Shown here piece after piece: positions 1 through 48,496 of a stretch of DNA of 48,496 nucleotides. Source of the DNA: a bacterium (GTDB taxonomy: Bacteria; Elusimicrobiota; Elusimicrobia; UBA1565; UBA9628). How positions within the stretch are numbered: the stretch's first letter is position 1; every line of letters begins with the position of its first letter. A program made the translations under genes and the position numbers. The notes below the pieces were generated by a model that made no database searches, was not told the DNA's origin, and worked only from the letters and a program-made list of their open reading frames with translations. The stretch is taken from contig JAKAQV010000001.1 in assembly GCA_021819565.1 (NCBI GenBank), forward strand, positions 1 through 48,496, written 5' to 3'.

Positions 1-1
1 G

Positions 2-229
2 CCGCCGGGAAACCAAATTGATACGCCCACCGGCGGATACACGATATTCGGCCTCAGTTTCGGATGGAGAATCTTAGTCATGCAAAACCCGCTCAGCTTT
101 GATTTCGGCGCCGACAACCTACTCAACAAAGCCTACGCCGATTCCATGAGCGTCTATGACAAACAATTCGGCTTTGTCGAGCCGGGGAGAAACCTCTACA
201 TGAAAGTCTCCGTTCCTTTTGGAAGCTAA
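2..229 (+). CDS. TonB-dependent outer-membrane receptor, C-terminal end (partial)
   Basis: The frame is open from the left edge to the TAA at 227-229 and gives the last 75 residues of a protein. It contains the phrase NPLSFDFGADNLLNKAYAD and ends GRNLYMKVSVPFGS. An 'NLLNKAY..' strand followed by a final beta-strand with alternating hydrophobic and polar residues that ends close to an aromatic or hydrophobic residue is typical of the C-terminal barrel of TonB-dependent receptors. The genes just downstream (exbB, exbD, tonB) energise such receptors, which supports the call. The substrate cannot be told from this fragment; the plug domain and most of the barrel lie outside the window. Confidence 0.8.
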   Translation, partial: PPGNQIDTPTGGYTIFGLSFGWRILVMQNPLSFDFGADNLLNKAYADSMSVYDKQFGFVEPGRNLYMKVSVPFGS

Positions 230-238
230 TCATTCAAT

Positions 239-247
239 TGATACAAT
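239..247 (+). promoter_or_regulatory. Extended -10 element immediately before the 254 start codon
   Basis: TGATACAAT reads as an extended -10 (TG, one base, TACAAT). It ends six bases before the ATG at 254, so transcription would start on or next to the start codon. No Shine-Dalgarno sequence fits in the remaining six bases (gtaaaa). This is one of a recurrent set in the window. No convincing -35 is seen. Confidence 0.5.
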
Positions 248-253
248 GTAAAA

Positions 254-1312
254 ATGATTTTATCGCAAGCCCGACCTAGAACGGCGCTCTTTTTCTTTTT
301 TATTCCGATATTGTCTCAAGCCGCTTTTGCGGATGGGTTTAGTTATGACGAAAGCCCGCGCCATATCGCCCCCATTCCCATTCCCGGCGCGACCACCGGC
401 GTTGGATTTGACGACATGCAGTTTTCTCTCCCCCTTAAAGAGGTGTTGGTTCCGGGGGGACGCATGGGAGATCTCTTTTTTGTCAATCCCCAAAGCCATG
501 CTATTTCCGAGATTGGAGGATTTAGCGTCCATCTGGAATATTACGGCGGCCATAACGAGGGCGTAACCTCGGCCGACTCCAACAAGCGCTTTATCTTCGC
601 CACCGATAGAACCTCAATCAAGCTCAGCCTCATTGACGCTAAATCGCGAAAAATAATCGCCTCCGTCCCCTTGGCGGGGGAGCCGGATTATGTCCGCTAC
701 GTGTCTTTCAACGATGAAGTTTGGGTCACGGAGCCGCGGGATGAGCGTATCGAAATTTTTTCAATTGAGCCCCGCAAAGACCCTCCCCTTAAACACTTAA
801 AATTCATCCCCATCGAAAACGGCCCGGAATCTCTCGTGATTGACAATAGAAACCGCAAGGCTTTTACCAATTCCGTCTCCAGCGAAACTTTAGAAATCGA
901 TCTTAAATCGGAAAGCGTCATCGCCCGCTGGCCCAATCATTGCGTGAATTCTCACGGACTTGCTTTGGACCCTAAAAAACAATTTGTCTTTGTCGGCTGC
1001 GCCGAAGGAAAAGCCGAGACCTTGGACGCCGCTCACGGAGGAAAAATCCTCGGAGAAGTTCAATCGGGCAGAGGAGTCGATATCATCGCCTATAACCCTC
1101 TTCTCTCGCATCTTTATATGCCAGGTTCCAATAGCGGAACGATGGCGGTCATTCATGTGTTGGGCAATGGCGGACTCTATGTGGAACAAACCATGCCGAC
1201 AACCCATGGCGCCCATTGCGTGACGGTCGACGACCATGATGGAGTTTGGATTTGCGATCCCAGGCAGGGTCGGCTTTTGTTTTTCCAAGATTTACATACT
1301 CCGATTGAGTAA
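254..1312 (+). CDS. Secreted YncE-like beta-propeller protein
   Basis: This 352-residue protein starts with a clear signal peptide (a run of F and hydrophobic residues, cleavage near AFA-DG at about residue 26). The rest consists of repeated units of beta-propeller type, such as 'NRKAFTNSVSSETLEIDLKS', 'KKQFVFVGCAEGKAETLDA' and 'VTVDDHDGVWICDPRQGRLL', resembling YVTN/YncE seven-bladed propellers. It should therefore be periplasmic or exported, probably binding a ligand or a partner protein rather than acting as an enzyme. It lies between a TonB-dependent receptor and exbB-exbD-tonB, so a role in uptake of the receptor's substrate is a reasonable inference but is not shown. The start is the ATG directly after an extended -10 element. 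Confidence 0.7.
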   Translation: MILSQARPRTALFFFFIPILSQAAFADGFSYDESPRHIAPIPIPGATTGVGFDDMQFSLPLKEVLVPGGRMGDLFFVNPQSHAISEIGGFSVHLEYYGGHNEGVTSADSNKRFIFATDRTSIKLSLIDAKSRKIIASVPLAGEPDYVRYVSFNDEVWVTEPRDERIEIFSIEPRKDPPLKHLKFIPIENGPESLVIDNRNRKAFTNSVSSETLEIDLKSESVIARWPNHCVNSHGLALDPKKQFVFVGCAEGKAETLDAAHGGKILGEVQSGRGVDIIAYNPLLSHLYMPGSNSGTMAVIHVLGNGGLYVEQTMPTTHGAHCVTVDDHDGVWICDPRQGRLLFFQDLHTPIE

Positions 1313-1338
1313 GATTATGTCAAAACCAAGGAGAGAAT

Positions 1339-1959
1339 ATGGGGCATCTTGAATTTTTGCAGTCACTGGCCGCCTCCGGAGGAAATTGGGTTATTTATCT
1401 TCTGCTGGGGTTTTCCATTCTCTCCGCCGGAGTGATTTTGGAAAGAGTGATCGTCATCTTAAGGCAAGAGCGTTATCAAAAAGAAATCCTGCCGCAACTG
1501 GATCAGAAATTAGAGTCTCAACAGCCAAAAACAATTCTTGAGATTTTAAAGCCGGAATCGGTCCTGTATCCATTGATCGAGGATTTAGTCGAACATGCCT
1601 CTCGCGGACGAGAGATTCTCAATGAGCGCCTGGAAACCGGGCTGACCCTCCAAAAACGCAGGCTTGAAAAACGCGTTCTCATCTTGGGCACGCTGGGAAA
1701 TAACGCCCCTTTTATCGGCCTTTTGGGAACGGTTCTGGGAGTCATTCACGCCTTTCAAAGTCTCGCCGCCTCCGCCGGTCAAGGTCCGCAAGTCGTCATG
1801 GCGGGACTAGCCGAAGCCTTGGTCGCGACCGCGGTCGGCATCATGGTCGCCCTTCCCTGTGTCGCGTCTTACAACTACATCCAGAAAAAAATCAAGGATA
1901 TCTTGATAGACGCCGATCAATTCGGAAAACAATTCATTTTAAACGTCGCCGATAAATAA
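1339..1959 (+). CDS. exbB: ExbB/TolQ-family proton channel subunit
   Basis: This 206-residue MotA/TolQ/ExbB-family inner-membrane protein has three membrane segments, at about residues 17-38, 117-136 and 160-182. The family core is visible as 'LGTLGNNAPFIGLLGTVLGV' followed by 'GLAEALVATAVGIMVALP'. With ExbD it forms the proton-driven motor that powers TonB. A good Shine-Dalgarno (aaggagag) precedes the ATG. Its TAA stop overlaps the exbD ATG (TAATG), indicating translational coupling. ExbB is preferred over TolQ because exbD and a TonB protein follow, with no tolA/tolB nearby. Confidence 0.93.
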   Translation: MGHLEFLQSLAASGGNWVIYLLLGFSILSAGVILERVIVILRQERYQKEILPQLDQKLESQQPKTILEILKPESVLYPLIEDLVEHASRGREILNERLETGLTLQKRRLEKRVLILGTLGNNAPFIGLLGTVLGVIHAFQSLAASAGQGPQVVMAGLAEALVATAVGIMVALPCVASYNYIQKKIKDILIDADQFGKQFILNVADK

Positions 1960-2360
1960 TGGCTGGAATCAACGAAAACGAAGAGTCGATTACCGGAATC
2001 AACGTCACTCCGTTGGTCGACATCGTCCTGGTTTTATTGATTATTTTCATGGCCACCGCGCATTTAATCGCCCACCGTTCTTTAAACCTAAGCTTGCCCC
2101 GGGTCGCTCATTCACAAGAAACCCCAACCCCCAGCCAACACGTCACTCTTTCAGCCGATAAAACCCTTCGCTTAAATCAGGTCAAGGTCACTCCCGAAGA
2201 GCTCGCGCTCAATCTCGGGCAGATGGCTCATGCTGACCCCAACGTCAAGGTGACCTTGGGCGCGGATAAACAGGTTTCCTGGGGCGATGTCGCCCATTTG
2301 CTCGACTTGCTTAAAGGCGCCGGCGTTTCCAAGGTCGCCACCGAAGTCGAACCCAAGTAA
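1959..2360 (+). CDS. exbD: ExbD/TolR-family biopolymer transport protein
   Basis: This 133-residue single-pass membrane protein has a short cytoplasmic N-terminus, a membrane helix at about residues 19-40 and a periplasmic domain. The conserved membrane aspartate is present in 'TPLVDIVLVLLIIFMATA' (D21), the residue that takes part in proton translocation in ExbD/TolR. It overlaps exbB by one base at the start and is followed after one base by tonB, so the three form one operon. Confidence 0.92.
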   Translation: MAGINENEESITGINVTPLVDIVLVLLIIFMATAHLIAHRSLNLSLPRVAHSQETPTPSQHVTLSADKTLRLNQVKVTPEELALNLGQMAHADPNVKVTLGADKQVSWGDVAHLLDLLKGAGVSKVATEVEPK

Positions 2361-2361
2361 A

Positions 2362-3042
2362 ATGCCTTTTTTGCGCGAATTCAAATCCCATTTTTGGGAT
2401 GAGGATACCCTGCTTTGGAAAATGCTGGCTTTGTCGTTTTTGCTCCACGTGATTCTATTCAATTTGGGAAAAATTTCCTGGACGCCAGCGGGAAAACCAA
2501 CGATGGAAATTGACCTAACCTCAACAGTGTCCTTGGGACCTCTAAAAAAATCGGGGACGCCCCATGCCGCGGCTAAACCCGCCCCTAAAAAGGAATGGGT
2601 CAAACCCTCTCCACAACAGAAGTCTTTTCCGGCGCCAAAGCCGCAATCGACTCCGGCGGAAATTCCCAAGCCCACGCCAAACCCCTTAGCCTCAAACAAT
2701 GCAGGTTCCGGATCCGCCTCTTCCGGAACCGGTATTCAAGTCTCAAGATACCCCCAATTGGTTAATCTCAATCAGCTTCAGGCTCTCCTCAAAAAATTCT
2801 ATCCGGAAGAGGCTCGGCTAAAGCATATTGAATCCACCGTCGTCTTGGATATTCATTTAGACGCCTCCGGGCATGTCGTCAAGGTGGACCTCGTCAAATC
2901 CGGAGGCTCTGATTTTGACGCGGCCGCCATCAAAGCCGCCAAACTCCTTCGTTTTACCCCCGCCTATGTTGGAGACAAGCCCGTCGCGGTCAAAATCCGC
3001 CAAGCCATCTCCTTTAAAATCGGAGCCGACAATGGAGATTAA
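2362..3042 (+). CDS. tonB: TonB energy-transducing protein
   Basis: The protein is 226 residues from the ATG one base after the exbD stop. This start is chosen over an earlier in-frame codon inside exbD. An N-terminal membrane anchor (about 19-38) carries the S-x3-H arrangement (S25, H29) known from TonB. A proline/lysine-rich spacer follows (about 55-115). The last ~85 residues are a TonB C-terminal domain ('TVVLDIHLDASGHVVKVDLV', 'AAKLLRFTPAYVGDKPVAVK'). It spans the periplasm and transmits ExbB-ExbD force to TonB-dependent receptors such as the one whose end lies at 2-229. Confidence 0.93.
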   Translation: MPFLREFKSHFWDEDTLLWKMLALSFLLHVILFNLGKISWTPAGKPTMEIDLTSTVSLGPLKKSGTPHAAAKPAPKKEWVKPSPQQKSFPAPKPQSTPAEIPKPTPNPLASNNAGSGSASSGTGIQVSRYPQLVNLNQLQALLKKFYPEEARLKHIESTVVLDIHLDASGHVVKVDLVKSGGSDFDAAAIKAAKLLRFTPAYVGDKPVAVKIRQAISFKIGADNGD

Positions 3043-3071
3043 TTCTATCCAAGCGTTTCCAGCGAGGAAAA

Positions 3072-3080
3072 TGATACAAT
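3072..3080 (+). promoter_or_regulatory. Extended -10 element at the start of the envelope operon
   Basis: TGATACAAT, identical to the element at 239-247, overlaps the first possible ATG (3079) of the heptose kinase gene. If it is the promoter, that ATG would not be transcribed. The working start would then be the ATG at 3091, with a leader of about three bases. Confidence 0.45.
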
Positions 3081-4079
3081 GAAATCCGAAATGTTCCCCT
3101 CGACTGAGGAGAGACGTAAGCTCAAACAAATTCCCCGACGATTCAAGGATCGCCGTATTTTGGTCATCGGCGACGTGATGTTGGATCATTATATCCGCGG
3201 GAGCGTTAGCCGTTTATCTCCCGAAGCTCCGGTGCCTATTGTCCAAGTTAAAGAAGAATCTTTTGTTCCCGGGGGAGCCGGCAACGTCGCCTCCAATCTC
3301 GCCGCCCTTTTAGCCAAGGTCGAGGTAATTGGGGTAATAGGAGAAGACTCTTCCGGCGCTGAGCTTCAGTCGCATTTCGCGAGCTTAAAAATCGCAACCA
3401 CAAGCCTCATTAAAGATTCCGCGCGAGTCACCTCCCAAAAATGCCGGGTGGTCGCCGAAAGGCAACAGGTGGTTCGCTATGACCGGGAGTCTATTTCTCC
3501 GGTCGCGGGAAAAACCGAAGCCCTGATTTTGTCTCAAATTCAATCGGAAATAAAAAAATCCGAGGCCGTCATTTTGTCGGATTACGGCAAGGGAGTCTTG
3601 ACCCCGAAAATTCTCAAAACCGCTATCTCTCTTTCGCGCCGGGCCCAGATTCCCGTCATTGTTGATCCTAAAATCGAGCATTTCAAAAGATATCGCGCCG
3701 TCTCCTGCGTGACGCCCAATCTGCACGAAGCCTGGAACGGCATGCGGCGCGTCCCTAAACCCGGAGAAAAAGAACTGGAAAAACTAGGCCGCGATATTAT
3801 TAGAACCCTCAACTCCGATTCGGCTTTAATCACCAGGGGCCCCGAAGGAATGAGCCTTTTTCAAAAATCCAAGCCCACCGTTCATGTCCCGGCCCAAGCC
3901 CGGGAAGTTTTCGATGTCAGCGGAGCCGGAGACACCGTGATTGCGACCCTGACCCTGGCCTTGGCCAGCGGCGCGTCAATGACCGAGGCCGCTCTCCTTT
4001 CTAACTACGCGGCGGGCATCGTGGTGGGGAAATTGGGAACCGCGACCACGACGATAGAGGAGATCGAGAGCATCATCCC

Positions 4080-4083
<4 letters not shown>
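3079..4083 (+). CDS. rfaE1: D-glycero-beta-D-manno-heptose-7-phosphate kinase (RfaE domain I type)
   Basis: This 334-residue PfkB/ribokinase-family sugar kinase phosphorylates heptose 7-phosphate at C1 on the way to ADP-heptose for the LPS inner core. It shows the glycine-rich substrate motif 'GGAGNVASNLAALLAKVEVI' (about 65-85), 'SDYGKGVL', 'IVDPK', and the catalytic C-terminal signature 'DVSGAGDTVIATL' (about 278-290) with the base aspartate. The length fits the kinase-only half of HldE; the nucleotidyltransferase half is absent. The listed start is the first ATG, but it overlaps a probable -10 element, so the ATG at 3091 may be used. The stop overlaps the kdsB start (ATGA). Confidence 0.88.
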
Positions 4084-7291
<3,208 letters not shown>

Positions 7292-7295
<4 letters not shown>

Positions 7296-7636
7296 AATGC
7301 CCGAACTGCAACCACGACAATAAAGACAAGGCGAAGGTCTGCAAAAAATGCGGACGGGAAATGTCCTTGCCGCCCGCCTGGTTTCCGGACGCAAAATGGC
7401 ATTTAAAAACCCTTGGAATCATCTATGTTTGCGTCACCGCCTTTTATTACACGGTGACCTTTCTTCTCAAGCAGCTCCCCAGGCCCTACGATATCCGGAA
7501 AATCCCCATTGAGGTGACGCCTTGGCTCCGCAAGGGACCCAAATACCTGGAAGAAGATCAGTTGGCTCCTCCTCCCGAGTCATCCCCGGCGCCCGCAGCC
7601 TCGCCAATGCCTTTACCCCCTCCCTCTCATCCGTGA
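7292..7636 (+). CDS. Zinc-ribbon membrane protein of unknown function
   Basis: This 114-residue protein has an N-terminal zinc ribbon with two CxxC pairs (C3-C6, C17-C20), then one membrane segment (about residues 37-60, rich in I, V, Y, F). The C-terminal tail ends in a proline/alanine stretch. The ribbon would face the cytoplasm and the tail the periplasm if the helix runs in-to-out. I do not recognise a named family. It is coupled to kdsA (ATGA) and to lptC (GTGA), so it is produced with Kdo synthesis and LPS transport proteins. A structural or regulatory role there is only a guess. Confidence 0.7.
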
Positions 7637-8163
7637 TCCGAAAGGGCTCCGGCGTTTTTTTACTTTTACTTCCGTTCTGTTTTTCATCGGCCTGCAAAAA
7701 GCAAAAAGACGCCGCCCCTGAAGAGCCGCGCCAGATCATGAGCCATTTCGCGATGGACCAATCAGATCTCAACACAAAGATATGGCATTTAATCGCCGAT
7801 CGCGCGATTTTATCCGAAGAGAAAAACCAGGCCTATTTGACCAATCCCCATATGCTGTTTTATAAGAATAACCGCCCCGACACCAAGGTCAAATCTAAAA
7901 CCGGGGTGGTTCAAACCGAAACCCATGACGTGGTTTTGTCCAGCGATGTGGTCGCCGTCTCTTTAAGCGATAACAATCAACTCTACACCTCGCAACTTTT
8001 CTATTCCGCGGCCAAGCATCAGTTTTTGACCCAAAAGAAAGTAAAGGTCGTGCGCCCCTCGGGAACGACCTACGGCCAGGGGCTAAAAGCCTCCGAGGAT
8101 TTGTCTCAAATCAAGATTTTTCACCAGCAAAGTTTCGTGAAATCCTCCCCCGGGAAACAATGA
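7633..8163 (+). CDS. lptC: LptC-like LPS export lipoprotein
   Basis: The GTG at 7633 overlaps the previous stop (GTGA) and gives 176 residues. It starts with a lipoprotein signal whose lipobox is FSSAC, so Cys21 would be lipidated. An earlier in-frame start would bury this signal and is rejected. The rest fits the LptC/OstA-like beta-jellyroll pattern ('MSHFAMDQSDLNTKIWHLIA', 'TETHDVVLSSDVVAVSL', 'DLSQIKIFHQQSF'). LptC normally links the LptBFG transporter to periplasmic LptA. Classical E. coli LptC has a membrane helix, whereas this one appears to be a lipoprotein. lptA and lptB follow directly. The call rests largely on context plus this fold pattern. Confidence 0.78.
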   Translation: MIRKGSGVFLLLLPFCFSSACKKQKDAAPEEPRQIMSHFAMDQSDLNTKIWHLIADRAILSEEKNQAYLTNPHMLFYKNNRPDTKVKSKTGVVQTETHDVVLSSDVVAVSLSDNNQLYTSQLFYSAAKHQFLTQKKVKVVRPSGTTYGQGLKASEDLSQIKIFHQQSFVKSSPGKQ

Positions 8164-8954
8164 AAACGCTGATTTTAGCCGTTCTTTTCTTGCCTTCTCT
8201 TAAAGAAGCCCGCGCGGAACAAGTAGCCGGCGCGGTGGTGACCAGCAAAGAATGGGATGTTAAACGCGGAAAAAACACGATTGAAAATTTTTCCGGAGAC
8301 GTCCATTACCACTCGGGGCCAAATCAAATATGGTCGGATTGGGCGCGTTTTAACCACGCCCTTCAAGACTGGCTTTTTAAAGGCCATGTCAAAGCGTTCC
8401 ATATCGAGGACTCCGGAACCGTCCTCAAGGCTTACGGAGAGAAAGGCGGATACAATCAGGCCACTCAGAAAGGTTGGCTCAAGCCCAGCGCCAAACAAAA
8501 GCAGGTTCTTCTGATCCGACAACCCCTCAATGAATTTCCAGGACATGCAACCGCCGACAAGGTCCGCTGGGTTGGAACTTCAAAAACGACTTTAGATGGG
8601 CATGTCCACGCCCAAAATTTGCAAACCGAAAGCTGGTCGGATAAAAGCGTCATTTTAGAAAACCCCGGAGATAAACCCGGGTGTTCGCTTCGCCGCGTGA
8701 CTTTAAGCGGGAGCCGGCCCGTGGCCGTCAAATTTCGCCAAGCCCCCAAGGATTGGACCGGAGCGGTGAAGGCCGATCAGCTTAAGATGTTTGAACCCCA
8801 CTTATCCAATCAAGAAGGCTCTGACGGAAGCGATGTCTGCGGAGAAAGCCGCTATGTCGCGCTTGGCCACGCGCGGGGATGGATGGTTTTCCAAAATTCA
8901 AAAAAGCGTAAAAAGAAAAAAACGAAACCGGGCAAAGGAAAATCAAAAAAATGA
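8160..8954 (+). CDS. lptA: LptA/OstA-like periplasmic LPS-transport protein
   Basis: This 264-residue protein has a short signal peptide (about 1-19, ...EARA-EQ). Repeated beta-strand units follow, such as 'SGDVHYHSGPNQIWSDWARF', 'FKGHVKAFHIEDSGTVLKA' and 'LDGHVHAQNLQTESWSDKSV'. These have the alternating 'G-D/N-V' pattern of OstA domains that line up into the LPS bridge across the periplasm. It ends with an unusual lysine-rich tail of about 20 residues. It lies between lptC and lptB with four-base overlaps on both sides. It is longer than E. coli LptA (about 185 residues). Confidence 0.8.
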   Translation: MKTLILAVLFLPSLKEARAEQVAGAVVTSKEWDVKRGKNTIENFSGDVHYHSGPNQIWSDWARFNHALQDWLFKGHVKAFHIEDSGTVLKAYGEKGGYNQATQKGWLKPSAKQKQVLLIRQPLNEFPGHATADKVRWVGTSKTTLDGHVHAQNLQTESWSDKSVILENPGDKPGCSLRRVTLSGSRPVAVKFRQAPKDWTGAVKADQLKMFEPHLSNQEGSDGSDVCGESRYVALGHARGWMVFQNSKKRKKKKTKPGKGKSKK

Positions 8955-9670
8955 AACTGGCCGCCGACAATATCCGCAAAAAATACGGAGAGAGAGAAGT
9001 CGTCAAGGGAGTTTCCCTCTATGTTCAATCCGGCGAAATCGTGGGTCTTTTGGGTCCCAATGGAGCCGGGAAAACGACGACTTTTTACAGTCTGGCCGGT
9101 TTTATTCGCCCCAACGCGGGCCGCATCATGATTGACGATGAAGACGTGACTAGGCTGCCGATGTATCTGCGCTCAAGAAAGGGCCTCAGCTATCTCGCCC
9201 AAGAGCCGACTATTTTCCGCGGGCTGACGGTCGAGGAAAATTTGCGCGCGATTTTAGAGAGAATATCCAAAAGCCGCATGGAACAATTGCGCCGCACGAA
9301 AGAACTCCTCGATGAGTTCGGCTTATGGCCGCGCCGAAAGCAGCTCGCCTCTTCGCTCTCGGGCGGCGAAAAAAGACGTTTGGAAGTCGCCCGCGCCATG
9401 ATCTCAAATCCCAAATTAATTTTGCTTGACGAACCCTTTGTGGGAATCGACCCCATTACGGTTTCGGAATTAAAGTCCATCATCACCAAGCTTAAAAAAC
9501 AAGGCATCGGAGTTTTGATCACCGATCATAACGTTCGGGAAACCCTTCCCATCATTGAAAGAGCCTATCTCATCTATGACGGGAAAATTTTAGTCGACGG
9601 AAGTTCCGACAAGCTCTTAAATGACCCCGAGGCCCGCCGCCTCTATCTAGGAGAAGATTTCAAAATATGA
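8951..9670 (+). CDS. lptB: LPS export ABC transporter ATP-binding protein LptB
   Basis: This 239-residue ABC ATPase powers LPS extraction from the inner membrane with LptF/LptG, which are not in this window. Walker A is 'GLLGPNGAGKTTTFYSL' (about 31-47), the signature is 'LSGGEKRRLEVARAM', and Walker B is 'LILLDEPFVGIDP'. The H-loop is 'LITDHNVRETL', and the LptB-typical 'YLIYDGKILVDGS' is present. The length and signature are those of LptB (YhbG). The start overlaps lptA (ATGA), and the stop overlaps the prepilin peptidase gene. Confidence 0.95.
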   Translation: MKLAADNIRKKYGEREVVKGVSLYVQSGEIVGLLGPNGAGKTTTFYSLAGFIRPNAGRIMIDDEDVTRLPMYLRSRKGLSYLAQEPTIFRGLTVEENLRAILERISKSRMEQLRRTKELLDEFGLWPRRKQLASSLSGGEKRRLEVARAMISNPKLILLDEPFVGIDPITVSELKSIITKLKKQGIGVLITDHNVRETLPIIERAYLIYDGKILVDGSSDKLLNDPEARRLYLGEDFKI

Positions 9671-10461
9671 CCGCTCAAGAATGGATCCCCGACTTTTTTG
9701 TTTTCATCCTGGGTCTTATTGTCGGCAGCTTCACCAATGTCCTGATTTACCGCCTCCCCAAGGAAGAGTCTCCCGTTTTTCCCTCTTCCCATTGCCCTCA
9801 ATGCGGTCATCCTATCGCTTTCTACGATAATGTGCCGGTGTTTAGCTACCTCATCCTCAAGGCCCATTGCCGGCACTGCCATGAATCTATCTCGCTTCGC
9901 TATCCGTTGATTGAGATCGGACTAGGAATATTATCAGTCGCGCTTTGGCAACGCTGGAAAGCGGCCCCTCTATGGTTTGTTTCGACCCTGATTTTCTCTT
10001 CCGCTCTAACGGCGATTTCTCTCATCGATTTTGAGACCTTTTTAATCCCCGATATTTTATCCTTGGGCCTGATCGCTATGGGGTTTTTGTCTTCTCCCTT
10101 TAATCCCTTGTTTGGAAAAGCCGCCTGGTGGATGAAATTATGGATTAGTTGTCGAGGGGCGCTTGTAGGCTTTTTCATTTGCGCCGCTATCGCCTGGGCA
10201 GGCGAAAAAATATTCAAAAAAGAAGCGCTGGGCGGCGGAGACATCAAACTTCTGGCCGCGGTCGGCTCTTTATCGGGAGCCTTGGGGGCGTTTAACTGTC
10301 TCATGATCGGCTCTCTTTTGGGAACCTTCTACGGCATTGCCCTTATTATCAGGGGCAAGGTCACGCGCTCTGACCCAATTCCCTTCGGGCCTTTTTTGAG
10401 CGTCGCGGCGATTTTTAATTTATTTTATATCCTGCCCTTTGGATTTCCTTTTCGATTTTGA
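9667..10461 (+). CDS. pilD: Prepilin peptidase / N-methyltransferase (PilD/GspO type)
   Basis: This 264-residue polytopic membrane protein processes type IV pilin or type II secretion prepilins. The N-terminal cytoplasmic loop has the two CxxC pairs of the full-length bifunctional family ('CPQCGHPIAF' and 'CRHCHESISLRYPLIE'). The two catalytic aspartates sit in 'LIDFETFLIPD' and 'ALGGGDIKLLAAVG'. About eight membrane helices are predicted. It is coupled to lptB by ATGA, although no pilin genes are nearby. The tRNA-Asn promoter overlaps its end. Confidence 0.93.
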   Translation: MTAQEWIPDFFVFILGLIVGSFTNVLIYRLPKEESPVFPSSHCPQCGHPIAFYDNVPVFSYLILKAHCRHCHESISLRYPLIEIGLGILSVALWQRWKAAPLWFVSTLIFSSALTAISLIDFETFLIPDILSLGLIAMGFLSSPFNPLFGKAAWWMKLWISCRGALVGFFICAAIAWAGEKIFKKEALGGGDIKLLAAVGSLSGALGAFNCLMIGSLLGTFYGIALIIRGKVTRSDPIPFGPFLSVAAIFNLFYILPFGFPFRF

Positions 10462-10487
10462 CCCGTTCCGCCCTCATCTGATAAAAT
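10458..10487 (+). promoter_or_regulatory. Promoter for tRNA-Asn
   Basis: TTGACC at 10458-10463 and TAAAAT at 10482-10487 are 18 bases apart, with TG one base before the -10. The -35 overlaps the stop codon of the prepilin peptidase gene. Transcription would begin near 10494, about 50 bases before the mature tRNA. Confidence 0.6.
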
Positions 10488-10544
10488 AAAGGGAGTTCTG
10501 TCGCCCCGGCAATCCGTCGCCGGAAAGAAGGTTCATGGTTTTAT

Positions 10545-10616
10545 TCCGGGCTAGCTCAATGGTGGAGCAGGCCGCTGTTAACGGCAAGGTTGTAGGTTCG
10601 AGTCCTACGCCCGGAG
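10545..10616 (+). tRNA. tRNA-Asn (anticodon GTT)
   Basis: This 72-base cloverleaf has acceptor stem TCCGGGC pairing with GCCCGGA, a D-arm GCTC...GAGC, and an anticodon loop CTGTTAA with anticodon GTT. The T-arm is GTAGG-TTCGAGT-CCTAC and the discriminator base is G. CCA is not encoded. The outermost pair of the anticodon stem appears mismatched (G-A), which is common enough not to suggest a pseudogene. Confidence 0.95.
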
Positions 10617-10685
10617 GCAGTTTCTCAAATCAAGCTCGGGAATAACCAATTCACCTTGGCCTAAAAAATGGGGAAACGTCACATT

Positions 10686-11045
10686 CTATGGCGTAGCGTA
10701 TAAGGCGCCGCTGTGTCTCAGAGATGCCGCTTGCCGAGAGCGTGATTCTTCGTGCGAAACGGGGGAGAAGCTCATCCGAATACTATAAACCGCTAAGATG
10801 GCGTTTAAAGTGCTGATTGCCGGATTGCCTTTAGATGAGAGGGTTTTATAAAGAGTCGTCCGGCTGAGTTTTGTTTTTTTCGCAAGCTCCCCAATCCCGC
10901 CTTGAGCCTCGACCACATTGCGAAGAGCTTTAAGAAGAGGTTGGAGTTCCCCATCTTCGGCAACAGAGTTAAGATAAGCGGCGGCTTCCGCCGGGTCCGC
11001 AAGGTGATTGATTAAATACTTATGGTGCGAAATCATTTTTTTCAT
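10686..11045 (-). CDS. HigA-like antitoxin of a HigB/HigA toxin-antitoxin pair
   Basis: This 119-residue helix-turn-helix protein belongs to the 'putative addiction module antidote' group. The N-terminal 'LINHLADPAEAAAYLNSVAE' and the HTH 'GIGELAKKTKLSRTTLYKTL' followed by 'GNPAISTLNAILAVYSIRMS' are typical. The last ~25 residues (serine/arginine-rich) extend beyond the usual end of the family. Its ATG overlaps the TGA of the toxin's second reading frame (ATGA), the usual coupling for this toxin-first pair. Antitoxins of this type repress their own promoter, which here lies upstream of the toxin. Confidence 0.85.
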   Translation of the reverse strand: MKKMISHHKYLINHLADPAEAAAYLNSVAEDGELQPLLKALRNVVEAQGGIGELAKKTKLSRTTLYKTLSSKGNPAISTLNAILAVYSIRMSFSPVSHEESRSRQAASLRHSGALYATP

Positions 11046-11363
11046 TTGAGCCTCCTGAAATCAGCCCATAATCTTTGAGCCCTGCCAATATCCTTTCTCT
11101 GCGTTTTCTTCTCTCCACCGCAAAGAAGCAAGACAATTGTTACCGTAATAGACGCGATAACCGGGACCCTCATGGATGCGAATTTCCCAAACACCGCCGC
11201 CAACAGAACGATGGTCCCCAAAATTTCCTTCCTCAATGCGGTCAATGCGTTTGAGGATTGCCGCTCGTGCAGAGATATCCCTAAGTCCGCCTAGCCACTC
11301 TCCAAAAATGTCTTTACCATCAATGGTCACATAGTGAAAGACCTTACGTTGCTGTGGTTGCAT
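11042..11363 (-). pseudogene. HigB/RelE-type (Gp49-like) toxin gene with a frameshift
   Basis: The first frame, from the ATG at 11363, gives a normal toxin N-terminus ('KVFHYVTIDGKDIFGEWLGG', 'GGVWEIRIHEGPGYRVYYG'), then nonsense to a stop at 11061. The expected C-terminus, 'TIVLLLCGGEKKTQRKDIGR' through 'AQRLWADFRRLK', lies in the next frame and stops at 11042, exactly overlapping the antitoxin start. The shift occurs around 11135-11145. A small deletion of about two residues' worth of bases plus the frame change would explain it. It is either an inactivated toxin or a sequencing error; a programmed shift is less likely, as I see no slippery run there. Confidence 0.8.
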
Positions 11364-11378
11364 AGAGGACTTACCTTA

Positions 11379-11407
11379 AGTGTAGTCTATAAAAGACACA
11401 TTGTCAA
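11379..11407 (-). promoter_or_regulatory. Sigma-70-type promoter of the toxin-antitoxin pair
   Basis: On the minus strand, a perfect -35 TTGACA (11407-11402) and a -10 TACACT (11384-11379) are separated by exactly 17 bases. Transcription would start about 9 bases before the toxin ATG at 11363. This is the most complete -35/-10 promoter in the window and differs from the extended -10 style used by the core genes. Confidence 0.65.
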
Positions 11408-11713
11408 TAGCGGCTGAAATCAAAACCAACAGTTCCCCGGTTTTAGGATGTTTGCTTTAACTGGCATTATCGCAAACATAAATAATTCGCTCATACTGGC
11501 TGTAGCAACTTGTTCAGCCCTGCCATTTTAGGCGCATTTCCTCCAGTCAGCCAAGTTCGATATTCGTTGACGATGATGACATTCCCCCAAAAAACTAGGC
11601 CAGAAGGAATCTGCGAATTTCAGGAACACCATGATTAATTCCGGCCAATTTTTGGATTCAGCATCCCGTTTCTCCTGGCCACCAACGAATCTTTTCTATA
11701 CTTAATCTATTCA
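11408..11713. other. Gene-free stretch with a possible minus-strand gene relic
   Basis: No intact gene is found between the toxin promoter and the methyltransferase. On the minus strand, 11619 down to a TGA at 11491 is an open stretch of 42 codons containing 'GLVFWGNVIIVNEYRTWLTG' and ending LLQPV. This reads like the true C-terminus of a protein and not like random translation, but it has no start and is broken upstream by a stop. I do not recognise the family. The rest shows nothing I can assign. Confidence 0.35.
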
Positions 11714-12730
11714 ATGGATGCCGCGCTTTCCGACCGTCTTGCTACCGCTCTTCAATATCGCTCGGCGCTATTGACTCAGCTGCACGCCGAAGAGACGGAC
11801 GCTTACCGGTTGTTTCATGGCAGCGTGGAGGGGCATCCGGGGCTGACGGTCGATCGTTATGGCGACTTGTTGATCGTGCAGAGTTTTCACACTCCGCTGC
11901 CAGCGCCGCAGCTTGCGGAGCTGGAGGTCTTCTACGCCCACGCCTTTCCGGGTCTGACCTTGATCTACAACGACCGCAGCCAGTCGAATTCGCGCATTGG
12001 CAACAAGCTCTCGCCCGAGATGCTGGCCGCTGCAAAAGAACCGCGCCAAGCGCGCGAGTTGGGGGTGAATTATCTCATTCAGGCGCGACACGCCGGCCAA
12101 GATCCGTGGCTCTTCCTCGATCTGCGCGCCGCGCGTCGTCGCGTGATGCAAGAGATCCGCGGCAAGTCGCTACTGAACGTCTTCTCCTACACCTGCGGCG
12201 TGGGCGTTGCCGCCGCCAAAGCCGGCGCGAGCAGCGTTGTAAATGTGGATTTCGCGCGGTCAAGCCTCTCGGTCGGAAAAGAAAACGCCCGGATCAACGA
12301 CCTGCCCATCCAGATGCGCTTCGTGCAAAGCGACGCTTTCCCGGCACTGCGGCAATTTTCCGGTTTAGGACAACCCACCTTCGTGCGCGGCAAACGCTTG
12401 CCGCATTTCGAAAGACTTAAAAAACAGAAATTCGACATGGTATTTCTCGACCCGCCCCCCTACGCCAAGAGCCCTTTTGGTGTGGTAGACTTGATCCATG
12501 ATTATGCCGCGTTGTTTAAACCCGCTCTTTTGTGCGTCGCCGAGAAGGGCAGCATGATCTGCTGCAACAACGTCGCGCAGGTCTCTCGCGAAGTCTGGAT
12601 CGACCAACTAGAACGCAGCGCCCGCAAAGTCTTCCGTCCGATTCGCGAAGTAGAGTGGATCACGCCGGAAAACGATTTTCCAAGCCACGATGGACGGCCG
12701 CCACTAAAGACGGCGCTCCTGCGGCTCTAA
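11714..12730 (+). CDS. Class I SAM-dependent methyltransferase, RlmI-like without PUA domain
   Basis: This 338-residue protein resembles the catalytic part of the RlmI/YccW-type rRNA cytosine methyltransferases. An N-terminal region 'GHPGLTVDRYGDLLIVQSF' is followed by the SAM-binding 'LLNVFSYTCGVGVAAAKAGA' (about 153-173) and the catalytic-type motif 'MVFLDPPPYAKSPFG' (about 244-258). No PUA RNA-binding domain precedes it. The substrate is unknown; rRNA is the likeliest by family. Codon use differs from its neighbours (more GCG, CGC and CTG, fewer AAA and TTT), and it lies beside a toxin-antitoxin pair after a tRNA, so recent transfer is likely. The start is the first ATG; another at 11718 is out of frame. 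Confidence 0.8.
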   Translation: MDAALSDRLATALQYRSALLTQLHAEETDAYRLFHGSVEGHPGLTVDRYGDLLIVQSFHTPLPAPQLAELEVFYAHAFPGLTLIYNDRSQSNSRIGNKLSPEMLAAAKEPRQARELGVNYLIQARHAGQDPWLFLDLRAARRRVMQEIRGKSLLNVFSYTCGVGVAAAKAGASSVVNVDFARSSLSVGKENARINDLPIQMRFVQSDAFPALRQFSGLGQPTFVRGKRLPHFERLKKQKFDMVFLDPPPYAKSPFGVVDLIHDYAALFKPALLCVAEKGSMICCNNVAQVSREVWIDQLERSARKVFRPIREVEWITPENDFPSHDGRPPLKTALLRL

Positions 12731-12752
12731 GCGCGATAGGATTTGTCCGCAT

Positions 12753-12761
12753 TGTTATAAT
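12753..12761 (+). promoter_or_regulatory. Extended -10 promoter element between methyltransferase and helicase
   Basis: TGTTATAAT is a perfect TATAAT with the extended TG. It ends seven bases before an ATG at 12769 that opens a frame of only 23 codons (to 12840). It fits the leaderless pattern seen elsewhere in the window, but the reading frame after it may be a remnant. It could alternatively drive RNA antisense to the helicase gene end. Confidence 0.4.
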
Positions 12762-12870
12762 AGACGCGATGGCCGCTCAATGGCGTGTGCCAAAACTGCC
12801 TGCAGTCTATCGAAATTCGTCCGCGCTAGAACTCATCTAAGTCGAGATGGATGTTCCGTGATTTCTGTTT

Positions 12871-14256
12871 TTATCGTCCGGGTTTTTTGTGGTGGTATGA
12901 GTGTTTTGGGGTCTTATTGGGAACATGCGGCGGATGAAGTGGTTTTTCTTTTTCGCGCTCGTCAAAAACCTCGGGAGCAATCATCGTCAGAAAGCGGCCG
13001 ATGACCTCGCCCAAGCTCATCTTGCCGGCCGCGCGCTCCCAGTCCGGACCTAAAAGATCGACAGCGCGCTGAAAATTCTTCTGCCCCTCAAAGCGAGAGA
13101 GGATCTTTGATATTTTTTTGCCGGCGACTTCGCGGCGGCCGGGAATTTTTCCCTCTCGAAGGCGCGTTTTAGTCATGTGCTCAAGGCGATTGACCAAAGC
13201 GCGAGTGGCTGGCGCGACAAGGCTGATGGCGATGCCGGCTTTTCCGCTGCGGGCCGTGCGACCAATGCGGTGGACATAGAGCTCAAGTTCTCTTGGAATT
13301 GAGTAGTTGATCACGTGAGTCAGTTCTTTGACGTCTAAGCCTCTCGAAGCCACATCGGTGCAGACCAAGAGGCTTGTCTTTTTATCGCGAAAAGCGCGCA
13401 TCGTGCGCTCTCGATCGTCTTGGGATTTATCGCCATGCAAACAGTCAACCTTGTAGCCTTTGTCCAACAGATATTGGGTCAAATCCATCACGAGAGATTT
13501 TGTCTGGCAAAAAACCAAACCGTAAAAATTATCGGCCAGCTCGATGAGTTTGCAGAGAATTTCTGGTTTGTCTGACTCGCGGACGATGTAATAAATTTGT
13601 TCCACCGTGCTTGAGAGCATCTCGGTTCGATTGACCTGGGCCATCACGGGCTTTCTGAGATAGGTGTCGGCAACGCGGCGCACTTGGCCGCTCATTGTCG
13701 CCGAAAAAAGCCAGATATGGCTGGACTCTCGCGGGGTCGAGCGCAGTATTTTTTCCAAATCTTCTTTAAACCCCATGGAGATCATCTCGTCGGCTTCGTC
13801 TAAGACGACGACTTTCGCGTCTTTGAGATTGAGAGATTTTCTGTCAATGTGATCAATAATGCGACCGGGCGTGCCCACAATAATTTGCGCGCCGCGTTTA
13901 AGACCTTCAAATTGATCGGCGTATCCCGTGCCGCCGTAAATCGGTAGCGCTTTGATCCCTTTATATTTTCCAAGCAGATTGATTTGTCCGGAGACTTGAA
14001 GCGCCAGCTCCCGCGTCGGGCAAAGGATGACGCCTTGAACGCGCTTTGCGTGAGCGTCGATTTTTTCTAAAAGCGGAATGCCAAACGCCGCGGTCTTTCC
14101 CGTGCCCGTGGCGGCAAGGCCGATAAAATCCACGGACGGAACGGCCAGAAGCGCCGGCAGAGCCTGCTGCTGAATGGGGGTGGGCGTCGTAAATCCCAGT
14201 TCGTGGATGGCGCGCGAAAGGGGCTCGCTCAGTTTAAGGTCGTCGAATGTGTTCAA
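12871..14256 (-). CDS. DEAD-box ATP-dependent RNA helicase
   Basis: This 461-residue helicase begins at a TTG. Motifs in order are the Q-motif 'LGFTTPTPIQQQALP', motif I 'AATGTGKTAAFGIP', Ia 'PTRELALQ', Ib 'GTPGR', II 'VLDEADEM', III 'SAT', IV-V 'CTDVASRGLD', and VI 'HRIGRTARSGK'. It would unwind RNA in ribosome assembly or mRNA decay, as for CshA/DeaD/RhlE. The C-terminal tail after about residue 370 is basic and short and ends in a histidine/lysine stretch, so I do not choose a specific symbol. The TTG is six bases after a TGGTATAAT promoter element, with no room for a Shine-Dalgarno. Confidence 0.93.
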   Translation of the reverse strand: MNTFDDLKLSEPLSRAIHELGFTTPTPIQQQALPALLAVPSVDFIGLAATGTGKTAAFGIPLLEKIDAHAKRVQGVILCPTRELALQVSGQINLLGKYKGIKALPIYGGTGYADQFEGLKRGAQIIVGTPGRIIDHIDRKSLNLKDAKVVVLDEADEMISMGFKEDLEKILRSTPRESSHIWLFSATMSGQVRRVADTYLRKPVMAQVNRTEMLSSTVEQIYYIVRESDKPEILCKLIELADNFYGLVFCQTKSLVMDLTQYLLDKGYKVDCLHGDKSQDDRERTMRAFRDKKTSLLVCTDVASRGLDVKELTHVINYSIPRELELYVHRIGRTARSGKAGIAISLVAPATRALVNRLEHMTKTRLREGKIPGRREVAGKKISKILSRFEGQKNFQRAVDLLGPDWERAAGKMSLGEVIGRFLTMIAPEVFDEREKEKPLHPPHVPNKTPKHSYHHKKPGR

Positions 14257-14262
14257 GGCTAA

Positions 14263-14271
14263 ATTATACCA
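14263..14271 (-). promoter_or_regulatory. Extended -10 promoter (TGGTATAAT) of the DEAD-box helicase
   Basis: On the minus strand, TGG plus a perfect TATAAT hexamer (14268-14263) ends six bases before the TTG start at 14256. This predicts a leaderless mRNA that begins with UUG. It lies in the gap between uup (which ends at 14285) and the helicase, giving the helicase its own promoter. Confidence 0.6.
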
Positions 14272-14284
14272 CTTGCGCGAATTC

Positions 14285-16066
14285 TCAAGGGCGGAATTCG
14301 AGCTCTTCCCAGCGCCTGAACGCGGCGTCGACCGCTAGCTTCGCGGCGTCGAAGATTTCTTGGCGCTTAGAGAGCTCTTCGGCGTCGGTGGCGACGCTTG
14401 GGTCTTCCAGAGCCCTTTGAGCTTTGGCCGCTTGAGCTTCCGCCGCGTGGATTGCGGCTTCGATCTCTCTTAACTCTTTTGTTTTTTTCGCCGAGAGATC
14501 GGGTTTTTTATTTTCTTCTCGAAGAATCAACTCTCCTTTTTCTTCTGCCCTCCAGTCTTCCCACTGCGAAAGATCGGCGAAAAACCGGGAGTTTCCTTTC
14601 CCATCAAGCGCTAAAATTTCGCGGCTGACCCGATCAAGAAGATAGCGGTCGTGCGTCACGAGAACAAGCGCCCCCGGAAAATCAATCATGCTGGACTCAA
14701 GAACCTCCAGAGACTGTAGATCTAAATCATTGGTGGGCTCATCGAGAAGCAGCACGTCCGCGGTTTTGAGCATGAGACGCGCGATAAGAACGCGCGACTG
14801 CTCGCCGCCGGAAAGCCGGGAGAGCGAAAACTCAAGCTGCTCTTGTCGAAAAAGAAAACGGGAGGCCCAACCGTAAACGTGAATGCGGTTTCCTTTATAA
14901 AGAACATGTTCCCCATTTGGACAAAGGGCTTTTTTTAAACTCAAATTCAAATCCAGCTGCTCGCGGTGCTGATCAAAGGTCACAACCCTCAATTGATCGG
15001 CCCTCTTAAGAGTTCCTTCATCGGGAGTCATCTCTCCTGACAAAAGCTTAAGCAAAGTGCTTTTACCGCTGCCGTTTTCTCCCAGAAGCCCCAGCTTGTC
15101 TCCCGGCCCAAGAGTCAAATCCAGAGGCCCAAAGAGCTTTTTGCCACCCATGCTTTTCCCAATTTTTGAGGCCGTGATGAGCCGTTGGGTTTGCCTCTCG
15201 CTGCCGGAAAAATCAATATTGGCGGCCCGGCCCTGGGCATTGCGATATTTGAGTTCTGAAAGATCTCCCATGAGTTCTCCGGCGCGGTCGATGCGGGCCT
15301 GCTGCTTGGTCGTACGCGCCTTGGGGCCTCGGCGCAGCCACTCGATTTCGCCGCGCACGATATTGCGCACGGAATCCTCGCGCGCGGCCTGCGCGGCCAA
15401 GAGCGCCTCACGGTTTTCCAAAAATCGGCTGTAATTGCCTTGGCTGCTGAAATGCCCCTCGGCATAGCGCTTGTTGAGCTCGATAACGCGGTTTGTCACG
15501 CGCTCAAGAAAGCGGCGGTCATGGGTGACAACGAGAAACGAAAACCTGAGATCAGAGAGTATTTTTTCAAGCCAAAGAACGCCTTCAAGATCAAGATGAT
15601 TGGTGGGCTCGTCAATTAACAACAAATCCGGCTCGCGAAGGACTTTCGTGATAATCGCCAAGCGTTTGCGCCAGCCCCCAGAGAGTTTTGAGACCGACTC
15701 TTCAGGATTTCTAAAGCCCGCTTTCTCAAGCCCATCTTCTACGCGCATATCCACTTCATAATCTTCAAGACCTAAGTCTTGAAGAGCTAAAGCCAGGCTT
15801 TCACGCACGGAAATGTCTTTAGGCGCGTTTTCCAGACGATCATCCTGGGCCAAATAGTCGACCTTTAAGCCGCGGCGAACGGACAAGACGCCGCTATCGG
15901 AGCGCTCGATGCCGGCTAAAATTTTAAGGAGAGTAGATTTCCCCGCGCCGTTTGGGCCGATGAGCCCCGTCCGCTCGCCCTTGAAAAGCCCGAAGGTTAA
16001 ATTCTCGAAAAGAGGCCGCGCCCCGAAGCTTTTGGAAAGATTTTGGCAACTAAGAAATATATCCAC
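14285..16066 (-). CDS. uup: ABC-F family ATPase Uup
   Basis: This 593-residue cytoplasmic protein has two ABC ATPase domains in tandem and no membrane segments, so it is a ribosome-acting ABC-F factor and not a transporter. Walker A motifs are 'GLIGPNGAGKSTLLKIL' and 'GLLGENGSGKSTLLKLL'. The signatures are 'LSGGWRKRL' and 'LSGGEQSRV', and the Walker B motifs are 'LLLIDEPTNHLDLEG' and 'VLLLDEPTNDLDLQ'. The linker 'IEWLRRGPKARTTKQQARID' and the C-terminal coiled coil (about 525-590, E/A/K-rich) are marks of Uup. GTG at 16066 is chosen because it starts just before the first domain strand and follows an extended -10 by seven bases. An upstream TTG at 16129 would add 21 residues without family support. 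Confidence 0.9.
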   Translation of the reverse strand: MDIFLSCQNLSKSFGARPLFENLTFGLFKGERTGLIGPNGAGKSTLLKILAGIERSDSGVLSVRRGLKVDYLAQDDRLENAPKDISVRESLALALQDLGLEDYEVDMRVEDGLEKAGFRNPEESVSKLSGGWRKRLAIITKVLREPDLLLIDEPTNHLDLEGVLWLEKILSDLRFSFLVVTHDRRFLERVTNRVIELNKRYAEGHFSSQGNYSRFLENREALLAAQAAREDSVRNIVRGEIEWLRRGPKARTTKQQARIDRAGELMGDLSELKYRNAQGRAANIDFSGSERQTQRLITASKIGKSMGGKKLFGPLDLTLGPGDKLGLLGENGSGKSTLLKLLSGEMTPDEGTLKRADQLRVVTFDQHREQLDLNLSLKKALCPNGEHVLYKGNRIHVYGWASRFLFRQEQLEFSLSRLSGGEQSRVLIARLMLKTADVLLLDEPTNDLDLQSLEVLESSMIDFPGALVLVTHDRYLLDRVSREILALDGKGNSRFFADLSQWEDWRAEEKGELILREENKKPDLSAKKTKELREIEAAIHAAEAQAAKAQRALEDPSVATDAEELSKRQEIFDAAKLAVDAAFRRWEELEFRP

Positions 16067-16073
16067 GCCAGCA

Positions 16074-16082
16074 ATTATCGCA
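16074..16082 (-). promoter_or_regulatory. Extended -10 promoter (TGCGATAAT) of uup
   Basis: On the minus strand, TG, one base and GATAAT (16079-16074) end seven bases before the GTG start at 16066. The intervening bases (tgctggc) hold no Shine-Dalgarno. The spacing predicts a leaderless GUG-initiated message. Confidence 0.5.
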
Positions 16083-16170
16083 TTTCTCGTTAGCAATAGG
16101 GACTGAGCGAGCTCTGACGAGCATGCCAATTGAGCGAATCAATCGGCCCGGAAAATCTTAGGAAAAACTT

Positions 16171-16335
16171 TTACGCTTTTTTGTTTTCCTCGACAAACTT
16201 GCGGATATCCTCGATGTGCTCAAGGACAAGGGCCGCTTTACTGAGGCCAAACTGAAACGGGTATTTGTCCTCGGCATTCCGCTTGAGGATAATCATTTTG
16301 TTGCCCTTGAACTCTCCGTATTCAACCATTCCCAT
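16171..16335 (-). CDS. Small conserved-looking protein, 54 residues
   Basis: A strong Shine-Dalgarno (aggagg, six bases before the ATG) starts a 54-codon frame. It contains 'VEYGEFKGNKMIILKRNAED', 'KYPFQFGLSKAALVLEHI' and 'EDIRKFVEENKKA'. The pattern (short beta hairpin with G-x-K, then 'PF.FGLSKA' and a helix) looks like a compact folded protein and not random sequence. I recall similar small uncharacterised proteins in bacteria but no function. It follows DUF2905 on the same strand after 15 bases and is probably the last gene of the purine operon transcript. Confidence 0.72.
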   Translation of the reverse strand: MGMVEYGEFKGNKMIILKRNAEDKYPFQFGLSKAALVLEHIEDIRKFVEENKKA

Positions 16336-16350
16336 AATCGCCTCCTGAAA

Positions 16351-16569
16351 TTAACGTCTTTTTAAAAAAGAGAAAAGCAAACTCAACAACGCGCTAATAA
16401 TGAGCGAACTCGTCAACGGGAAAAAGAAGCTAAAATTTCCCCGCCGAATCTGAATATCTCCCGGCAAACGTCCCAGATAAGGGATTTTTCCCGCCAAAAG
16501 GAAAACCAGCCCCAACGCGATCAGAGCGCCTCCGGCGAAAATAAGCGAACGCCCTAGGGTATGGGTCAT
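16351..16569 (-). CDS. DUF2905 family small membrane protein
   Basis: This 72-residue protein has two membrane helices (about 8-28 and 48-68) separated by the family signature 'GKIPYLGRLPGDIQIRRGNF'. DUF2905 proteins are widespread and of unknown function. In other bacteria they are often near ruvB or queA; here the gene follows purD by 12 bases, so the neighbourhood gives no clear hint. The end of the helix is followed directly by the stop. Confidence 0.9.
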   Translation of the reverse strand: MTHTLGRSLIFAGGALIALGLVFLLAGKIPYLGRLPGDIQIRRGNFSFFFPLTSSLIISALLSLLFSFLKRR

Positions 16570-16581
16570 CGAATTATTTTT

Positions 16582-17847
16582 TTAAGAACCTCCGCCTTCT
16601 TTCCGCGCGATATCGCGCCTTAACCCCATTCCCGGAAAAAAAATCCTCGACGCCGTCCGATAGGCTTTCCGGCGAGCCTCTGAAATCTTAGAGGCCGTTC
16701 CGACCAAGCTTAAAACCCGTCCGCCAGAAGTCCGCCACTTTCCATCTTGAAAGGCGGTTCCGGAGTGAAAAATTTGGATCTGCCGGTATTTTCGTTCTAA
16801 CCCCCGAATGAGCCTTCCTATTTTAATTTTTTCCGGGTATCCTTCCGAAACCAAGTTAATACACACCGAAAAATCTTTCCGAACTTTAAGGCGCATTCCT
16901 CTTAATCTCTTATGAGAGGCCGCCTCCAAAAACAAGAGAATGTCCGATTCAATGAGCGGCAAAACGGCCTGCGTTTCCGGATCTCCAAAGCGGCAATTAA
17001 ATTCTAAAACCTTGGGCCCTCTATCCGTCAAGATAAGGCCGCAATATAAAATTCCCCGGTAATCCATTTTTTCTCTCTGAATTCCGCGCAGAACTTTTTT
17101 AAAAATAACATCAACTTCTCGTTTTGTCTTGTCGGAAACGAGAGCGGGCGCAAACGCCCCCATGCCGCCGGTATTTGGGCCGCGGTCTCCGTCTTGAAGA
17201 CGCTTGTGATCGCGGCTAAAGGGAAGAAAGACCAAGGACTCGCCATCGATAAAGGCCATCGCGCTCAATTCCGGACCCCGCAAGAACTCTTCTATGACGA
17301 CACAACTGCCCGCATCCTTAAATATCTTGTCTTCCATCAATTTCTTGGCGCTTAAGAGAGCCGCCTTTTTATTTTCACAGACAAAAACGCCTTTGCCGCC
17401 GGCAAGCCCGCTGGCTTTAACCACCAAGGGCCTCTCGGGAGTTTGAGAGAGATAGCAGGAAAGTTCGTCAAAACTTTCAAAAACCTTGAAATCGGCGGTT
17501 GGAATTTTATATTTCGCCATAAACGCCTTTGCAAAGGCCTTGGAAGATTCCAGCCTCGCCGCTTTTTGGGTGGGGCCAAAACAGGCGATTTTTCTTTTCT
17601 TAAGCTCATCGGCGACCCCGGCCGCCAAGGGAGCTTCGGGACCGACGACAACCAAGGAAATTTTATTTTTCTCGGAAAAATGGGCGATCTCAGACGGATT
17701 TAAAAGGTTAAGACTCACGCACGTAGCCACGCGAGAAATTGCGTCAGATCCCGGCGCGCAAAAAAGCGTTTCCAATTGAGAACTTCGGGATATTTTTTCG
17801 CAAAGAGCGTGTTCCCTGCCTCCGGAACCCAAGACCATTACCTTCAA
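16582..17847 (-). CDS. purD: Phosphoribosylamine-glycine ligase
   Basis: This 421-residue ATP-grasp enzyme performs step 2 of purine synthesis (phosphoribosylamine + glycine to GAR). Visible motifs are the N-terminal 'VMVLGSGGREHALCEKIS', the ATP-grasp 'VVKASGLAGGKGVFVCENK', the PurD-typical 'RDHKRLQDGDRGPNTGGMGA', and 'VLEFNCRFGDPETQAVLP'. The first codon is a TTG whose last bases form the purF TGA stop (TTGA); an in-frame ATG three codons later is an alternative start. Confidence 0.96.
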   Translation of the reverse strand: MKVMVLGSGGREHALCEKISRSSQLETLFCAPGSDAISRVATCVSLNLLNPSEIAHFSEKNKISLVVVGPEAPLAAGVADELKKRKIACFGPTQKAARLESSKAFAKAFMAKYKIPTADFKVFESFDELSCYLSQTPERPLVVKASGLAGGKGVFVCENKKAALLSAKKLMEDKIFKDAGSCVVIEEFLRGPELSAMAFIDGESLVFLPFSRDHKRLQDGDRGPNTGGMGAFAPALVSDKTKREVDVIFKKVLRGIQREKMDYRGILYCGLILTDRGPKVLEFNCRFGDPETQAVLPLIESDILLFLEAASHKRLRGMRLKVRKDFSVCINLVSEGYPEKIKIGRLIRGLERKYRQIQIFHSGTAFQDGKWRTSGGRVLSLVGTASKISEARRKAYRTASRIFFPGMGLRRDIARKEGGGS

Positions 17848-19220
17848 CGCTCAATGCCCCCTTTCCCGGCCGCAACCCGTATCTGATCGGGAGCCGAAGT
17901 CGGATAATTTTTAGTAAAGCAGGCATCGCAAAAATGGGCGCCTCCGGCGGCGCCGAGCATCGCTTCCAAACTGAGATAGTGAAGGCTGTCGACTCCAATA
18001 AATTGGCGGATTTCATCTAAATTGCGCTGATTGGCGATCAAGGCTTCGGATTGAGGCGTGTCAATTCCATAATAACAGGAAGAAATAATCGGGGGACTGG
18101 TAATTCCCATGTGAATTTCTCGCGCTCCCGCCTCTCTTAGACTCTGGGCGATTTTGCGGGAAGTGGTTCCGCGGACAATTGAATCGTCAATCAAGACTAT
18201 TTTTTTGCCTTTAAGAGCTTCTTTAACCGGACTTAATTTCAAATCGACCGCGATCTCTCTGAGAGCTTGGCTGGGACGGATAAAGGTTCGGCTGATATAG
18301 TGGCTGCGCACAAGCCCAACCTCAAAAGGAATCTTGGATTCTCTTGAAAATCCAAGCGCCGCCGGCACTCCGGAATCGGGAACCGGCATCACGATATCCG
18401 CTTGAATTCCTTTCATTTCTTGCGCTAGAGCCCGCCCCAAGGCTTGCCGGACAGCTTGAACCCCTTTTCCAAAGACCAATGAATCGGGCCGGGAAAAATA
18501 GACCAGCTCAAATACGCAGCGCGAAACGGCTTTGCGAATTGGAATTTTTACGCTCTTTAAAACCCCTTGTTTGATAAAAACGATCTCCCCGGGTTCGATT
18601 TCCCGGATATAAGAGGCCTTAATCAAGGACAAGGCGGTCGTCTCGGAACTGACGACATATGAATCGCCCAATTTCCCAAGGACCAAGGGGCGAAACCCGT
18701 GGGGATCCCGGCAGGCAATCATCTGATCTGCGGTTAAAATCACCAAAGAATAAGCCCCCTCGATTGCCTTAAGGGCTTCTATCAGCGATTGTTCAAAATC
18801 TCCCCTCCCATGAGCGATTAAATGTAGAATCGCCTCGGAATCGGTCGAGGAATGAAAAATCGCTCCGCGGTCTTCCAAATTTTTTCTGATGTTTGAGGCA
18901 TTGGTGAGATTTCCGTTGTGTCCCAGGGCTAAAACCCCGTGCCTGGTTTTAGACACCAGGGGCTGCGCGTTTTTAATATGGCTAGAGCCGGTGGTCGAAT
19001 AACGCACATGCCCGATGGCCGAAACCCCGCTTAGTTTTTCAATTCGTTTTTCCGAAAAAACATCGGAAGTAATTCCCATCCCGGTATGAAAATTGATATT
19101 CCCGTTGAGGGCGGAGGCGATTCCGGCCGACTCTTGCCCGCGGTGTTGAAGGGCAAAAAGGCTTAGGTAGGTTAAATGCGCCGAGTCCGGATGATTTTCA
19201 ATGCCAAAAATTCCGCACAT
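17844..19220 (-). CDS. purF: Amidophosphoribosyltransferase (glutamine PRPP amidotransferase)
   Basis: This 458-residue enzyme catalyses the committed first step of purine synthesis. The sequence starts MCGIFGIENH, so Cys2 is the glutaminase nucleophile after removal of Met and there is no propeptide. The PRPP-binding loop is 'KIVLIDDSIVRGTTSRKIAQ'. Cysteines at 'SRCVFELVYFSRPDS', 'IISSCYYGID' and 'HFCDACFT' match the four iron-sulfur ligands of the B. subtilis-type enzyme. This predicts an oxygen-sensitive [4Fe-4S] form, although the long propeptide of that enzyme is missing. purQ ends nine bases upstream. A TAAAAT six bases before the ATG could give an internal leaderless start. Confidence 0.96.
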   Translation of the reverse strand: MCGIFGIENHPDSAHLTYLSLFALQHRGQESAGIASALNGNINFHTGMGITSDVFSEKRIEKLSGVSAIGHVRYSTTGSSHIKNAQPLVSKTRHGVLALGHNGNLTNASNIRKNLEDRGAIFHSSTDSEAILHLIAHGRGDFEQSLIEALKAIEGAYSLVILTADQMIACRDPHGFRPLVLGKLGDSYVVSSETTALSLIKASYIREIEPGEIVFIKQGVLKSVKIPIRKAVSRCVFELVYFSRPDSLVFGKGVQAVRQALGRALAQEMKGIQADIVMPVPDSGVPAALGFSRESKIPFEVGLVRSHYISRTFIRPSQALREIAVDLKLSPVKEALKGKKIVLIDDSIVRGTTSRKIAQSLREAGAREIHMGITSPPIISSCYYGIDTPQSEALIANQRNLDEIRQFIGVDSLHYLSLEAMLGAAGGAHFCDACFTKNYPTSAPDQIRVAAGKGGIER

Positions 19221-19229
19221 GGGAAAATT

Positions 19230-20006
19230 TTAGCCCCGGCAATAGTCGACCGCGTTTTTTAAAATAGCCATGCCAAAGGCCTGTTTTTGAAAAGTCTGTC
19301 TGGTCCAATTGGGATGCTGGTAATTTTTCGTGTATCTTTCCGGGTGGGGCATCATTCCCAGGCAATTGCCCTCCGGATTAGTCAAAGCCGCGATATTAAA
19401 AACCGAACCGTTGGGGTTGGCCGGATAGGGCGCGATTTTTCCGTCATCTGAAACATATTGCATCGCAATTGAGCGATTGCGTTTTAAATCTTCAAGCTGT
19501 TTGGGGCTTCTCAAGACTAATTTCCCCTCCCCATGGGCCACCGGAAGTTCAATCATCTCCGGAAGCCCCCTAAAAAACAAAGAGGGATTCTGGGTGTTGA
19601 TGCGCAAATGCACCCAGCGATTTTCAAAACGCCCGGAATCATTGGTAATTAAGCTCGCGCTCTGCTCGCAAGAAGGCGAAAACGGCAATATTCCCGCCTT
19701 GACCAATACCTGAAACCCGTTACAGATTCCGATGACTGGGCGCCCCATCCGGATGAAATTTTTAAGATCGCCAATATGGAGTTTGACTTGCGCCGCCAGA
19801 ATTTTACCGGCCGAGATTTCATCCCCGTAAGAAAAGCCGCCTGGAAGAACGAAGATATCGTAATCCAAAAGACGGACGCGTTTTTCTTTAAACAAGTGAA
19901 GTCCGATAATTTCGGGCTTGGCCCCCAAATCAGAAAAAGCGTTGGAAGTTTCAACGGCGCAATTGGTTCCCGGCGCGGATAAAATCAAAACCTTGGACGC
20001 TTTCAC
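19230..20006 (-). CDS. purQ: FGAM synthase glutaminase subunit PurQ
   Basis: The GTG at 20006 overlaps the purL stop (GTGA) and gives 258 residues beginning with the first domain strand 'KVLILSAPGTNCAVET'. An in-frame ATG seven codons earlier would lie inside purL. It is a class I glutaminase with nucleophile cysteine in 'VIGICNGFQVLVKAG' and the His/Glu pair in 'GMMPHPERY'. It supplies ammonia to PurL for FGAR to FGAM conversion in the three-subunit PurS/PurL/PurQ enzyme. Confidence 0.95.
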   Translation of the reverse strand: MKASKVLILSAPGTNCAVETSNAFSDLGAKPEIIGLHLFKEKRVRLLDYDIFVLPGGFSYGDEISAGKILAAQVKLHIGDLKNFIRMGRPVIGICNGFQVLVKAGILPFSPSCEQSASLITNDSGRFENRWVHLRINTQNPSLFFRGLPEMIELPVAHGEGKLVLRSPKQLEDLKRNRSIAMQYVSDDGKIAPYPANPNGSVFNIAALTNPEGNCLGMMPHPERYTKNYQHPNWTRQTFQKQAFGMAILKNAVDYCRG

Positions 20007-22426
20007 GATAAAACCGTCCTCTGCCATGCCGCCTTAAACGGAGTCACCGACTCTTCAAACAGGACCAGTCCATCTAATCCGATAATTTTAATAATGGGAT
20101 TTGCGAGGCTAGTCCCAATTTTTTTAATGCAAGATCCCTTGACGCATTTAATAAAAGCCGCTTCATTCTCGGGTTTGACTTCCAACAAAATCCGGCTGGG
20201 AGTCTCGGAAAACAGCAAAACATCGGTTGAATAAATAGGCTTCTGCTTGGGAATGGCGTCCAAATCGAGCATCGCCCCAAATTCTCCCGAGAAAGCCATC
20301 TCGGTCAAGGCCGCCAAAAGCCCGCCCTCGGATAAATCATGGGCGGAGGCGACTAATCCTTTGGAAATCGCCTTGGAAACTGAGGCAAAATTTCTTTTGG
20401 CGCAGCGAGCGTCCACGCGCGGAACAGTTCCCCCGGAGATCCCGTTTAATTCGTTGTAAAGAGATCCGCCCATATCTTCCCCGGTTTGACCGACGATATA
20501 AAGCGAGTTTCCCGGGCCTTTCATATCCATCGTAATGGCCTTTTCGATATTGGGAATCGGGGCAATCGAGGAAATAAGAAGGGTTCCTGGAACAGAAACT
20601 GTTTTCCCAAAAGCGTCTTTTGACTCATTATAAAGACTGTCTTTTCCGGAAATAAAGGGAATCTGAAATCCTAAAGACGCATCGCGGCAACCCAAGGCCG
20701 CTCGCACCAGCGAACCCAAAACCTGGGGATTCTCGGGATTGCCCCAACAAAAATTATCCAAAAACGCGGCCCGTGAAATATCGGCCCCCACGCAAAGAAT
20801 GTTCCGAAGAGCTTCATCGGCGCAAAGCCAGGCCATTAAATAAGGATCCAATTTTCCCGAAGCCGGGTTGAGACCATGGCCGACGGTAAAACCGGACAAA
20901 TCCGAAGTGTCTCCGGTCGCCGCCTGCGGCCAGATCACGCAAGCGTCTCCAGGGCCGTCATGCCGCGCCCCCTGAAGCGGCTTAATCACGGTGCCGCCTT
21001 GAACTTCGTGATCATATTGCCGAATCAACCACTCGCGGCTGCAAACGTTTAAATGTGACAAAATGTCCTTGAGCTGTTCCGGCAAGGATTTAGCCGGGCG
21101 CGGAGTTCGGGATTCCGACAGCTTGACCGGGTTATAGACGGCCTTTTTTTCCTCTATAGGAAGCCCGTTGTTGAGAAATTTAAGCGAGAGATTAACCAAG
21201 TTTTGCCCGTTCCAGGAAACCTCAATGCGGCCGGTTTTGACGAATTCGCCGATCACGCGAATTTTGACTCCTTCATCGGCAAAAACTTTTTCAAAAGCCT
21301 TTAAATTCGAGGGAGAAACGGCAAAAACCATCCGCTCCTGAGATTCCGAAACCCAGATTTCCCAAGGCTCCATATCGGAAGCCTTGAGAATTTCTTTTTC
21401 AAGAAAAACGCGAGCTCCGATAATATCTGCCATTTCGGTGACAGCCGAGGAAAAGCCCCCCGCCCCGCAATCGGTGACCGAACGGTATAGTTTCTGGTCC
21501 CGGGCTTTTAAAAGCGCTTCCATGACGCGTTTTTCATTGAGCGGATGTCCAATTTGAACCGCAGTCGAGTGATCATCGCCGTTTAAATTGGCGGAGGAAA
21601 AGGTAGCGCCGTGAAGCCCGTCTTTGCCGGTCAACCCTCCGGCGGCCACAATTAAATCTCCCGGGCGGATTTCCTTTTTGACCGCTTGCGCCGGCAAAAC
21701 CCCGACGCAACCGACAAAAACAAGGGGGTTTAAGGCGTATCCATCGTCAAAATAAAGCCCACCAGCCGCCGTCGGAATTCCCATCCGGTTTCCGTAATCC
21801 CTGACTCCGGCGACAAGACCGCGTAAAATTCTCTCCGCGGAAAGAGCGGAAGGCGGCAAGGGCAATTTTTTATTCGGGGGAGCCACGCAAAAAATATCGG
21901 TCGATAAAACCGGTTTCGCGCCAAGCCCGGCGGCCAAAACATCTCGAATGACCCCGCCAAGACCCGTTTCCGCTCCGCCTTTTGGCTCAATGGCGCAAGG
22001 ATGATTATGGGTTTCGACTTTAAAAGCCAATGCCCATTTGCCTTTATTTCCGAAGCTGACGATTCCGGCGTTGTCTTTAAAAACAGACAGGCACCAAGGC
22101 TTTTTAGTCTGGCGGGTAGCCCGCGCGATGGTTTCCTCAAAAAGATTTTTGATTAAAACGGTTTTAGAGCCTTCCTGATAGCGAATGGGAGACTTAAAGG
22201 TTTTATGCCGGCAATGCTCCGACCAACTTTGGGCGATGGTCTCCATTTCCGCGCGAGTGGGATTTCTTTTAAGGGACTTAAAATGCGCCTGAATGGTTAA
22301 AATTTCTTTTTCATTTAAAGACCAAAGATTCTGAACGCTCAAATTCATCAATCCCTTGGGGGCCAAGGAATTAAAATCAGCCATCTCCTGGGAAGACTTA
22401 ACCGCGCTTTCTATTTTCTCTGTCAT
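20003..22426 (-). CDS. purL: FGAM synthase catalytic subunit PurL
   Basis: The protein has 807 residues from the ATG at 22426, chosen because it overlaps the purS stop (ATGA); an earlier in-frame start lies inside purS. It contains the AIRS/PurM-like tandem fold with 'TIAQSWSEHCRHKTFKSPIR', 'VETHNHPCAIEPKGGAETGL', 'GGLTGKDGLHGATFSSANLN' and 'ASAHDLSEGGLLAALTEMAF'. It has no C-terminal glutaminase domain, so it is the small-type PurL that needs separate PurQ and PurS. It is longer than the usual ~740 residues of this class. Confidence 0.95.
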   Translation of the reverse strand: MTEKIESAVKSSQEMADFNSLAPKGLMNLSVQNLWSLNEKEILTIQAHFKSLKRNPTRAEMETIAQSWSEHCRHKTFKSPIRYQEGSKTVLIKNLFEETIARATRQTKKPWCLSVFKDNAGIVSFGNKGKWALAFKVETHNHPCAIEPKGGAETGLGGVIRDVLAAGLGAKPVLSTDIFCVAPPNKKLPLPPSALSAERILRGLVAGVRDYGNRMGIPTAAGGLYFDDGYALNPLVFVGCVGVLPAQAVKKEIRPGDLIVAAGGLTGKDGLHGATFSSANLNGDDHSTAVQIGHPLNEKRVMEALLKARDQKLYRSVTDCGAGGFSSAVTEMADIIGARVFLEKEILKASDMEPWEIWVSESQERMVFAVSPSNLKAFEKVFADEGVKIRVIGEFVKTGRIEVSWNGQNLVNLSLKFLNNGLPIEEKKAVYNPVKLSESRTPRPAKSLPEQLKDILSHLNVCSREWLIRQYDHEVQGGTVIKPLQGARHDGPGDACVIWPQAATGDTSDLSGFTVGHGLNPASGKLDPYLMAWLCADEALRNILCVGADISRAAFLDNFCWGNPENPQVLGSLVRAALGCRDASLGFQIPFISGKDSLYNESKDAFGKTVSVPGTLLISSIAPIPNIEKAITMDMKGPGNSLYIVGQTGEDMGGSLYNELNGISGGTVPRVDARCAKRNFASVSKAISKGLVASAHDLSEGGLLAALTEMAFSGEFGAMLDLDAIPKQKPIYSTDVLLFSETPSRILLEVKPENEAAFIKCVKGSCIKKIGTSLANPIIKIIGLDGLVLFEESVTPFKAAWQRTVLS

Positions 22427-22902
22427 GAACAAGCCGTCACTGAATAAAGGTGAATGATTGGATTTAAAAGACATTTCGCGGCCGCCGCTTCAATCTGGGG
22501 TTTGCCGCATTTAGATTCAATTTTATAGACCGAAGCGACGCGAACAAAATCCGGGGCGGGAAAACCCATTTCAATCATCGCGTTTTTAATGGTATCGGCC
22601 TCCGGATCTAAAACCGTGGGTTTGAGCCTGACCTCAATTTTCCAAAAAGGACCCTGGCTTGAAGGCATTTGAGACACAATGCGAAAGTCCTCGATAATCT
22701 GATCGCAAAGCAGATCCCGGCTTAAGCGATTGATATGAGTAACGGTAAAATTTCCACGAATTTCGTAGAGGCGGCTTCTGCGCACCCGCACGACGGAAGG
22801 CGCTCCAGAGGCTTTCAAAAGAGACGCCGTGGACAAAGATTCCGCATCGCCATATTCTGATTTAAGTGAAACCTCTATTTTATGTGTCGCCGCCGCAATC
22901 AT
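22423..22902 (-). CDS. purS: Tandem (two-domain) PurS, FGAM synthase accessory subunit
   Basis: This 159-residue protein is made of two PurS-like units. Residues 8-75 start 'KIEVSLKSEYGDAES', followed by 'VVRVRRSRLYEIRG'. Residues 88-155 start 'KIEVRLKPTVLDPEAD', followed by 'FVRVASVYKIESK'. They align along their whole length. PurS is normally one ~80-residue domain that forms dimers bridging PurL and PurQ. A fused pair would make a built-in dimer, like the N-terminal domain of long one-chain PurL enzymes. It is coupled on both sides: TAATG with purC and ATGA with purL. Confidence 0.88.
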   Translation of the reverse strand: MIAAATHKIEVSLKSEYGDAESLSTASLLKASGAPSVVRVRRSRLYEIRGNFTVTHINRLSRDLLCDQIIEDFRIVSQMPSSQGPFWKIEVRLKPTVLDPEADTIKNAMIEMGFPAPDFVRVASVYKIESKCGKPQIEAAAAKCLLNPIIHLYSVTACS

Positions 22903-23795
22903 TAGGACTTGAGCATCTTTAAAAATTGAAGATATCGGCTTTGGGTTTGTTCGACAATTTCTCGCGGAAGAATAGGCGGCGGCGAGTTTTTATCCCAGCC
23001 TGTTTTGTCTAAATAATCCCGAACGAATTGTTTGTCGAAACTGGACGGAGACGAACCGGGCCGGTAAAGGCTGGCGTCCCAAAAGCGAGAAGAATCCGGC
23101 GTCAGCATCTCATCAATGACCATCAGTTCAGAGCCGACAAAACCAAACTCGAATTTAGTGTCGGCCAAAATGAACCCGTGGGATCTGGAATAACCGGAGG
23201 CAAACTCGTAAATTTGAAGAGTCGCCTTTTTAAGCTTTGAGGCGGTTTCAGACCCGACCAGGGATTTAAGCTCTTCAAAAGAAATATTCTGATCATGCCC
23301 TTTTTCGGCCTTGGTAGAAGGAGTAAACAAGGGATGGGGAAGAATAGAAGCTTCCAGCAAGCCCTCCGGCAAAACTTCTCCGCACACCGAGCGGGATTTC
23401 TTATATTCCTTAAAACCAGAGCCGGCCAAATAGCCGCGGGCGATACATTCGGCATCGACGCGCCTGGCTTTTTTGACCAGCATCGTTCGCCCTTCCAGAT
23501 TTTCCCACAAAGCCTGGGCGCTTAAAGGCATTTGTTTTTTAATCTCTTGAAGGTCCGCCGTGATCAGGTGATTGGGAATTATCTTTTTCGTCAAATCAAA
23601 CCACAAGAGGCTTGCCTCGGTTAAAATCTTTCCCTTACCCGAAATCGGGGTTTCCAAAACCCAATCAAAAGCGGAGAGGCGATCGGTGGAGACAATCAAA
23701 AGCTTGTCCCCCAAATCATAAACGTCCCGGACCTTGCCTCTCCTCAATAAGGGAATTCCCGTCACCTCTAAGAGATCCGCGCTCAAGGTCTTCAT
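22902..23795 (-). CDS. purC: SAICAR synthetase
   Basis: This 297-residue enzyme joins CAIR and aspartate in step 8 of purine synthesis. Motifs are 'GKVRDVYDLGDKLLIVSTDR', 'SAFDWVLETPISGKG', 'RRVDAECIARGYLAGSGFKE', 'KAEKGHDQNISFEE' and 'LMVIDEMLTPDSSRFW'. It is the long, yeast-like form and not the ~240-residue E. coli form. The ATG at 23795 is preferred because it overlaps the guaA stop (ATGA), as at other junctions here. The ATG at 23801 would add two residues. Confidence 0.95.
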   Translation of the reverse strand: MKTLSADLLEVTGIPLLRRGKVRDVYDLGDKLLIVSTDRLSAFDWVLETPISGKGKILTEASLLWFDLTKKIIPNHLITADLQEIKKQMPLSAQALWENLEGRTMLVKKARRVDAECIARGYLAGSGFKEYKKSRSVCGEVLPEGLLEASILPHPLFTPSTKAEKGHDQNISFEELKSLVGSETASKLKKATLQIYEFASGYSRSHGFILADTKFEFGFVGSELMVIDEMLTPDSSRFWDASLYRPGSSPSSFDKQFVRDYLDKTGWDKNSPPPILPREIVEQTQSRYLQFLKMLKS

Positions 23796-25366
23796 TCCCA
23801 TTCAATGGTCGCCGGTGGCTTTGAGGTAATGTCATAGACCACCCGGTTAATTCCTTTCACTTCCCGCGTAATTCGGTCGGAAACGCGGCGAAGCAAATTT
23901 TCCGGCAAACGCGCCCACTCCGCCGTCATCCCGTCGACACTGGTCACCGAGCGAAGAACGACGGCGTTTTGATAGCTTCTTGAATCTCCCATAACCCCGA
24001 CAGTCCTGACCGGCAATAGAACCGCAAGAGCCTGCCAGACCTGCGAATAATATCCCGCCTTCTTAAGTTCATCGACAAAGATGGCGTCGGTATTGCGGAG
24101 AACCTCAAGCCTGTCTTGATTAACTTCGCCAATAATTCTCACCGCAAGCCCGGGGCCCGGAAAAGGATGGGCCAATAAAATCTCATCTGGAATCTGAAGC
24201 TCCGCGCCCAAGCGCCGGGCCTCATCTTTAAAAAGAAAACGCAAGGGCTCAATTAACTTTAAGCTCATTTTTTTAGGCAAGCCGCCGACATTGTGATGAC
24301 TCTTAATCGCAGAGGACGGACCGCTGACGGGAGAAGACTCGATGACATCCGGGTACAAGGTCCCCTGGGCCAGAAAAGCCGCGGATTTAATCTGGCGGGC
24401 CTCTTTTTCAAAGACATCGATAAAAGTTTTTCCGATCACCTTTCGCTTTTTCTCCGGATCGCTGACGCCTTTAAGGCGCTTAAGAAAAAGCTTGGAAGCG
24501 TCGATAATTTTGACATTGATGCCCAAGGATTTTCCCAAAACCGTTTCCACTCGTTCTCTTTCGCCCAAACGCAAAAGCCCGGTATCGACAAAAAATGCGT
24601 GGAGCCTGGAACCGATCGCTTTGTTGATTAAAGCCGCCACCACCGCGCTATCAACCCCTCCAGAAACGGCACAGACGACACTGGACTTGCCTACCTGAGA
24701 CTGAATCTGGGAAATAGCTTCCTTTAAAACGTAAGAAACCGTCCAATGAGATTTGATGCCGCAAATATTACGCGCGAAATTTTCGAGAATTTTCCCGCCT
24801 TGGCTGGTATGGGCGACCTCCGGATGAAATTGAAGCCCGTAAATTTTCTTTTTCTCGTCTTCAATGGCCGCGATTGGACAATCTTCCGTTTCGGCGATAA
24901 TCTTAAATCCATTCCCCAAACTCTCGACGCTGTCGCCGTGGCTCATCCAAACCCTAAACAAGCCAGAAACCCCGCTAAAAATCGCGCTTTCTTTAAGAGG
25001 CCGCACTTCCGCCTCGCCGTATTCCCTGTTATTTGAGGGTCTCACCTTCCCGCCATGCTCATGAACCAAAAGTTGCATCCCGTAACAAATACCCAAGACG
25101 GGAATCCCCAATGAAAAAAGGTCGGCGGAAGTTTTCGGAGCGTTTTTATCCATAACCCCGGAGGGCCCGCCGGAGAGAATGATGCCCTTAGGAGCTATTT
25201 CGGAAATTTTTTCCTTGGAGATGGAAAAAGGGACGATCTCGCTAAAGACCTCCAGTTCCCGCAAACGCCTCGCCAGCAGCTGAGTGTATTGGCTTCCGAA
25301 ATCGAGGATGAGAATTTTTTCCGAAGGTCTCACCCCTTGAACGGTCTCCAAGGATCGGCCTCTCAT
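23792..25366 (-). CDS. guaA: GMP synthase (glutamine-hydrolysing)
   Basis: This 524-residue enzyme converts XMP to GMP. The N-terminal class I glutaminase has 'ILILDFGSQYTQLLARRLRE', nucleophile cysteine in 'VLGICYGMQLLVHEHGG' and 'GLQFHPEVAHT'. The ATP-pyrophosphatase P-loop is 'CAVSGGVDSAVVAALINKA' (about 226-244). The C-terminal dimerisation domain ends 'RVVYDITSKPPATIEWE', typical of GuaA. The start overlaps the guaB stop (ATGA), so XMP synthesis and use are translated together. Confidence 0.97.
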   Translation of the reverse strand: MRGRSLETVQGVRPSEKILILDFGSQYTQLLARRLRELEVFSEIVPFSISKEKISEIAPKGIILSGGPSGVMDKNAPKTSADLFSLGIPVLGICYGMQLLVHEHGGKVRPSNNREYGEAEVRPLKESAIFSGVSGLFRVWMSHGDSVESLGNGFKIIAETEDCPIAAIEDEKKKIYGLQFHPEVAHTSQGGKILENFARNICGIKSHWTVSYVLKEAISQIQSQVGKSSVVCAVSGGVDSAVVAALINKAIGSRLHAFFVDTGLLRLGERERVETVLGKSLGINVKIIDASKLFLKRLKGVSDPEKKRKVIGKTFIDVFEKEARQIKSAAFLAQGTLYPDVIESSPVSGPSSAIKSHHNVGGLPKKMSLKLIEPLRFLFKDEARRLGAELQIPDEILLAHPFPGPGLAVRIIGEVNQDRLEVLRNTDAIFVDELKKAGYYSQVWQALAVLLPVRTVGVMGDSRSYQNAVVLRSVTSVDGMTAEWARLPENLLRRVSDRITREVKGINRVVYDITSKPPATIEWE

Positions 25367-26523
25367 TTCCCCATCCCGATTCTCTGGGTTCTTTGAAAGA
25401 TTTTTCCTTCAGTCCGAATCGCTGGGGCGATGATGATTTCGGCGGACTGCATTTCTCTAATATTGGAAGCCCCAAGAGAACCCATGCAGGTTCTCAAAGC
25501 CCCCACCAAATTCTGGGATCCATCGTCTAAACGCGAAGGACCGTATAAAATTTCTTCAAGGCTGCCGGTGACTCCCACCTGAATCCGCGTTCCCCGCGGA
25601 AGATTCTGATGCGGAGTCGCCATTCCCCAATGAAAACCTTGGCCCGGAGCTTCTTTGGAGCGGGCAAAGGCCGACCCCACCATCACTCCATCGGCTCCGC
25701 AGGCGACGGCCTTGCAGATATCCCCGCCGGAAGACATTCCACCATCGGTGATGATAGGAACGTAGCGCCCTGTCCTCTTATAATAATAGTCTCGAGCGGC
25801 GGCGCAATCAACAGTCGCGGTAACCTGGGGAACGCCCAAACCCAAAACCCCCCGAGTCGTACACGCGGCCCCGGGGCCCACCCCAATCAAAAGTCCGGAA
25901 ACCCCGGTATCCATCAATTCCGAAGCCACCGAATGAGTCACGCAATTTCCCACCACAACTGGAATCTTCATTTTTTTGCAGAAAGAAGCGATATTAAACG
26001 GCGTGTATTTTTTGGCTTGATGTCTGACCGTGGTCACCGTTGACTGAACGACAAAAAGATCGCACCCCGCTTCTTGGGCGATGAGGCCGTATTCGTCGGC
26101 GTTTTGAGGAATGGTGGAAACCGCGCAGGGAACCTTAGCGGCCTTAATTTCGGAAACTCGCTTGGCGATCAGCTCTTTTTTAACCGGCTTTTGATAAATT
26201 TCCTGAACGAGTCCCGTGGCCTCCTCAGGGCTTGCCTGCGCGATTTGATTCAAAACTTCGCGGGGATTTTCATAGCGGGTATTGACCCCGTCTAAATTCA
26301 GAACTCCCAGCCCGCCTTGCTTTCCCATGGCAATGGCAAAGGCCACGTCGACAACGCCATCCATGGCGGAAGCAAGAAAAGGGATTTCGAGGTTGATGGG
26401 GCCGATAGACAAGCGCGTATCCACCTCGTCCGGGTTAATCGTCAAGTCTCCAGGGACCAGAGCTATTTCGTCAAATCCATAAGCCCGCCGGGCCTGCCTG
26501 TCTCGTCCAATAAAAAAAGACAT
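25363..26523 (-). CDS. guaB3: IMP dehydrogenase of the GuaB3 family
   Basis: The protein is 386 residues from the ATG at 26523, chosen for the strong upstream Shine-Dalgarno (gggaggtgg). It has the IMPDH (beta/alpha)8 barrel with 'RRAYGFDEIALVPGDLTINP' at the start, the catalytic cysteine loop 'GVGPGAACTTRGVLGLGVPQ', and 'IITDGGMSSGGDICKAVACG'. No CBS pair is inserted. The loop AACTTRG and the overall length match the GuaB3 group of actinobacteria and cyanobacteria and not canonical GuaB (about 490 residues). With guaA directly after it, it probably makes the XMP used there. Without CBS domains it should lack their nucleotide-controlled feedback. Confidence 0.9.
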   Translation of the reverse strand: MSFFIGRDRQARRAYGFDEIALVPGDLTINPDEVDTRLSIGPINLEIPFLASAMDGVVDVAFAIAMGKQGGLGVLNLDGVNTRYENPREVLNQIAQASPEEATGLVQEIYQKPVKKELIAKRVSEIKAAKVPCAVSTIPQNADEYGLIAQEAGCDLFVVQSTVTTVRHQAKKYTPFNIASFCKKMKIPVVVGNCVTHSVASELMDTGVSGLLIGVGPGAACTTRGVLGLGVPQVTATVDCAAARDYYYKRTGRYVPIITDGGMSSGGDICKAVACGADGVMVGSAFARSKEAPGQGFHWGMATPHQNLPRGTRIQVGVTGSLEEILYGPSRLDDGSQNLVGALRTCMGSLGASNIREMQSAEIIIAPAIRTEGKIFQRTQRIGMGK

Positions 26524-26543
26524 TGCCACCTCCCTTCGAGAGA

Positions 26544-26592
26544 TATGATACAAAATACCTAGACGCGAAGAAACCGGTTTTTTGTATCATAA
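26544..26592. promoter_or_regulatory. Facing -10 elements forming an inverted repeat between guaB3 and the SPFH gene
   Basis: ATGATACAAAA at 26545-26555 is repeated in inverted orientation as TTTTGTATCAT at 26580-26590, a perfect 11-base match. Each arm contains TATGAT: 26544-26549 on the plus strand reading to the SPFH gene, and 26592-26587 on the minus strand reading to guaB3. TTGCCA at 26523-26528 may be a plus-strand -35 with a short spacer. The promoters would point at each other, and their transcripts would overlap by about 20 bases. The same repeat could be an operator. Confidence 0.5.
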
Positions 26593-26606
26593 CCGAAGGA
26601 GACTCT

Positions 26607-27491
26607 ATGAATCGCTTGAGCGGACTTTTAACGACCTTATTTCTATCCTCGGCCCTGGCCTTCTCTTTTTCTGGCTGCGGAACCTTGATTGACCCAGGAC
26701 ACGAGGGACTTCGCCAATTGGTTTTTCGCGAGCACTCGCTTCAAAAAGAGCCCTTAACCGACGGTTTTTATTGGCATTTCCCCTGGAACAATATCTTTGT
26801 CTATAAAACGACCTGGCAAAGCCGCACCGAAGAAGTGCATGTTTTAACCGAGGAAGCCCTTCATATTCTCGTTCGCGTCACGGTCACCTATCGCCCAAAA
26901 ACGGCAGATCTCTACCAATTAGCTCAAACCATCGGCCCTCATTATTACAGCCAGGTCATCCGCCCGCCGTTTGTGACCATTACGCGAACGGAATTTGCCT
27001 GGCACAAGCACAACCGTTTAGGGCAAGATTCTCCAATTATAGAATCTGACATTCTAAAAAAACTGGAAGCGGCCTTGTCCGATATGCCCATCGTGATCTC
27101 CCGCGTCTCAATTGACCATATCGAATACGACCGACAGGTCACCGACGCGATATCGGATAAAATTGCAACCCATCAGAAAGCGGAGCAAAAAGTTTACGAC
27201 GAAGATATCGCCAAGGAAAATGCGGATATCGCCCGCACCAACGCCGAAGGCCAGGCCGATGCCGAAGATATTCAAGCGAGCGGAGACGCCAAGGCGATTC
27301 TAGTCAAGGCCAAGGCCAAGGCTCAAGCCCAAATGGAAATTTCAAAAACCTTGACCAAGCAATATATCGAGCTTAAAGCCTTCGATAACCCCGCGACCCG
27401 CTACTATTTCGTCCCCCTTGGCAAAGACGGCCTGCCGCTGATTATCAACACCGGCTCTTCCAACACCAACTTCAATTCCGGAACCAAATAG
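26607..27491 (+). CDS. SPFH/band-7 domain lipoprotein
   Basis: The protein is 294 residues from the ATG at 26607, which follows a Shine-Dalgarno (aaggag). The N-terminal signal ends in a lipobox (FSGC), so Cys24 would be lipidated. The SPFH (prohibitin-like) domain follows ('GLRQLVFREHSLQKEPLTDG', 'ILVRVTVTYRPKTADLYQLA', 'VISRVSIDHIEYDRQVTDAI'). Next comes a long charged helix rich in A/E/K (about 195-255), probably for oligomerisation. Most SPFH proteins use a membrane helix as anchor; a lipoprotein anchor would place the domain in the periplasm. Its role is unknown; family members act as membrane scaffolds or protease regulators. Confidence 0.87.
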   Translation: MNRLSGLLTTLFLSSALAFSFSGCGTLIDPGHEGLRQLVFREHSLQKEPLTDGFYWHFPWNNIFVYKTTWQSRTEEVHVLTEEALHILVRVTVTYRPKTADLYQLAQTIGPHYYSQVIRPPFVTITRTEFAWHKHNRLGQDSPIIESDILKKLEAALSDMPIVISRVSIDHIEYDRQVTDAISDKIATHQKAEQKVYDEDIAKENADIARTNAEGQADAEDIQASGDAKAILVKAKAKAQAQMEISKTLTKQYIELKAFDNPATRYYFVPLGKDGLPLIINTGSSNTNFNSGTK

Positions 27492-27500
27492 CAAGACTCA

Positions 27501-27830
27501 ATGAAAACAATCCTTCTTTTAGTCGCTTCCAATGTTTTCATGACTTTCGCTTGGTATGGGCATCTGCGCTACCGCCAAGTTCCCCTTTGGGAAGTCATCT
27601 TGATCAGTTGGGGCATCGCTTTTTTCGAATATTGCTTTCAAGTGCCGGCCAATCGCATCGGCTACGGCGAATTTTCGGTCGTTCAATTAAAAACCATCCA
27701 AGAAGTCATCACCTTGACCGTGTTTTCGGTCTTCGCCACGCTTTACCTAGGAGAAAGACTGCGATGGAACCATTTTGTCGGGTTCTCCTTTTTAATTTTA
27801 GCCGCATTTTTCATTTTCCAGCATAAATAA
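27501..27830 (+). CDS. DUF486 / DMT-like small membrane protein
   Basis: This 109-residue protein has four membrane helices and belongs to the DUF486 group. The family-typical phrase 'SWGIAFFEYCFQVPANRIGY' followed by 'QLKTIQEVITLTVFSVFATL' is present. It resembles half of a drug/metabolite transporter, and such proteins probably pair as dimers. The substrate is not known. It starts nine bases after the SPFH gene stop and is likely on the same transcript. Confidence 0.9.
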   Translation: MKTILLLVASNVFMTFAWYGHLRYRQVPLWEVILISWGIAFFEYCFQVPANRIGYGEFSVVQLKTIQEVITLTVFSVFATLYLGERLRWNHFVGFSFLILAAFFIFQHK

Positions 27831-27846
27831 ACCCTGGAAAAATCCA

Positions 27847-30800
27847 ATGAACGATTCCGAAAGCCGCCTAGCGGCTCAATTTGATTTAGGCTCGAACATG
27901 GTCGTCGAAGCGGCGGCCGGAACCGGGAAGACATCTCTTCTCATTGCGCGGATTCTGTCTTTGACTCTGGCCGGCAATAGCGGAAAAGGATATCCCCTTG
28001 AAAACATCGCGGCCTTAACCTTTACCAACAAAGCCGCCGCGGAAATGAAAATACGCCTGGCGCAGCAACTTCATCAAATCGCGACCTCAATTCATCGCCC
28101 TGAAGAGGCCCAGCCCACGGCCAAAAAACTCGTTGACTCTTTAAAGGAGCGCTTTTCTCTCTCTGAACAAGCCATTGAAGAAAGAGTTAGTCTGGCTTTA
28201 AATCAACTTGAACGAGCCCCCATAGAAACTTTTCACTCCTTTGTCGCGCGGATTCTAAGGCTCTATCCCCTAGATGCCGGGCTTTCCCCGAGTTTTGAGA
28301 TCGATGAGGGACGAAATTTTAACCGAATTTTTGAATCGGAATGGGAAGAATGGCTGGACAGTGAACTGGGATCTTCTATGCCGCGAAAAGAAGATTGGCT
28401 TCAGATTCTTAAATTCGTCACGATTAAAGATTTAAGAGAATTAGCCAAACAATTGGCTCAAAAAGAAATTCCTCTTGATTTAATTCATCGAACATCCCGG
28501 GAAACCGTGGAGAGTTTAAAGTGCCTCTTGGAAAAATTAGAAGAAATCCCTCAGGGAAAGCCTCCCCCTAAAAGCAAGACATTTCTGGATAAATTTTCTG
28601 ATTTAAAAAACCAAATTCGGGCACTCACTCAAATTCCGGAGACGAAAAAATCAGATACGGATCTATTGAAAAACTGGACTCCCCCTGAAACAGGAACTTT
28701 TTGGCCTCAATGGCCCAAAGCGTGGGGAGAGGACGAGGAGGAAAAAGCGATTTATAAACGCGCCCAAAAAATAGCGGAATACTCCTCTCCCGAAAAACAC
28801 GCCTTGGTGGAAAAAGCGACCAGCCTTTTGGCGCCTTTTTGCGATAAAGTTCTTAACTCGTTTAGAAAAGCCGGTTTTATCTCTTTTGATGGACTCTTAA
28901 TTGAGGCCCGCAATCTCCTCAAGGACAATCTGAAAATTCGCAACGAAATCAAGCGCCGCTATCATTCGTTGTTGGTGGATGAATTTCAAGACACCGACCC
29001 CCTGCAGGGAGAAATTCTATTTTTCCTGGCGGAAGACCTCCATTCAACGGCGCTCGATTGGCAAAAGGTGACCCTGGGCCCGGGCCGAATCTTCGTCGTT
29101 GGAGACCCCAAACAGTCGATCTACCGCTTTCGCGGAGCCGACATCGCCGCCTATCAAGATTTTACGCAGAAAATTTTATCCCAGCCGAAATCCAAAGCCT
29201 TGTCTCTCAATCTCAATTTTAGAAGCAAGGCCGAAGTTTTACTTCCCATCAATTCTCTATTTTCCAAGACGATGAAAGAAATCAAGGGTCTTCAGGCCGC
29301 CCATCAAAATCTTGAAACGACCCAAAGTTTAAGCTCTGATTCCGCCCTTCAAATTATCAAGCTCGGTTTTTCCGGAGATTCGGCTAAATCCCATGATTTT
29401 CAAAAAGCCGAGGCGCAATGGATTTGTCAGTGGATTGACGAAAATTGCGGGCCTCAAAAAAAGTTCCGCTATAAAGACGTCGCCGTTCTCTGGCGCACCC
29501 AATTGGGAAGCTCTTATTTAATCGAAGCCCTTAAGAGCGCTCAAATCCCTTATGCCGCCCAGCTCAAAAACTCTCTTTATTCTTCCCAAGAGTTTATCGA
29601 TTTCATGAATCTCATCCGCGTTTTAGACGACCCTGAAGATCAAGTCTCTCTCAATGGAGTTTTAAGATCTCCCCTGACCGACACCAAAGACTCCAATCTT
29701 ACGGACGGGAAAACCAAGGGAAAAAGCGCAGAGGCCTTGGAAAAAATCCTCAACAATCTTCGCTCTCAATTGGGGCGAATACCTCTGCCCATTTTTTTAG
29801 ACCGCGTAATTAAAGAAACCGCTCTTCTGCCCATCGCGGCCAAAGCTTACCATGGGGCTCAAGCGGTGTCTAATATTCTCAAAGCCTCCCGTTTAGCCGA
29901 GGAAATCGCCAACAAAGAGGGCTTGACCGCTCGGGAAATGATCGAGCGGATCTTGCGGGAAGTTCAATCGGGAGAAGAAGAAGGCGAAAGCCCGCTGGCC
30001 GACGATTCTCTTGACTGCGTTCGGTTGTTGACCATCCACAAAGCCAAAGGCCTTGAATTTCCCATCGTCTTTATCCCGCGGATATCCTCGGCGGGGCAAT
30101 CCAACGAAATTCCCTTTTCTTTGGCGGATTGGAAAACTCAAACGATCGGGTTCTATCTTTCCAAGGCCAAAGCCGCGTCTTTAAACATGGCCTTCCTGAG
30201 AATCAACGAAAAAGAACGGCTCAACCATGAGGCCCTCCGTCTTCTTTATGTGGGCCTGACCCGCGCCAAGGAAAAAATATTTCTCATCGGAGACAAGGAC
30301 TTTTCCCCGGGAGATTATTGCTTCTCCCGATTTTTGTCGGCCGATTTAACGCTCCCCTCCAAAAACATCAATGTCGATGCCTCGTTTTCAAATTCAAATC
30401 AAAATCGCCAAAAGCCCACGAGCAAAATTCCAATTGAGCCCGAAAAATGGGCTTTAAAATGGAAAGAGGAGCTTAAACCAAAAAGCCTTGGGCCCCGCCC
30501 CTGGTCTTTAACCCCCACTCAAGAGGCAACCCGCCTTTTTGAAGAGGATGATGCGCGTCCCCGGCCAAATCAAGCCGTAGTTTTAGGACAACTTTGCCAC
30601 GAGGCCTTAAAAATCCTCGATTTCAAAAATCCCGGCGAGATTCGGCCTCTCATCCAGCGCGCCGCGGCTTTCTTATCGCAACTGGCTTTAACCCCGCCGG
30701 AACCCAAACTCCTTGAAGAAGCTGAAAGACTCATTCATGACTTTTTAGGTTCATCTTCGGCAAAAGCAATCATCCAATCCGAGATTTTAGGAAGAGAAAT

Positions 30801-31080
30801 TCCGTTTGCCTACCAGGAAAATAATTCCATCATTCGAGGGGCCATCGATCTGGTCTATCAAAATAGGGATCAAACGGTCGTCCTCGATTATAAAACCGGC
30901 CCGGCGCCGAAATCTCAAGAGGAAGAAAAAATCGCCTTGAAACGCTACCACCCCCAAGCCCGGGCTTATCTTCAAGCCGTAGAAAAAACCTTGGGAAAAA
31001 AAGCGCGCTTTCAGCTTCTTTTCCTGCGCCGACCCGAAAGCCCTATATGGTATAATGAGAAAGACGTTTTTCAGGATTAA
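27847..31080 (+). CDS. addA: AddA/RecB-like UvrD-family helicase-nuclease
   Basis: This 1077-residue protein has an SF1 helicase motor followed by a C-terminal PD-(D/E)xK nuclease. Helicase motifs are 'VVEAAAGTGKTSLLIARIL' (Walker A, about 19-37), 'ALTFTNKAAAEMK', 'LLVDEFQDTDPLQGEIL', 'VVGDPKQSIYRFRGADI', 'LNLNFRSK', 'VRLLTIHKAKGLEFPIVFIP' and 'LLYVGLTRAKEKIFLIG'. The nuclease has 'IRGAIDLVYQ' and 'VVLDYKTG' (about 988-1010). It should process double-strand DNA ends for recombination. The usual partner AddB is not next to it, and the protein is somewhat shorter than Bacillus AddA (about 1230). Confidence 0.87.
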   Translation: MNDSESRLAAQFDLGSNMVVEAAAGTGKTSLLIARILSLTLAGNSGKGYPLENIAALTFTNKAAAEMKIRLAQQLHQIATSIHRPEEAQPTAKKLVDSLKERFSLSEQAIEERVSLALNQLERAPIETFHSFVARILRLYPLDAGLSPSFEIDEGRNFNRIFESEWEEWLDSELGSSMPRKEDWLQILKFVTIKDLRELAKQLAQKEIPLDLIHRTSRETVESLKCLLEKLEEIPQGKPPPKSKTFLDKFSDLKNQIRALTQIPETKKSDTDLLKNWTPPETGTFWPQWPKAWGEDEEEKAIYKRAQKIAEYSSPEKHALVEKATSLLAPFCDKVLNSFRKAGFISFDGLLIEARNLLKDNLKIRNEIKRRYHSLLVDEFQDTDPLQGEILFFLAEDLHSTALDWQKVTLGPGRIFVVGDPKQSIYRFRGADIAAYQDFTQKILSQPKSKALSLNLNFRSKAEVLLPINSLFSKTMKEIKGLQAAHQNLETTQSLSSDSALQIIKLGFSGDSAKSHDFQKAEAQWICQWIDENCGPQKKFRYKDVAVLWRTQLGSSYLIEALKSAQIPYAAQLKNSLYSSQEFIDFMNLIRVLDDPEDQVSLNGVLRSPLTDTKDSNLTDGKTKGKSAEALEKILNNLRSQLGRIPLPIFLDRVIKETALLPIAAKAYHGAQAVSNILKASRLAEEIANKEGLTAREMIERILREVQSGEEEGESPLADDSLDCVRLLTIHKAKGLEFPIVFIPRISSAGQSNEIPFSLADWKTQTIGFYLSKAKAASLNMAFLRINEKERLNHEALRLLYVGLTRAKEKIFLIGDKDFSPGDYCFSRFLSADLTLPSKNINVDASFSNSNQNRQKPTSKIPIEPEKWALKWKEELKPKSLGPRPWSLTPTQEATRLFEEDDARPRPNQAVVLGQLCHEALKILDFKNPGEIRPLIQRAAAFLSQLALTPPEPKLLEEAERLIHDFLGSSSAKAIIQSEILGREIPFAYQENNSIIRGAIDLVYQNRDQTVVLDYKTGPAPKSQEEEKIALKRYHPQARAYLQAVEKTLGKKARFQLLFLRRPESPIWYNEKDVFQD
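31048..31056 (+). promoter_or_regulatory. Extended -10 promoter (TGGTATAAT) for secG
   Basis: TGG plus a perfect TATAAT lies inside the last codons of the addA gene. Transcription would start near 31063, leaving a leader of about 22 bases before the secG ATG. The leader contains 'cagga' as a weak ribosome-binding site. This transcript could also carry tRNA-Leu and the Nudix gene. Confidence 0.55.
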
Positions 31081-31084
31081 CTCT

Positions 31085-31408
31085 ATGTTCTATCATCTTA
31101 TTTTAGCGATTCACGTCTTTGTCTGCGTGCTGATGATTTTGGTGGTGCTCCTCCAGACCGGCCGCGGAGCGGGGCTCGCTCTTTTTGGAAGCTCGGGAGA
31201 TTCCCTCATTACCACCCCGACCGGATCAAGTTTCATGCGCAATTTAACCGGGGCGCTTGCCGGAGCCTTCGCTTTTACATCCCTTTTTCTCTCTTTGTTG
31301 TCGGCCAAAAGCGGAATGTCGAGCGTCACGTCTCGTTTTTCGCTTCCGAGCGCGCCGGCAGCTCAACAGGCCCCCGCTACTCCGCCTGCTTCCACCAAGA
31401 AAAAATAA
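31085..31408 (+). CDS. secG: Preprotein translocase subunit SecG
   Basis: The protein is 107 residues from the ATG at 31085; an upstream in-frame codon inside addA would add ten charged residues and is rejected. The SecG pattern is complete. Helix 1 (about 2-25) is 'ILAIHVFVCVLMILVVLLQT', followed by the conserved loop 'GRGAGLALFGSSGDSLITTP' and helix 2 (about 52-72). The tail is rich in Ala, Pro and Lys. SecG aids SecYE in membrane insertion of SecA during protein export. tRNA-Leu follows 11 bases later. Confidence 0.95.
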   Translation: MFYHLILAIHVFVCVLMILVVLLQTGRGAGLALFGSSGDSLITTPTGSSFMRNLTGALAGAFAFTSLFLSLLSAKSGMSSVTSRFSLPSAPAAQQAPATPPASTKKK

Positions 31409-31419
31409 TTTCATTTAAC

Positions 31420-31501
31420 GCGCGGGTGGCGGAACTGGCAGACGCGTACGTTTGAGGGGCGTATGCCGCAAGGCGTGAGGGTTCGAGTCCCTCCCCGCGC
31501 A
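31420..31501 (+). tRNA. tRNA-Leu (anticodon GAG)
   Basis: This 82-base class II tRNA has acceptor GCGCGGG pairing with CCCGCGC. The anticodon stem is TACGT/GCGTA with loop TTGAGGG (anticodon GAG). It has a long variable arm of leucine type, a T-arm AGGG-TTCGAGT-CCCT and discriminator A. CCA is not encoded. It sits directly after secG, as leuU (also GAG) does in E. coli. Confidence 0.95.
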
Positions 31502-31508
31502 AATTTTA

Positions 31509-31940
31509 ATGAGTTTAAAACCCATCTCATTTAGTTGCCGCATCTACGGAATCCTCATCGAAAATAAGAAAGTTTTAATGACGCGAAGCCGTTTTATCGA
31601 TCGCGAATTCGTCAATTTCCCGGGCGGTGGAGTCGAAATAGGAGAGTCCCCGGAAGACGCCTTAATCAGGGAATATCAGGAAGAAACCGGACTCTCAATT
31701 AAGATTGGAAAAATTCTTTTTTCCAGCCAAAAACTCCATTTATCCACTCAAAGGCCGATTCAAATCGTCAGCTCTTTTTGGAGAGTGGAAAAAACGTCGG
31801 GAAAGCTCAAGGAAAACGGGAATAACGACGACGTGCTTAAGCTTTTTTGGGCCGAGATTTCTTCAATCCCAAAAGGCGAGATGTTTTCCTCCGATCGGGA
31901 GTTTGCCGATCTCTTGCCCGATCTTCTTTCTTCAAGCTGA
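31509..31940 (+). CDS. Nudix hydrolase
   Basis: This 143-residue protein carries a complete Nudix box, 'GGGVEIGESPEDALIREYQE' continuing ETGL (about residues 38-61). The pattern is G-x5-E-x7-R-E-x2-E-E-x-G, so metal binding should be intact. It would hydrolyse a nucleoside diphosphate linked to another group; the substrate cannot be inferred. The start lies eight bases after tRNA-Leu with no clear Shine-Dalgarno. Its last 104 bases overlap the end of the riboflavin kinase gene on the other strand. Confidence 0.9.
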   Translation: MSLKPISFSCRIYGILIENKKVLMTRSRFIDREFVNFPGGGVEIGESPEDALIREYQEETGLSIKIGKILFSSQKLHLSTQRPIQIVSSFWRVEKTSGKLKENGNNDDVLKLFWAEISSIPKGEMFSSDREFADLLPDLLSSS

Positions 31941-32289
31941 GAATTTTCCGAACATCCTCGGCAATTTGGCGTTTCAACTCTTCTATCGAGGCAAACTTCT
32001 TTTGACCTCGGATTTTTTTAATGAGGGACACCTGAAGCTCGGACCCGTAGAGATTTCCTTTAAAACCCGGGATATAGACTTCAAAAACCCTTTTTTCGCC
32101 AGCCACGGTGGGCTTATTGCCCACGCTGACCGCTCCTATATAAACGCGGGAAAGCTTCTCTCCGCGAACCTCGCCCGCATAAACCCCGTCTTTAGGCAAA
32201 ACGTCCGGGCTGATTTTTAAATTAGCGGTGGGGTATCCCAGTTTGCGCCCGAGTCGATCCCCGGGCACGACGACCCCGCGATAGAGCAT
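31837..32289 (-). CDS. ribF: Stand-alone riboflavin kinase (RibF C-terminal domain)
   Basis: This 150-residue protein corresponds only to the flavokinase half of bacterial RibF. It has 'GVVVPGDRLGRKLGYPTANL' (the GR-x-LG-PTAN motif binding ATP/Mg), 'PKDGVYAGEVRG', 'FEVYIPGFKGNLYGSELQVS' and 'FASIEELKRQIAEDVRKI'. The N-terminal FAD synthetase domain is missing. The protein thus makes FMN, while FAD synthesis must come from elsewhere. The last ~30 residues are a basic tail that overlaps the Nudix gene. The ATG overlaps the truB stop (TGATG). Confidence 0.88.
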   Translation of the reverse strand: MLYRGVVVPGDRLGRKLGYPTANLKISPDVLPKDGVYAGEVRGEKLSRVYIGAVSVGNKPTVAGEKRVFEVYIPGFKGNLYGSELQVSLIKKIRGQKKFASIEELKRQIAEDVRKILSLKKEDRARDRQTPDRRKTSRLLGLKKSRPKKA

Positions 32290-33032
32290 CAGAACTTAGT
32301 TTTTATTTCCGAAGCGACTTGAAATAGTTTCATCGTTCCGGATTCCAGCAGATTTTTAATGTCTTCAGTCTTTAAGCGTTTTAACGCTTCAAAGTCAATG
32401 GCTTCATCCACGGTAAAAGGGCCGATTTTTTCCCGTCTCAAGGTTTGAACAATAGCCCCGCACCCGATCTTAGAGCCTATCGCTTCGGCCAGGGCGCGGA
32501 CATAGGTGCCACTGGAACAAAACAAACGGTTTTCAATCTCTCCGGTATGGGGATCGTACTTTAAGGCTTCCCAGCGATAAACGGTTGATTTCCTCGGTTT
32601 TTCGGGAACAGCGATTCCCTTGCGGGCATAATGGTAAAGCGGTTTTCCCTTGTGCTTGACGGCGGAATAAATCGGGGCGGGCAGGGAAATCTCTCCCAAA
32701 TATTGGTCAAGAACTCGCTGAATCTCGGGTAATGTCAAGGCGGGGACAGGCCTTTTTTCAAGAACGTGCCCGGTAATATCTCCTGAATCGGTGATCACCC
32801 CAAGCTTGATTGTCCCGTAATAAATCTTGTCCAAACCTTGCATATGCGCCTGGAGCTTGCGAGTTCTTCCCGCCAAAATAATCAAAAGTCCGGTCGCGAG
32901 AGGATCGAGAGTCCCGCAATGCCCCGCCTTTTCATTTTTTGGAAAAAACCGCCTGAATGCGCTTACCGCATCGTGAGAAGTCCATCCCGCCGGTTTGTCA
33001 AATAAAATCATTCCCGCAAGCTCGGGCTTCAC
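32289..33032 (-). CDS. truB: tRNA pseudouridine-55 synthase
   Basis: This 247-residue enzyme isomerises U55 in the T-loop of tRNAs. The N-terminal 'GMILFDKPAGWTSHDAVSAF', the catalytic aspartate region 'KAGHCGTLDPLATGLLIILA', 'PAPIYSAVKHKGKPLYHYAR' and 'CSSGTYVRALAEAIG' are all present. No clear PUA domain follows, as in some short TruB. The GTG start overlaps the rbfA stop (GTGA). It belongs to the conserved infB-rbfA-truB-ribF order. Confidence 0.95.
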   Translation of the reverse strand: MKPELAGMILFDKPAGWTSHDAVSAFRRFFPKNEKAGHCGTLDPLATGLLIILAGRTRKLQAHMQGLDKIYYGTIKLGVITDSGDITGHVLEKRPVPALTLPEIQRVLDQYLGEISLPAPIYSAVKHKGKPLYHYARKGIAVPEKPRKSTVYRWEALKYDPHTGEIENRLFCSSGTYVRALAEAIGSKIGCGAIVQTLRREKIGPFTVDEAIDFEALKRLKTEDIKNLLESGTMKLFQVASEIKTKF

Positions 33033-33373
33033 TCTTGATTCCTCAAATCATCCAATATTTTATCGATCCGAGAAGCCGTCGCGGGCGTCGCGTCATACTC
33101 AAAGATAAGCTCGGGCAAAATGCGAACGCTCCACTTTTGGCTCAGCTTTTGGCGGACATAGGGAGTCGCTCGGACAAGAGCTTTTTGGCAATTTAAGCGC
33201 TGGCGCGGGTTTCCCATCACCGAGTAAAAAATTCGCGCGGTCTTAAGATCCCGGGATAAAACAATATCGGTGACGGTGATTAAGCCTGAAAACCCCGGAT
33301 CCCGAATGGTAGGCAATATGGCGACAATTTCTTTGCGGAGAAGTTCTTGAAGCCGATCGATCCGGGAAAACAA
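33029..33373 (-). CDS. rbfA: Ribosome-binding factor A
   Basis: This 114-residue KH-type protein assists late 30S maturation. 'SRIDRLQELLRKEIVAILPT' at the start, 'GLITVTDIVLSRDLKTARIF' in the middle and 'ELIFEYDATPATASRIDKIL' at the end fit RbfA. The first codon is TTG, six bases after the infB stop, and no ATG lies near. The stop overlaps the truB GTG. Confidence 0.92.
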   Translation of the reverse strand: MFSRIDRLQELLRKEIVAILPTIRDPGFSGLITVTDIVLSRDLKTARIFYSVMGNPRQRLNCQKALVRATPYVRQKLSQKWSVRILPELIFEYDATPATASRIDKILDDLRNQE

Positions 33374-33379
33374 GGCAGG

Positions 33380-35851
33380 TCAGGCGCTCTCAAGCCGCCG
33401 CGTTCGAGATTCTTTCACGAAAATTTCGAGAGTATCGCCTTGTTGATAAGAAACGTTCCCATCAATTTGAATCCCGCATTCGAGATTTTTTTCCACTTCC
33501 TTGACGTCATCTTTAAAGCGCTTGAGATTAACGACTTTTCCCTCAAAAACTTTCGCTCCGTTGCGAATAACCCGGGCAAACGCCCCGCGGGAAACCTTTC
33601 CTTCCCGAACAAAAGAGCCCGCGACAAAAGCCTTGCCCTTGAGCGGGAAAATTTCCCTGACTTCCGCTTTCCCGACGACTACCTCTACAATTTCGGGAGC
33701 CAAAAGCCCTTCCAGCGCCGCTTTGACATCGGCAATCAGATCGTAAATAATTTTATACGAACGGATTTCCACTTCTTCCCGCGCCGCCAGTTCTCGGGCC
33801 CGCGCTTCGGAAGAGCTGTTAAATAAGAAGATAATCGCGTTTGAAGCCGAGGCTAAAAGAACATCCGACTCATTAGCGCTCCCCAATCCGGCATGAACGA
33901 TGCGCACCTGGCATTCCTTGGTCGATAAGCTCTCCAGGGAATCGCGCAGGGCTTGAAGCGAACCCTGAACATCGGCTTTGAGGATAATATTTAAATCCTT
34001 GGTCGTCGATCCCAGCTGAGATTTAAGGCTGACCAAGCTGACATGGCGCTGGTGGGCCAAGACCTGCTCGCGGTTGAGCTTTTGTCGCTGTTCCGCGATT
34101 TCACGGGCTTCTTTTTCGCTTTTAACGACGCTAAAAATATCCCCGGCCTGAGGCGTTTTCGATAAACCGAGAACCTCCACCGGCGTCGCGGGCTCGGCTT
34201 TTTCAAGCCTTTGCCCGTGCTCATCCACAAGGGCTTTAACTTTTCCATGACACAAACCCACTACCAAGGGATCTCCGATATTGAGCACCCCGGACTGAAC
34301 GAGCAAGGTCGCCACGCTTCCTCTTTGAGGATCCATCTTCGCTTCCAAAACAATGCCGGAAGCCGCGCGATCGTAATTGGCTTTCAAATCCAGAAGCTCG
34401 GCTTGCAAGGAAAGCATTTCCAGAAGATGATCGATATTGGTTTTTTTCTTAGCCGAAACGTCGACAAAAATCGTTTTTCCGCCCCATTCCTCCGGATTAA
34501 GGCCGTGAAGAGCGAGATCTTGGCGAATCTTTTGCGGGTTCGCCCCGGGAAGATCAATCTTATTGACCGCGACTACGATTGGAACTCCGGCGGCTTTGGC
34601 GTGATCGATGGCTTCAATAGTCTGCGGCATAATTCCATCAACCGCGCTGACAACCAAAACGACGATATCGGTGACCTTGGCTCCGCGGGACCGCATCGCG
34701 GTAAACGCTTCATGACCCGGAGTATCCAAGAAGACTAAAACGCCCTTAGAGGTCGTGACCTTATACGCTCCGATATGCTGGGTAATCCCTCCCGCTTCTC
34801 CGGTCGCGACATTGCTCGATCGAATCGCGTCTAAAAGGGAAGTTTTCCCGTGATCGACATGCCCCATGACCGTAATAATGGGAGGCCGCGATTTTAAATT
34901 TTCGGAAGAATCTTTCTGCCCGCGAGCGGTCTCGATTTCTTCTTCTTTATACATCGCCGTCACTTTCAATTCGTAGTTAAATTCCTGGGCGATAATCATC
35001 GCGGCGTCAATTTCAAGGCGCTGATTGATGGTGGCAAAAATTCCAAGACTCATCAATTTTTTGATCAACTCGTTGGGAGTGGCTTCCATTTTCTCGGCCA
35101 ACTCTCGAACCGTGATAATGCTGGGAACTTCCAAAACCTTCAAAGCGGGTTTGGCCTGAACCGCGGGAGAAGCGGCGGGAGCGGAAAGATTGATAGCGGG
35201 TTTGGCCGCGGGCTGCGGTTTATGCTGAGGCTTCTGGGAAAAAGGCGGAGCCTTAATGACCGGCCTTGGCTGCACCGGAGGAACCGCCTTTGGGGGAGTC
35301 GCCTGAACAGGCGCGATTTTAGGCGGAGCTGAAGCCGGATTTGGTTTGGGAGCCGGCGCAGTCGGGACTGCCGCAGCCGAAGCCTGCGGCGCGCTTTTCT
35401 TGGAATCTTCCGCAACAGGCTTAGCCGCCGCGGAAGGGGAATGAACCTGGGATGCCGGAGACGGCGCTGAAGATTGAACAGGTGAAACCGCGGGTTTTTC
35501 CTTGGCTACCGGATTGGGAGTTCCCTTAAATCCCGTCGCCGGAGCCAAGCGCGCGACCGAAGGAACCTGCCTGGCGGGCCCGGATTTCCGTTTAAACAAA
35601 TCAAAAGCTGAGACTAAATGAGACGTCGGTGGAGCAATAGAACCTTCCTCGCTTGAAGCCCTTTCTTCCGCGCGGGCCTTGACGATGGAGGGCTTGGCGG
35701 ATGTTTTTTTCTTGGCAGAATCCGACTTGGATTTCTTGGCTGATTCTCCCTTCTCCGGAGCGGTTTTTTTGGCGCGGGGAGTTTTAGCGGATTTTTTCTC
35801 TTTTTCCGCTTTTTCTTTAGGTTCAGAACTTTTCTTGGCTTTGGAAGGCAT
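33380..35851 (-). CDS. infB: Translation initiation factor IF-2
   Basis: This 823-residue GTPase places initiator tRNA on the ribosome. A low-complexity N-terminal third (lysine-rich, then Pro/Ala-rich, about 1-235) is followed by the IF2_N domain ('[20 protein letters not shown]'), G1 '[16 protein letters not shown]', G3 'DTPGHEAF' and G4 'NKID'. Domains II-IV follow, ending in a beta-barrel. The ATG is six bases after an extended -10 element, so infB seems to have its own leaderless transcript although it lies in the rimP-nusA block. Confidence 0.96.
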
Positions 35852-35857
35852 GTAATT

Positions 35858-35866
35858 ATAATATCA
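35858..35866 (-). promoter_or_regulatory. Extended -10 promoter of infB
   Basis: On the minus strand TGATATTAT ends exactly six bases before the infB ATG (35851), with AATTAC between. An overlapping TATAAT three bases nearer also exists. No Shine-Dalgarno is present, so the message is predicted to be leaderless or nearly so. Confidence 0.55.
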
Positions 35867-36036
35867 TTTTAGAAAAAAAGAGTGAAAATTTTACCGTCAT
35901 ATGCGATGATCGCAATGGCCCTCATCGATATGTATCGGCGCGCCGCTCCGATCAAATCAAGAGCATTCCGGCCGATCCTCGCGGAGGTCGCAGGAGTTTA
36001 ATGAAAAGTTCTTCTTCGCCGAAAATTATGCCGATA

Positions 36037-36591
36037 TCAATCATCCATGATGCCAAACATTCCGAGTTTTGAAGCTTCCTCAAACGAGAATGGAAGCAGG
36101 GTATGCTCGGTATAGAAAGCGTTTTTAAATCGCGAATGAGCGTCGATTTCGGCTCGGCTCAGATCGGCAACCCTGAGGTTGGCTCGGCTAAGGTCGGCTC
36201 CCATAAGCGCCGCTCCGCTCAAATCGGCATACTCAAGGTCGGCGCCCTTCAGGTTCGCGCCGCGTAGATCGGCCTCCAATAAATCGGCGCTATGGAGATC
36301 GAGCCCGTGGAAATCCCCGCATTCGCCGTCCATGAGATCATCGGTTTTGTTATAGCCTTGGACGCCCTCTTTGTTCACGCATGTCCCGGTTTTTGGGTCG
36401 TAATGAAAGCGATCCATCTCTTTTTGAATTTTCTTGACGAGAGTCTGGGCGTGGGCCGCCTTAAGACAGAATTCCTCGCTGATCTTACACCATTCCGGCC
36501 CGACGACTTGCGCCCGTGACGAATGGGCTCCCGCCAGCGAAATAAAGAACATTGAGACAAACCCCAGGACGGCTTTTTTATCGTTTATCAT
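36037..36591 (-). CDS. Secreted pentapeptide-repeat protein
   Basis: The protein is 184 residues from the ATG at 36591, chosen for the Shine-Dalgarno ggagga six bases before it and because the signal peptide starts there (about 1-28, ...SSRAQ). A cysteine-containing helical part follows (four Cys, possibly two disulfides in the periplasm). A pentapeptide-repeat coil of about nine A(D/N)LxX units comes next, for example 'SADLLEADLRGANLKGADLE' (about residues 98-150). The C-terminal cap is short. Function is unknown; the repeats form a quadrilateral beta-helix used for binding. It interrupts the usual nusA-infB order. Confidence 0.83.
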   Translation of the reverse strand: MINDKKAVLGFVSMFFISLAGAHSSRAQVVGPEWCKISEEFCLKAAHAQTLVKKIQKEMDRFHYDPKTGTCVNKEGVQGYNKTDDLMDGECGDFHGLDLHSADLLEADLRGANLKGADLEYADLSGAALMGADLSRANLRVADLSRAEIDAHSRFKNAFYTEHTLLPFSFEEASKLGMFGIMDD

Positions 36592-36754
36592 TTGATCCTC
36601 CGAAGCGTCTTTACCCTGCAGAGTCATCCTACAAACGATTCATGGGATCGGGCCATAGCAGACGCGTAAAATCGGCATGACGCTAGTATGACGGCAGGAA
36701 CGTCTCTAGAACCTCGTCAATGATCCGGATTGCCCAATTCGGGAATGATGGGGA

Positions 36755-37990
36755 TTACGCCTTTTTCTCAAGACTCGCTTTGGCTTTCGCGATAATTTTT
36801 GTCGCCATCTTATCGCTAATTCCTTCCACCTGGGTCAAGGACTCAACGCTGGATTCCGCAAGCTTATGGACGTCAGCCAAACCCGCGCGAGACAATAAAT
36901 CCATCGTCTTAGCGCTTAAACCCTCAATTTGAAGAACAGGTCCTTCCTCCGGCTTTTTTTCTATTTGGGACTTAATCTCGATATTCCAACCAATCAACCG
37001 GGAAGCCAGATCTAAGTTTTGGCCTTCCTTGCCGATGGCAATCGCGAACTGCGATTCCGGAACAAAAGCGATCGCTTTCTTGGCCGCCGCATCGACGATT
37101 TTAACTTGAGAGACCACCGCCGGAGACAAGGCGTTTGAAATCAGCTTCCCAGGTTCATCATTGTGGGCGATTAAATCAATTTTTTCTCCGGCTAGCTCAT
37201 TCATCAAGCTGCGAATTCGAGAGCCGCGCAATCCCACGCAGGCCCCGACCGGATCAATTTGGGGATCGTTGGATTTCACCAAAACCTTCGCTCTAAAGCC
37301 GGGGTCGCGAACGATGGACACAATTGAAATCGTTTTATCTTTAATCTCCGGGACCTCAATCTCAAGCAAGCGCTCCAAGAAAAGAGGGGCCGCCCTGGAC
37401 AAAAGGATCTGCGGAGATTGAGAGGCCCGGTCAACTCTTAAGATGACGCAGCGAACGCTCATTCCGACGTTGTAGCGCTCGCGGCGAATCTGCTCTCGCA
37501 TGGGAATTACGCCTTCCACCTTTCCCAAATCTACGACGATCGTGCGCTCGATAAAACGATGGACCGAACCCACGGTCAACTGGCCTTCTTTGGGCTTGAA
37601 TTCATCGTAAAGCTTATCTCTCTCGGACTCCCGAACCTTTTGGGTCAAAAGCTGTTTCGCGGTCTGGGCCGCGATGCGGGCAAAATCGGCCGCGGGAGCG
37701 GGAAAACGAATTTCATCCCCGATCTGTGCGTCGGATTTTATTTTCCGCGCTTCTTCCAAACTCATTTCCATTTCGGAATCAAGGACAGCATCCACCACTT
37801 TTTTAACGACGCGCGCTTGAAATTGCGCCGTCTCAGGGTCAATATTGGCCTCAATGACGGCGTTTTTGCCGACATATTTTCTCAACGAGCTGACCACCGC
37901 GCTCTCAATCATCTGGAGTATTTCGTTTTTGGGGATGCCCTTATCGCGCTCGATCTGTTCCAAAACAAGTATCAATTCCGATTTAGCCAT
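36755..37990 (-). CDS. nusA: Transcription termination/antitermination factor NusA
   Basis: This 411-residue RNA polymerase and RNA-binding protein has the N-terminal domain 'LILVLEQIERDKGIPKNEIL', an S1 domain ('EGQLTVGSVHRFIERTIVVD'), and KH domains with 'VGACVGLRGSRIRSLMNELA' and 'AIAIGKEGQNLDLASRLIGW'. A C-terminal helix-hairpin-helix segment ('AKTMDLLSRAGLADVHKLAE') follows. It starts two bases after the rimP stop, as usual. Confidence 0.96.
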   Translation of the reverse strand: MAKSELILVLEQIERDKGIPKNEILQMIESAVVSSLRKYVGKNAVIEANIDPETAQFQARVVKKVVDAVLDSEMEMSLEEARKIKSDAQIGDEIRFPAPAADFARIAAQTAKQLLTQKVRESERDKLYDEFKPKEGQLTVGSVHRFIERTIVVDLGKVEGVIPMREQIRRERYNVGMSVRCVILRVDRASQSPQILLSRAAPLFLERLLEIEVPEIKDKTISIVSIVRDPGFRAKVLVKSNDPQIDPVGACVGLRGSRIRSLMNELAGEKIDLIAHNDEPGKLISNALSPAVVSQVKIVDAAAKKAIAFVPESQFAIAIGKEGQNLDLASRLIGWNIEIKSQIEKKPEEGPVLQIEGLSAKTMDLLSRAGLADVHKLAESSVESLTQVEGISDKMATKIIAKAKASLEKKA

Positions 37991-37992
37991 AT

Positions 37993-38454
37993 TTAAATAG
38001 ACAGATGGGCGGCTTCGTTGAGGCGAGCCTCTTCAATCGCGCTGATATTGAAAGAGAAAGTTTTTCCCTCGCACTCGAAAGCCACCTGCCCCTCCTGGCA
38101 TCCCCGAATAATTCCGGAGAAATTTCGACGTCCCTCCAAAGGCTCTTTTAATTGAATCTTGGCGGCCTTGCCGCTAAACCTCTGAAAATCTTTTTCTTTT
38201 TTGATAACGCGGTCGATTCCGGGGGAAGATACTTCGAGCACATAAGAAGCCGACAACGCTTTCGAAGAATCAAGCAGACTGCCGATGCGGTCCGAGAAAT
38301 AGGCACAATCATCCAGAGAAACTCGCGGCGATTTATCGATATAAACCCTCAGAACCCATTGCGAACCTTCCCGGGCATATTCCAAATCCACCAATTCCGC
38401 TCCTTCCTGTTCAAGCAGTGGGCTAATCAGCGTCTCAATTTTTGATAGATCCAT
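37993..38454 (-). CDS. rimP: Ribosome maturation factor RimP
   Basis: The protein is 153 residues from the ATG at 38454; a TTG six codons earlier lies at the foot of a strong hairpin and is less likely. 'GAELVDLEYAREGSQWVLRV' and 'CAYFSDRIGSLLDSSKALSA' with 'YVLEVSSPGIDRVIKKEKDF' are typical of RimP, which acts in 30S assembly. It is the first gene of the rimP-nusA unit. Confidence 0.94.
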   Translation of the reverse strand: MDLSKIETLISPLLEQEGAELVDLEYAREGSQWVLRVYIDKSPRVSLDDCAYFSDRIGSLLDSSKALSASYVLEVSSPGIDRVIKKEKDFQRFSGKAAKIQLKEPLEGRRNFSGIIRGCQEGQVAFECEGKTFSFNISAIEEARLNEAAHLSI

Positions 38455-38470
38455 AATCTGTTCCAAAAGC

Positions 38471-38498
38471 AAGGCCGCTCGAACTCCCGAGCGGCCTT
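38471..38498 (-). other. Perfect GC-rich hairpin in the rimP leader (terminator or attenuator)
   Basis: AAGGCCGCTC at 38471-38480 is exactly complemented by GAGCGGCCTT at 38489-38498, with an eight-base loop. In minus-strand RNA it lies after the reductase gene stop (38528) and just before the rimP start (38454), followed by only a weak T run (ttgctttt). It may end reductase transcripts, or act as an attenuator or RNA control site for rimP-nusA. Confidence 0.6.
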
Positions 38499-38507
38499 AA
38501 GGCTCGT

Positions 38508-38513
38508 ATTATA
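38508..38513 (-). promoter_or_regulatory. Probable -10 element of the rimP-nusA transcript
   Basis: A perfect TATAAT on the minus strand lies between the reductase stop and the rimP leader hairpin. A start near 38501 would give a leader of about 47 bases containing the hairpin. Unlike the others it lacks the extended TG. A second TACAAT is at 38525-38520. Confidence 0.45.
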
Positions 38514-38527
38514 TGTATTATTGTATC

Positions 38528-39433
38528 TTATTTTATGGGCGATTTCCCAAGATTTTCGGCGAAATTATAAAGCGCCTCCTTGATGCCCCTCATCAGAGGA
38601 CCGACATCCTTTTCAAGACGCTCAGTCCTTAGCCCCGCCTTTAAGGGCCGCTTCGCTTTTTGTTTGAGCTCCGAGGTCGGTAATCCTTGAATCAAATTCG
38701 GGTCCAATTTAAGAATCCGCGCCGCCTCTCGGGCAAAATCAAGGCGGGAGACAAAATCAGAACCCGCGGCGTGGAAGATTCCGCGCGCGTCTATTTCAAG
38801 CAACTTCTCTAAGGCCAAGGCCAAATCAGGGGCATAGGTCGGCGTCGCCCATTGATCGGAAGGGACAAGCATCTTCTCTTTTTGAGAAAGCCTTTTGAGC
38901 AACTGCATCGCAAAATTGTTGCCTCCTTCCTGAAAACTATAGACCGTGGTCGTCCGAACCACCAAGTTATTGTCTGAAACTTCTAAAACGGCTTGTTCCC
39001 CCTCAAGCTTGCTTTCCCCGTAAACATTGAGGGGACGGGTCTCAGCGTTTTCATCATAAGGGCCGGAAGTTCCGTCAAAAACATAATCAGTAGAAAGAAA
39101 CACGAGCTTGCCGCCGGGAATTTTTTTCATCTCCCGGGCAATGTCAGCGGGAGATTTTAGATTAATCTGAAAGGCTTTTTCTCGATCGGATTCGCAGCCA
39201 TCGACATTCGTCATAGCCCCGCAGATAATGGCGATGTCCGGGCGAACGCGAGAAACCACCGCCACAGCTTCTCCTTCTTGGGACAAATCAAGAGGCAGGA
39301 GTTCAGAACTCAAGCGAGAAAAACCCGTGCCCATGACCTGATATTTCTCTCCGGAAAAGACCTTAAGACACAAACGCCCTAATTGGCCGGTCGCCCCGAT
39401 AATTAAAACTTTTTTAGTCCGAGAATTAAACAT
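38528..39433 (-). CDS. RmlD-like SDR reductase (dTDP-4-dehydrorhamnose reductase family)
   Basis: This 301-residue extended short-chain dehydrogenase has the cofactor motif 'LIIGATGQLGRLCLKV' at the N-terminus, 'KLVFLSTDYVFDGTSGPYDE' and catalytic Y-x3-K in 'NVYGESKLEGEQAVL'. It falls in the RmlD substrate-binding group, which also includes MAT2B-like proteins. No other rhamnose genes are nearby, so the exact sugar nucleotide is open. The ATG lies six bases after TGTTAGAAT. Confidence 0.85.
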   Translation of the reverse strand: MFNSRTKKVLIIGATGQLGRLCLKVFSGEKYQVMGTGFSRLSSELLPLDLSQEGEAVAVVSRVRPDIAIICGAMTNVDGCESDREKAFQINLKSPADIAREMKKIPGGKLVFLSTDYVFDGTSGPYDENAETRPLNVYGESKLEGEQAVLEVSDNNLVVRTTTVYSFQEGGNNFAMQLLKRLSQKEKMLVPSDQWATPTYAPDLALALEKLLEIDARGIFHAAGSDFVSRLDFAREAARILKLDPNLIQGLPTSELKQKAKRPLKAGLRTERLEKDVGPLMRGIKEALYNFAENLGKSPIK

Positions 39434-39439
39434 CGTTTC

Positions 39440-39448
39440 ATTCTAACA
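39440..39448 (-). promoter_or_regulatory. Extended -10 promoter of the RmlD-like gene
   Basis: Minus-strand TGTTAGAAT ends six bases (gaaacg) before the ATG at 39433, predicting a leaderless mRNA. It is back-to-back with the plus-strand element at 39461-39469. Confidence 0.5.
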
Positions 39449-39460
39449 AATGATTAAATT

Positions 39461-39469
39461 TGATAGTAT
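39461..39469 (+). promoter_or_regulatory. Extended -10 promoter of the 39476 gene
   Basis: TGATAGTAT ends six bases (aaaatc) before the GTG at 39476. An overlapping TATAAA at 39467-39472 is even closer. Either way the start codon coincides with the expected transcription start. Confidence 0.5.
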
Positions 39470-39475
39470 AAAATC

Positions 39476-40309
39476 GTGCTTTGTCTCCTTCTGTATTTTT
39501 TATTTCCCGCCCTAACATCGCCTTTGAAAGCGGGCGCTTTAGGAAGCTCCTCTGACCTCGCCCTCTATTCTCTATGGCCGCAATCTCCCGCTCCTATTCC
39601 CCTGCCCAACCCTTGGAACCGACAAGTCCTTCCGGATTTTTCCCCATCCCCCGCAAAAACTTCCGACTCTAAAAGTCCCGCGGTCTTTGTGCGCCTCAAA
39701 TTAAGCATGAAAACCAAGGAAAGCCTAAAAGATTCTCTGATCGATCTGGGCTCACAAGCGGGGTTTCACCCCGATGCCCGGTTTAATCCCGTGGTAGATG
39801 GACCGTCCCAAAAAGCCTTTATCTGGGGATGGATTCTTCCCTCCAATATTAAGCAGGTGGCCAAACTTCCAACGGTCGAGAAAATATCCTTTTCCGATCA
39901 CAAGCGCGAAGCCATGTCCCCTTCTTCTCAAGAAACCCTCATCGTCGGGCTCGAGGTCAATTCCTCTGTCTCTCAAACCCTGTCGGAGGATCTTCCCCGA
40001 ATCGTCAAAAATACCGAGTTTAAAGTCCAAAAAACAATCGGATATCAACCCATTCCCCAATCCGATAAAATCGCCATCCTCTTCTTAGGAAAAATTTCGA
40101 TATCCAATATCGACAAACTTCTCAATCAACGAAATGTCGTGAAGGTATTGCCGCTCATGTCGCAGTCCAAAAGCGTTTCTCTCAGCAAGGTCAAAAACCC
40201 ATTGCCTCCTGCTGTAAGCGCGGTGGACCAATTAATGTTTTGGGGCGGAGCCGCGGGGCTCTTGATTGGGGGTTGTTTGTTCTATCTGTTAAGACTCATA
40301 AGTTCATAA
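39476..40309 (+). CDS. Membrane-anchored protein with a duplicated ~70-residue domain, unknown function
   Basis: This 277-residue protein starts at a GTG. It has a signal peptide or anchor (about 1-20), a proline-rich stretch (about 34-65), and two similar domains at about 69-139 and 154-227. A membrane helix (about 254-273) closes it. The domains share a beta-alpha-beta-beta-alpha-beta-like pattern and end alike: 'LPSNIKQVAKLPTVEKISF' and 'SISNIDKLLNQRNVVKVLPL'. They resemble ferredoxin-like inhibitor I9/propeptide folds, but I do not recognise the family. It is followed after six bases by ftsX and stands where ftsE is usually found, so a role with FtsX or the peptidoglycan machinery is an inference from context. 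Confidence 0.7.
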   Translation: MLCLLLYFLFPALTSPLKAGALGSSSDLALYSLWPQSPAPIPLPNPWNRQVLPDFSPSPAKTSDSKSPAVFVRLKLSMKTKESLKDSLIDLGSQAGFHPDARFNPVVDGPSQKAFIWGWILPSNIKQVAKLPTVEKISFSDHKREAMSPSSQETLIVGLEVNSSVSQTLSEDLPRIVKNTEFKVQKTIGYQPIPQSDKIAILFLGKISISNIDKLLNQRNVVKVLPLMSQSKSVSLSKVKNPLPPAVSAVDQLMFWGGAAGLLIGGCLFYLLRLISS

Positions 40310-40315
40310 TCTTCA

Positions 40316-41074
40316 ATGAAAAGGCGTTTCTCTGCGGCTTTTTTGCTTGGAATCATTCTCGGTCTCGGGGGAGAAACTCTTCTTCTATCAAAAACCGCCT
40401 CCGGGAATTTCGCCGATAATTTGAGGAAAGATTTTCGCGTGCTTTTCTTTATGCCGGAAAAATCCTTGCCGCAGACACTTTTAAACGCTCAAAAATCAGT
40501 GGGCGAAATACCCGGAACCCAATCCTCCATTTTAATTTCTCCCAAAAAAGCTCTCTCTATTCTCCAAAAAGAAGATCCGGAATTAGCGCAAAATCTTTCT
40601 TTCTTGACCGCCAATCCAATAGAGCCAATGATCGAAGCGACTCTAAACAAGGACGGCCTTCTCTCTTTTGAATCCTGGATATCTCAAGCCGCCGCTCTGC
40701 AAAAATGGACCGAAATACGCTATCAGCCGGAAGAGCTCAAATCTATTTTAAGACTGGGATTATATCTGCGTTTCCTGACCGTGGCGCTGACCGCTCTTTT
40801 ATGCCTTTCTTCTCTTCTGCTAGTTTTAGGAGTGCTTTTTCCTCTCATCGTTTTCTCAAAGCGCTCTCCGCATAAGATGCTTGAGCTTCTTTCTCTTAGC
40901 GCGAAGACTTTCGGGGTTTGCCTTATCGGCGTTTGTATCGGCGGAATTTTCTCCGCCGCTTTTGCCTGGCCCTTGGGCCGAACCGTAGAGTGGTGGAGGT
41001 GGCCCACCCTGTTGACTCAAGCGATCTTCATTCTTCCAACCGCCCTTGCCGGCGCGATTCTATGCGTTTGGTAA
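40316..41074 (+). CDS. ftsX: FtsX-like cell-division membrane protein
   Basis: This 252-residue protein has FtsX topology: one helix near the N-terminus (about 6-24), a periplasmic domain, then three helices (about 146-170, 193-217, 228-250). The extracellular part carries the weak FtsX signature 'ANPIEPMIEATLNKDG' followed by 'KWTEIRYQPEELKSIL'. With FtsE it would control septal amidases through an EnvC-type protein, which is encoded next. FtsE is not adjacent. The stop lies 13 bases inside the next gene. It is shorter and more divergent than typical FtsX (about 300 residues). Confidence 0.75.
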   Translation: MKRRFSAAFLLGIILGLGGETLLLSKTASGNFADNLRKDFRVLFFMPEKSLPQTLLNAQKSVGEIPGTQSSILISPKKALSILQKEDPELAQNLSFLTANPIEPMIEATLNKDGLLSFESWISQAAALQKWTEIRYQPEELKSILRLGLYLRFLTVALTALLCLSSLLLVLGVLFPLIVFSKRSPHKMLELLSLSAKTFGVCLIGVCIGGIFSAAFAWPLGRTVEWWRWPTLLTQAIFILPTALAGAILCVW

Positions 41075-42168
41075 TCATCTCGTGGCTATTTTTATCTCCC
41101 GCCGCCCACGCCAAACCCCTTAGCCGAAAACTGGGCGAGATCAAAAAAGAAATTCTTGAAACCAGAAGGGAAATCCGCCATTACCAAAAAACGGAAATCC
41201 GCTTAAAAAAAGATTCTGAATTTCTCAAGCGAAAGCATTTGACCAATCAAAAAATGCTTGAGCGCTTAAACAAACTGGAAACCTCCGTCAAAAACAAGGA
41301 GCAGGATCTCGCCCTTCAATTAAAATCCCTGCAAGAGGATTCCAATTTCTGGTCCGAAGAATTGAAAAAAAATATCCGGGCTTATTTTTCCGATATCGAA
41401 ACCGGTCGAGGATATCAAAGCGTCGATTTTCTTCAGCAGGAACAATTCTTGCGTTTTTCTCTCATCAATGATTCTGTCATGCTCAAGGCGCTCAGCGGAA
41501 GCGCTCGAAAGACCGTCCAGGCCAAGCAGAAAACGGATGCGGTCAAAGAGGGAATTATCGCGCAAAGCCAAAAAGCCATCGCCCAAAACAAAAAACTCTC
41601 AGCCTCCTTTTCCCGCGAACAATCCCTAATCCAAAGCGTCTCCGAGAAAAAATCCGAGGCGTTAAAAAGAGAAAAGAAATTAGAAGAGTCGGAAAAGGCC
41701 CTGACACTCTTATTAAAAAAATTCAACCGACGAAGAAAAACGCGCCCCATCAGAAAAATTTATCGTCCGCGCCCGGTCATAGGCCCCCATTCCCTCTCCT
41801 GGCCCGCGCGCGGCAAAGTTATTGATTTCTTTGGAAAGGAGAAAAATCCCGAGCTGGGAACCTGGGTGATTCATCAGGGAATACTCCTTGAAACTTCCCC
41901 TCATTCGCCGGTCCATAATGTCGCCCTAGGCCGGGTTATCTTTGCCGGGCCTTTTCGCTCTTATGGACAAATCGTGATTGTCGACTGCGGCCATGAATTT
42001 TTCGCCATCTACGGGCATCTCGGGTCCATTCTCGCGAAAACCGGGGAAATGGTGGGGCGAGGACAAATCATTGGGACCAGCTCTTTGAACCCGCGCTCTG
42101 GAAATTTATATTTTGAGCTTCGGCAAGGAACGACCGCGCTTAACCCGCTTGGCTGGTTGAAAAAATAA
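41062..42168 (+). CDS. envC: EnvC-like murein hydrolase activator (degenerate LytM/M23 protein)
   Basis: The protein is 368 residues from the ATG at 41062, where a signal peptide starts (...SPAAHA-KP). A long coiled coil (about 20-225) leads to a C-terminal LytM fold (about 250-368). The catalytic residues are mostly lost. The usual H-x3-D is 'HQGILLE', without the Asp. The usual HLHFE is 'NLYFELRQG', without either His. This matches the inactive LytM domain of EnvC ('LYFEIRRQG'), which activates amidases instead of cutting peptidoglycan. It overlaps ftsX by 13 bases, the known EnvC partner. Confidence 0.85.
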   Translation: MRLVIISWLFLSPAAHAKPLSRKLGEIKKEILETRREIRHYQKTEIRLKKDSEFLKRKHLTNQKMLERLNKLETSVKNKEQDLALQLKSLQEDSNFWSEELKKNIRAYFSDIETGRGYQSVDFLQQEQFLRFSLINDSVMLKALSGSARKTVQAKQKTDAVKEGIIAQSQKAIAQNKKLSASFSREQSLIQSVSEKKSEALKREKKLEESEKALTLLLKKFNRRRKTRPIRKIYRPRPVIGPHSLSWPARGKVIDFFGKEKNPELGTWVIHQGILLETSPHSPVHNVALGRVIFAGPFRSYGQIVIVDCGHEFFAIYGHLGSILAKTGEMVGRGQIIGTSSLNPRSGNLYFELRQGTTALNPLGWLKK

Positions 42169-42169
42169 T

Positions 42170-43507
42170 ATGATGATAGAGATGATCCGCTTAGACAAAA
42201 TGAGCCGAACCCTCCTGATTATTTCTTTTTTCGCCGCGACTCTTTGTCTGCCCGCCCAAAGCCAGGTCGTTGTCTCCTCCGCTTCTCAGCAGGGGCTTTC
42301 CGGAGACGAGACCTACAAGAAAATTAAAACCTTGGTCGATGTCCTCCATTACATTCGCGAAGACTATGTCGATCCGGTTTCAACCAAGCAATTAATGGAC
42401 GGAGCTTTATCGGGCATGGTTGACACACTGGATCCTTTCTCTCAATATCTGGGCGTTGAAGCGGCCGGAGAAATGGACACCGAAACCAAGGGGAATTTTG
42501 ACGGGGTCGGGCTTCAGCTCAATGTCGATGGAGATTGGCTCACGGTCATTACCCCGATCCCGGGAACCCCCGCCTACAGCGCTGGCATCTTGCCGGGAGA
42601 TCGTTTGTCGGCGGTCAACGGGCAAAGCACCAAGGATGAAACGCTCAATCAGATTCAAAAAGATCTTCGGGGAAAGCCCGGCAGCCAGGTCGCCTTGACG
42701 GTGTTGCGAAAAGTTCCGGAGGGAAATTCCGAAATCTGGAAGCCCCTGAATTTTACGGTCGAAAGAAAAAAAATAAAAATAGAAAGCGTTCACTCTCAGA
42801 TGCTTCCCAATCAGATCGGATATATCCGAATCGTGGAATTTAACGCCAACACCGCCCGAGACACCTTGACGGCTCTTAATTCTTTGAAAAAACAAGGGAT
42901 GACGAGTCTTATTTTGGATCTCAGAAATAATCCTGGCGGGCTTTTGTCCTCCGCCGTTCAGATTGCCTCATACTTCCTAGCCGGGAAAAAGTTAATCGTC
43001 TACACGCAGGGAAGAAAACCCGACGACCGCGAGGAATTTAGAAGCTTTGAGACCGCCCCATTTCCCGATCTTCCGATGATCGTTTTAGTCAACGGCGGAT
43101 CCGCCTCAGCGGCCGAAATCGTTTCCGGAGCGCTTCAAGACAATCACCGCGCTCTATTGGTCGGCATGCGCACCTATGGAAAAGCCAGTGTCCAATCCAT
43201 CATCCCGCTCGATGACGGCTCCAGCCTTCGCCTGACGATCGCTCGTTACTATACCCCGTCCGGGCGTTCGATTCAGCGCAACGAGACAAACCACACCGGA
43301 GGAATTTTGCCCGACATTATCGTCAAGGTTCCTCCCGATATTGAAGCCAAACTTTACGATCAGTGGGATATGATTTACGCGAAAAATCAAAAACCTCACT
43401 CCCTGGTCAAGAAAAAATACCGCGTTCCGGACAAAATTCTCGACCGCGCCGAAGAAATTCTCAAAGCCCGCAGCATTTTAGGAACGCAAGGAAACGCCGC
43501 CCCTTGA
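42170..43507 (+). CDS. ctpA: C-terminal processing peptidase (S41, CtpA/Prc family)
   Basis: This 445-residue exported serine protease has an N-terminal signal (about 12-32). An N-terminal helical part with 'LVDVLHYIREDYVDPVSTKQ' is followed by a PDZ domain ('GVGLQLNVDGDWLTVITPIP'). The S41 core has the catalytic serine in 'VNGGSASAAEIVSGALQD' and the lysine in 'TYGKASVQSIIPL'. It cleaves envelope proteins near their C-termini and often controls peptidoglycan hydrolases. Placement directly after ftsX/envC is common in many phyla. The stop overlaps the tsaD TTG. Confidence 0.94.
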   Translation: MMIEMIRLDKMSRTLLIISFFAATLCLPAQSQVVVSSASQQGLSGDETYKKIKTLVDVLHYIREDYVDPVSTKQLMDGALSGMVDTLDPFSQYLGVEAAGEMDTETKGNFDGVGLQLNVDGDWLTVITPIPGTPAYSAGILPGDRLSAVNGQSTKDETLNQIQKDLRGKPGSQVALTVLRKVPEGNSEIWKPLNFTVERKKIKIESVHSQMLPNQIGYIRIVEFNANTARDTLTALNSLKKQGMTSLILDLRNNPGGLLSSAVQIASYFLAGKKLIVYTQGRKPDDREEFRSFETAPFPDLPMIVLVNGGSASAAEIVSGALQDNHRALLVGMRTYGKASVQSIIPLDDGSSLRLTIARYYTPSGRSIQRNETNHTGGILPDIIVKVPPDIEAKLYDQWDMIYAKNQKPHSLVKKKYRVPDKILDRAEEILKARSILGTQGNAAP

Positions 43508-44547
43508 AAGTTCTGGGAATTGAAACCTCTTGCGATGAAACCTCGGCCGCGGTGGTCGATCAAAAGCGGGGAATTTTGTCGAATGTCGTAATTTCTCAAA
43601 TCCCTCTTCATCGCCCTTTTCAAGGCGTCGTTCCCGAGTTAGCCTCAAGAGCCCATTTCAAAAAAATCGCGCCGGTCATAGAAGAAGCGTGCCTAAAGGC
43701 CGGAATTAAACGGCCGGACGCCGTCGCTTTTACCCAAGGTCCAGGCCTCATGGGATCTCTTCTGGTGGGAAGAGTCGCCGCCGAGACGCTCGGAAGGATT
43801 TGGGATTGTCCCGTCATCGGAATTAACCATCTGGAAGGGCATATTTTCGCCGCCGAACTAGAGGGGAAAATTCGTTTTCCGTTATTGGCTCTCATTGTTT
43901 CAGGAGGACATACCGATTTAGTTCTAGTTTTTAAGCCCGGCCAATACCGGGTTTTAGGCCGGACCCGCGATGATGCCGCCGGAGAATGCTACGACAAGGT
44001 GGCCAAGATATTGGGACTGGGCTATCCCGGCGGCCCCATCATCGACCGACTGGCCAAGACCGGAGACAAGAACTCTATTATTTTTCCGCGTCCCTATCTT
44101 GAGGGAACTTTCGATTTTTCTTTTTCGGGGCTTAAGACCGCTCTTCTCTATCACATCAACAAACGCCTTAAAAGGCCGATGAACGCCAAAATTAAAAGCT
44201 TGAAAAAGCCGATTTTAACGCCGGGAGAAATTTCAAACATTTGCGCCTCATTTCAAGAAGCCGTCTGCGAAACCCTCGTTCATAAGACTCTGGACGCCGC
44301 TCAAAAATTTAAAATCCGCCAAATCGTCGTTGGGGGCGGCGTTTCCGCCAATAGCCGCTTAAGAGAAATGTTTATCGAGAAATGCCAAAATCAACAAATT
44401 GCCGTCAGCCTTTCCTCTCTAAAACTCTGCACCGATAATGGCGCGATGATCGCCCAAGTCGCCATTCATAAACTCTCATCAAAAACTAAAAAACGCGCTT
44501 TAACCAATAAAAGCGATCCGGCTCTTCCTTTTAAGAATTGGGCTTAG
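43504..44547 (+). CDS. tsaD: tRNA N6-adenosine threonylcarbamoyltransferase TsaD
   Basis: The protein is 347 residues from the TTG at 43504, which overlaps the ctpA stop (TTGA); the family N-terminus 'KVLGIETSCDETSAAVVDQK' begins there. An earlier in-frame start would add 47 residues inside ctpA. Metal/ligand histidines are in 'RAHFKKIAPVIEEA' and 'GINHLEGHIFAAEL'. 'LIVSGGHTDLVLV' and 'VVGGGVSANSRLRE' complete the ASKHA fold. It attaches threonylcarbamoyl to A37 of ANN-decoding tRNAs. Confidence 0.96.
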   Translation: MKVLGIETSCDETSAAVVDQKRGILSNVVISQIPLHRPFQGVVPELASRAHFKKIAPVIEEACLKAGIKRPDAVAFTQGPGLMGSLLVGRVAAETLGRIWDCPVIGINHLEGHIFAAELEGKIRFPLLALIVSGGHTDLVLVFKPGQYRVLGRTRDDAAGECYDKVAKILGLGYPGGPIIDRLAKTGDKNSIIFPRPYLEGTFDFSFSGLKTALLYHINKRLKRPMNAKIKSLKKPILTPGEISNICASFQEAVCETLVHKTLDAAQKFKIRQIVVGGGVSANSRLREMFIEKCQNQQIAVSLSSLKLCTDNGAMIAQVAIHKLSSKTKKRALTNKSDPALPFKNWA

Positions 44548-44569
44548 GGCTCGCTACGAACGAAGGGCG

Positions 44570-45676
44570 TCAGAAATGGACTAATTTTTTGAGCCGGGGC
44601 ATAGGCTCCATTCCCAAGCCGGATTGGACTTTCGAGAGATCATAAAGACCTTTGCGTCCGATAGACGGCCCTTTCCAGAGTTTTTGAGAAAACCACAGCG
44701 GGGTGTCCAAATCCACAAAACTAAAATCTCCCCGGCCGCAGGCAAAATGGGCGGAGGTGGTCATCGCCAAGGCGGTCTCAATATTTCCGCCAATCATCAA
44801 AATCTTTCCTTTCTTTCGAGCCAAATCCGCGATTTTAATATTCTCGATGATTCCGCATTTCATGAGCTTGATATTGACGGCGGAAGGAAAAGGGCGGCGA
44901 AACAAATTCTGAACGGCTTTAAAGCTATAGGCGGATTCATCCGCGCAGACGGAAACCCCGCCGTATTTTTCGACGTCAAAAAGGCCGTCCAAATCTTCTC
45001 TTTTGACCGGCTGCTCGAAAAGAGCCGGCAAAATCCCGCGCTTTTTTAAGCGCATAAGAAAATCAAGGGCCTTTTTTGCGGAATAGCCCTGATTGGCATC
45101 GATAATGAGTCTCGCCTTCGGCGCCTCCACAAGAACCGCCAAGACCCGCTTTTCATCCTCATCTAAATCGCATCCCACCTTGATTTTAATTGTCTGAACC
45201 CCCAAGCGCGCGATTTTCCGCGCCGCCAGGCGAGATTTCTCCGGCGAAATCAAGGTCACCGTCACATCCGAAAAAACGCTTTTTTTCGCGTCGCCTAAAA
45301 AAGACCTTAAAGGGATTTTTTTAAACCGAGTCCAGGCATCCAAGATCGCCATCTGAATGGCCGCTCGCGCGGCCCCGCGCTCCGGCGGCATTCGCGAATC
45401 GAGTTTTTTTAAAAAAGCTCCGACATCGGCGATCTCTTTTCCCTCCAAGAATGAAATTTGTTCCGACAGCGCAAGGTAAGTCAAATCTTGACTGTCTCCG
45501 TTAAAGGTCGTAGAGGGAGCCCCTTCGCCGTATCCGACAGTTCCGTCTTTAAGACGCACGCGAACTAAGACGTTACTGGTCGCGCTTTGAGATCCCGAGG
45601 AAATGGGAAACGGCTCGTTTAAGGGTTCATTGAGTCGCGCGATTGAAACTTGAGAGAGGACGGGGAAATCTCTCAT
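44570..45676 (-). CDS. Dipeptide (L-Ala-D/L-Glu) epimerase of the enolase superfamily
   Basis: This 368-residue enzyme likely epimerises L-Ala-D-Glu from recycled peptidoglycan. The muconate-lactonising subgroup markers are all visible: the K-x-K lysine in 'GVQTIKIKVGCDLDED', metal ligands in 'IIDANQGY', 'FEQP' and 'CADES', and the second base in 'AVNIKLMKCG'. The C-terminal 'FVDLDTP' supplies the D-x-D typical of dipeptide epimerases. The ATG overlaps the stop of the SirB1-type gene before it (ATGA). Confidence 0.87.
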   Translation of the reverse strand: MRDFPVLSQVSIARLNEPLNEPFPISSGSQSATSNVLVRVRLKDGTVGYGEGAPSTTFNGDSQDLTYLALSEQISFLEGKEIADVGAFLKKLDSRMPPERGAARAAIQMAILDAWTRFKKIPLRSFLGDAKKSVFSDVTVTLISPEKSRLAARKIARLGVQTIKIKVGCDLDEDEKRVLAVLVEAPKARLIIDANQGYSAKKALDFLMRLKKRGILPALFEQPVKREDLDGLFDVEKYGGVSVCADESAYSFKAVQNLFRRPFPSAVNIKLMKCGIIENIKIADLARKKGKILMIGGNIETALAMTTSAHFACGRGDFSFVDLDTPLWFSQKLWKGPSIGRKGLYDLSKVQSGLGMEPMPRLKKLVHF

Positions 45677-46536
45677 TGGGGAATCAATAGAATCTGCGCC
45701 AATTCGCCCAATCTCTCGCTATTTAAATTAAGACCTGCGTTTTGGTAAACCGCCATTAAATTGCGCAAAAGCCGCATTAAAATATGCGAATGAGAGACCG
45801 GTCTTAAAACGCTGGGATCATAACTAAACCCATTTTGGGCCAAACGCTTGCGCATCCCAGCGACGTCGAGTGTTTTATTTAAAATCGGGTCCCAAAACAA
45901 AGACGGACGCCCGAGTCCGACGATAAAATGGCCTGGAAGCCCAATTCCGAAAGCCGGAATCTTAAGCCGACGCGCCAATATCAAAAAAAGAATGGACAAG
46001 CTGAGAGGCGTTCCCCGCCGCATTTCAATGACCCGATTTAAATAATTATTGTCCGGATCGTAATAGTTTTCCTCATTGACGCGAAAACCCATGGCATTGG
46101 AGAGAAACGAGTGGAGGCGCTTAAAGGCCGTCATCGAATTTTCAGACGAGGAGATATCGCTTCTAATTTTACCGGCGACATGGTCCAGCCATTTGCGATA
46201 GACCTTTTCATCAAGAAGCGGATAGGCAAAGCGCGCGATCAAAAAAGCCCCCTTTTCCAAATCTCTCTTGGCCTCGCTTAAACGCGCGAACTCCTCAAAT
46301 TCCTTTTTAATCTCTCCAAAGACAATGTCCGAGATAAGCCCTTTGGCCTTTTCAAAAAGCGCGGGATGCGTTCGCTCCAAACCCATTAAATAAGGGAGAA
46401 TCGGCGCTCCAATTTTAAGGATATGGTCTCGCACCAAGAGGGCGCTGTTGGGGTCCTCGTCTTCAAGAAGCAAGACTAGACTTCTCAAATTGCGCTCTTT
46501 TCCGGTTCTTCCCGCGCGCGCCTTTGTTTTCTCCAT
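45673..46536 (-). CDS. SirB1/transglutaminase-like (Transglut_core2) protein
   Basis: The protein is 287 residues from the ATG at 46536; a TTG 12 codons upstream is less likely because the -10 element at 46544-46549 would lie downstream of it. The core 'MGFRVNEENYYDPDNNYLNR', 'RRGTPLSLSILFLILARRLK' and 'AFGIGLPGHFIVGLG' is the SirB1 pattern, which contains the conserved G-x-PGHF histidine but no clear catalytic cysteine. The function of the family is unsettled. It is coupled to the epimerase that follows. Confidence 0.85.
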   Translation of the reverse strand: MEKTKARAGRTGKERNLRSLVLLLEDEDPNSALLVRDHILKIGAPILPYLMGLERTHPALFEKAKGLISDIVFGEIKKEFEEFARLSEAKRDLEKGAFLIARFAYPLLDEKVYRKWLDHVAGKIRSDISSSENSMTAFKRLHSFLSNAMGFRVNEENYYDPDNNYLNRVIEMRRGTPLSLSILFLILARRLKIPAFGIGLPGHFIVGLGRPSLFWDPILNKTLDVAGMRKRLAQNGFSYDPSVLRPVSHSHILMRLLRNLMAVYQNAGLNLNSERLGELAQILLIPQ

Positions 46537-46543
46537 ACTGGAT

Positions 46544-46549
46544 ATTGTA
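46544..46549 (-). promoter_or_regulatory. -10 element (TACAAT) of the SirB1-type gene
   Basis: Minus-strand TACAAT, within GGATACAAT, ends seven bases before the ATG at 46536. It belongs to the same short-spacing set but lacks the extended TG. Confidence 0.45.
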
Positions 46550-46568
46550 TCCCCTGCTACTGACTTTT

Positions 46569-48221
46569 TCAATATGCGATGTTTCCTACAATCTTTGCCG
46601 CCTCAATAGAGCCAGAAGCGGCAAGAAGGTTGGATAAAATCTTGCGCCCCTCCGGGTCATGAGTCAAATCATAAACGAAAATGGAGTTCCCCGCGGTAAA
46701 AGCGGGCGTTCGCTTTTTAAGCCAGGAAAATACATTCTTATCTGCGAAATAGACCGCCTCAAGATTTGTTTCTGAAATGGCAAAAAAAAGCGGCCCGGAT
46801 TTTTCCGGAAGGACGGTCCCGTCGCGACGATCGACATTGGAATAAAACGCCAGAGGAAAATAGCGAATTCCTTCATATGAGGGATCCGCCACTCCGAAAT
46901 AAGAAAGAATAATCGGAGGGTTTCCGCGCTTTTTGAGTTCGCGGCCCAAGTCTTTCAAGCCTTGCCCCCAATCCAAATTCGAATCGGCCAGAAGATGATA
47001 ACCGCCGCTAGGCCCGCCGGTCAACTCGTTAAAATAAACAAGATAATGAGGGTAGGCCCGGATCACGCTTAGGGACGTCCAAAGCGCCCCCACCGCGAGA
47101 GTGGCGGCAAACACCCCTTGGGAAAGACGAAGTTTTAAAGCGGCGACAGAACGCGCCCCCAAAATAATCAAAAAAGGATAAATGGGGAGAATATGGCGAT
47201 AGCCGATATCCGTTTTAGAAATCAGGGCCGCGATAAAATAAGCCGTCGGGGGCATCAAGAGCCAAATCTCCCGCTCGGACGGTTTTCTTAATGCCAGATA
47301 AATCCCCAGCGCGGCGAAAAGAAGGAGAGGAATCGGGGTTTTAACTGCAAGAGCGACCGGAAAAAAATCCCAGAAGCCATTTTGGCTATAGCGGCCCCAT
47401 AAAAAAGACGGGCGGCCTTGATTGAGCCTTGTCAGCGTTTTAAGAAGCCCGCCCCAATAGAGGGAAAAGCCGCTCAAGCGATAGGAAAACGCAAGAATGA
47501 GAGCCGCTAAAAAGACAAAAACGAGAATTTGAGAAATTTTTGGCCGACGCTTGGGAGAGACCCGCGCCTCGGTTAAAAGAGCGCTGACAATGACAATGGG
47601 AAGAATAATCATGCTAAATTTCGAAGCCAAAGCCCCGCCAAGGCAAACCCCGGACAAGGCCCAATCCCTCCAAATGCGATTAGGACGGGCAAGAAAAAAA
47701 CAGGTCAAAAAATAAAAGACGGCGGGCAGCGCATCAGTAGTGGCCAGGGCGAAATTGGAAAAAATCGGCGGACAAAAGGCGAGAAAAAAAGAGGCCGCAA
47801 GAAAAGCCGCCTCCCGGCCCAAACTCCAAGACCAGGCTAACGCCGCGGGAAACAAAATTAAAAGAAGGCTGATTAAATTCCAGGTTCGGGCGGAATTAAG
47901 CAAACGGGAAGCCTCAACCCGATTTTTATAGATAAATTGATCCGAAAAATTATAAAGCCTCCCAAAATCAGGATTTAAGGTCATGGTCGAAGGATTTAAG
48001 AGAAGAAGAGGCAAGGCCCCCCACATTTCCGCCAAGGGCGGATGATCGCGCCAGTTCAGCGGCGGCAGCTGGGTTTTAAGCGCGAGATATCCGCTCGCCA
48101 AATGGACCGGCTCGTCATATGTCGCCGAGGAATCTTCAATCTGGGAAATTCCAAAAAATACCGCCGTAAAAAACGCGGATACGGCCGCCAACCCCAGCCC
48201 TACGATTTTAGCCTTCGACAC
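46569..48221 (-). CDS. Membrane glycosyltransferase, GT39/ArnT-like (PMT_2)
   Basis: This 550-residue protein has about ten membrane helices. After the first helix comes the periplasmic-loop acidic motif in 'SSATYDEPVHLASGYLALKT', as in polyprenyl-phosphate-dependent C-type glycosyltransferases. 'DIGYRHILPIYPFLIILGAR' and a C-terminal soluble part with 'LLADSNLDWGQGLKDLGREL' fit a family of uncharacterised GT39-like proteins. It would move a sugar from a lipid carrier to a periplasmic acceptor. The GTG start lies five bases after TAGAAT. Confidence 0.85.
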   Translation of the reverse strand: MSKAKIVGLGLAAVSAFFTAVFFGISQIEDSSATYDEPVHLASGYLALKTQLPPLNWRDHPPLAEMWGALPLLLLNPSTMTLNPDFGRLYNFSDQFIYKNRVEASRLLNSARTWNLISLLLILFPAALAWSWSLGREAAFLAASFFLAFCPPIFSNFALATTDALPAVFYFLTCFFLARPNRIWRDWALSGVCLGGALASKFSMIILPIVIVSALLTEARVSPKRRPKISQILVFVFLAALILAFSYRLSGFSLYWGGLLKTLTRLNQGRPSFLWGRYSQNGFWDFFPVALAVKTPIPLLLFAALGIYLALRKPSEREIWLLMPPTAYFIAALISKTDIGYRHILPIYPFLIILGARSVAALKLRLSQGVFAATLAVGALWTSLSVIRAYPHYLVYFNELTGGPSGGYHLLADSNLDWGQGLKDLGRELKKRGNPPIILSYFGVADPSYEGIRYFPLAFYSNVDRRDGTVLPEKSGPLFFAISETNLEAVYFADKNVFSWLKKRTPAFTAGNSIFVYDLTHDPEGRKILSNLLAASGSIEAAKIVGNIAY

Positions 48222-48226
48222 GGCTT

Positions 48227-48232
48227 ATTCTA
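48227..48232 (-). promoter_or_regulatory. -10 element (TAGAAT) of the glycosyltransferase gene
   Basis: Minus-strand TAGAAT ends five bases (aagcc) before the GTG at 48221. An overlapping TATAGA gives a gap of eight. No Shine-Dalgarno fits, so initiation is predicted to be leaderless or nearly so. Confidence 0.4.
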
Positions 48233-48289
48233 TAACTTAAGGAATCTTTTCGTCTTTACATATTGGGACTGGAAAATTTAACAAGCGCC

Positions 48290-48298
48290 TGTTATACT
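48290..48298 (+). promoter_or_regulatory. Extended -10 promoter (TGTTATACT) of the HNH-family gene
   Basis: TG, T, TATACT ends 12 bases before the ATG at 48311, leaving a leader of about five bases (...taggtct) with at most a weak ribosome-binding site. Confidence 0.45.
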
Positions 48299-48310
48299 AC
48301 GGATAGGTCT

Positions 48311-48496
48311 ATGAGCGAAGTCCTTGTTCTCAATCGTAGCTTTTGCGCCGTCGAGGTCTCCTCTTGGCAGAGGGCCTTGTCTCTCCTTTATTTAGGAAGA
48401 GCCTCGGTGGTCGGAGAAGACTATCAAACCCACAATTTTAAAGACTGGTTGGAACTTTCCCGAGTCATTAAAAAAAACCCCGCGGGCTTTGTCAGC
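48311..48496 (+). CDS. HNH endonuclease family protein, N-terminal part (runs off the window)
   Basis: The first 62 residues are present. 'VLVLNRSFCAVEVSSWQRAL' followed by 'SLLYLGRASVVGED' is the well-known N-terminus of a bacterial HNH-endonuclease family in which 'VLNxxxxPxxVxxWxRAxxLLxxGxA' is conserved. The HNH motif itself would lie further right, outside the window. In other genomes such genes are solitary, and their role is not settled. Confidence 0.75.
   Translation, partial: MSEVLVLNRSFCAVEVSSWQRALSLLYLGRASVVGEDYQTHNFKDWLELSRVIKKNPAGFVS

Follow-up and report, generated by a model that had tools for sequence, protein, structure and literature searches.

Leaderless gene starts, at which the mRNA begins with the start codon, are well known in some other bacteria. 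According to the part of Zheng 2011 (PMC3160421) available to us, TA-led leaderless genes occur in Actinobacteria, Deinococcus-Thermus and other groups and, like the genes described here, have a Pribnow-like box some 10 bases ahead of the start and coexist with Shine-Dalgarno genes; the same part reports a strong TG ahead of the box in Lactococcus, as found here. Elusimicrobiota is absent from the groups listed there, and the 8 of 20 'Other Bacteria' with leaderless genes, whose names the available text does not give, may include one from this phylum. The available sections of Zhong 2025 (PMC12340547) describe a -10-motif of Deinococcus-Thermus which, as here, is a TANNNT about 6-7 bases before the ORF; the box alone can act as a promoter and interacts with RpoD. 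That motif was studied by experiments and ours by sequence analysis, a TGn extension is prominent here, unlike in Deinococcus-Thermus, and the share of genes is nearly one third in D. radiodurans compared with ~7% here. Bidirectional promoters, with divergent starts around one symmetric -10, have also been described, the starts being most commonly 18 bp and often 10 or 23 bp apart (PMC12825309 and PMC10268837, as far as available). The word 'leaderless' does not occur in the main text of these two papers, whereas in some relatives studied here one palindrome has two start codons at a distance of 5-8 bases, and both mRNAs would be leaderless. In the available literature on leaderless genes and Elusimicrobia, including parts of PMC10783764 and the bare entry of PMC7448276, we found no report of leaderless genes in Elusimicrobiota; PMC10783764 names Elusimicrobia for anti-SD types.

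Exploring a 48,496-nt stretch of an Elusimicrobiota draft genome (the window), an earlier note had listed nine gene starts closely preceded by a -10-like hexamer. Reading back the sequence, we found all nine hexamers, the TGn where claimed and the spacings of 5, 6 or 7 bases (Table 1). Two entries needed qualification. At 16066 the spacing and the TG stood, while the hexamer, GATAAT, has an atypical first base and is not a TANNNT. At 19220 the TAAAAT is in place but doubtful as a promoter, because it holds the stop codon (TAA, 19230-19232) of the ORF at 19230-20027 and because the same-genus genome G001 has the Shine-Dalgarno sequence GAGGAGG there instead; this box, which the near relatives G002 and G004 retain, is at least equally well explained by chance or translational coupling. 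The 352-aa ORF at 254 matched no Pfam family at E 0.001. For the gene at 39476, the gene caller chose a start 48 bases downstream, at 39524, so that it counts four TGnTANNNT starts among the 40 window genes compared with the five listed earlier; both the GTG at 39476 and the -10 before it are conserved. Two further matches, at 6444 (TATCTT, spacing 6) and 42182 (spacing 7), sit shortly behind a co-directional gene, the former without a box in G001, and look like chance matches.

Table 1. Candidate -10 elements ahead of start codons in the window.
Element	Positions	Strand	Spacing and start codon	Gene or product	Remark
extended -10 TGATACAAT	239..247	+	6 bases before ATG 254	352-aa ORF	
extended -10 TGGTATAAT	14263..14271	-	6 bases before TTG 14256	DEAD-box helicase (Pfam)	
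TGCGATAAT	16074..16082	-	7 bases before GTG 16066	ATPase, two ABC domains, ABC-F-like	
extended -10 TGATATTAT	35858..35866	-	6 bases before ATG 35851	infB, initiation factor IF2	
extended -10 TGTTAGAAT	39440..39448	-	6 bases before ATG 39433	RmlD-type protein	divergent pair member
extended -10 TGATAGTAT	39461..39469	+	6 bases before GTG 39476		12 bp from opposing element
TACAAT, without TG	46544..46549	-	7 bases before ATG 46536	Transglut_core2 protein	
TAGAAT, without TG	48227..48232	-	5 bases before GTG 48221	PMT_2 protein	
TAAAAT	19227..19232	-	6 bases before ATG 19220	class II amidotransferase, purF-like	doubtful

The earlier note had proposed plotting the distance from TGnTAnnnT to the start codon, and the scan gave a sharp peak at 6, in the window's own genome (G000) and in G001 separately. 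Start codons were picked by a codon score and a start-codon prior only, with no use of upstream signals. In the own-genome sample (the window and 40 other contigs or contig stretches, 396 kb, 22% of the draft genome), TANNNT stood at spacing 6 in 25 of 275 genes (those with 60 nt or more upstream), compared with 5.4 per background position (Poisson 8.8e-10), and TGnTANNNT in 10 compared with 0.41. The G001 sample (24 stretches, 475 kb, 354 genes) gave 27 compared with 6.9 (5.9e-9) and 8 compared with 0.74. Pooling the two samples, 52 of 629 genes carried TANNNT at spacing 6 against ~12 per position, and 18 carried TGnTANNNT where 0.6 were expected; the pooled p-values are too small because G000 and G001 have 69 ortholog pairs in common, and each genome alone is still significant. 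TANNNT counts in this genus pool were 9 at spacing 5, 52 at 6 and, as a shoulder, 18 at 7. The peak was unchanged when the leftmost candidate starts were used, and it was also seen in the 198 pooled genes that have only one candidate start, with 15 boxes at spacing 6 compared with ~4. Hexamer-to-ATG distances taken without gene calls were underpowered for TANNNT, and TGnTAnnAT before ATG and GTG stood out at 6. Counted above background, spacings 6 and 7 together account for ~45 of the 629 genes (7%) and 22 of the 119 divergent genes (19%), background making up about one in four or five of the genes with TANNNT at 6.

The peak extends beyond the genus. A class pool of 1,120 genes had 95 TANNNT at spacing 6 compared with ~23 and 38 TGnTANNNT compared with ~2, and the peak was common to other genera of the family and to family f4. 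Of 80 control loci, 72 were pooled as controls, 3 from Elusimicrobiaceae were analysed apart and 5 (L005, L008, L025, L042, L067) were omitted. The Bacteroidota, Firmicutes and Proteobacteria-like control pools, all surrounding infB, showed no peak, with TGnTANNNT at 6 in 2 of 243 Proteobacteria-like genes compared with 0.26. No significant peak was seen in G018, f10 (G050, G060), f11, f16, f17, f18, f21, f5 and G096+G088+G059, where samples of 12-61 genes each are too small for absence to be called. A strict-pattern search of 99 genomes of the phylum pointed to family f4; the pattern had no match in G000, and the search is therefore uninformative for that genome. The tree was built from the window and loci L002-L059 and L083-L103, omitting L060-L081 and L104-L111; a 16S match was obtained in one of the five same-genus genomes only.

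Analysis of the gene setting and of the bases around the box revealed further features of promoters. In the genus sample, the excess over background was 22.1 among 119 divergent genes and 4.6 among 288 packed co-directional genes. The raw counts (30/119 compared with 12/288, p 2.5e-9) overstate this contrast: divergent genes were also ahead of packed ones at control spacings (10/119 and 5/288 at 12-13, 13/119 and 7/288 at 15-16), which leaves the excess over the background of each group as the measure that counts. TGn preceded the box in 18 of 52 cases at spacing 6 and in 31 of 334 at other spacings. A -35 box is mostly missing, as had been noted: at most two mismatches to TTGACA were found in 11/52 genes with the box and in 98/540 others, with a near-perfect minority (0-1 mismatch) of 4/52 compared with 11/540 (p 0.035). 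The absence of an overall -35 enrichment is no more than compatible with a box of the Deinococcus type, which would be bound by RpoD and drive expression with no -35. A pyrimidine at -1 was enriched (39/52 compared with 275/540, p 6e-4), less clearly so against neighbouring spacings (19/30 at 8-10). The lack of a Shine-Dalgarno (3/52 compared with 234/540) was dropped as evidence, since TANNNT at neighbouring spacings mechanically excludes a Shine-Dalgarno and control spacings were about as depleted (3/26 and 2/30); starts with a Shine-Dalgarno coexist in the same genomes. GTG and TTG starts had been called unusual, which held for one of the two. GTG was not rarer with the box (7/52 compared with 34/540), while TTG was depleted, with 2 of 95 compared with 113 of 962 in the class pool (p 0.001), a depletion to be expected of transcripts whose 5'-terminal base is also the first base of the start codon. 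Wrongly called TTG starts in the remaining genes could account for part of this difference, and the conserved TTG start with a box at 14256 is a counter-case.

Comparison with relatives covered 18 gene starts; those at 254, 11363 and 11714 had no ortholog in the fetched stretches, and the G001 rows of 16066 and 16129 (28% paralog) and the G003 row of 27847 (fragment) were not used. Seven of the nine window elements keep box and spacing in 2-4 relatives. The infB element is identical in all five same-genus genomes, with diverged flanks. At 14256, G002 and G004 carry TGATACAAT at the same spacing with diverged flanks and the TTG kept, and at 16066 the same two genomes have an identical box with TG and spacing. 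The 39433 element is kept at spacing 6 in G001, G002 and G003 and at 7 in G004, and that of 39476 as TGATACCAT or TGATAGGAT at the same spacing in G001 (start extrapolated from residue 16), G002 and G004. TACAAT at 46536 recurs at spacing 7 in G001, G002 and G004; its flanks are coding sequence and are similar as well. At 48221 the spacing is kept in G001 (TAAAAT and an ATG start, extrapolated from residue 27), G002 and G004, the latter two keeping the flanks too. In the far relatives G001 and G003 the box lay within one base of its spacing in 7/10 pairs for spacing 6 and 2/2 for 7, compared with 11/27 pairs for TANNNT further upstream; these samples are small.

Taken together, the positional peak, the promoter-like setting, the conservation and the spread in the class support, at the sequence level, the view that these elements are very probably extended -10 promoters giving leaderless or nearly leaderless mRNAs. 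We infer that -10 boxes of housekeeping-sigma promoters, often TGnTAnnnT and mostly without a -35, abut the coding region. RNA polymerase, starting 6-7 bases past the box, would begin on the start codon or a few bases from it, leaving the mRNA leaderless or nearly so, and a 5'-terminal AUG or GUG would be translated without Shine-Dalgarno pairing in cells whose other genes use it. That the elements are chance matches chosen by eye is plausible for 19220, 6444 and 42182 and is ruled out as a general explanation, with a negligible probability, by the significance of the peak in two genomes separately. An A/T-rich hexamer could also act in translation, by binding S1 or by keeping structure around the start low; the box lies where ribosome signals lie, and AT-rich upstream biases of other phyla have been discussed along such lines (PMC5397173, in the part available). 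Such a signal should serve operon genes too, where the excess is small, and the TGn, the same box at spacing 18 followed by a Shine-Dalgarno, and infB relatives that keep the box further upstream all fit a promoter, making this explanation highly improbable. The setting of the box, given the divergent-gene excess, the TGn, the spacing in relatives and the other-phyla pools without a peak, is that of a promoter.

Real promoters might nevertheless leave leaders of 1-8 nt, or the start codon might lie slightly elsewhere, so that many genes would be near-leaderless. Spacings of 5 and 7 do exist (46536, 48221, 16066), the shoulder at 7 holds 18 genes in the genus, and the TTG at 14256 is conserved. 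We consider this unlikely, as the count is highest at exactly 6 and drops steeply at 5, TTG is depleted, and the box also stands before a coaD-like CTP_transf_like gene (L175) and cysS (L183), proteins whose starts are generally well known.

Extended -10 promoters predicted to be leaderless are thus best read as a known kind of gene start in a phylum for which we found no report. Two details are new. There is a second promoter peak with the box 18 bases before the start, where a Shine-Dalgarno follows in 6 of 9 cases, compared with 0 of 18 at the peak at 6; and infB stands on a predicted leaderless promoter, its box being at the leaderless position in five same-genus genomes and in a second genus (G006). 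IF2 is reported to favour leaderless mRNAs. The 39433/39476 pair has no single symmetric -10; its two elements are separate. In relatives a raw count gave 11 candidate two-sided palindromes; one genome holds 4 of these, and 5 have ORFs of at least 80 aa on both sides. A joint reading, which we offer tentatively and hold to be somewhat improbable as a whole, would place promoters at two fixed positions: an extended -10 at 6 would give no leader and one at 18 a leader of about 11-12 nt, close to the shortest able to hold a Shine-Dalgarno. With infB leaderless, IF2 would stimulate its own production and move the balance of the cell between both classes of genes. Some divergent neighbours in the class would use a single palindromic -10 that has the two start codons at 5-8 bases, so that 22-24 bp of DNA would yield two leaderless mRNAs.

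The elements would add Elusimicrobiota, a phylum largely without cultures, to the groups that have leaderless genes with extended -10 promoters, and would provide gene finders with a start signal there. They may also serve as a natural system in which a single genus has two promoter classes of sharply defined spacing, and they suggest a testable reason for the gene of IF2 to be leaderless.

Leaderless promoters had been claimed for nine gene starts of the window, at each of which a -10-like hexamer lies so close to the start codon that the mRNA 5' end would fall on the codon itself. Re-reading the sequence, we found all nine upstream elements as described, and both the observation and its leaderless interpretation held up, with one doubtful start among the nine, 19220, whose hexamer opens with the stop codon of the ORF upstream and is present in the same-genus relatives G002 and G004, with a Shine-Dalgarno at that place in G001. 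Pfam assigned the products as DEAD-box helicase, two-ABC-domain ATPase, initiation factor IF2 (infB), RmlD-type, Transglut_core2, PMT_2 and class II amidotransferase. The spacing, i.e. the number of bases between hexamer and start codon, was largely kept within the genus (table), the infB box being identical across five genomes. This conservation is less telling where the flanks are similar too, as they are at 46536 and, in G002 and G004, at 48221.

Features discussed and their positions (window coordinates, or locus:position)
Feature	Position	Genes or remarks
-10-like element before start	254	no Pfam match
-10-like element before start	14256	spacing kept in genus; flanks clearly diverged
-10-like element before start	16066	spacing kept
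-10-like element before start	19220	doubtful
-10-like element before start	35851	infB; spacing kept; flanks clearly diverged
-10-like element before start	39433	spacing kept, one base longer in G004
-10-like element before start	39476	no Pfam match; spacing kept
-10-like element before start	46536	spacing kept; flanks similar among relatives
-10-like element before start	48221	spacing kept; flanks similar in G002 and G004
TTGACA, 17 bases, TACACT, 15 bases, ATG 11363	11364-11407 (-)	
Palindrome ATGATATCAT between divergent starts	L213:10661-10670	
Palindrome between divergent starts	L251:4010	
Palindrome between divergent starts	L254:4011	
Palindrome between divergent starts	L255:4012	
Palindrome between divergent starts	L256:4011	
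Palindrome pair, genome G061		coaD-like (CTP_transf_like) + HD-domain gene
Palindrome pair, genome G161		serine dehydratase + MntP
Palindrome pair, genome G026		CxxCxxCC-like ORF (below cut-off) + class I tRNA synthetase gene
Palindrome pair, genome G160		pterin dehydratase + ORF without Pfam match
Palindrome pair, genome G017		prephenate dehydrogenase-like + ORF without Pfam match
TGnTANNNT 18 bases before start	L180:1209 (+)	
TGnTANNNT 18 bases before start	L114:15760 (-)	
TGnTANNNT 18 bases before start	L155:3682 (+)	

Gene starts were sampled from 396 kb of the window's own draft genome, G000 (1.80 Mb, 195 contigs, completeness 80.9%; the window is contig C148 and is included), and from 475 kb of G001, with genes called by codon usage and upstream signals ignored when starts were picked. 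TANNNT stood at spacing 6 before 25 of 275 genes in G000 and 27 of 354 in G001, against 5.4 and 6.9 per background position, respectively. The extended form, TGnTANNNT, occurred in the pooled samples 18 times at spacing 6, 5 times at 7, 9 times at 18 and 4 times at 20, while its mean elsewhere within spacings 0-45, leaving out 5-8 and 17-20, was 0.6. The distance profile by which the earlier note had proposed to judge its claim was peaked rather than flat in both samples, and the leaderless claim therefore withstood this check.

Divergent genes must have a promoter of their own, and the box lay at 6-7 in 30/119 of them versus 12/288 close co-directional genes, whose upstream neighbour on the same strand ends ≤25 bases away (p 2.5e-9). 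The raw ratio was similar at control spacings 12-13 (10/119 versus 5/288), because intergenic DNA has more such hexamers; the excess over each group's own background was 22.1/119 for divergent and 4.6/288 for close co-directional genes. TGn preceded the box in 18/52 cases at spacing 6 versus 31/334 at other spacings. That -35 boxes are mostly missing was borne out in bulk, where we saw no enrichment, but not for a minority, as TTGACA with at most one mismatch accompanied 4/52 box-at-6 genes versus 11/540 (p 0.035). The segment 11364-11407 of the window, by contrast with the predicted leaderless promoters, resembles a conventional promoter followed by a short leader.

RNA polymerase favours a purine as first base. 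Among genes pooled across the class, TTG starts were rarer with the box at 6 (2/95 versus 113/962, p 0.001), with no depletion of ATG or GTG. In the pooled G000 and G001 samples a pyrimidine at -1 was commoner with the box at 6 (39/52 versus 275/540), partly so at neighbouring spacings too. These are indirect signs that transcription may begin at the start codon of box-at-6 genes. In samples of family f4 (L205-L220, L002-L004), T occupied -1 in ~60% of ATG starts with or without a Shine-Dalgarno.

We placed the window in Elusimicrobiota because an 80-row tree built on the conserved part of IF2 separates 55 rows of other phyla, at 100/100 branch support, from a group made up of the window's order (22 rows) plus three named Elusimicrobiaceae. 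The peak was present in four other genera of the window's family, f1 (15/192 at spacing 6; backgrounds 0.1 to 0.6 per genome), and in f4, which belongs to the same class, plus three named Elusimicrobiaceae loci (28/297; summed backgrounds ~10); spread within the phylum rests on these two families, samples from others being small. No peak was seen at spacing 6 in Bacteroidota (25 loci, 6/263, background 10.9), Firmicutes (27 loci, 5/367, background 9.4) or a Proteobacteria/Nitrospirota/Desulfobacterota-like pool (20 loci, 4/243, background 3.6), nor among their divergent or widely spaced genes only (3/124, 4/168 and 3/119, respectively). The last pool held 2 TGnTANNNT at 6 against a background of 0.26, so rare cases are possible there. 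Judged from sequence, the leaderless-type gene start, a known kind, stands as a predicted feature of these members of Elusimicrobiota. Our literature search found no report of it in this phylum, although the unnamed 'Other Bacteria' of Zheng 2011 (PMC3160421), as far as the portion available to us goes, may include a member.

The divergent starts 39433 and 39476, with 42 bases between them, each have a box of their own. In relatives, two divergent start codons 22-24 bases apart can flank the palindrome ATGATATCAT; the five pairs in the table come from a set of 11 such two-sided palindromes, seen among about 100 places with a match across 196 genomes. Four of the 11 are in G013, three with similar flanks, and the copies there (C21, C78, C108) appear to belong to a dispersed palindromic repeat and not to be promoters. 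A rough estimate puts two-sided palindromes, by number alone, no higher than expected by chance, and a shared palindromic -10 is therefore a lead only. G000 (L141) and G001 (L156) share 45 identical bases ahead of an LpxB-family gene, including AATTGTAACAATT, perhaps a candidate operator adjoining the leaderless -10.

Outside the genus, the infB box lies 7 bases before a GTG start in G006, and a similar extended -10 lies farther upstream in G007 (~22 bases), G008 (~30), G011 (~18) and G014 (8 or 11), distances that are approximate and counted by eye; the other relatives compared had no such box or an incomplete upstream region. Since these four retain it farther upstream, infB's own promoter seems to predate its leaderless position. 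IF2 itself is described in PMC10783764 as favouring leaderless mRNAs.

A Shine-Dalgarno-like 4-mer preceded 36% of genes in one genus sample and 40% in the other, and the 16S rRNA 3' end of G002, GGATCACCTCCTTT, has an intact anti-Shine-Dalgarno. A Shine-Dalgarno accompanied 6/9 extended -10 elements at 18 and 0/18 at 6 in the pooled samples; the peak at 18 was noticed post hoc and within the genus only. Two predicted modes of gene start, leaderless and Shine-Dalgarno, coexist in these bacteria, and cysS, which in G000 has the box at spacing 6 and in G001 a Shine-Dalgarno, exemplifies a putative switch between them.

What the first reader, a model, noticed from the sequence alone, without database searches (positions are those of the whole stretch)
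39476..40309. Duplicated-domain membrane protein in the place of FtsE
The protein before ftsX is not the ATPase FtsE but an unknown exported protein with two related ~70-residue domains (both ending in 'SNI' plus about 11 residues and 'V.K(I/V)') and a C-terminal helix. The fold pattern recalls protease propeptide/inhibitor domains, and a CtpA-type protease lies three genes on. A regulator of the protease or of the EnvC/FtsX complex is a testable idea. This is my best candidate for an undescribed component.
Basis: inference. Interest (0 to 1): 0.6.

Follow-up and report, generated by a model that had tools for sequence, protein, structure and literature searches.

The report
Unknown partner of ATPase-less FtsX
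In a bacterial phylum that looks like Elusimicrobiota, the cell-separation machine FtsX–EnvC has lost the ATP-burning motor (FtsE) that drives it in model bacteria, and in one class it comes with an undescribed periplasmic two-domain protein encoded directly in front of it.

Summary
The 277-aa protein X before ftsX has a signal-peptide-like start, two homologous βαββαβ domains (D1–D2 profile match E=3.7e-8) and a C-terminal transmembrane helix. It matches no Pfam, NCBIfam or PDB family. X lies directly before ftsX in 53 of 54 loci, and envC and ctpA are there too in 50. The domains resemble ACT/ferredoxin-like folds; nothing points specifically to protease propeptides.

"In the place of FtsE" needs rewording. 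No ABC ATPase occurs in any of 83 X/ftsX loci read across the phylum, and no FtsE passes the model cut-off in 248 genomes; the nearest ATPases tested are LolD or MacB. The FtsX proteins keep the EnvC-binding periplasmic domain but lack the coupling helix through which FtsE acts. FtsX and EnvC are fused into one polypeptide in two lineages. EnvC is a degenerate LytM, so it should be an amidase activator, and Amidase_3 enzymes are present.

X is present only in part of one class, so it is an addition to an FtsE-less module and not a one-for-one replacement. Best reading: X is a periplasmic accessory subunit of an ATP-independent FtsX–EnvC switch. The module is well supported; the role of X is inference.

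The parts
39476..40309 (+). gene X: exported two-domain protein with C-terminal membrane helix, 277 aa, GTG start
   Evidence: ORF; found in 32 of 38 relatives; AF2 model
39476..39535 (+). hydrophobic N-terminus, signal-peptide-like (about residues 1-20)
   Evidence: sequence MLCLLLYFLFPALTSPLKAGA; by eye only, no signal-peptide predictor available
39566..39577 (+). conserved YSLW motif in the disordered linker (residues 31-34)
   Evidence: S, L, W at least 83% conserved and Y 79% in 29 sequences
39677..39907 (+). domain D1 (residues 68-144), beta-alpha-beta-beta-alpha-beta
39923..40171 (+). domain D2 (residues 150-232), same fold, homologous to D1
   Evidence: hhalign E=3.7e-8; model
40217..40303 (+). 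C-terminal transmembrane helix (residues 248-276)
   Evidence: helix in model; hydrophobic segment in the order f1-f3, absent in family f8
40316..41074 (+). FtsX-like protein without FtsE-coupling helix, 252 aa
   Evidence: TIGR00439 E=3.5e-7; FtsX_ECD in 41 of 42 homologues; Foldseek to P. aeruginosa FtsX E=1.5e-8; coupling helix missing
40439..40720 (+). FtsX periplasmic (EnvC-binding) domain, about residues 42-135
   Evidence: model; E. coli FtsX domain 6tpi TM-score 0.79 by target length
41062..42168 (+). EnvC-like coiled-coil + LytM protein; start overlaps ftsX
   Evidence: PF01551 E=1.5e-18, EnvC equivalog E=2.4e-17 but below its cut-off
41869..42147 (+). degenerate LytM domain (HQGILLE and GNLYFEL in place of the HxGxD and HLHFE ligand motifs)
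   Evidence: alignment of EnvC homologues
42170..43507 (+). CtpA/S41 carboxy-terminal processing protease with PDZ domain
   Evidence: PF03572 E=1.7e-56, TIGR00225 over cut-off
43504..44547 (+). tsaD, conserved end of the gene block (TTG start overlapping the ctpA stop)
   Evidence: same order across the phylum
38528..39433 (-). rfbD/RmlD-like gene, divergent upstream neighbour
   Evidence: PF04321 E=3.3e-67; not part of the module

Best explanation
X is an accessory subunit of a septal cell-wall hydrolysis switch that works without the FtsE ATPase. Shown by sequence and models: the phylum keeps an FtsX with its periplasmic domain but without the FtsE-coupling helix; no ftsE is found; an EnvC with a dead LytM domain is encoded next to it, and is fused to FtsX in two lineages; amidases are present; X is encoded directly before ftsX. 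Inferred: FtsX serves as a membrane anchor and clamp for the EnvC coiled coil. X is exported, held by its C-terminal helix beside FtsX, and its two ferredoxin-like domains bind the FtsX periplasmic domain and/or the EnvC coiled coil. That binding sets whether EnvC exposes its LytM domain to the amidases, so control comes from the periplasm and not from ATP hydrolysis. CtpA probably removes EnvC or X after use.
For: X adjacent to ftsX on the same strand in 53 of 54 loci, with envC and ctpA in 50, although X was searched for genome-wide and found once per genome. FtsX fold: best PDB match P. aeruginosa FtsX E=1.5e-8, and the E. coli FtsX periplasmic domain 6tpi; FtsX_ECD in 41 of 42. No ABC ATPase in any of 83 X/ftsX loci, with regex control 8 of 8. 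No FtsE over cut-off in 248 genomes. The nearest ATPases in five genomes score best as LolD or MacB, while E. coli FtsE scores 311.7 bits against a cut-off of 264.85. Positions of E. coli FtsE-contact residues I261, T264, F267 are gaps in 49, 49 and 50 of 50 sequences; V. cholerae FtsX carries a 15-residue insert there relative to the profile; the coupling helix is the main FtsE-FtsX contact (PMC11139282). FtsX-EnvC fusions in six genomes of f2 and in f12. Degenerate LytM; Amidase_3 in 10 of 10 genomes.
Against: Many genomes with the same FtsE-less ftsX-envC-ctpA block have no detectable X, so X cannot be essential to the mechanism everywhere. X in family f8 lacks the membrane helix, so anchoring is not universal. 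X and the FtsX periplasmic domain show no detectable homology. One genome (G025) has the block with a different gene in the place of X.
Confidence: 0.5

Rival explanations
1. X is an adaptor or inhibitor of the CtpA protease (as NlpI is for Prc and LbcA for CtpA): its domains or its conserved linker motifs present or block substrates such as EnvC.
For: ctpA follows in the same block in 50 of 55 X loci; C-terminal processing proteases of P. aeruginosa and E. coli use partner proteins and degrade wall hydrolases (abstracts of PMC6050968, PMC11021448, PMC8996183); short conserved motifs in a disordered linker.
Against: X is not a TPR protein like the known adaptors (TPR: own knowledge). No propeptide/inhibitor family matches any of 28 members at E<=1. 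ctpA stays in the block in genomes with no X. X is adjacent to ftsX, not to ctpA.
Confidence: 0.2
2. X is an envelope protein with its own job (for example peptidoglycan or outer-membrane tethering) that merely shares an operon with ftsX.
For: No direct interaction evidence; X is missing in some genomes while ftsX-envC-ctpA stays; in G180 about 7 kb separate X from ftsX.
Against: Immediate adjacency kept across f1, f2, f3, f4, f8 and one genus of f7, more than unselected gene order would keep; X is found once per genome and at this site.
Confidence: 0.2
3. The FtsX here is still energised, by an unrelated or shared ABC ATPase (LolD or a MacB-type domain) acting in trans.
For: LolD/MacB-like ATPases exist in the genomes tested; FtsX keeps its four membrane helices.
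Against: The coupling helix is missing in nearly all members; those ATPases are encoded with, or fused to, their own permeases.
Confidence: 0.08

Closest known systems
FtsEX-EnvC amidase-activation system (E. coli, P. aeruginosa, V. cholerae)
   Same: FtsX periplasmic domain and four-helix layout, EnvC with degenerate LytM, Amidase_3 enzymes in the genome
   Different: no FtsE, no coupling helix, FtsX-EnvC fusions in two lineages, extra protein X in part of one class
SweD/SweC, cofactors of FtsEX-CwlO in Bacillus subtilis (PMC6705773)
   Same: small extra membrane proteins that work with FtsX to control a wall hydrolase
   Different: SweDC are type II proteins with cytoplasmic functional domains and work with FtsE; X has its domains outside the cytoplasm and no FtsE is found
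Cg1604 and its partner Cg1603 in Corynebacteriales (PMC9897464)
   Same: membrane-anchored extracytoplasmic protein that switches a coiled-coil-controlled hydrolase; an FtsEX-independent model was proposed
   Different: Cg1604 has a receiver-like beta/alpha fold and acts on a RipA-type hydrolase; X has two ferredoxin-like domains and is encoded with ftsX-envC
LbcA-CtpA and NlpI-Prc (PMC11021448, PMC8996183)
   Same: CTP protease working with a partner on cell-wall hydrolases; ctpA lies in the same block
   Different: X is not a TPR lipoprotein and is adjacent to ftsX, not ctpA
ACT-type/ferredoxin-like tandem domains (acetolactate synthase small subunits)
   Same: tandem beta-alpha-beta-beta-alpha-beta domains; best structural match of X, E=7.7e-5
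   Different: TM-score 0.2 by query length, 11% identity, regulatory subunits of cytoplasmic enzymes; no sequence-family match

Membership tests
FtsE (TIGR02673) for X | ABC ATPase with Walker A and LSGGE signature | tested here: not met
   X has no such motifs and no NCBIfam or Pfam hit
Protease propeptide/inhibitor families (e.g. I9) for X | sequence-profile match | tested here: not met
   28 members scanned against Pfam, no propeptide family at E<=1
Protease propeptide/inhibitor families (e.g. I9) for X | ferredoxin-like beta-alpha-beta-beta-alpha-beta fold | tested here: inconclusive
   topology fits, but the listed top PDB matches are mainly ACT-type and other ferredoxin-like domains
ACT domain for X | fold match with good superposition, or profile match | tested here: inconclusive
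   Foldseek E=7.7e-5 but TMq 0.21, rmsd 13 A; no Pfam ACT match
FtsX (TIGR00439 / PF18075) for the next gene | periplasmic FtsX_ECD domain | tested here: met
   41 of 42 homologues match PF18075 at E<=0.1, best 2.2e-14 (the window protein itself does not reach that threshold); fold match 6tpi TMt 0.79 for the window protein
FtsX for the next gene | four membrane helices in the FtsX arrangement | tested here: met
   model pLDDT 94, P. aeruginosa FtsX E=1.5e-8, TMq 0.57
FtsX for the next gene | NCBIfam equivalog score | tested here: not met
   29.7 bits against a cut-off of 255
FtsX within an FtsEX complex | coupling helix between TM2 and TM3 that contacts FtsE | tested here: not met
   I261/T264/F267 positions gapped in 49-50 of 50; 15-residue deletion against V. 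cholerae FtsX
FtsX within an FtsEX complex | ftsE next to ftsX | tested here: not met
   0 of 83 loci
EnvC (amidase activator) | LytM domain without the catalytic zinc ligands | tested here: met
   alignment
EnvC (amidase activator) | N-terminal coiled coil that binds FtsX | not tested
   K/E/Q-rich, heptad-like N-terminus seen by eye; no coiled-coil prediction or binding test
CtpA (TIGR00225) | S41 processing-peptidase model over its cut-off | tested here: met
   310.8 bits against 218.6
SweDC or Cg1604 cofactors | sequence homology | not tested
   compared by published description only; the X profile has no PDB sequence match at E<=1

The most novel reading that the evidence does not exclude
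A whole phylum runs FtsX-EnvC amidase activation without ATP: FtsX has become a passive clamp and X (where present) is a new periplasmic input that opens or closes it, so mechanical coupling by FtsE is not an inherent need of the FtsX-EnvC switch.
Probability: 0.35. Interest if true: 0.8.

Novelty: new variant of a known kind. Interest (0 to 1): 0.6.

Why it matters
Current models of septal hydrolysis say that ATP binding and hydrolysis by FtsE is passed through the FtsX coupling helix to EnvC. A lineage that keeps FtsX, EnvC and amidases but has lost FtsE and the coupling helix, and twice fused FtsX to EnvC, is a natural experiment on whether ATP is needed at all. It also offers a new candidate regulator, X, and one presumed member of the phylum (Elusimicrobium minutum) is in culture (own knowledge), though no X was detected there.

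Tried and rejected
X as a remnant of FtsE: rejected (no motif, exported). X as a duplicated FtsX periplasmic domain: profile comparison gave E=0.2 for X against FtsX and 0.06-0.3 for the single domains, so not supported although both are ferredoxin-like. X as a protease propeptide: no profile match. FtsE elsewhere in the genome: best hits are LolD next to LolC/E-type permeases, or MacB-type next to or fused with their permeases. X outside the phylum: the single scan of named genomes with the window protein returned only three same-genus MAG contigs, and the family profile had no stretch conserved enough to scan with, so distribution outside the phylum is untested. Organism name: record titles say only 'bacterium'; Elusimicrobiota is inferred from a class member with a single 1,643,562-base contig, which I recall as the size of the Elusimicrobium minutum chromosome (memory, not checked). 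PDB sequence search with the X profile: nothing. Literature on FtsX without FtsE, or FtsX in Elusimicrobia: nothing relevant found in the open-access library.

Full report
What is there. The ORF at 39476-40309 (+) encodes 277 residues: a hydrophobic start, a short proline-rich linker with a conserved YSLW motif, two domains (residues 68-144 and 150-232) and a C-terminal helix. The two domains are homologous to each other (hhalign E=3.7e-8 local, 1.6e-7 global). AlphaFold2 with 25 sequences models both, mostly with pLDDT above 90, as beta-alpha-beta-beta-alpha-beta. Foldseek against the PDB gives ACT-domain acetolactate synthase small subunits first (E=7.7e-5, TM-score 0.2 by query length): a general ferredoxin-like resemblance, not a family assignment. 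Pfam (and 28 members), NCBIfam and PDB sequences give nothing.

Distribution and linkage of X. A whole-genome search of 38 relatives found one match per genome in 32. Members outside the genus are mostly longer (360-500 aa) because of a proline-rich, probably disordered stretch before the domains. The profile search of 248 genomes of the phylum found 44 with X; this is a lower bound, since a better profile added members in family f8 and family f4. Of 55 X loci read, 54 carry ftsX on the same piece; X is directly upstream on the same strand (<700 nt) in 53, and envC and ctpA are there too in 50. The exceptions are a contig end (L036) and a genome (G180) with about 7 kb, including a DNA methyltransferase-like ORF, between X and ftsX. 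In families f1 and f2 X ends in a hydrophobic helix, often with a terminal FVPYR motif in f1. In f8 X stops right after the second domain and has no such helix, so there it should be a soluble periplasmic protein.

The neighbours. The next protein is an FtsX: TIGR00439 E=3.5e-7 (29.7 bits, far below the 255-bit cut-off), FtsX_ECD in 41 of 42 homologues, a confident model (pLDDT 94), best PDB match P. aeruginosa FtsX at E=1.5e-8 and the E. coli FtsX periplasmic domain at TM-score 0.79 by target length. Then comes an EnvC-like protein whose LytM domain has lost zinc ligands (HQGILLE and GNLYFEL; the loss is general in the alignment), as expected of an amidase activator. Next is a CtpA-type protease, then tsaD. 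Amidase_3 enzymes are present in 10 of 10 genomes tested.

FtsE is missing, not replaced. No ABC ATPase ORF occurs in any of 83 loci (most of them 5-18 kb) around X/ftsX across the phylum, while the same pattern is found in 8 of 8 control ABC loci. TIGR02673 finds no FtsE above its cut-off in 38 or 248 genomes. The cut-off is strict (7 of 14 control genomes pass), so I also tested the nearest ATPases of selected genomes. In the single-contig class member G071 only two hits to E. coli FtsE reach E<=1e-30; one scores best as MacB and lies before a MacB-like permease ORF, the other scores best as LolD and follows a LolC/E-like permease (permeases recognised by eye). The best hits in the window genome, G001, G065 and G024 also score best as MacB or LolD; E. 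coli FtsE scores 311.7 bits in the same scan. The FtsX proteins lack the coupling helix: the TM2-TM3 stretch is 19-33 residues against 39 in E. coli, with one exception of 45; positions of the E. coli FtsE-contact residues I261, T264 and F267 are gaps in 49, 49 and 50 of 50 sequences; and V. cholerae FtsX has a 15-residue insert there against the profile. That helix is the main FtsE-FtsX contact, and mutations in it strongly reduce FtsE at the membrane (PMC11139282). Because ftsX-envC-ctpA-tsaD without FtsE is found in families with and without X, in several classes, the lack of FtsE is wider than X and not caused by it. In X-less members the gene before ftsX is unrelated (often alkaline-phosphatase-like or pyruvyltransferase-like, judged by eye).

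Fusions. In family f2, six genomes encode FtsX and EnvC as one 634-672-aa ORF; family f12 has a separate fusion. This supports a permanent FtsX-EnvC complex that does not need regulated assembly.

Mechanism. Shown: gene order, FtsX fold, missing FtsE and coupling helix, dead LytM, fusions. Inferred: FtsX clamps EnvC without ATP; X, outside the cytoplasm and in f1/f2 anchored beside FtsX, contributes binding or gating; CtpA turns the components over. The alternative that X serves CtpA is weaker because X is adjacent to ftsX and ctpA stays where X is absent, but nothing here excludes it. Precedents for clade-specific partners exist: SweDC with FtsEX-CwlO (PMC6705773) and Cg1604 in Corynebacteriales, for which an FtsEX-independent model was proposed (PMC9897464).

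Limits. No interaction was tested; X outside the phylum was not tested; the organism name is an inference; genomes are mostly incomplete assemblies, though the FtsE result rests on many. The literature search covered open-access papers only, so an earlier report of FtsE-less FtsX may exist elsewhere.

Noticed in passing
L037:6631-8532, L038:9889-11817, L039:8508-10523, L040:2801-4768, L043:5492-7507, L044:5936-7843, L157:6697-8655: FtsX and EnvC are fused in one ORF in six genomes of one family and, separately, in another family of the class.
   Followed up: partly
L023:1417-2402: In G003 ftsX is split over two overlapping frames on a 7.4-kb, low-coverage contig: frameshift or assembly error.
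   Followed up: no
window:39466-39478: A TATAAAAT sequence ends a few bases before the GTG start of X and there is no visible ribosome-binding site: possibly a leaderless transcript.
   Followed up: no
L118:686-7549 (G180): About 7 kb including a DNA methyltransferase-like ORF lies between X and ftsX: a possible inserted island.
   Followed up: no
L101-L112, L173, L175, L180, L181, L183: In family f8 the X homologues end right after the second domain without a membrane helix, and their N-terminal parts share short motifs (such as DP..QD..E and RDAP/RDSP) with those of other families.
   Followed up: partly
window:36037-36627: Exported-looking protein with pentapeptide-type (A.L..A.L) repeats between nusA and infB on the minus strand.
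   Followed up: no
G021 (family f1): A 95% complete genome with neither X nor FtsX, and only weak M23-type matches to EnvC: loss of the whole module or an assembly gap.
   Followed up: partly
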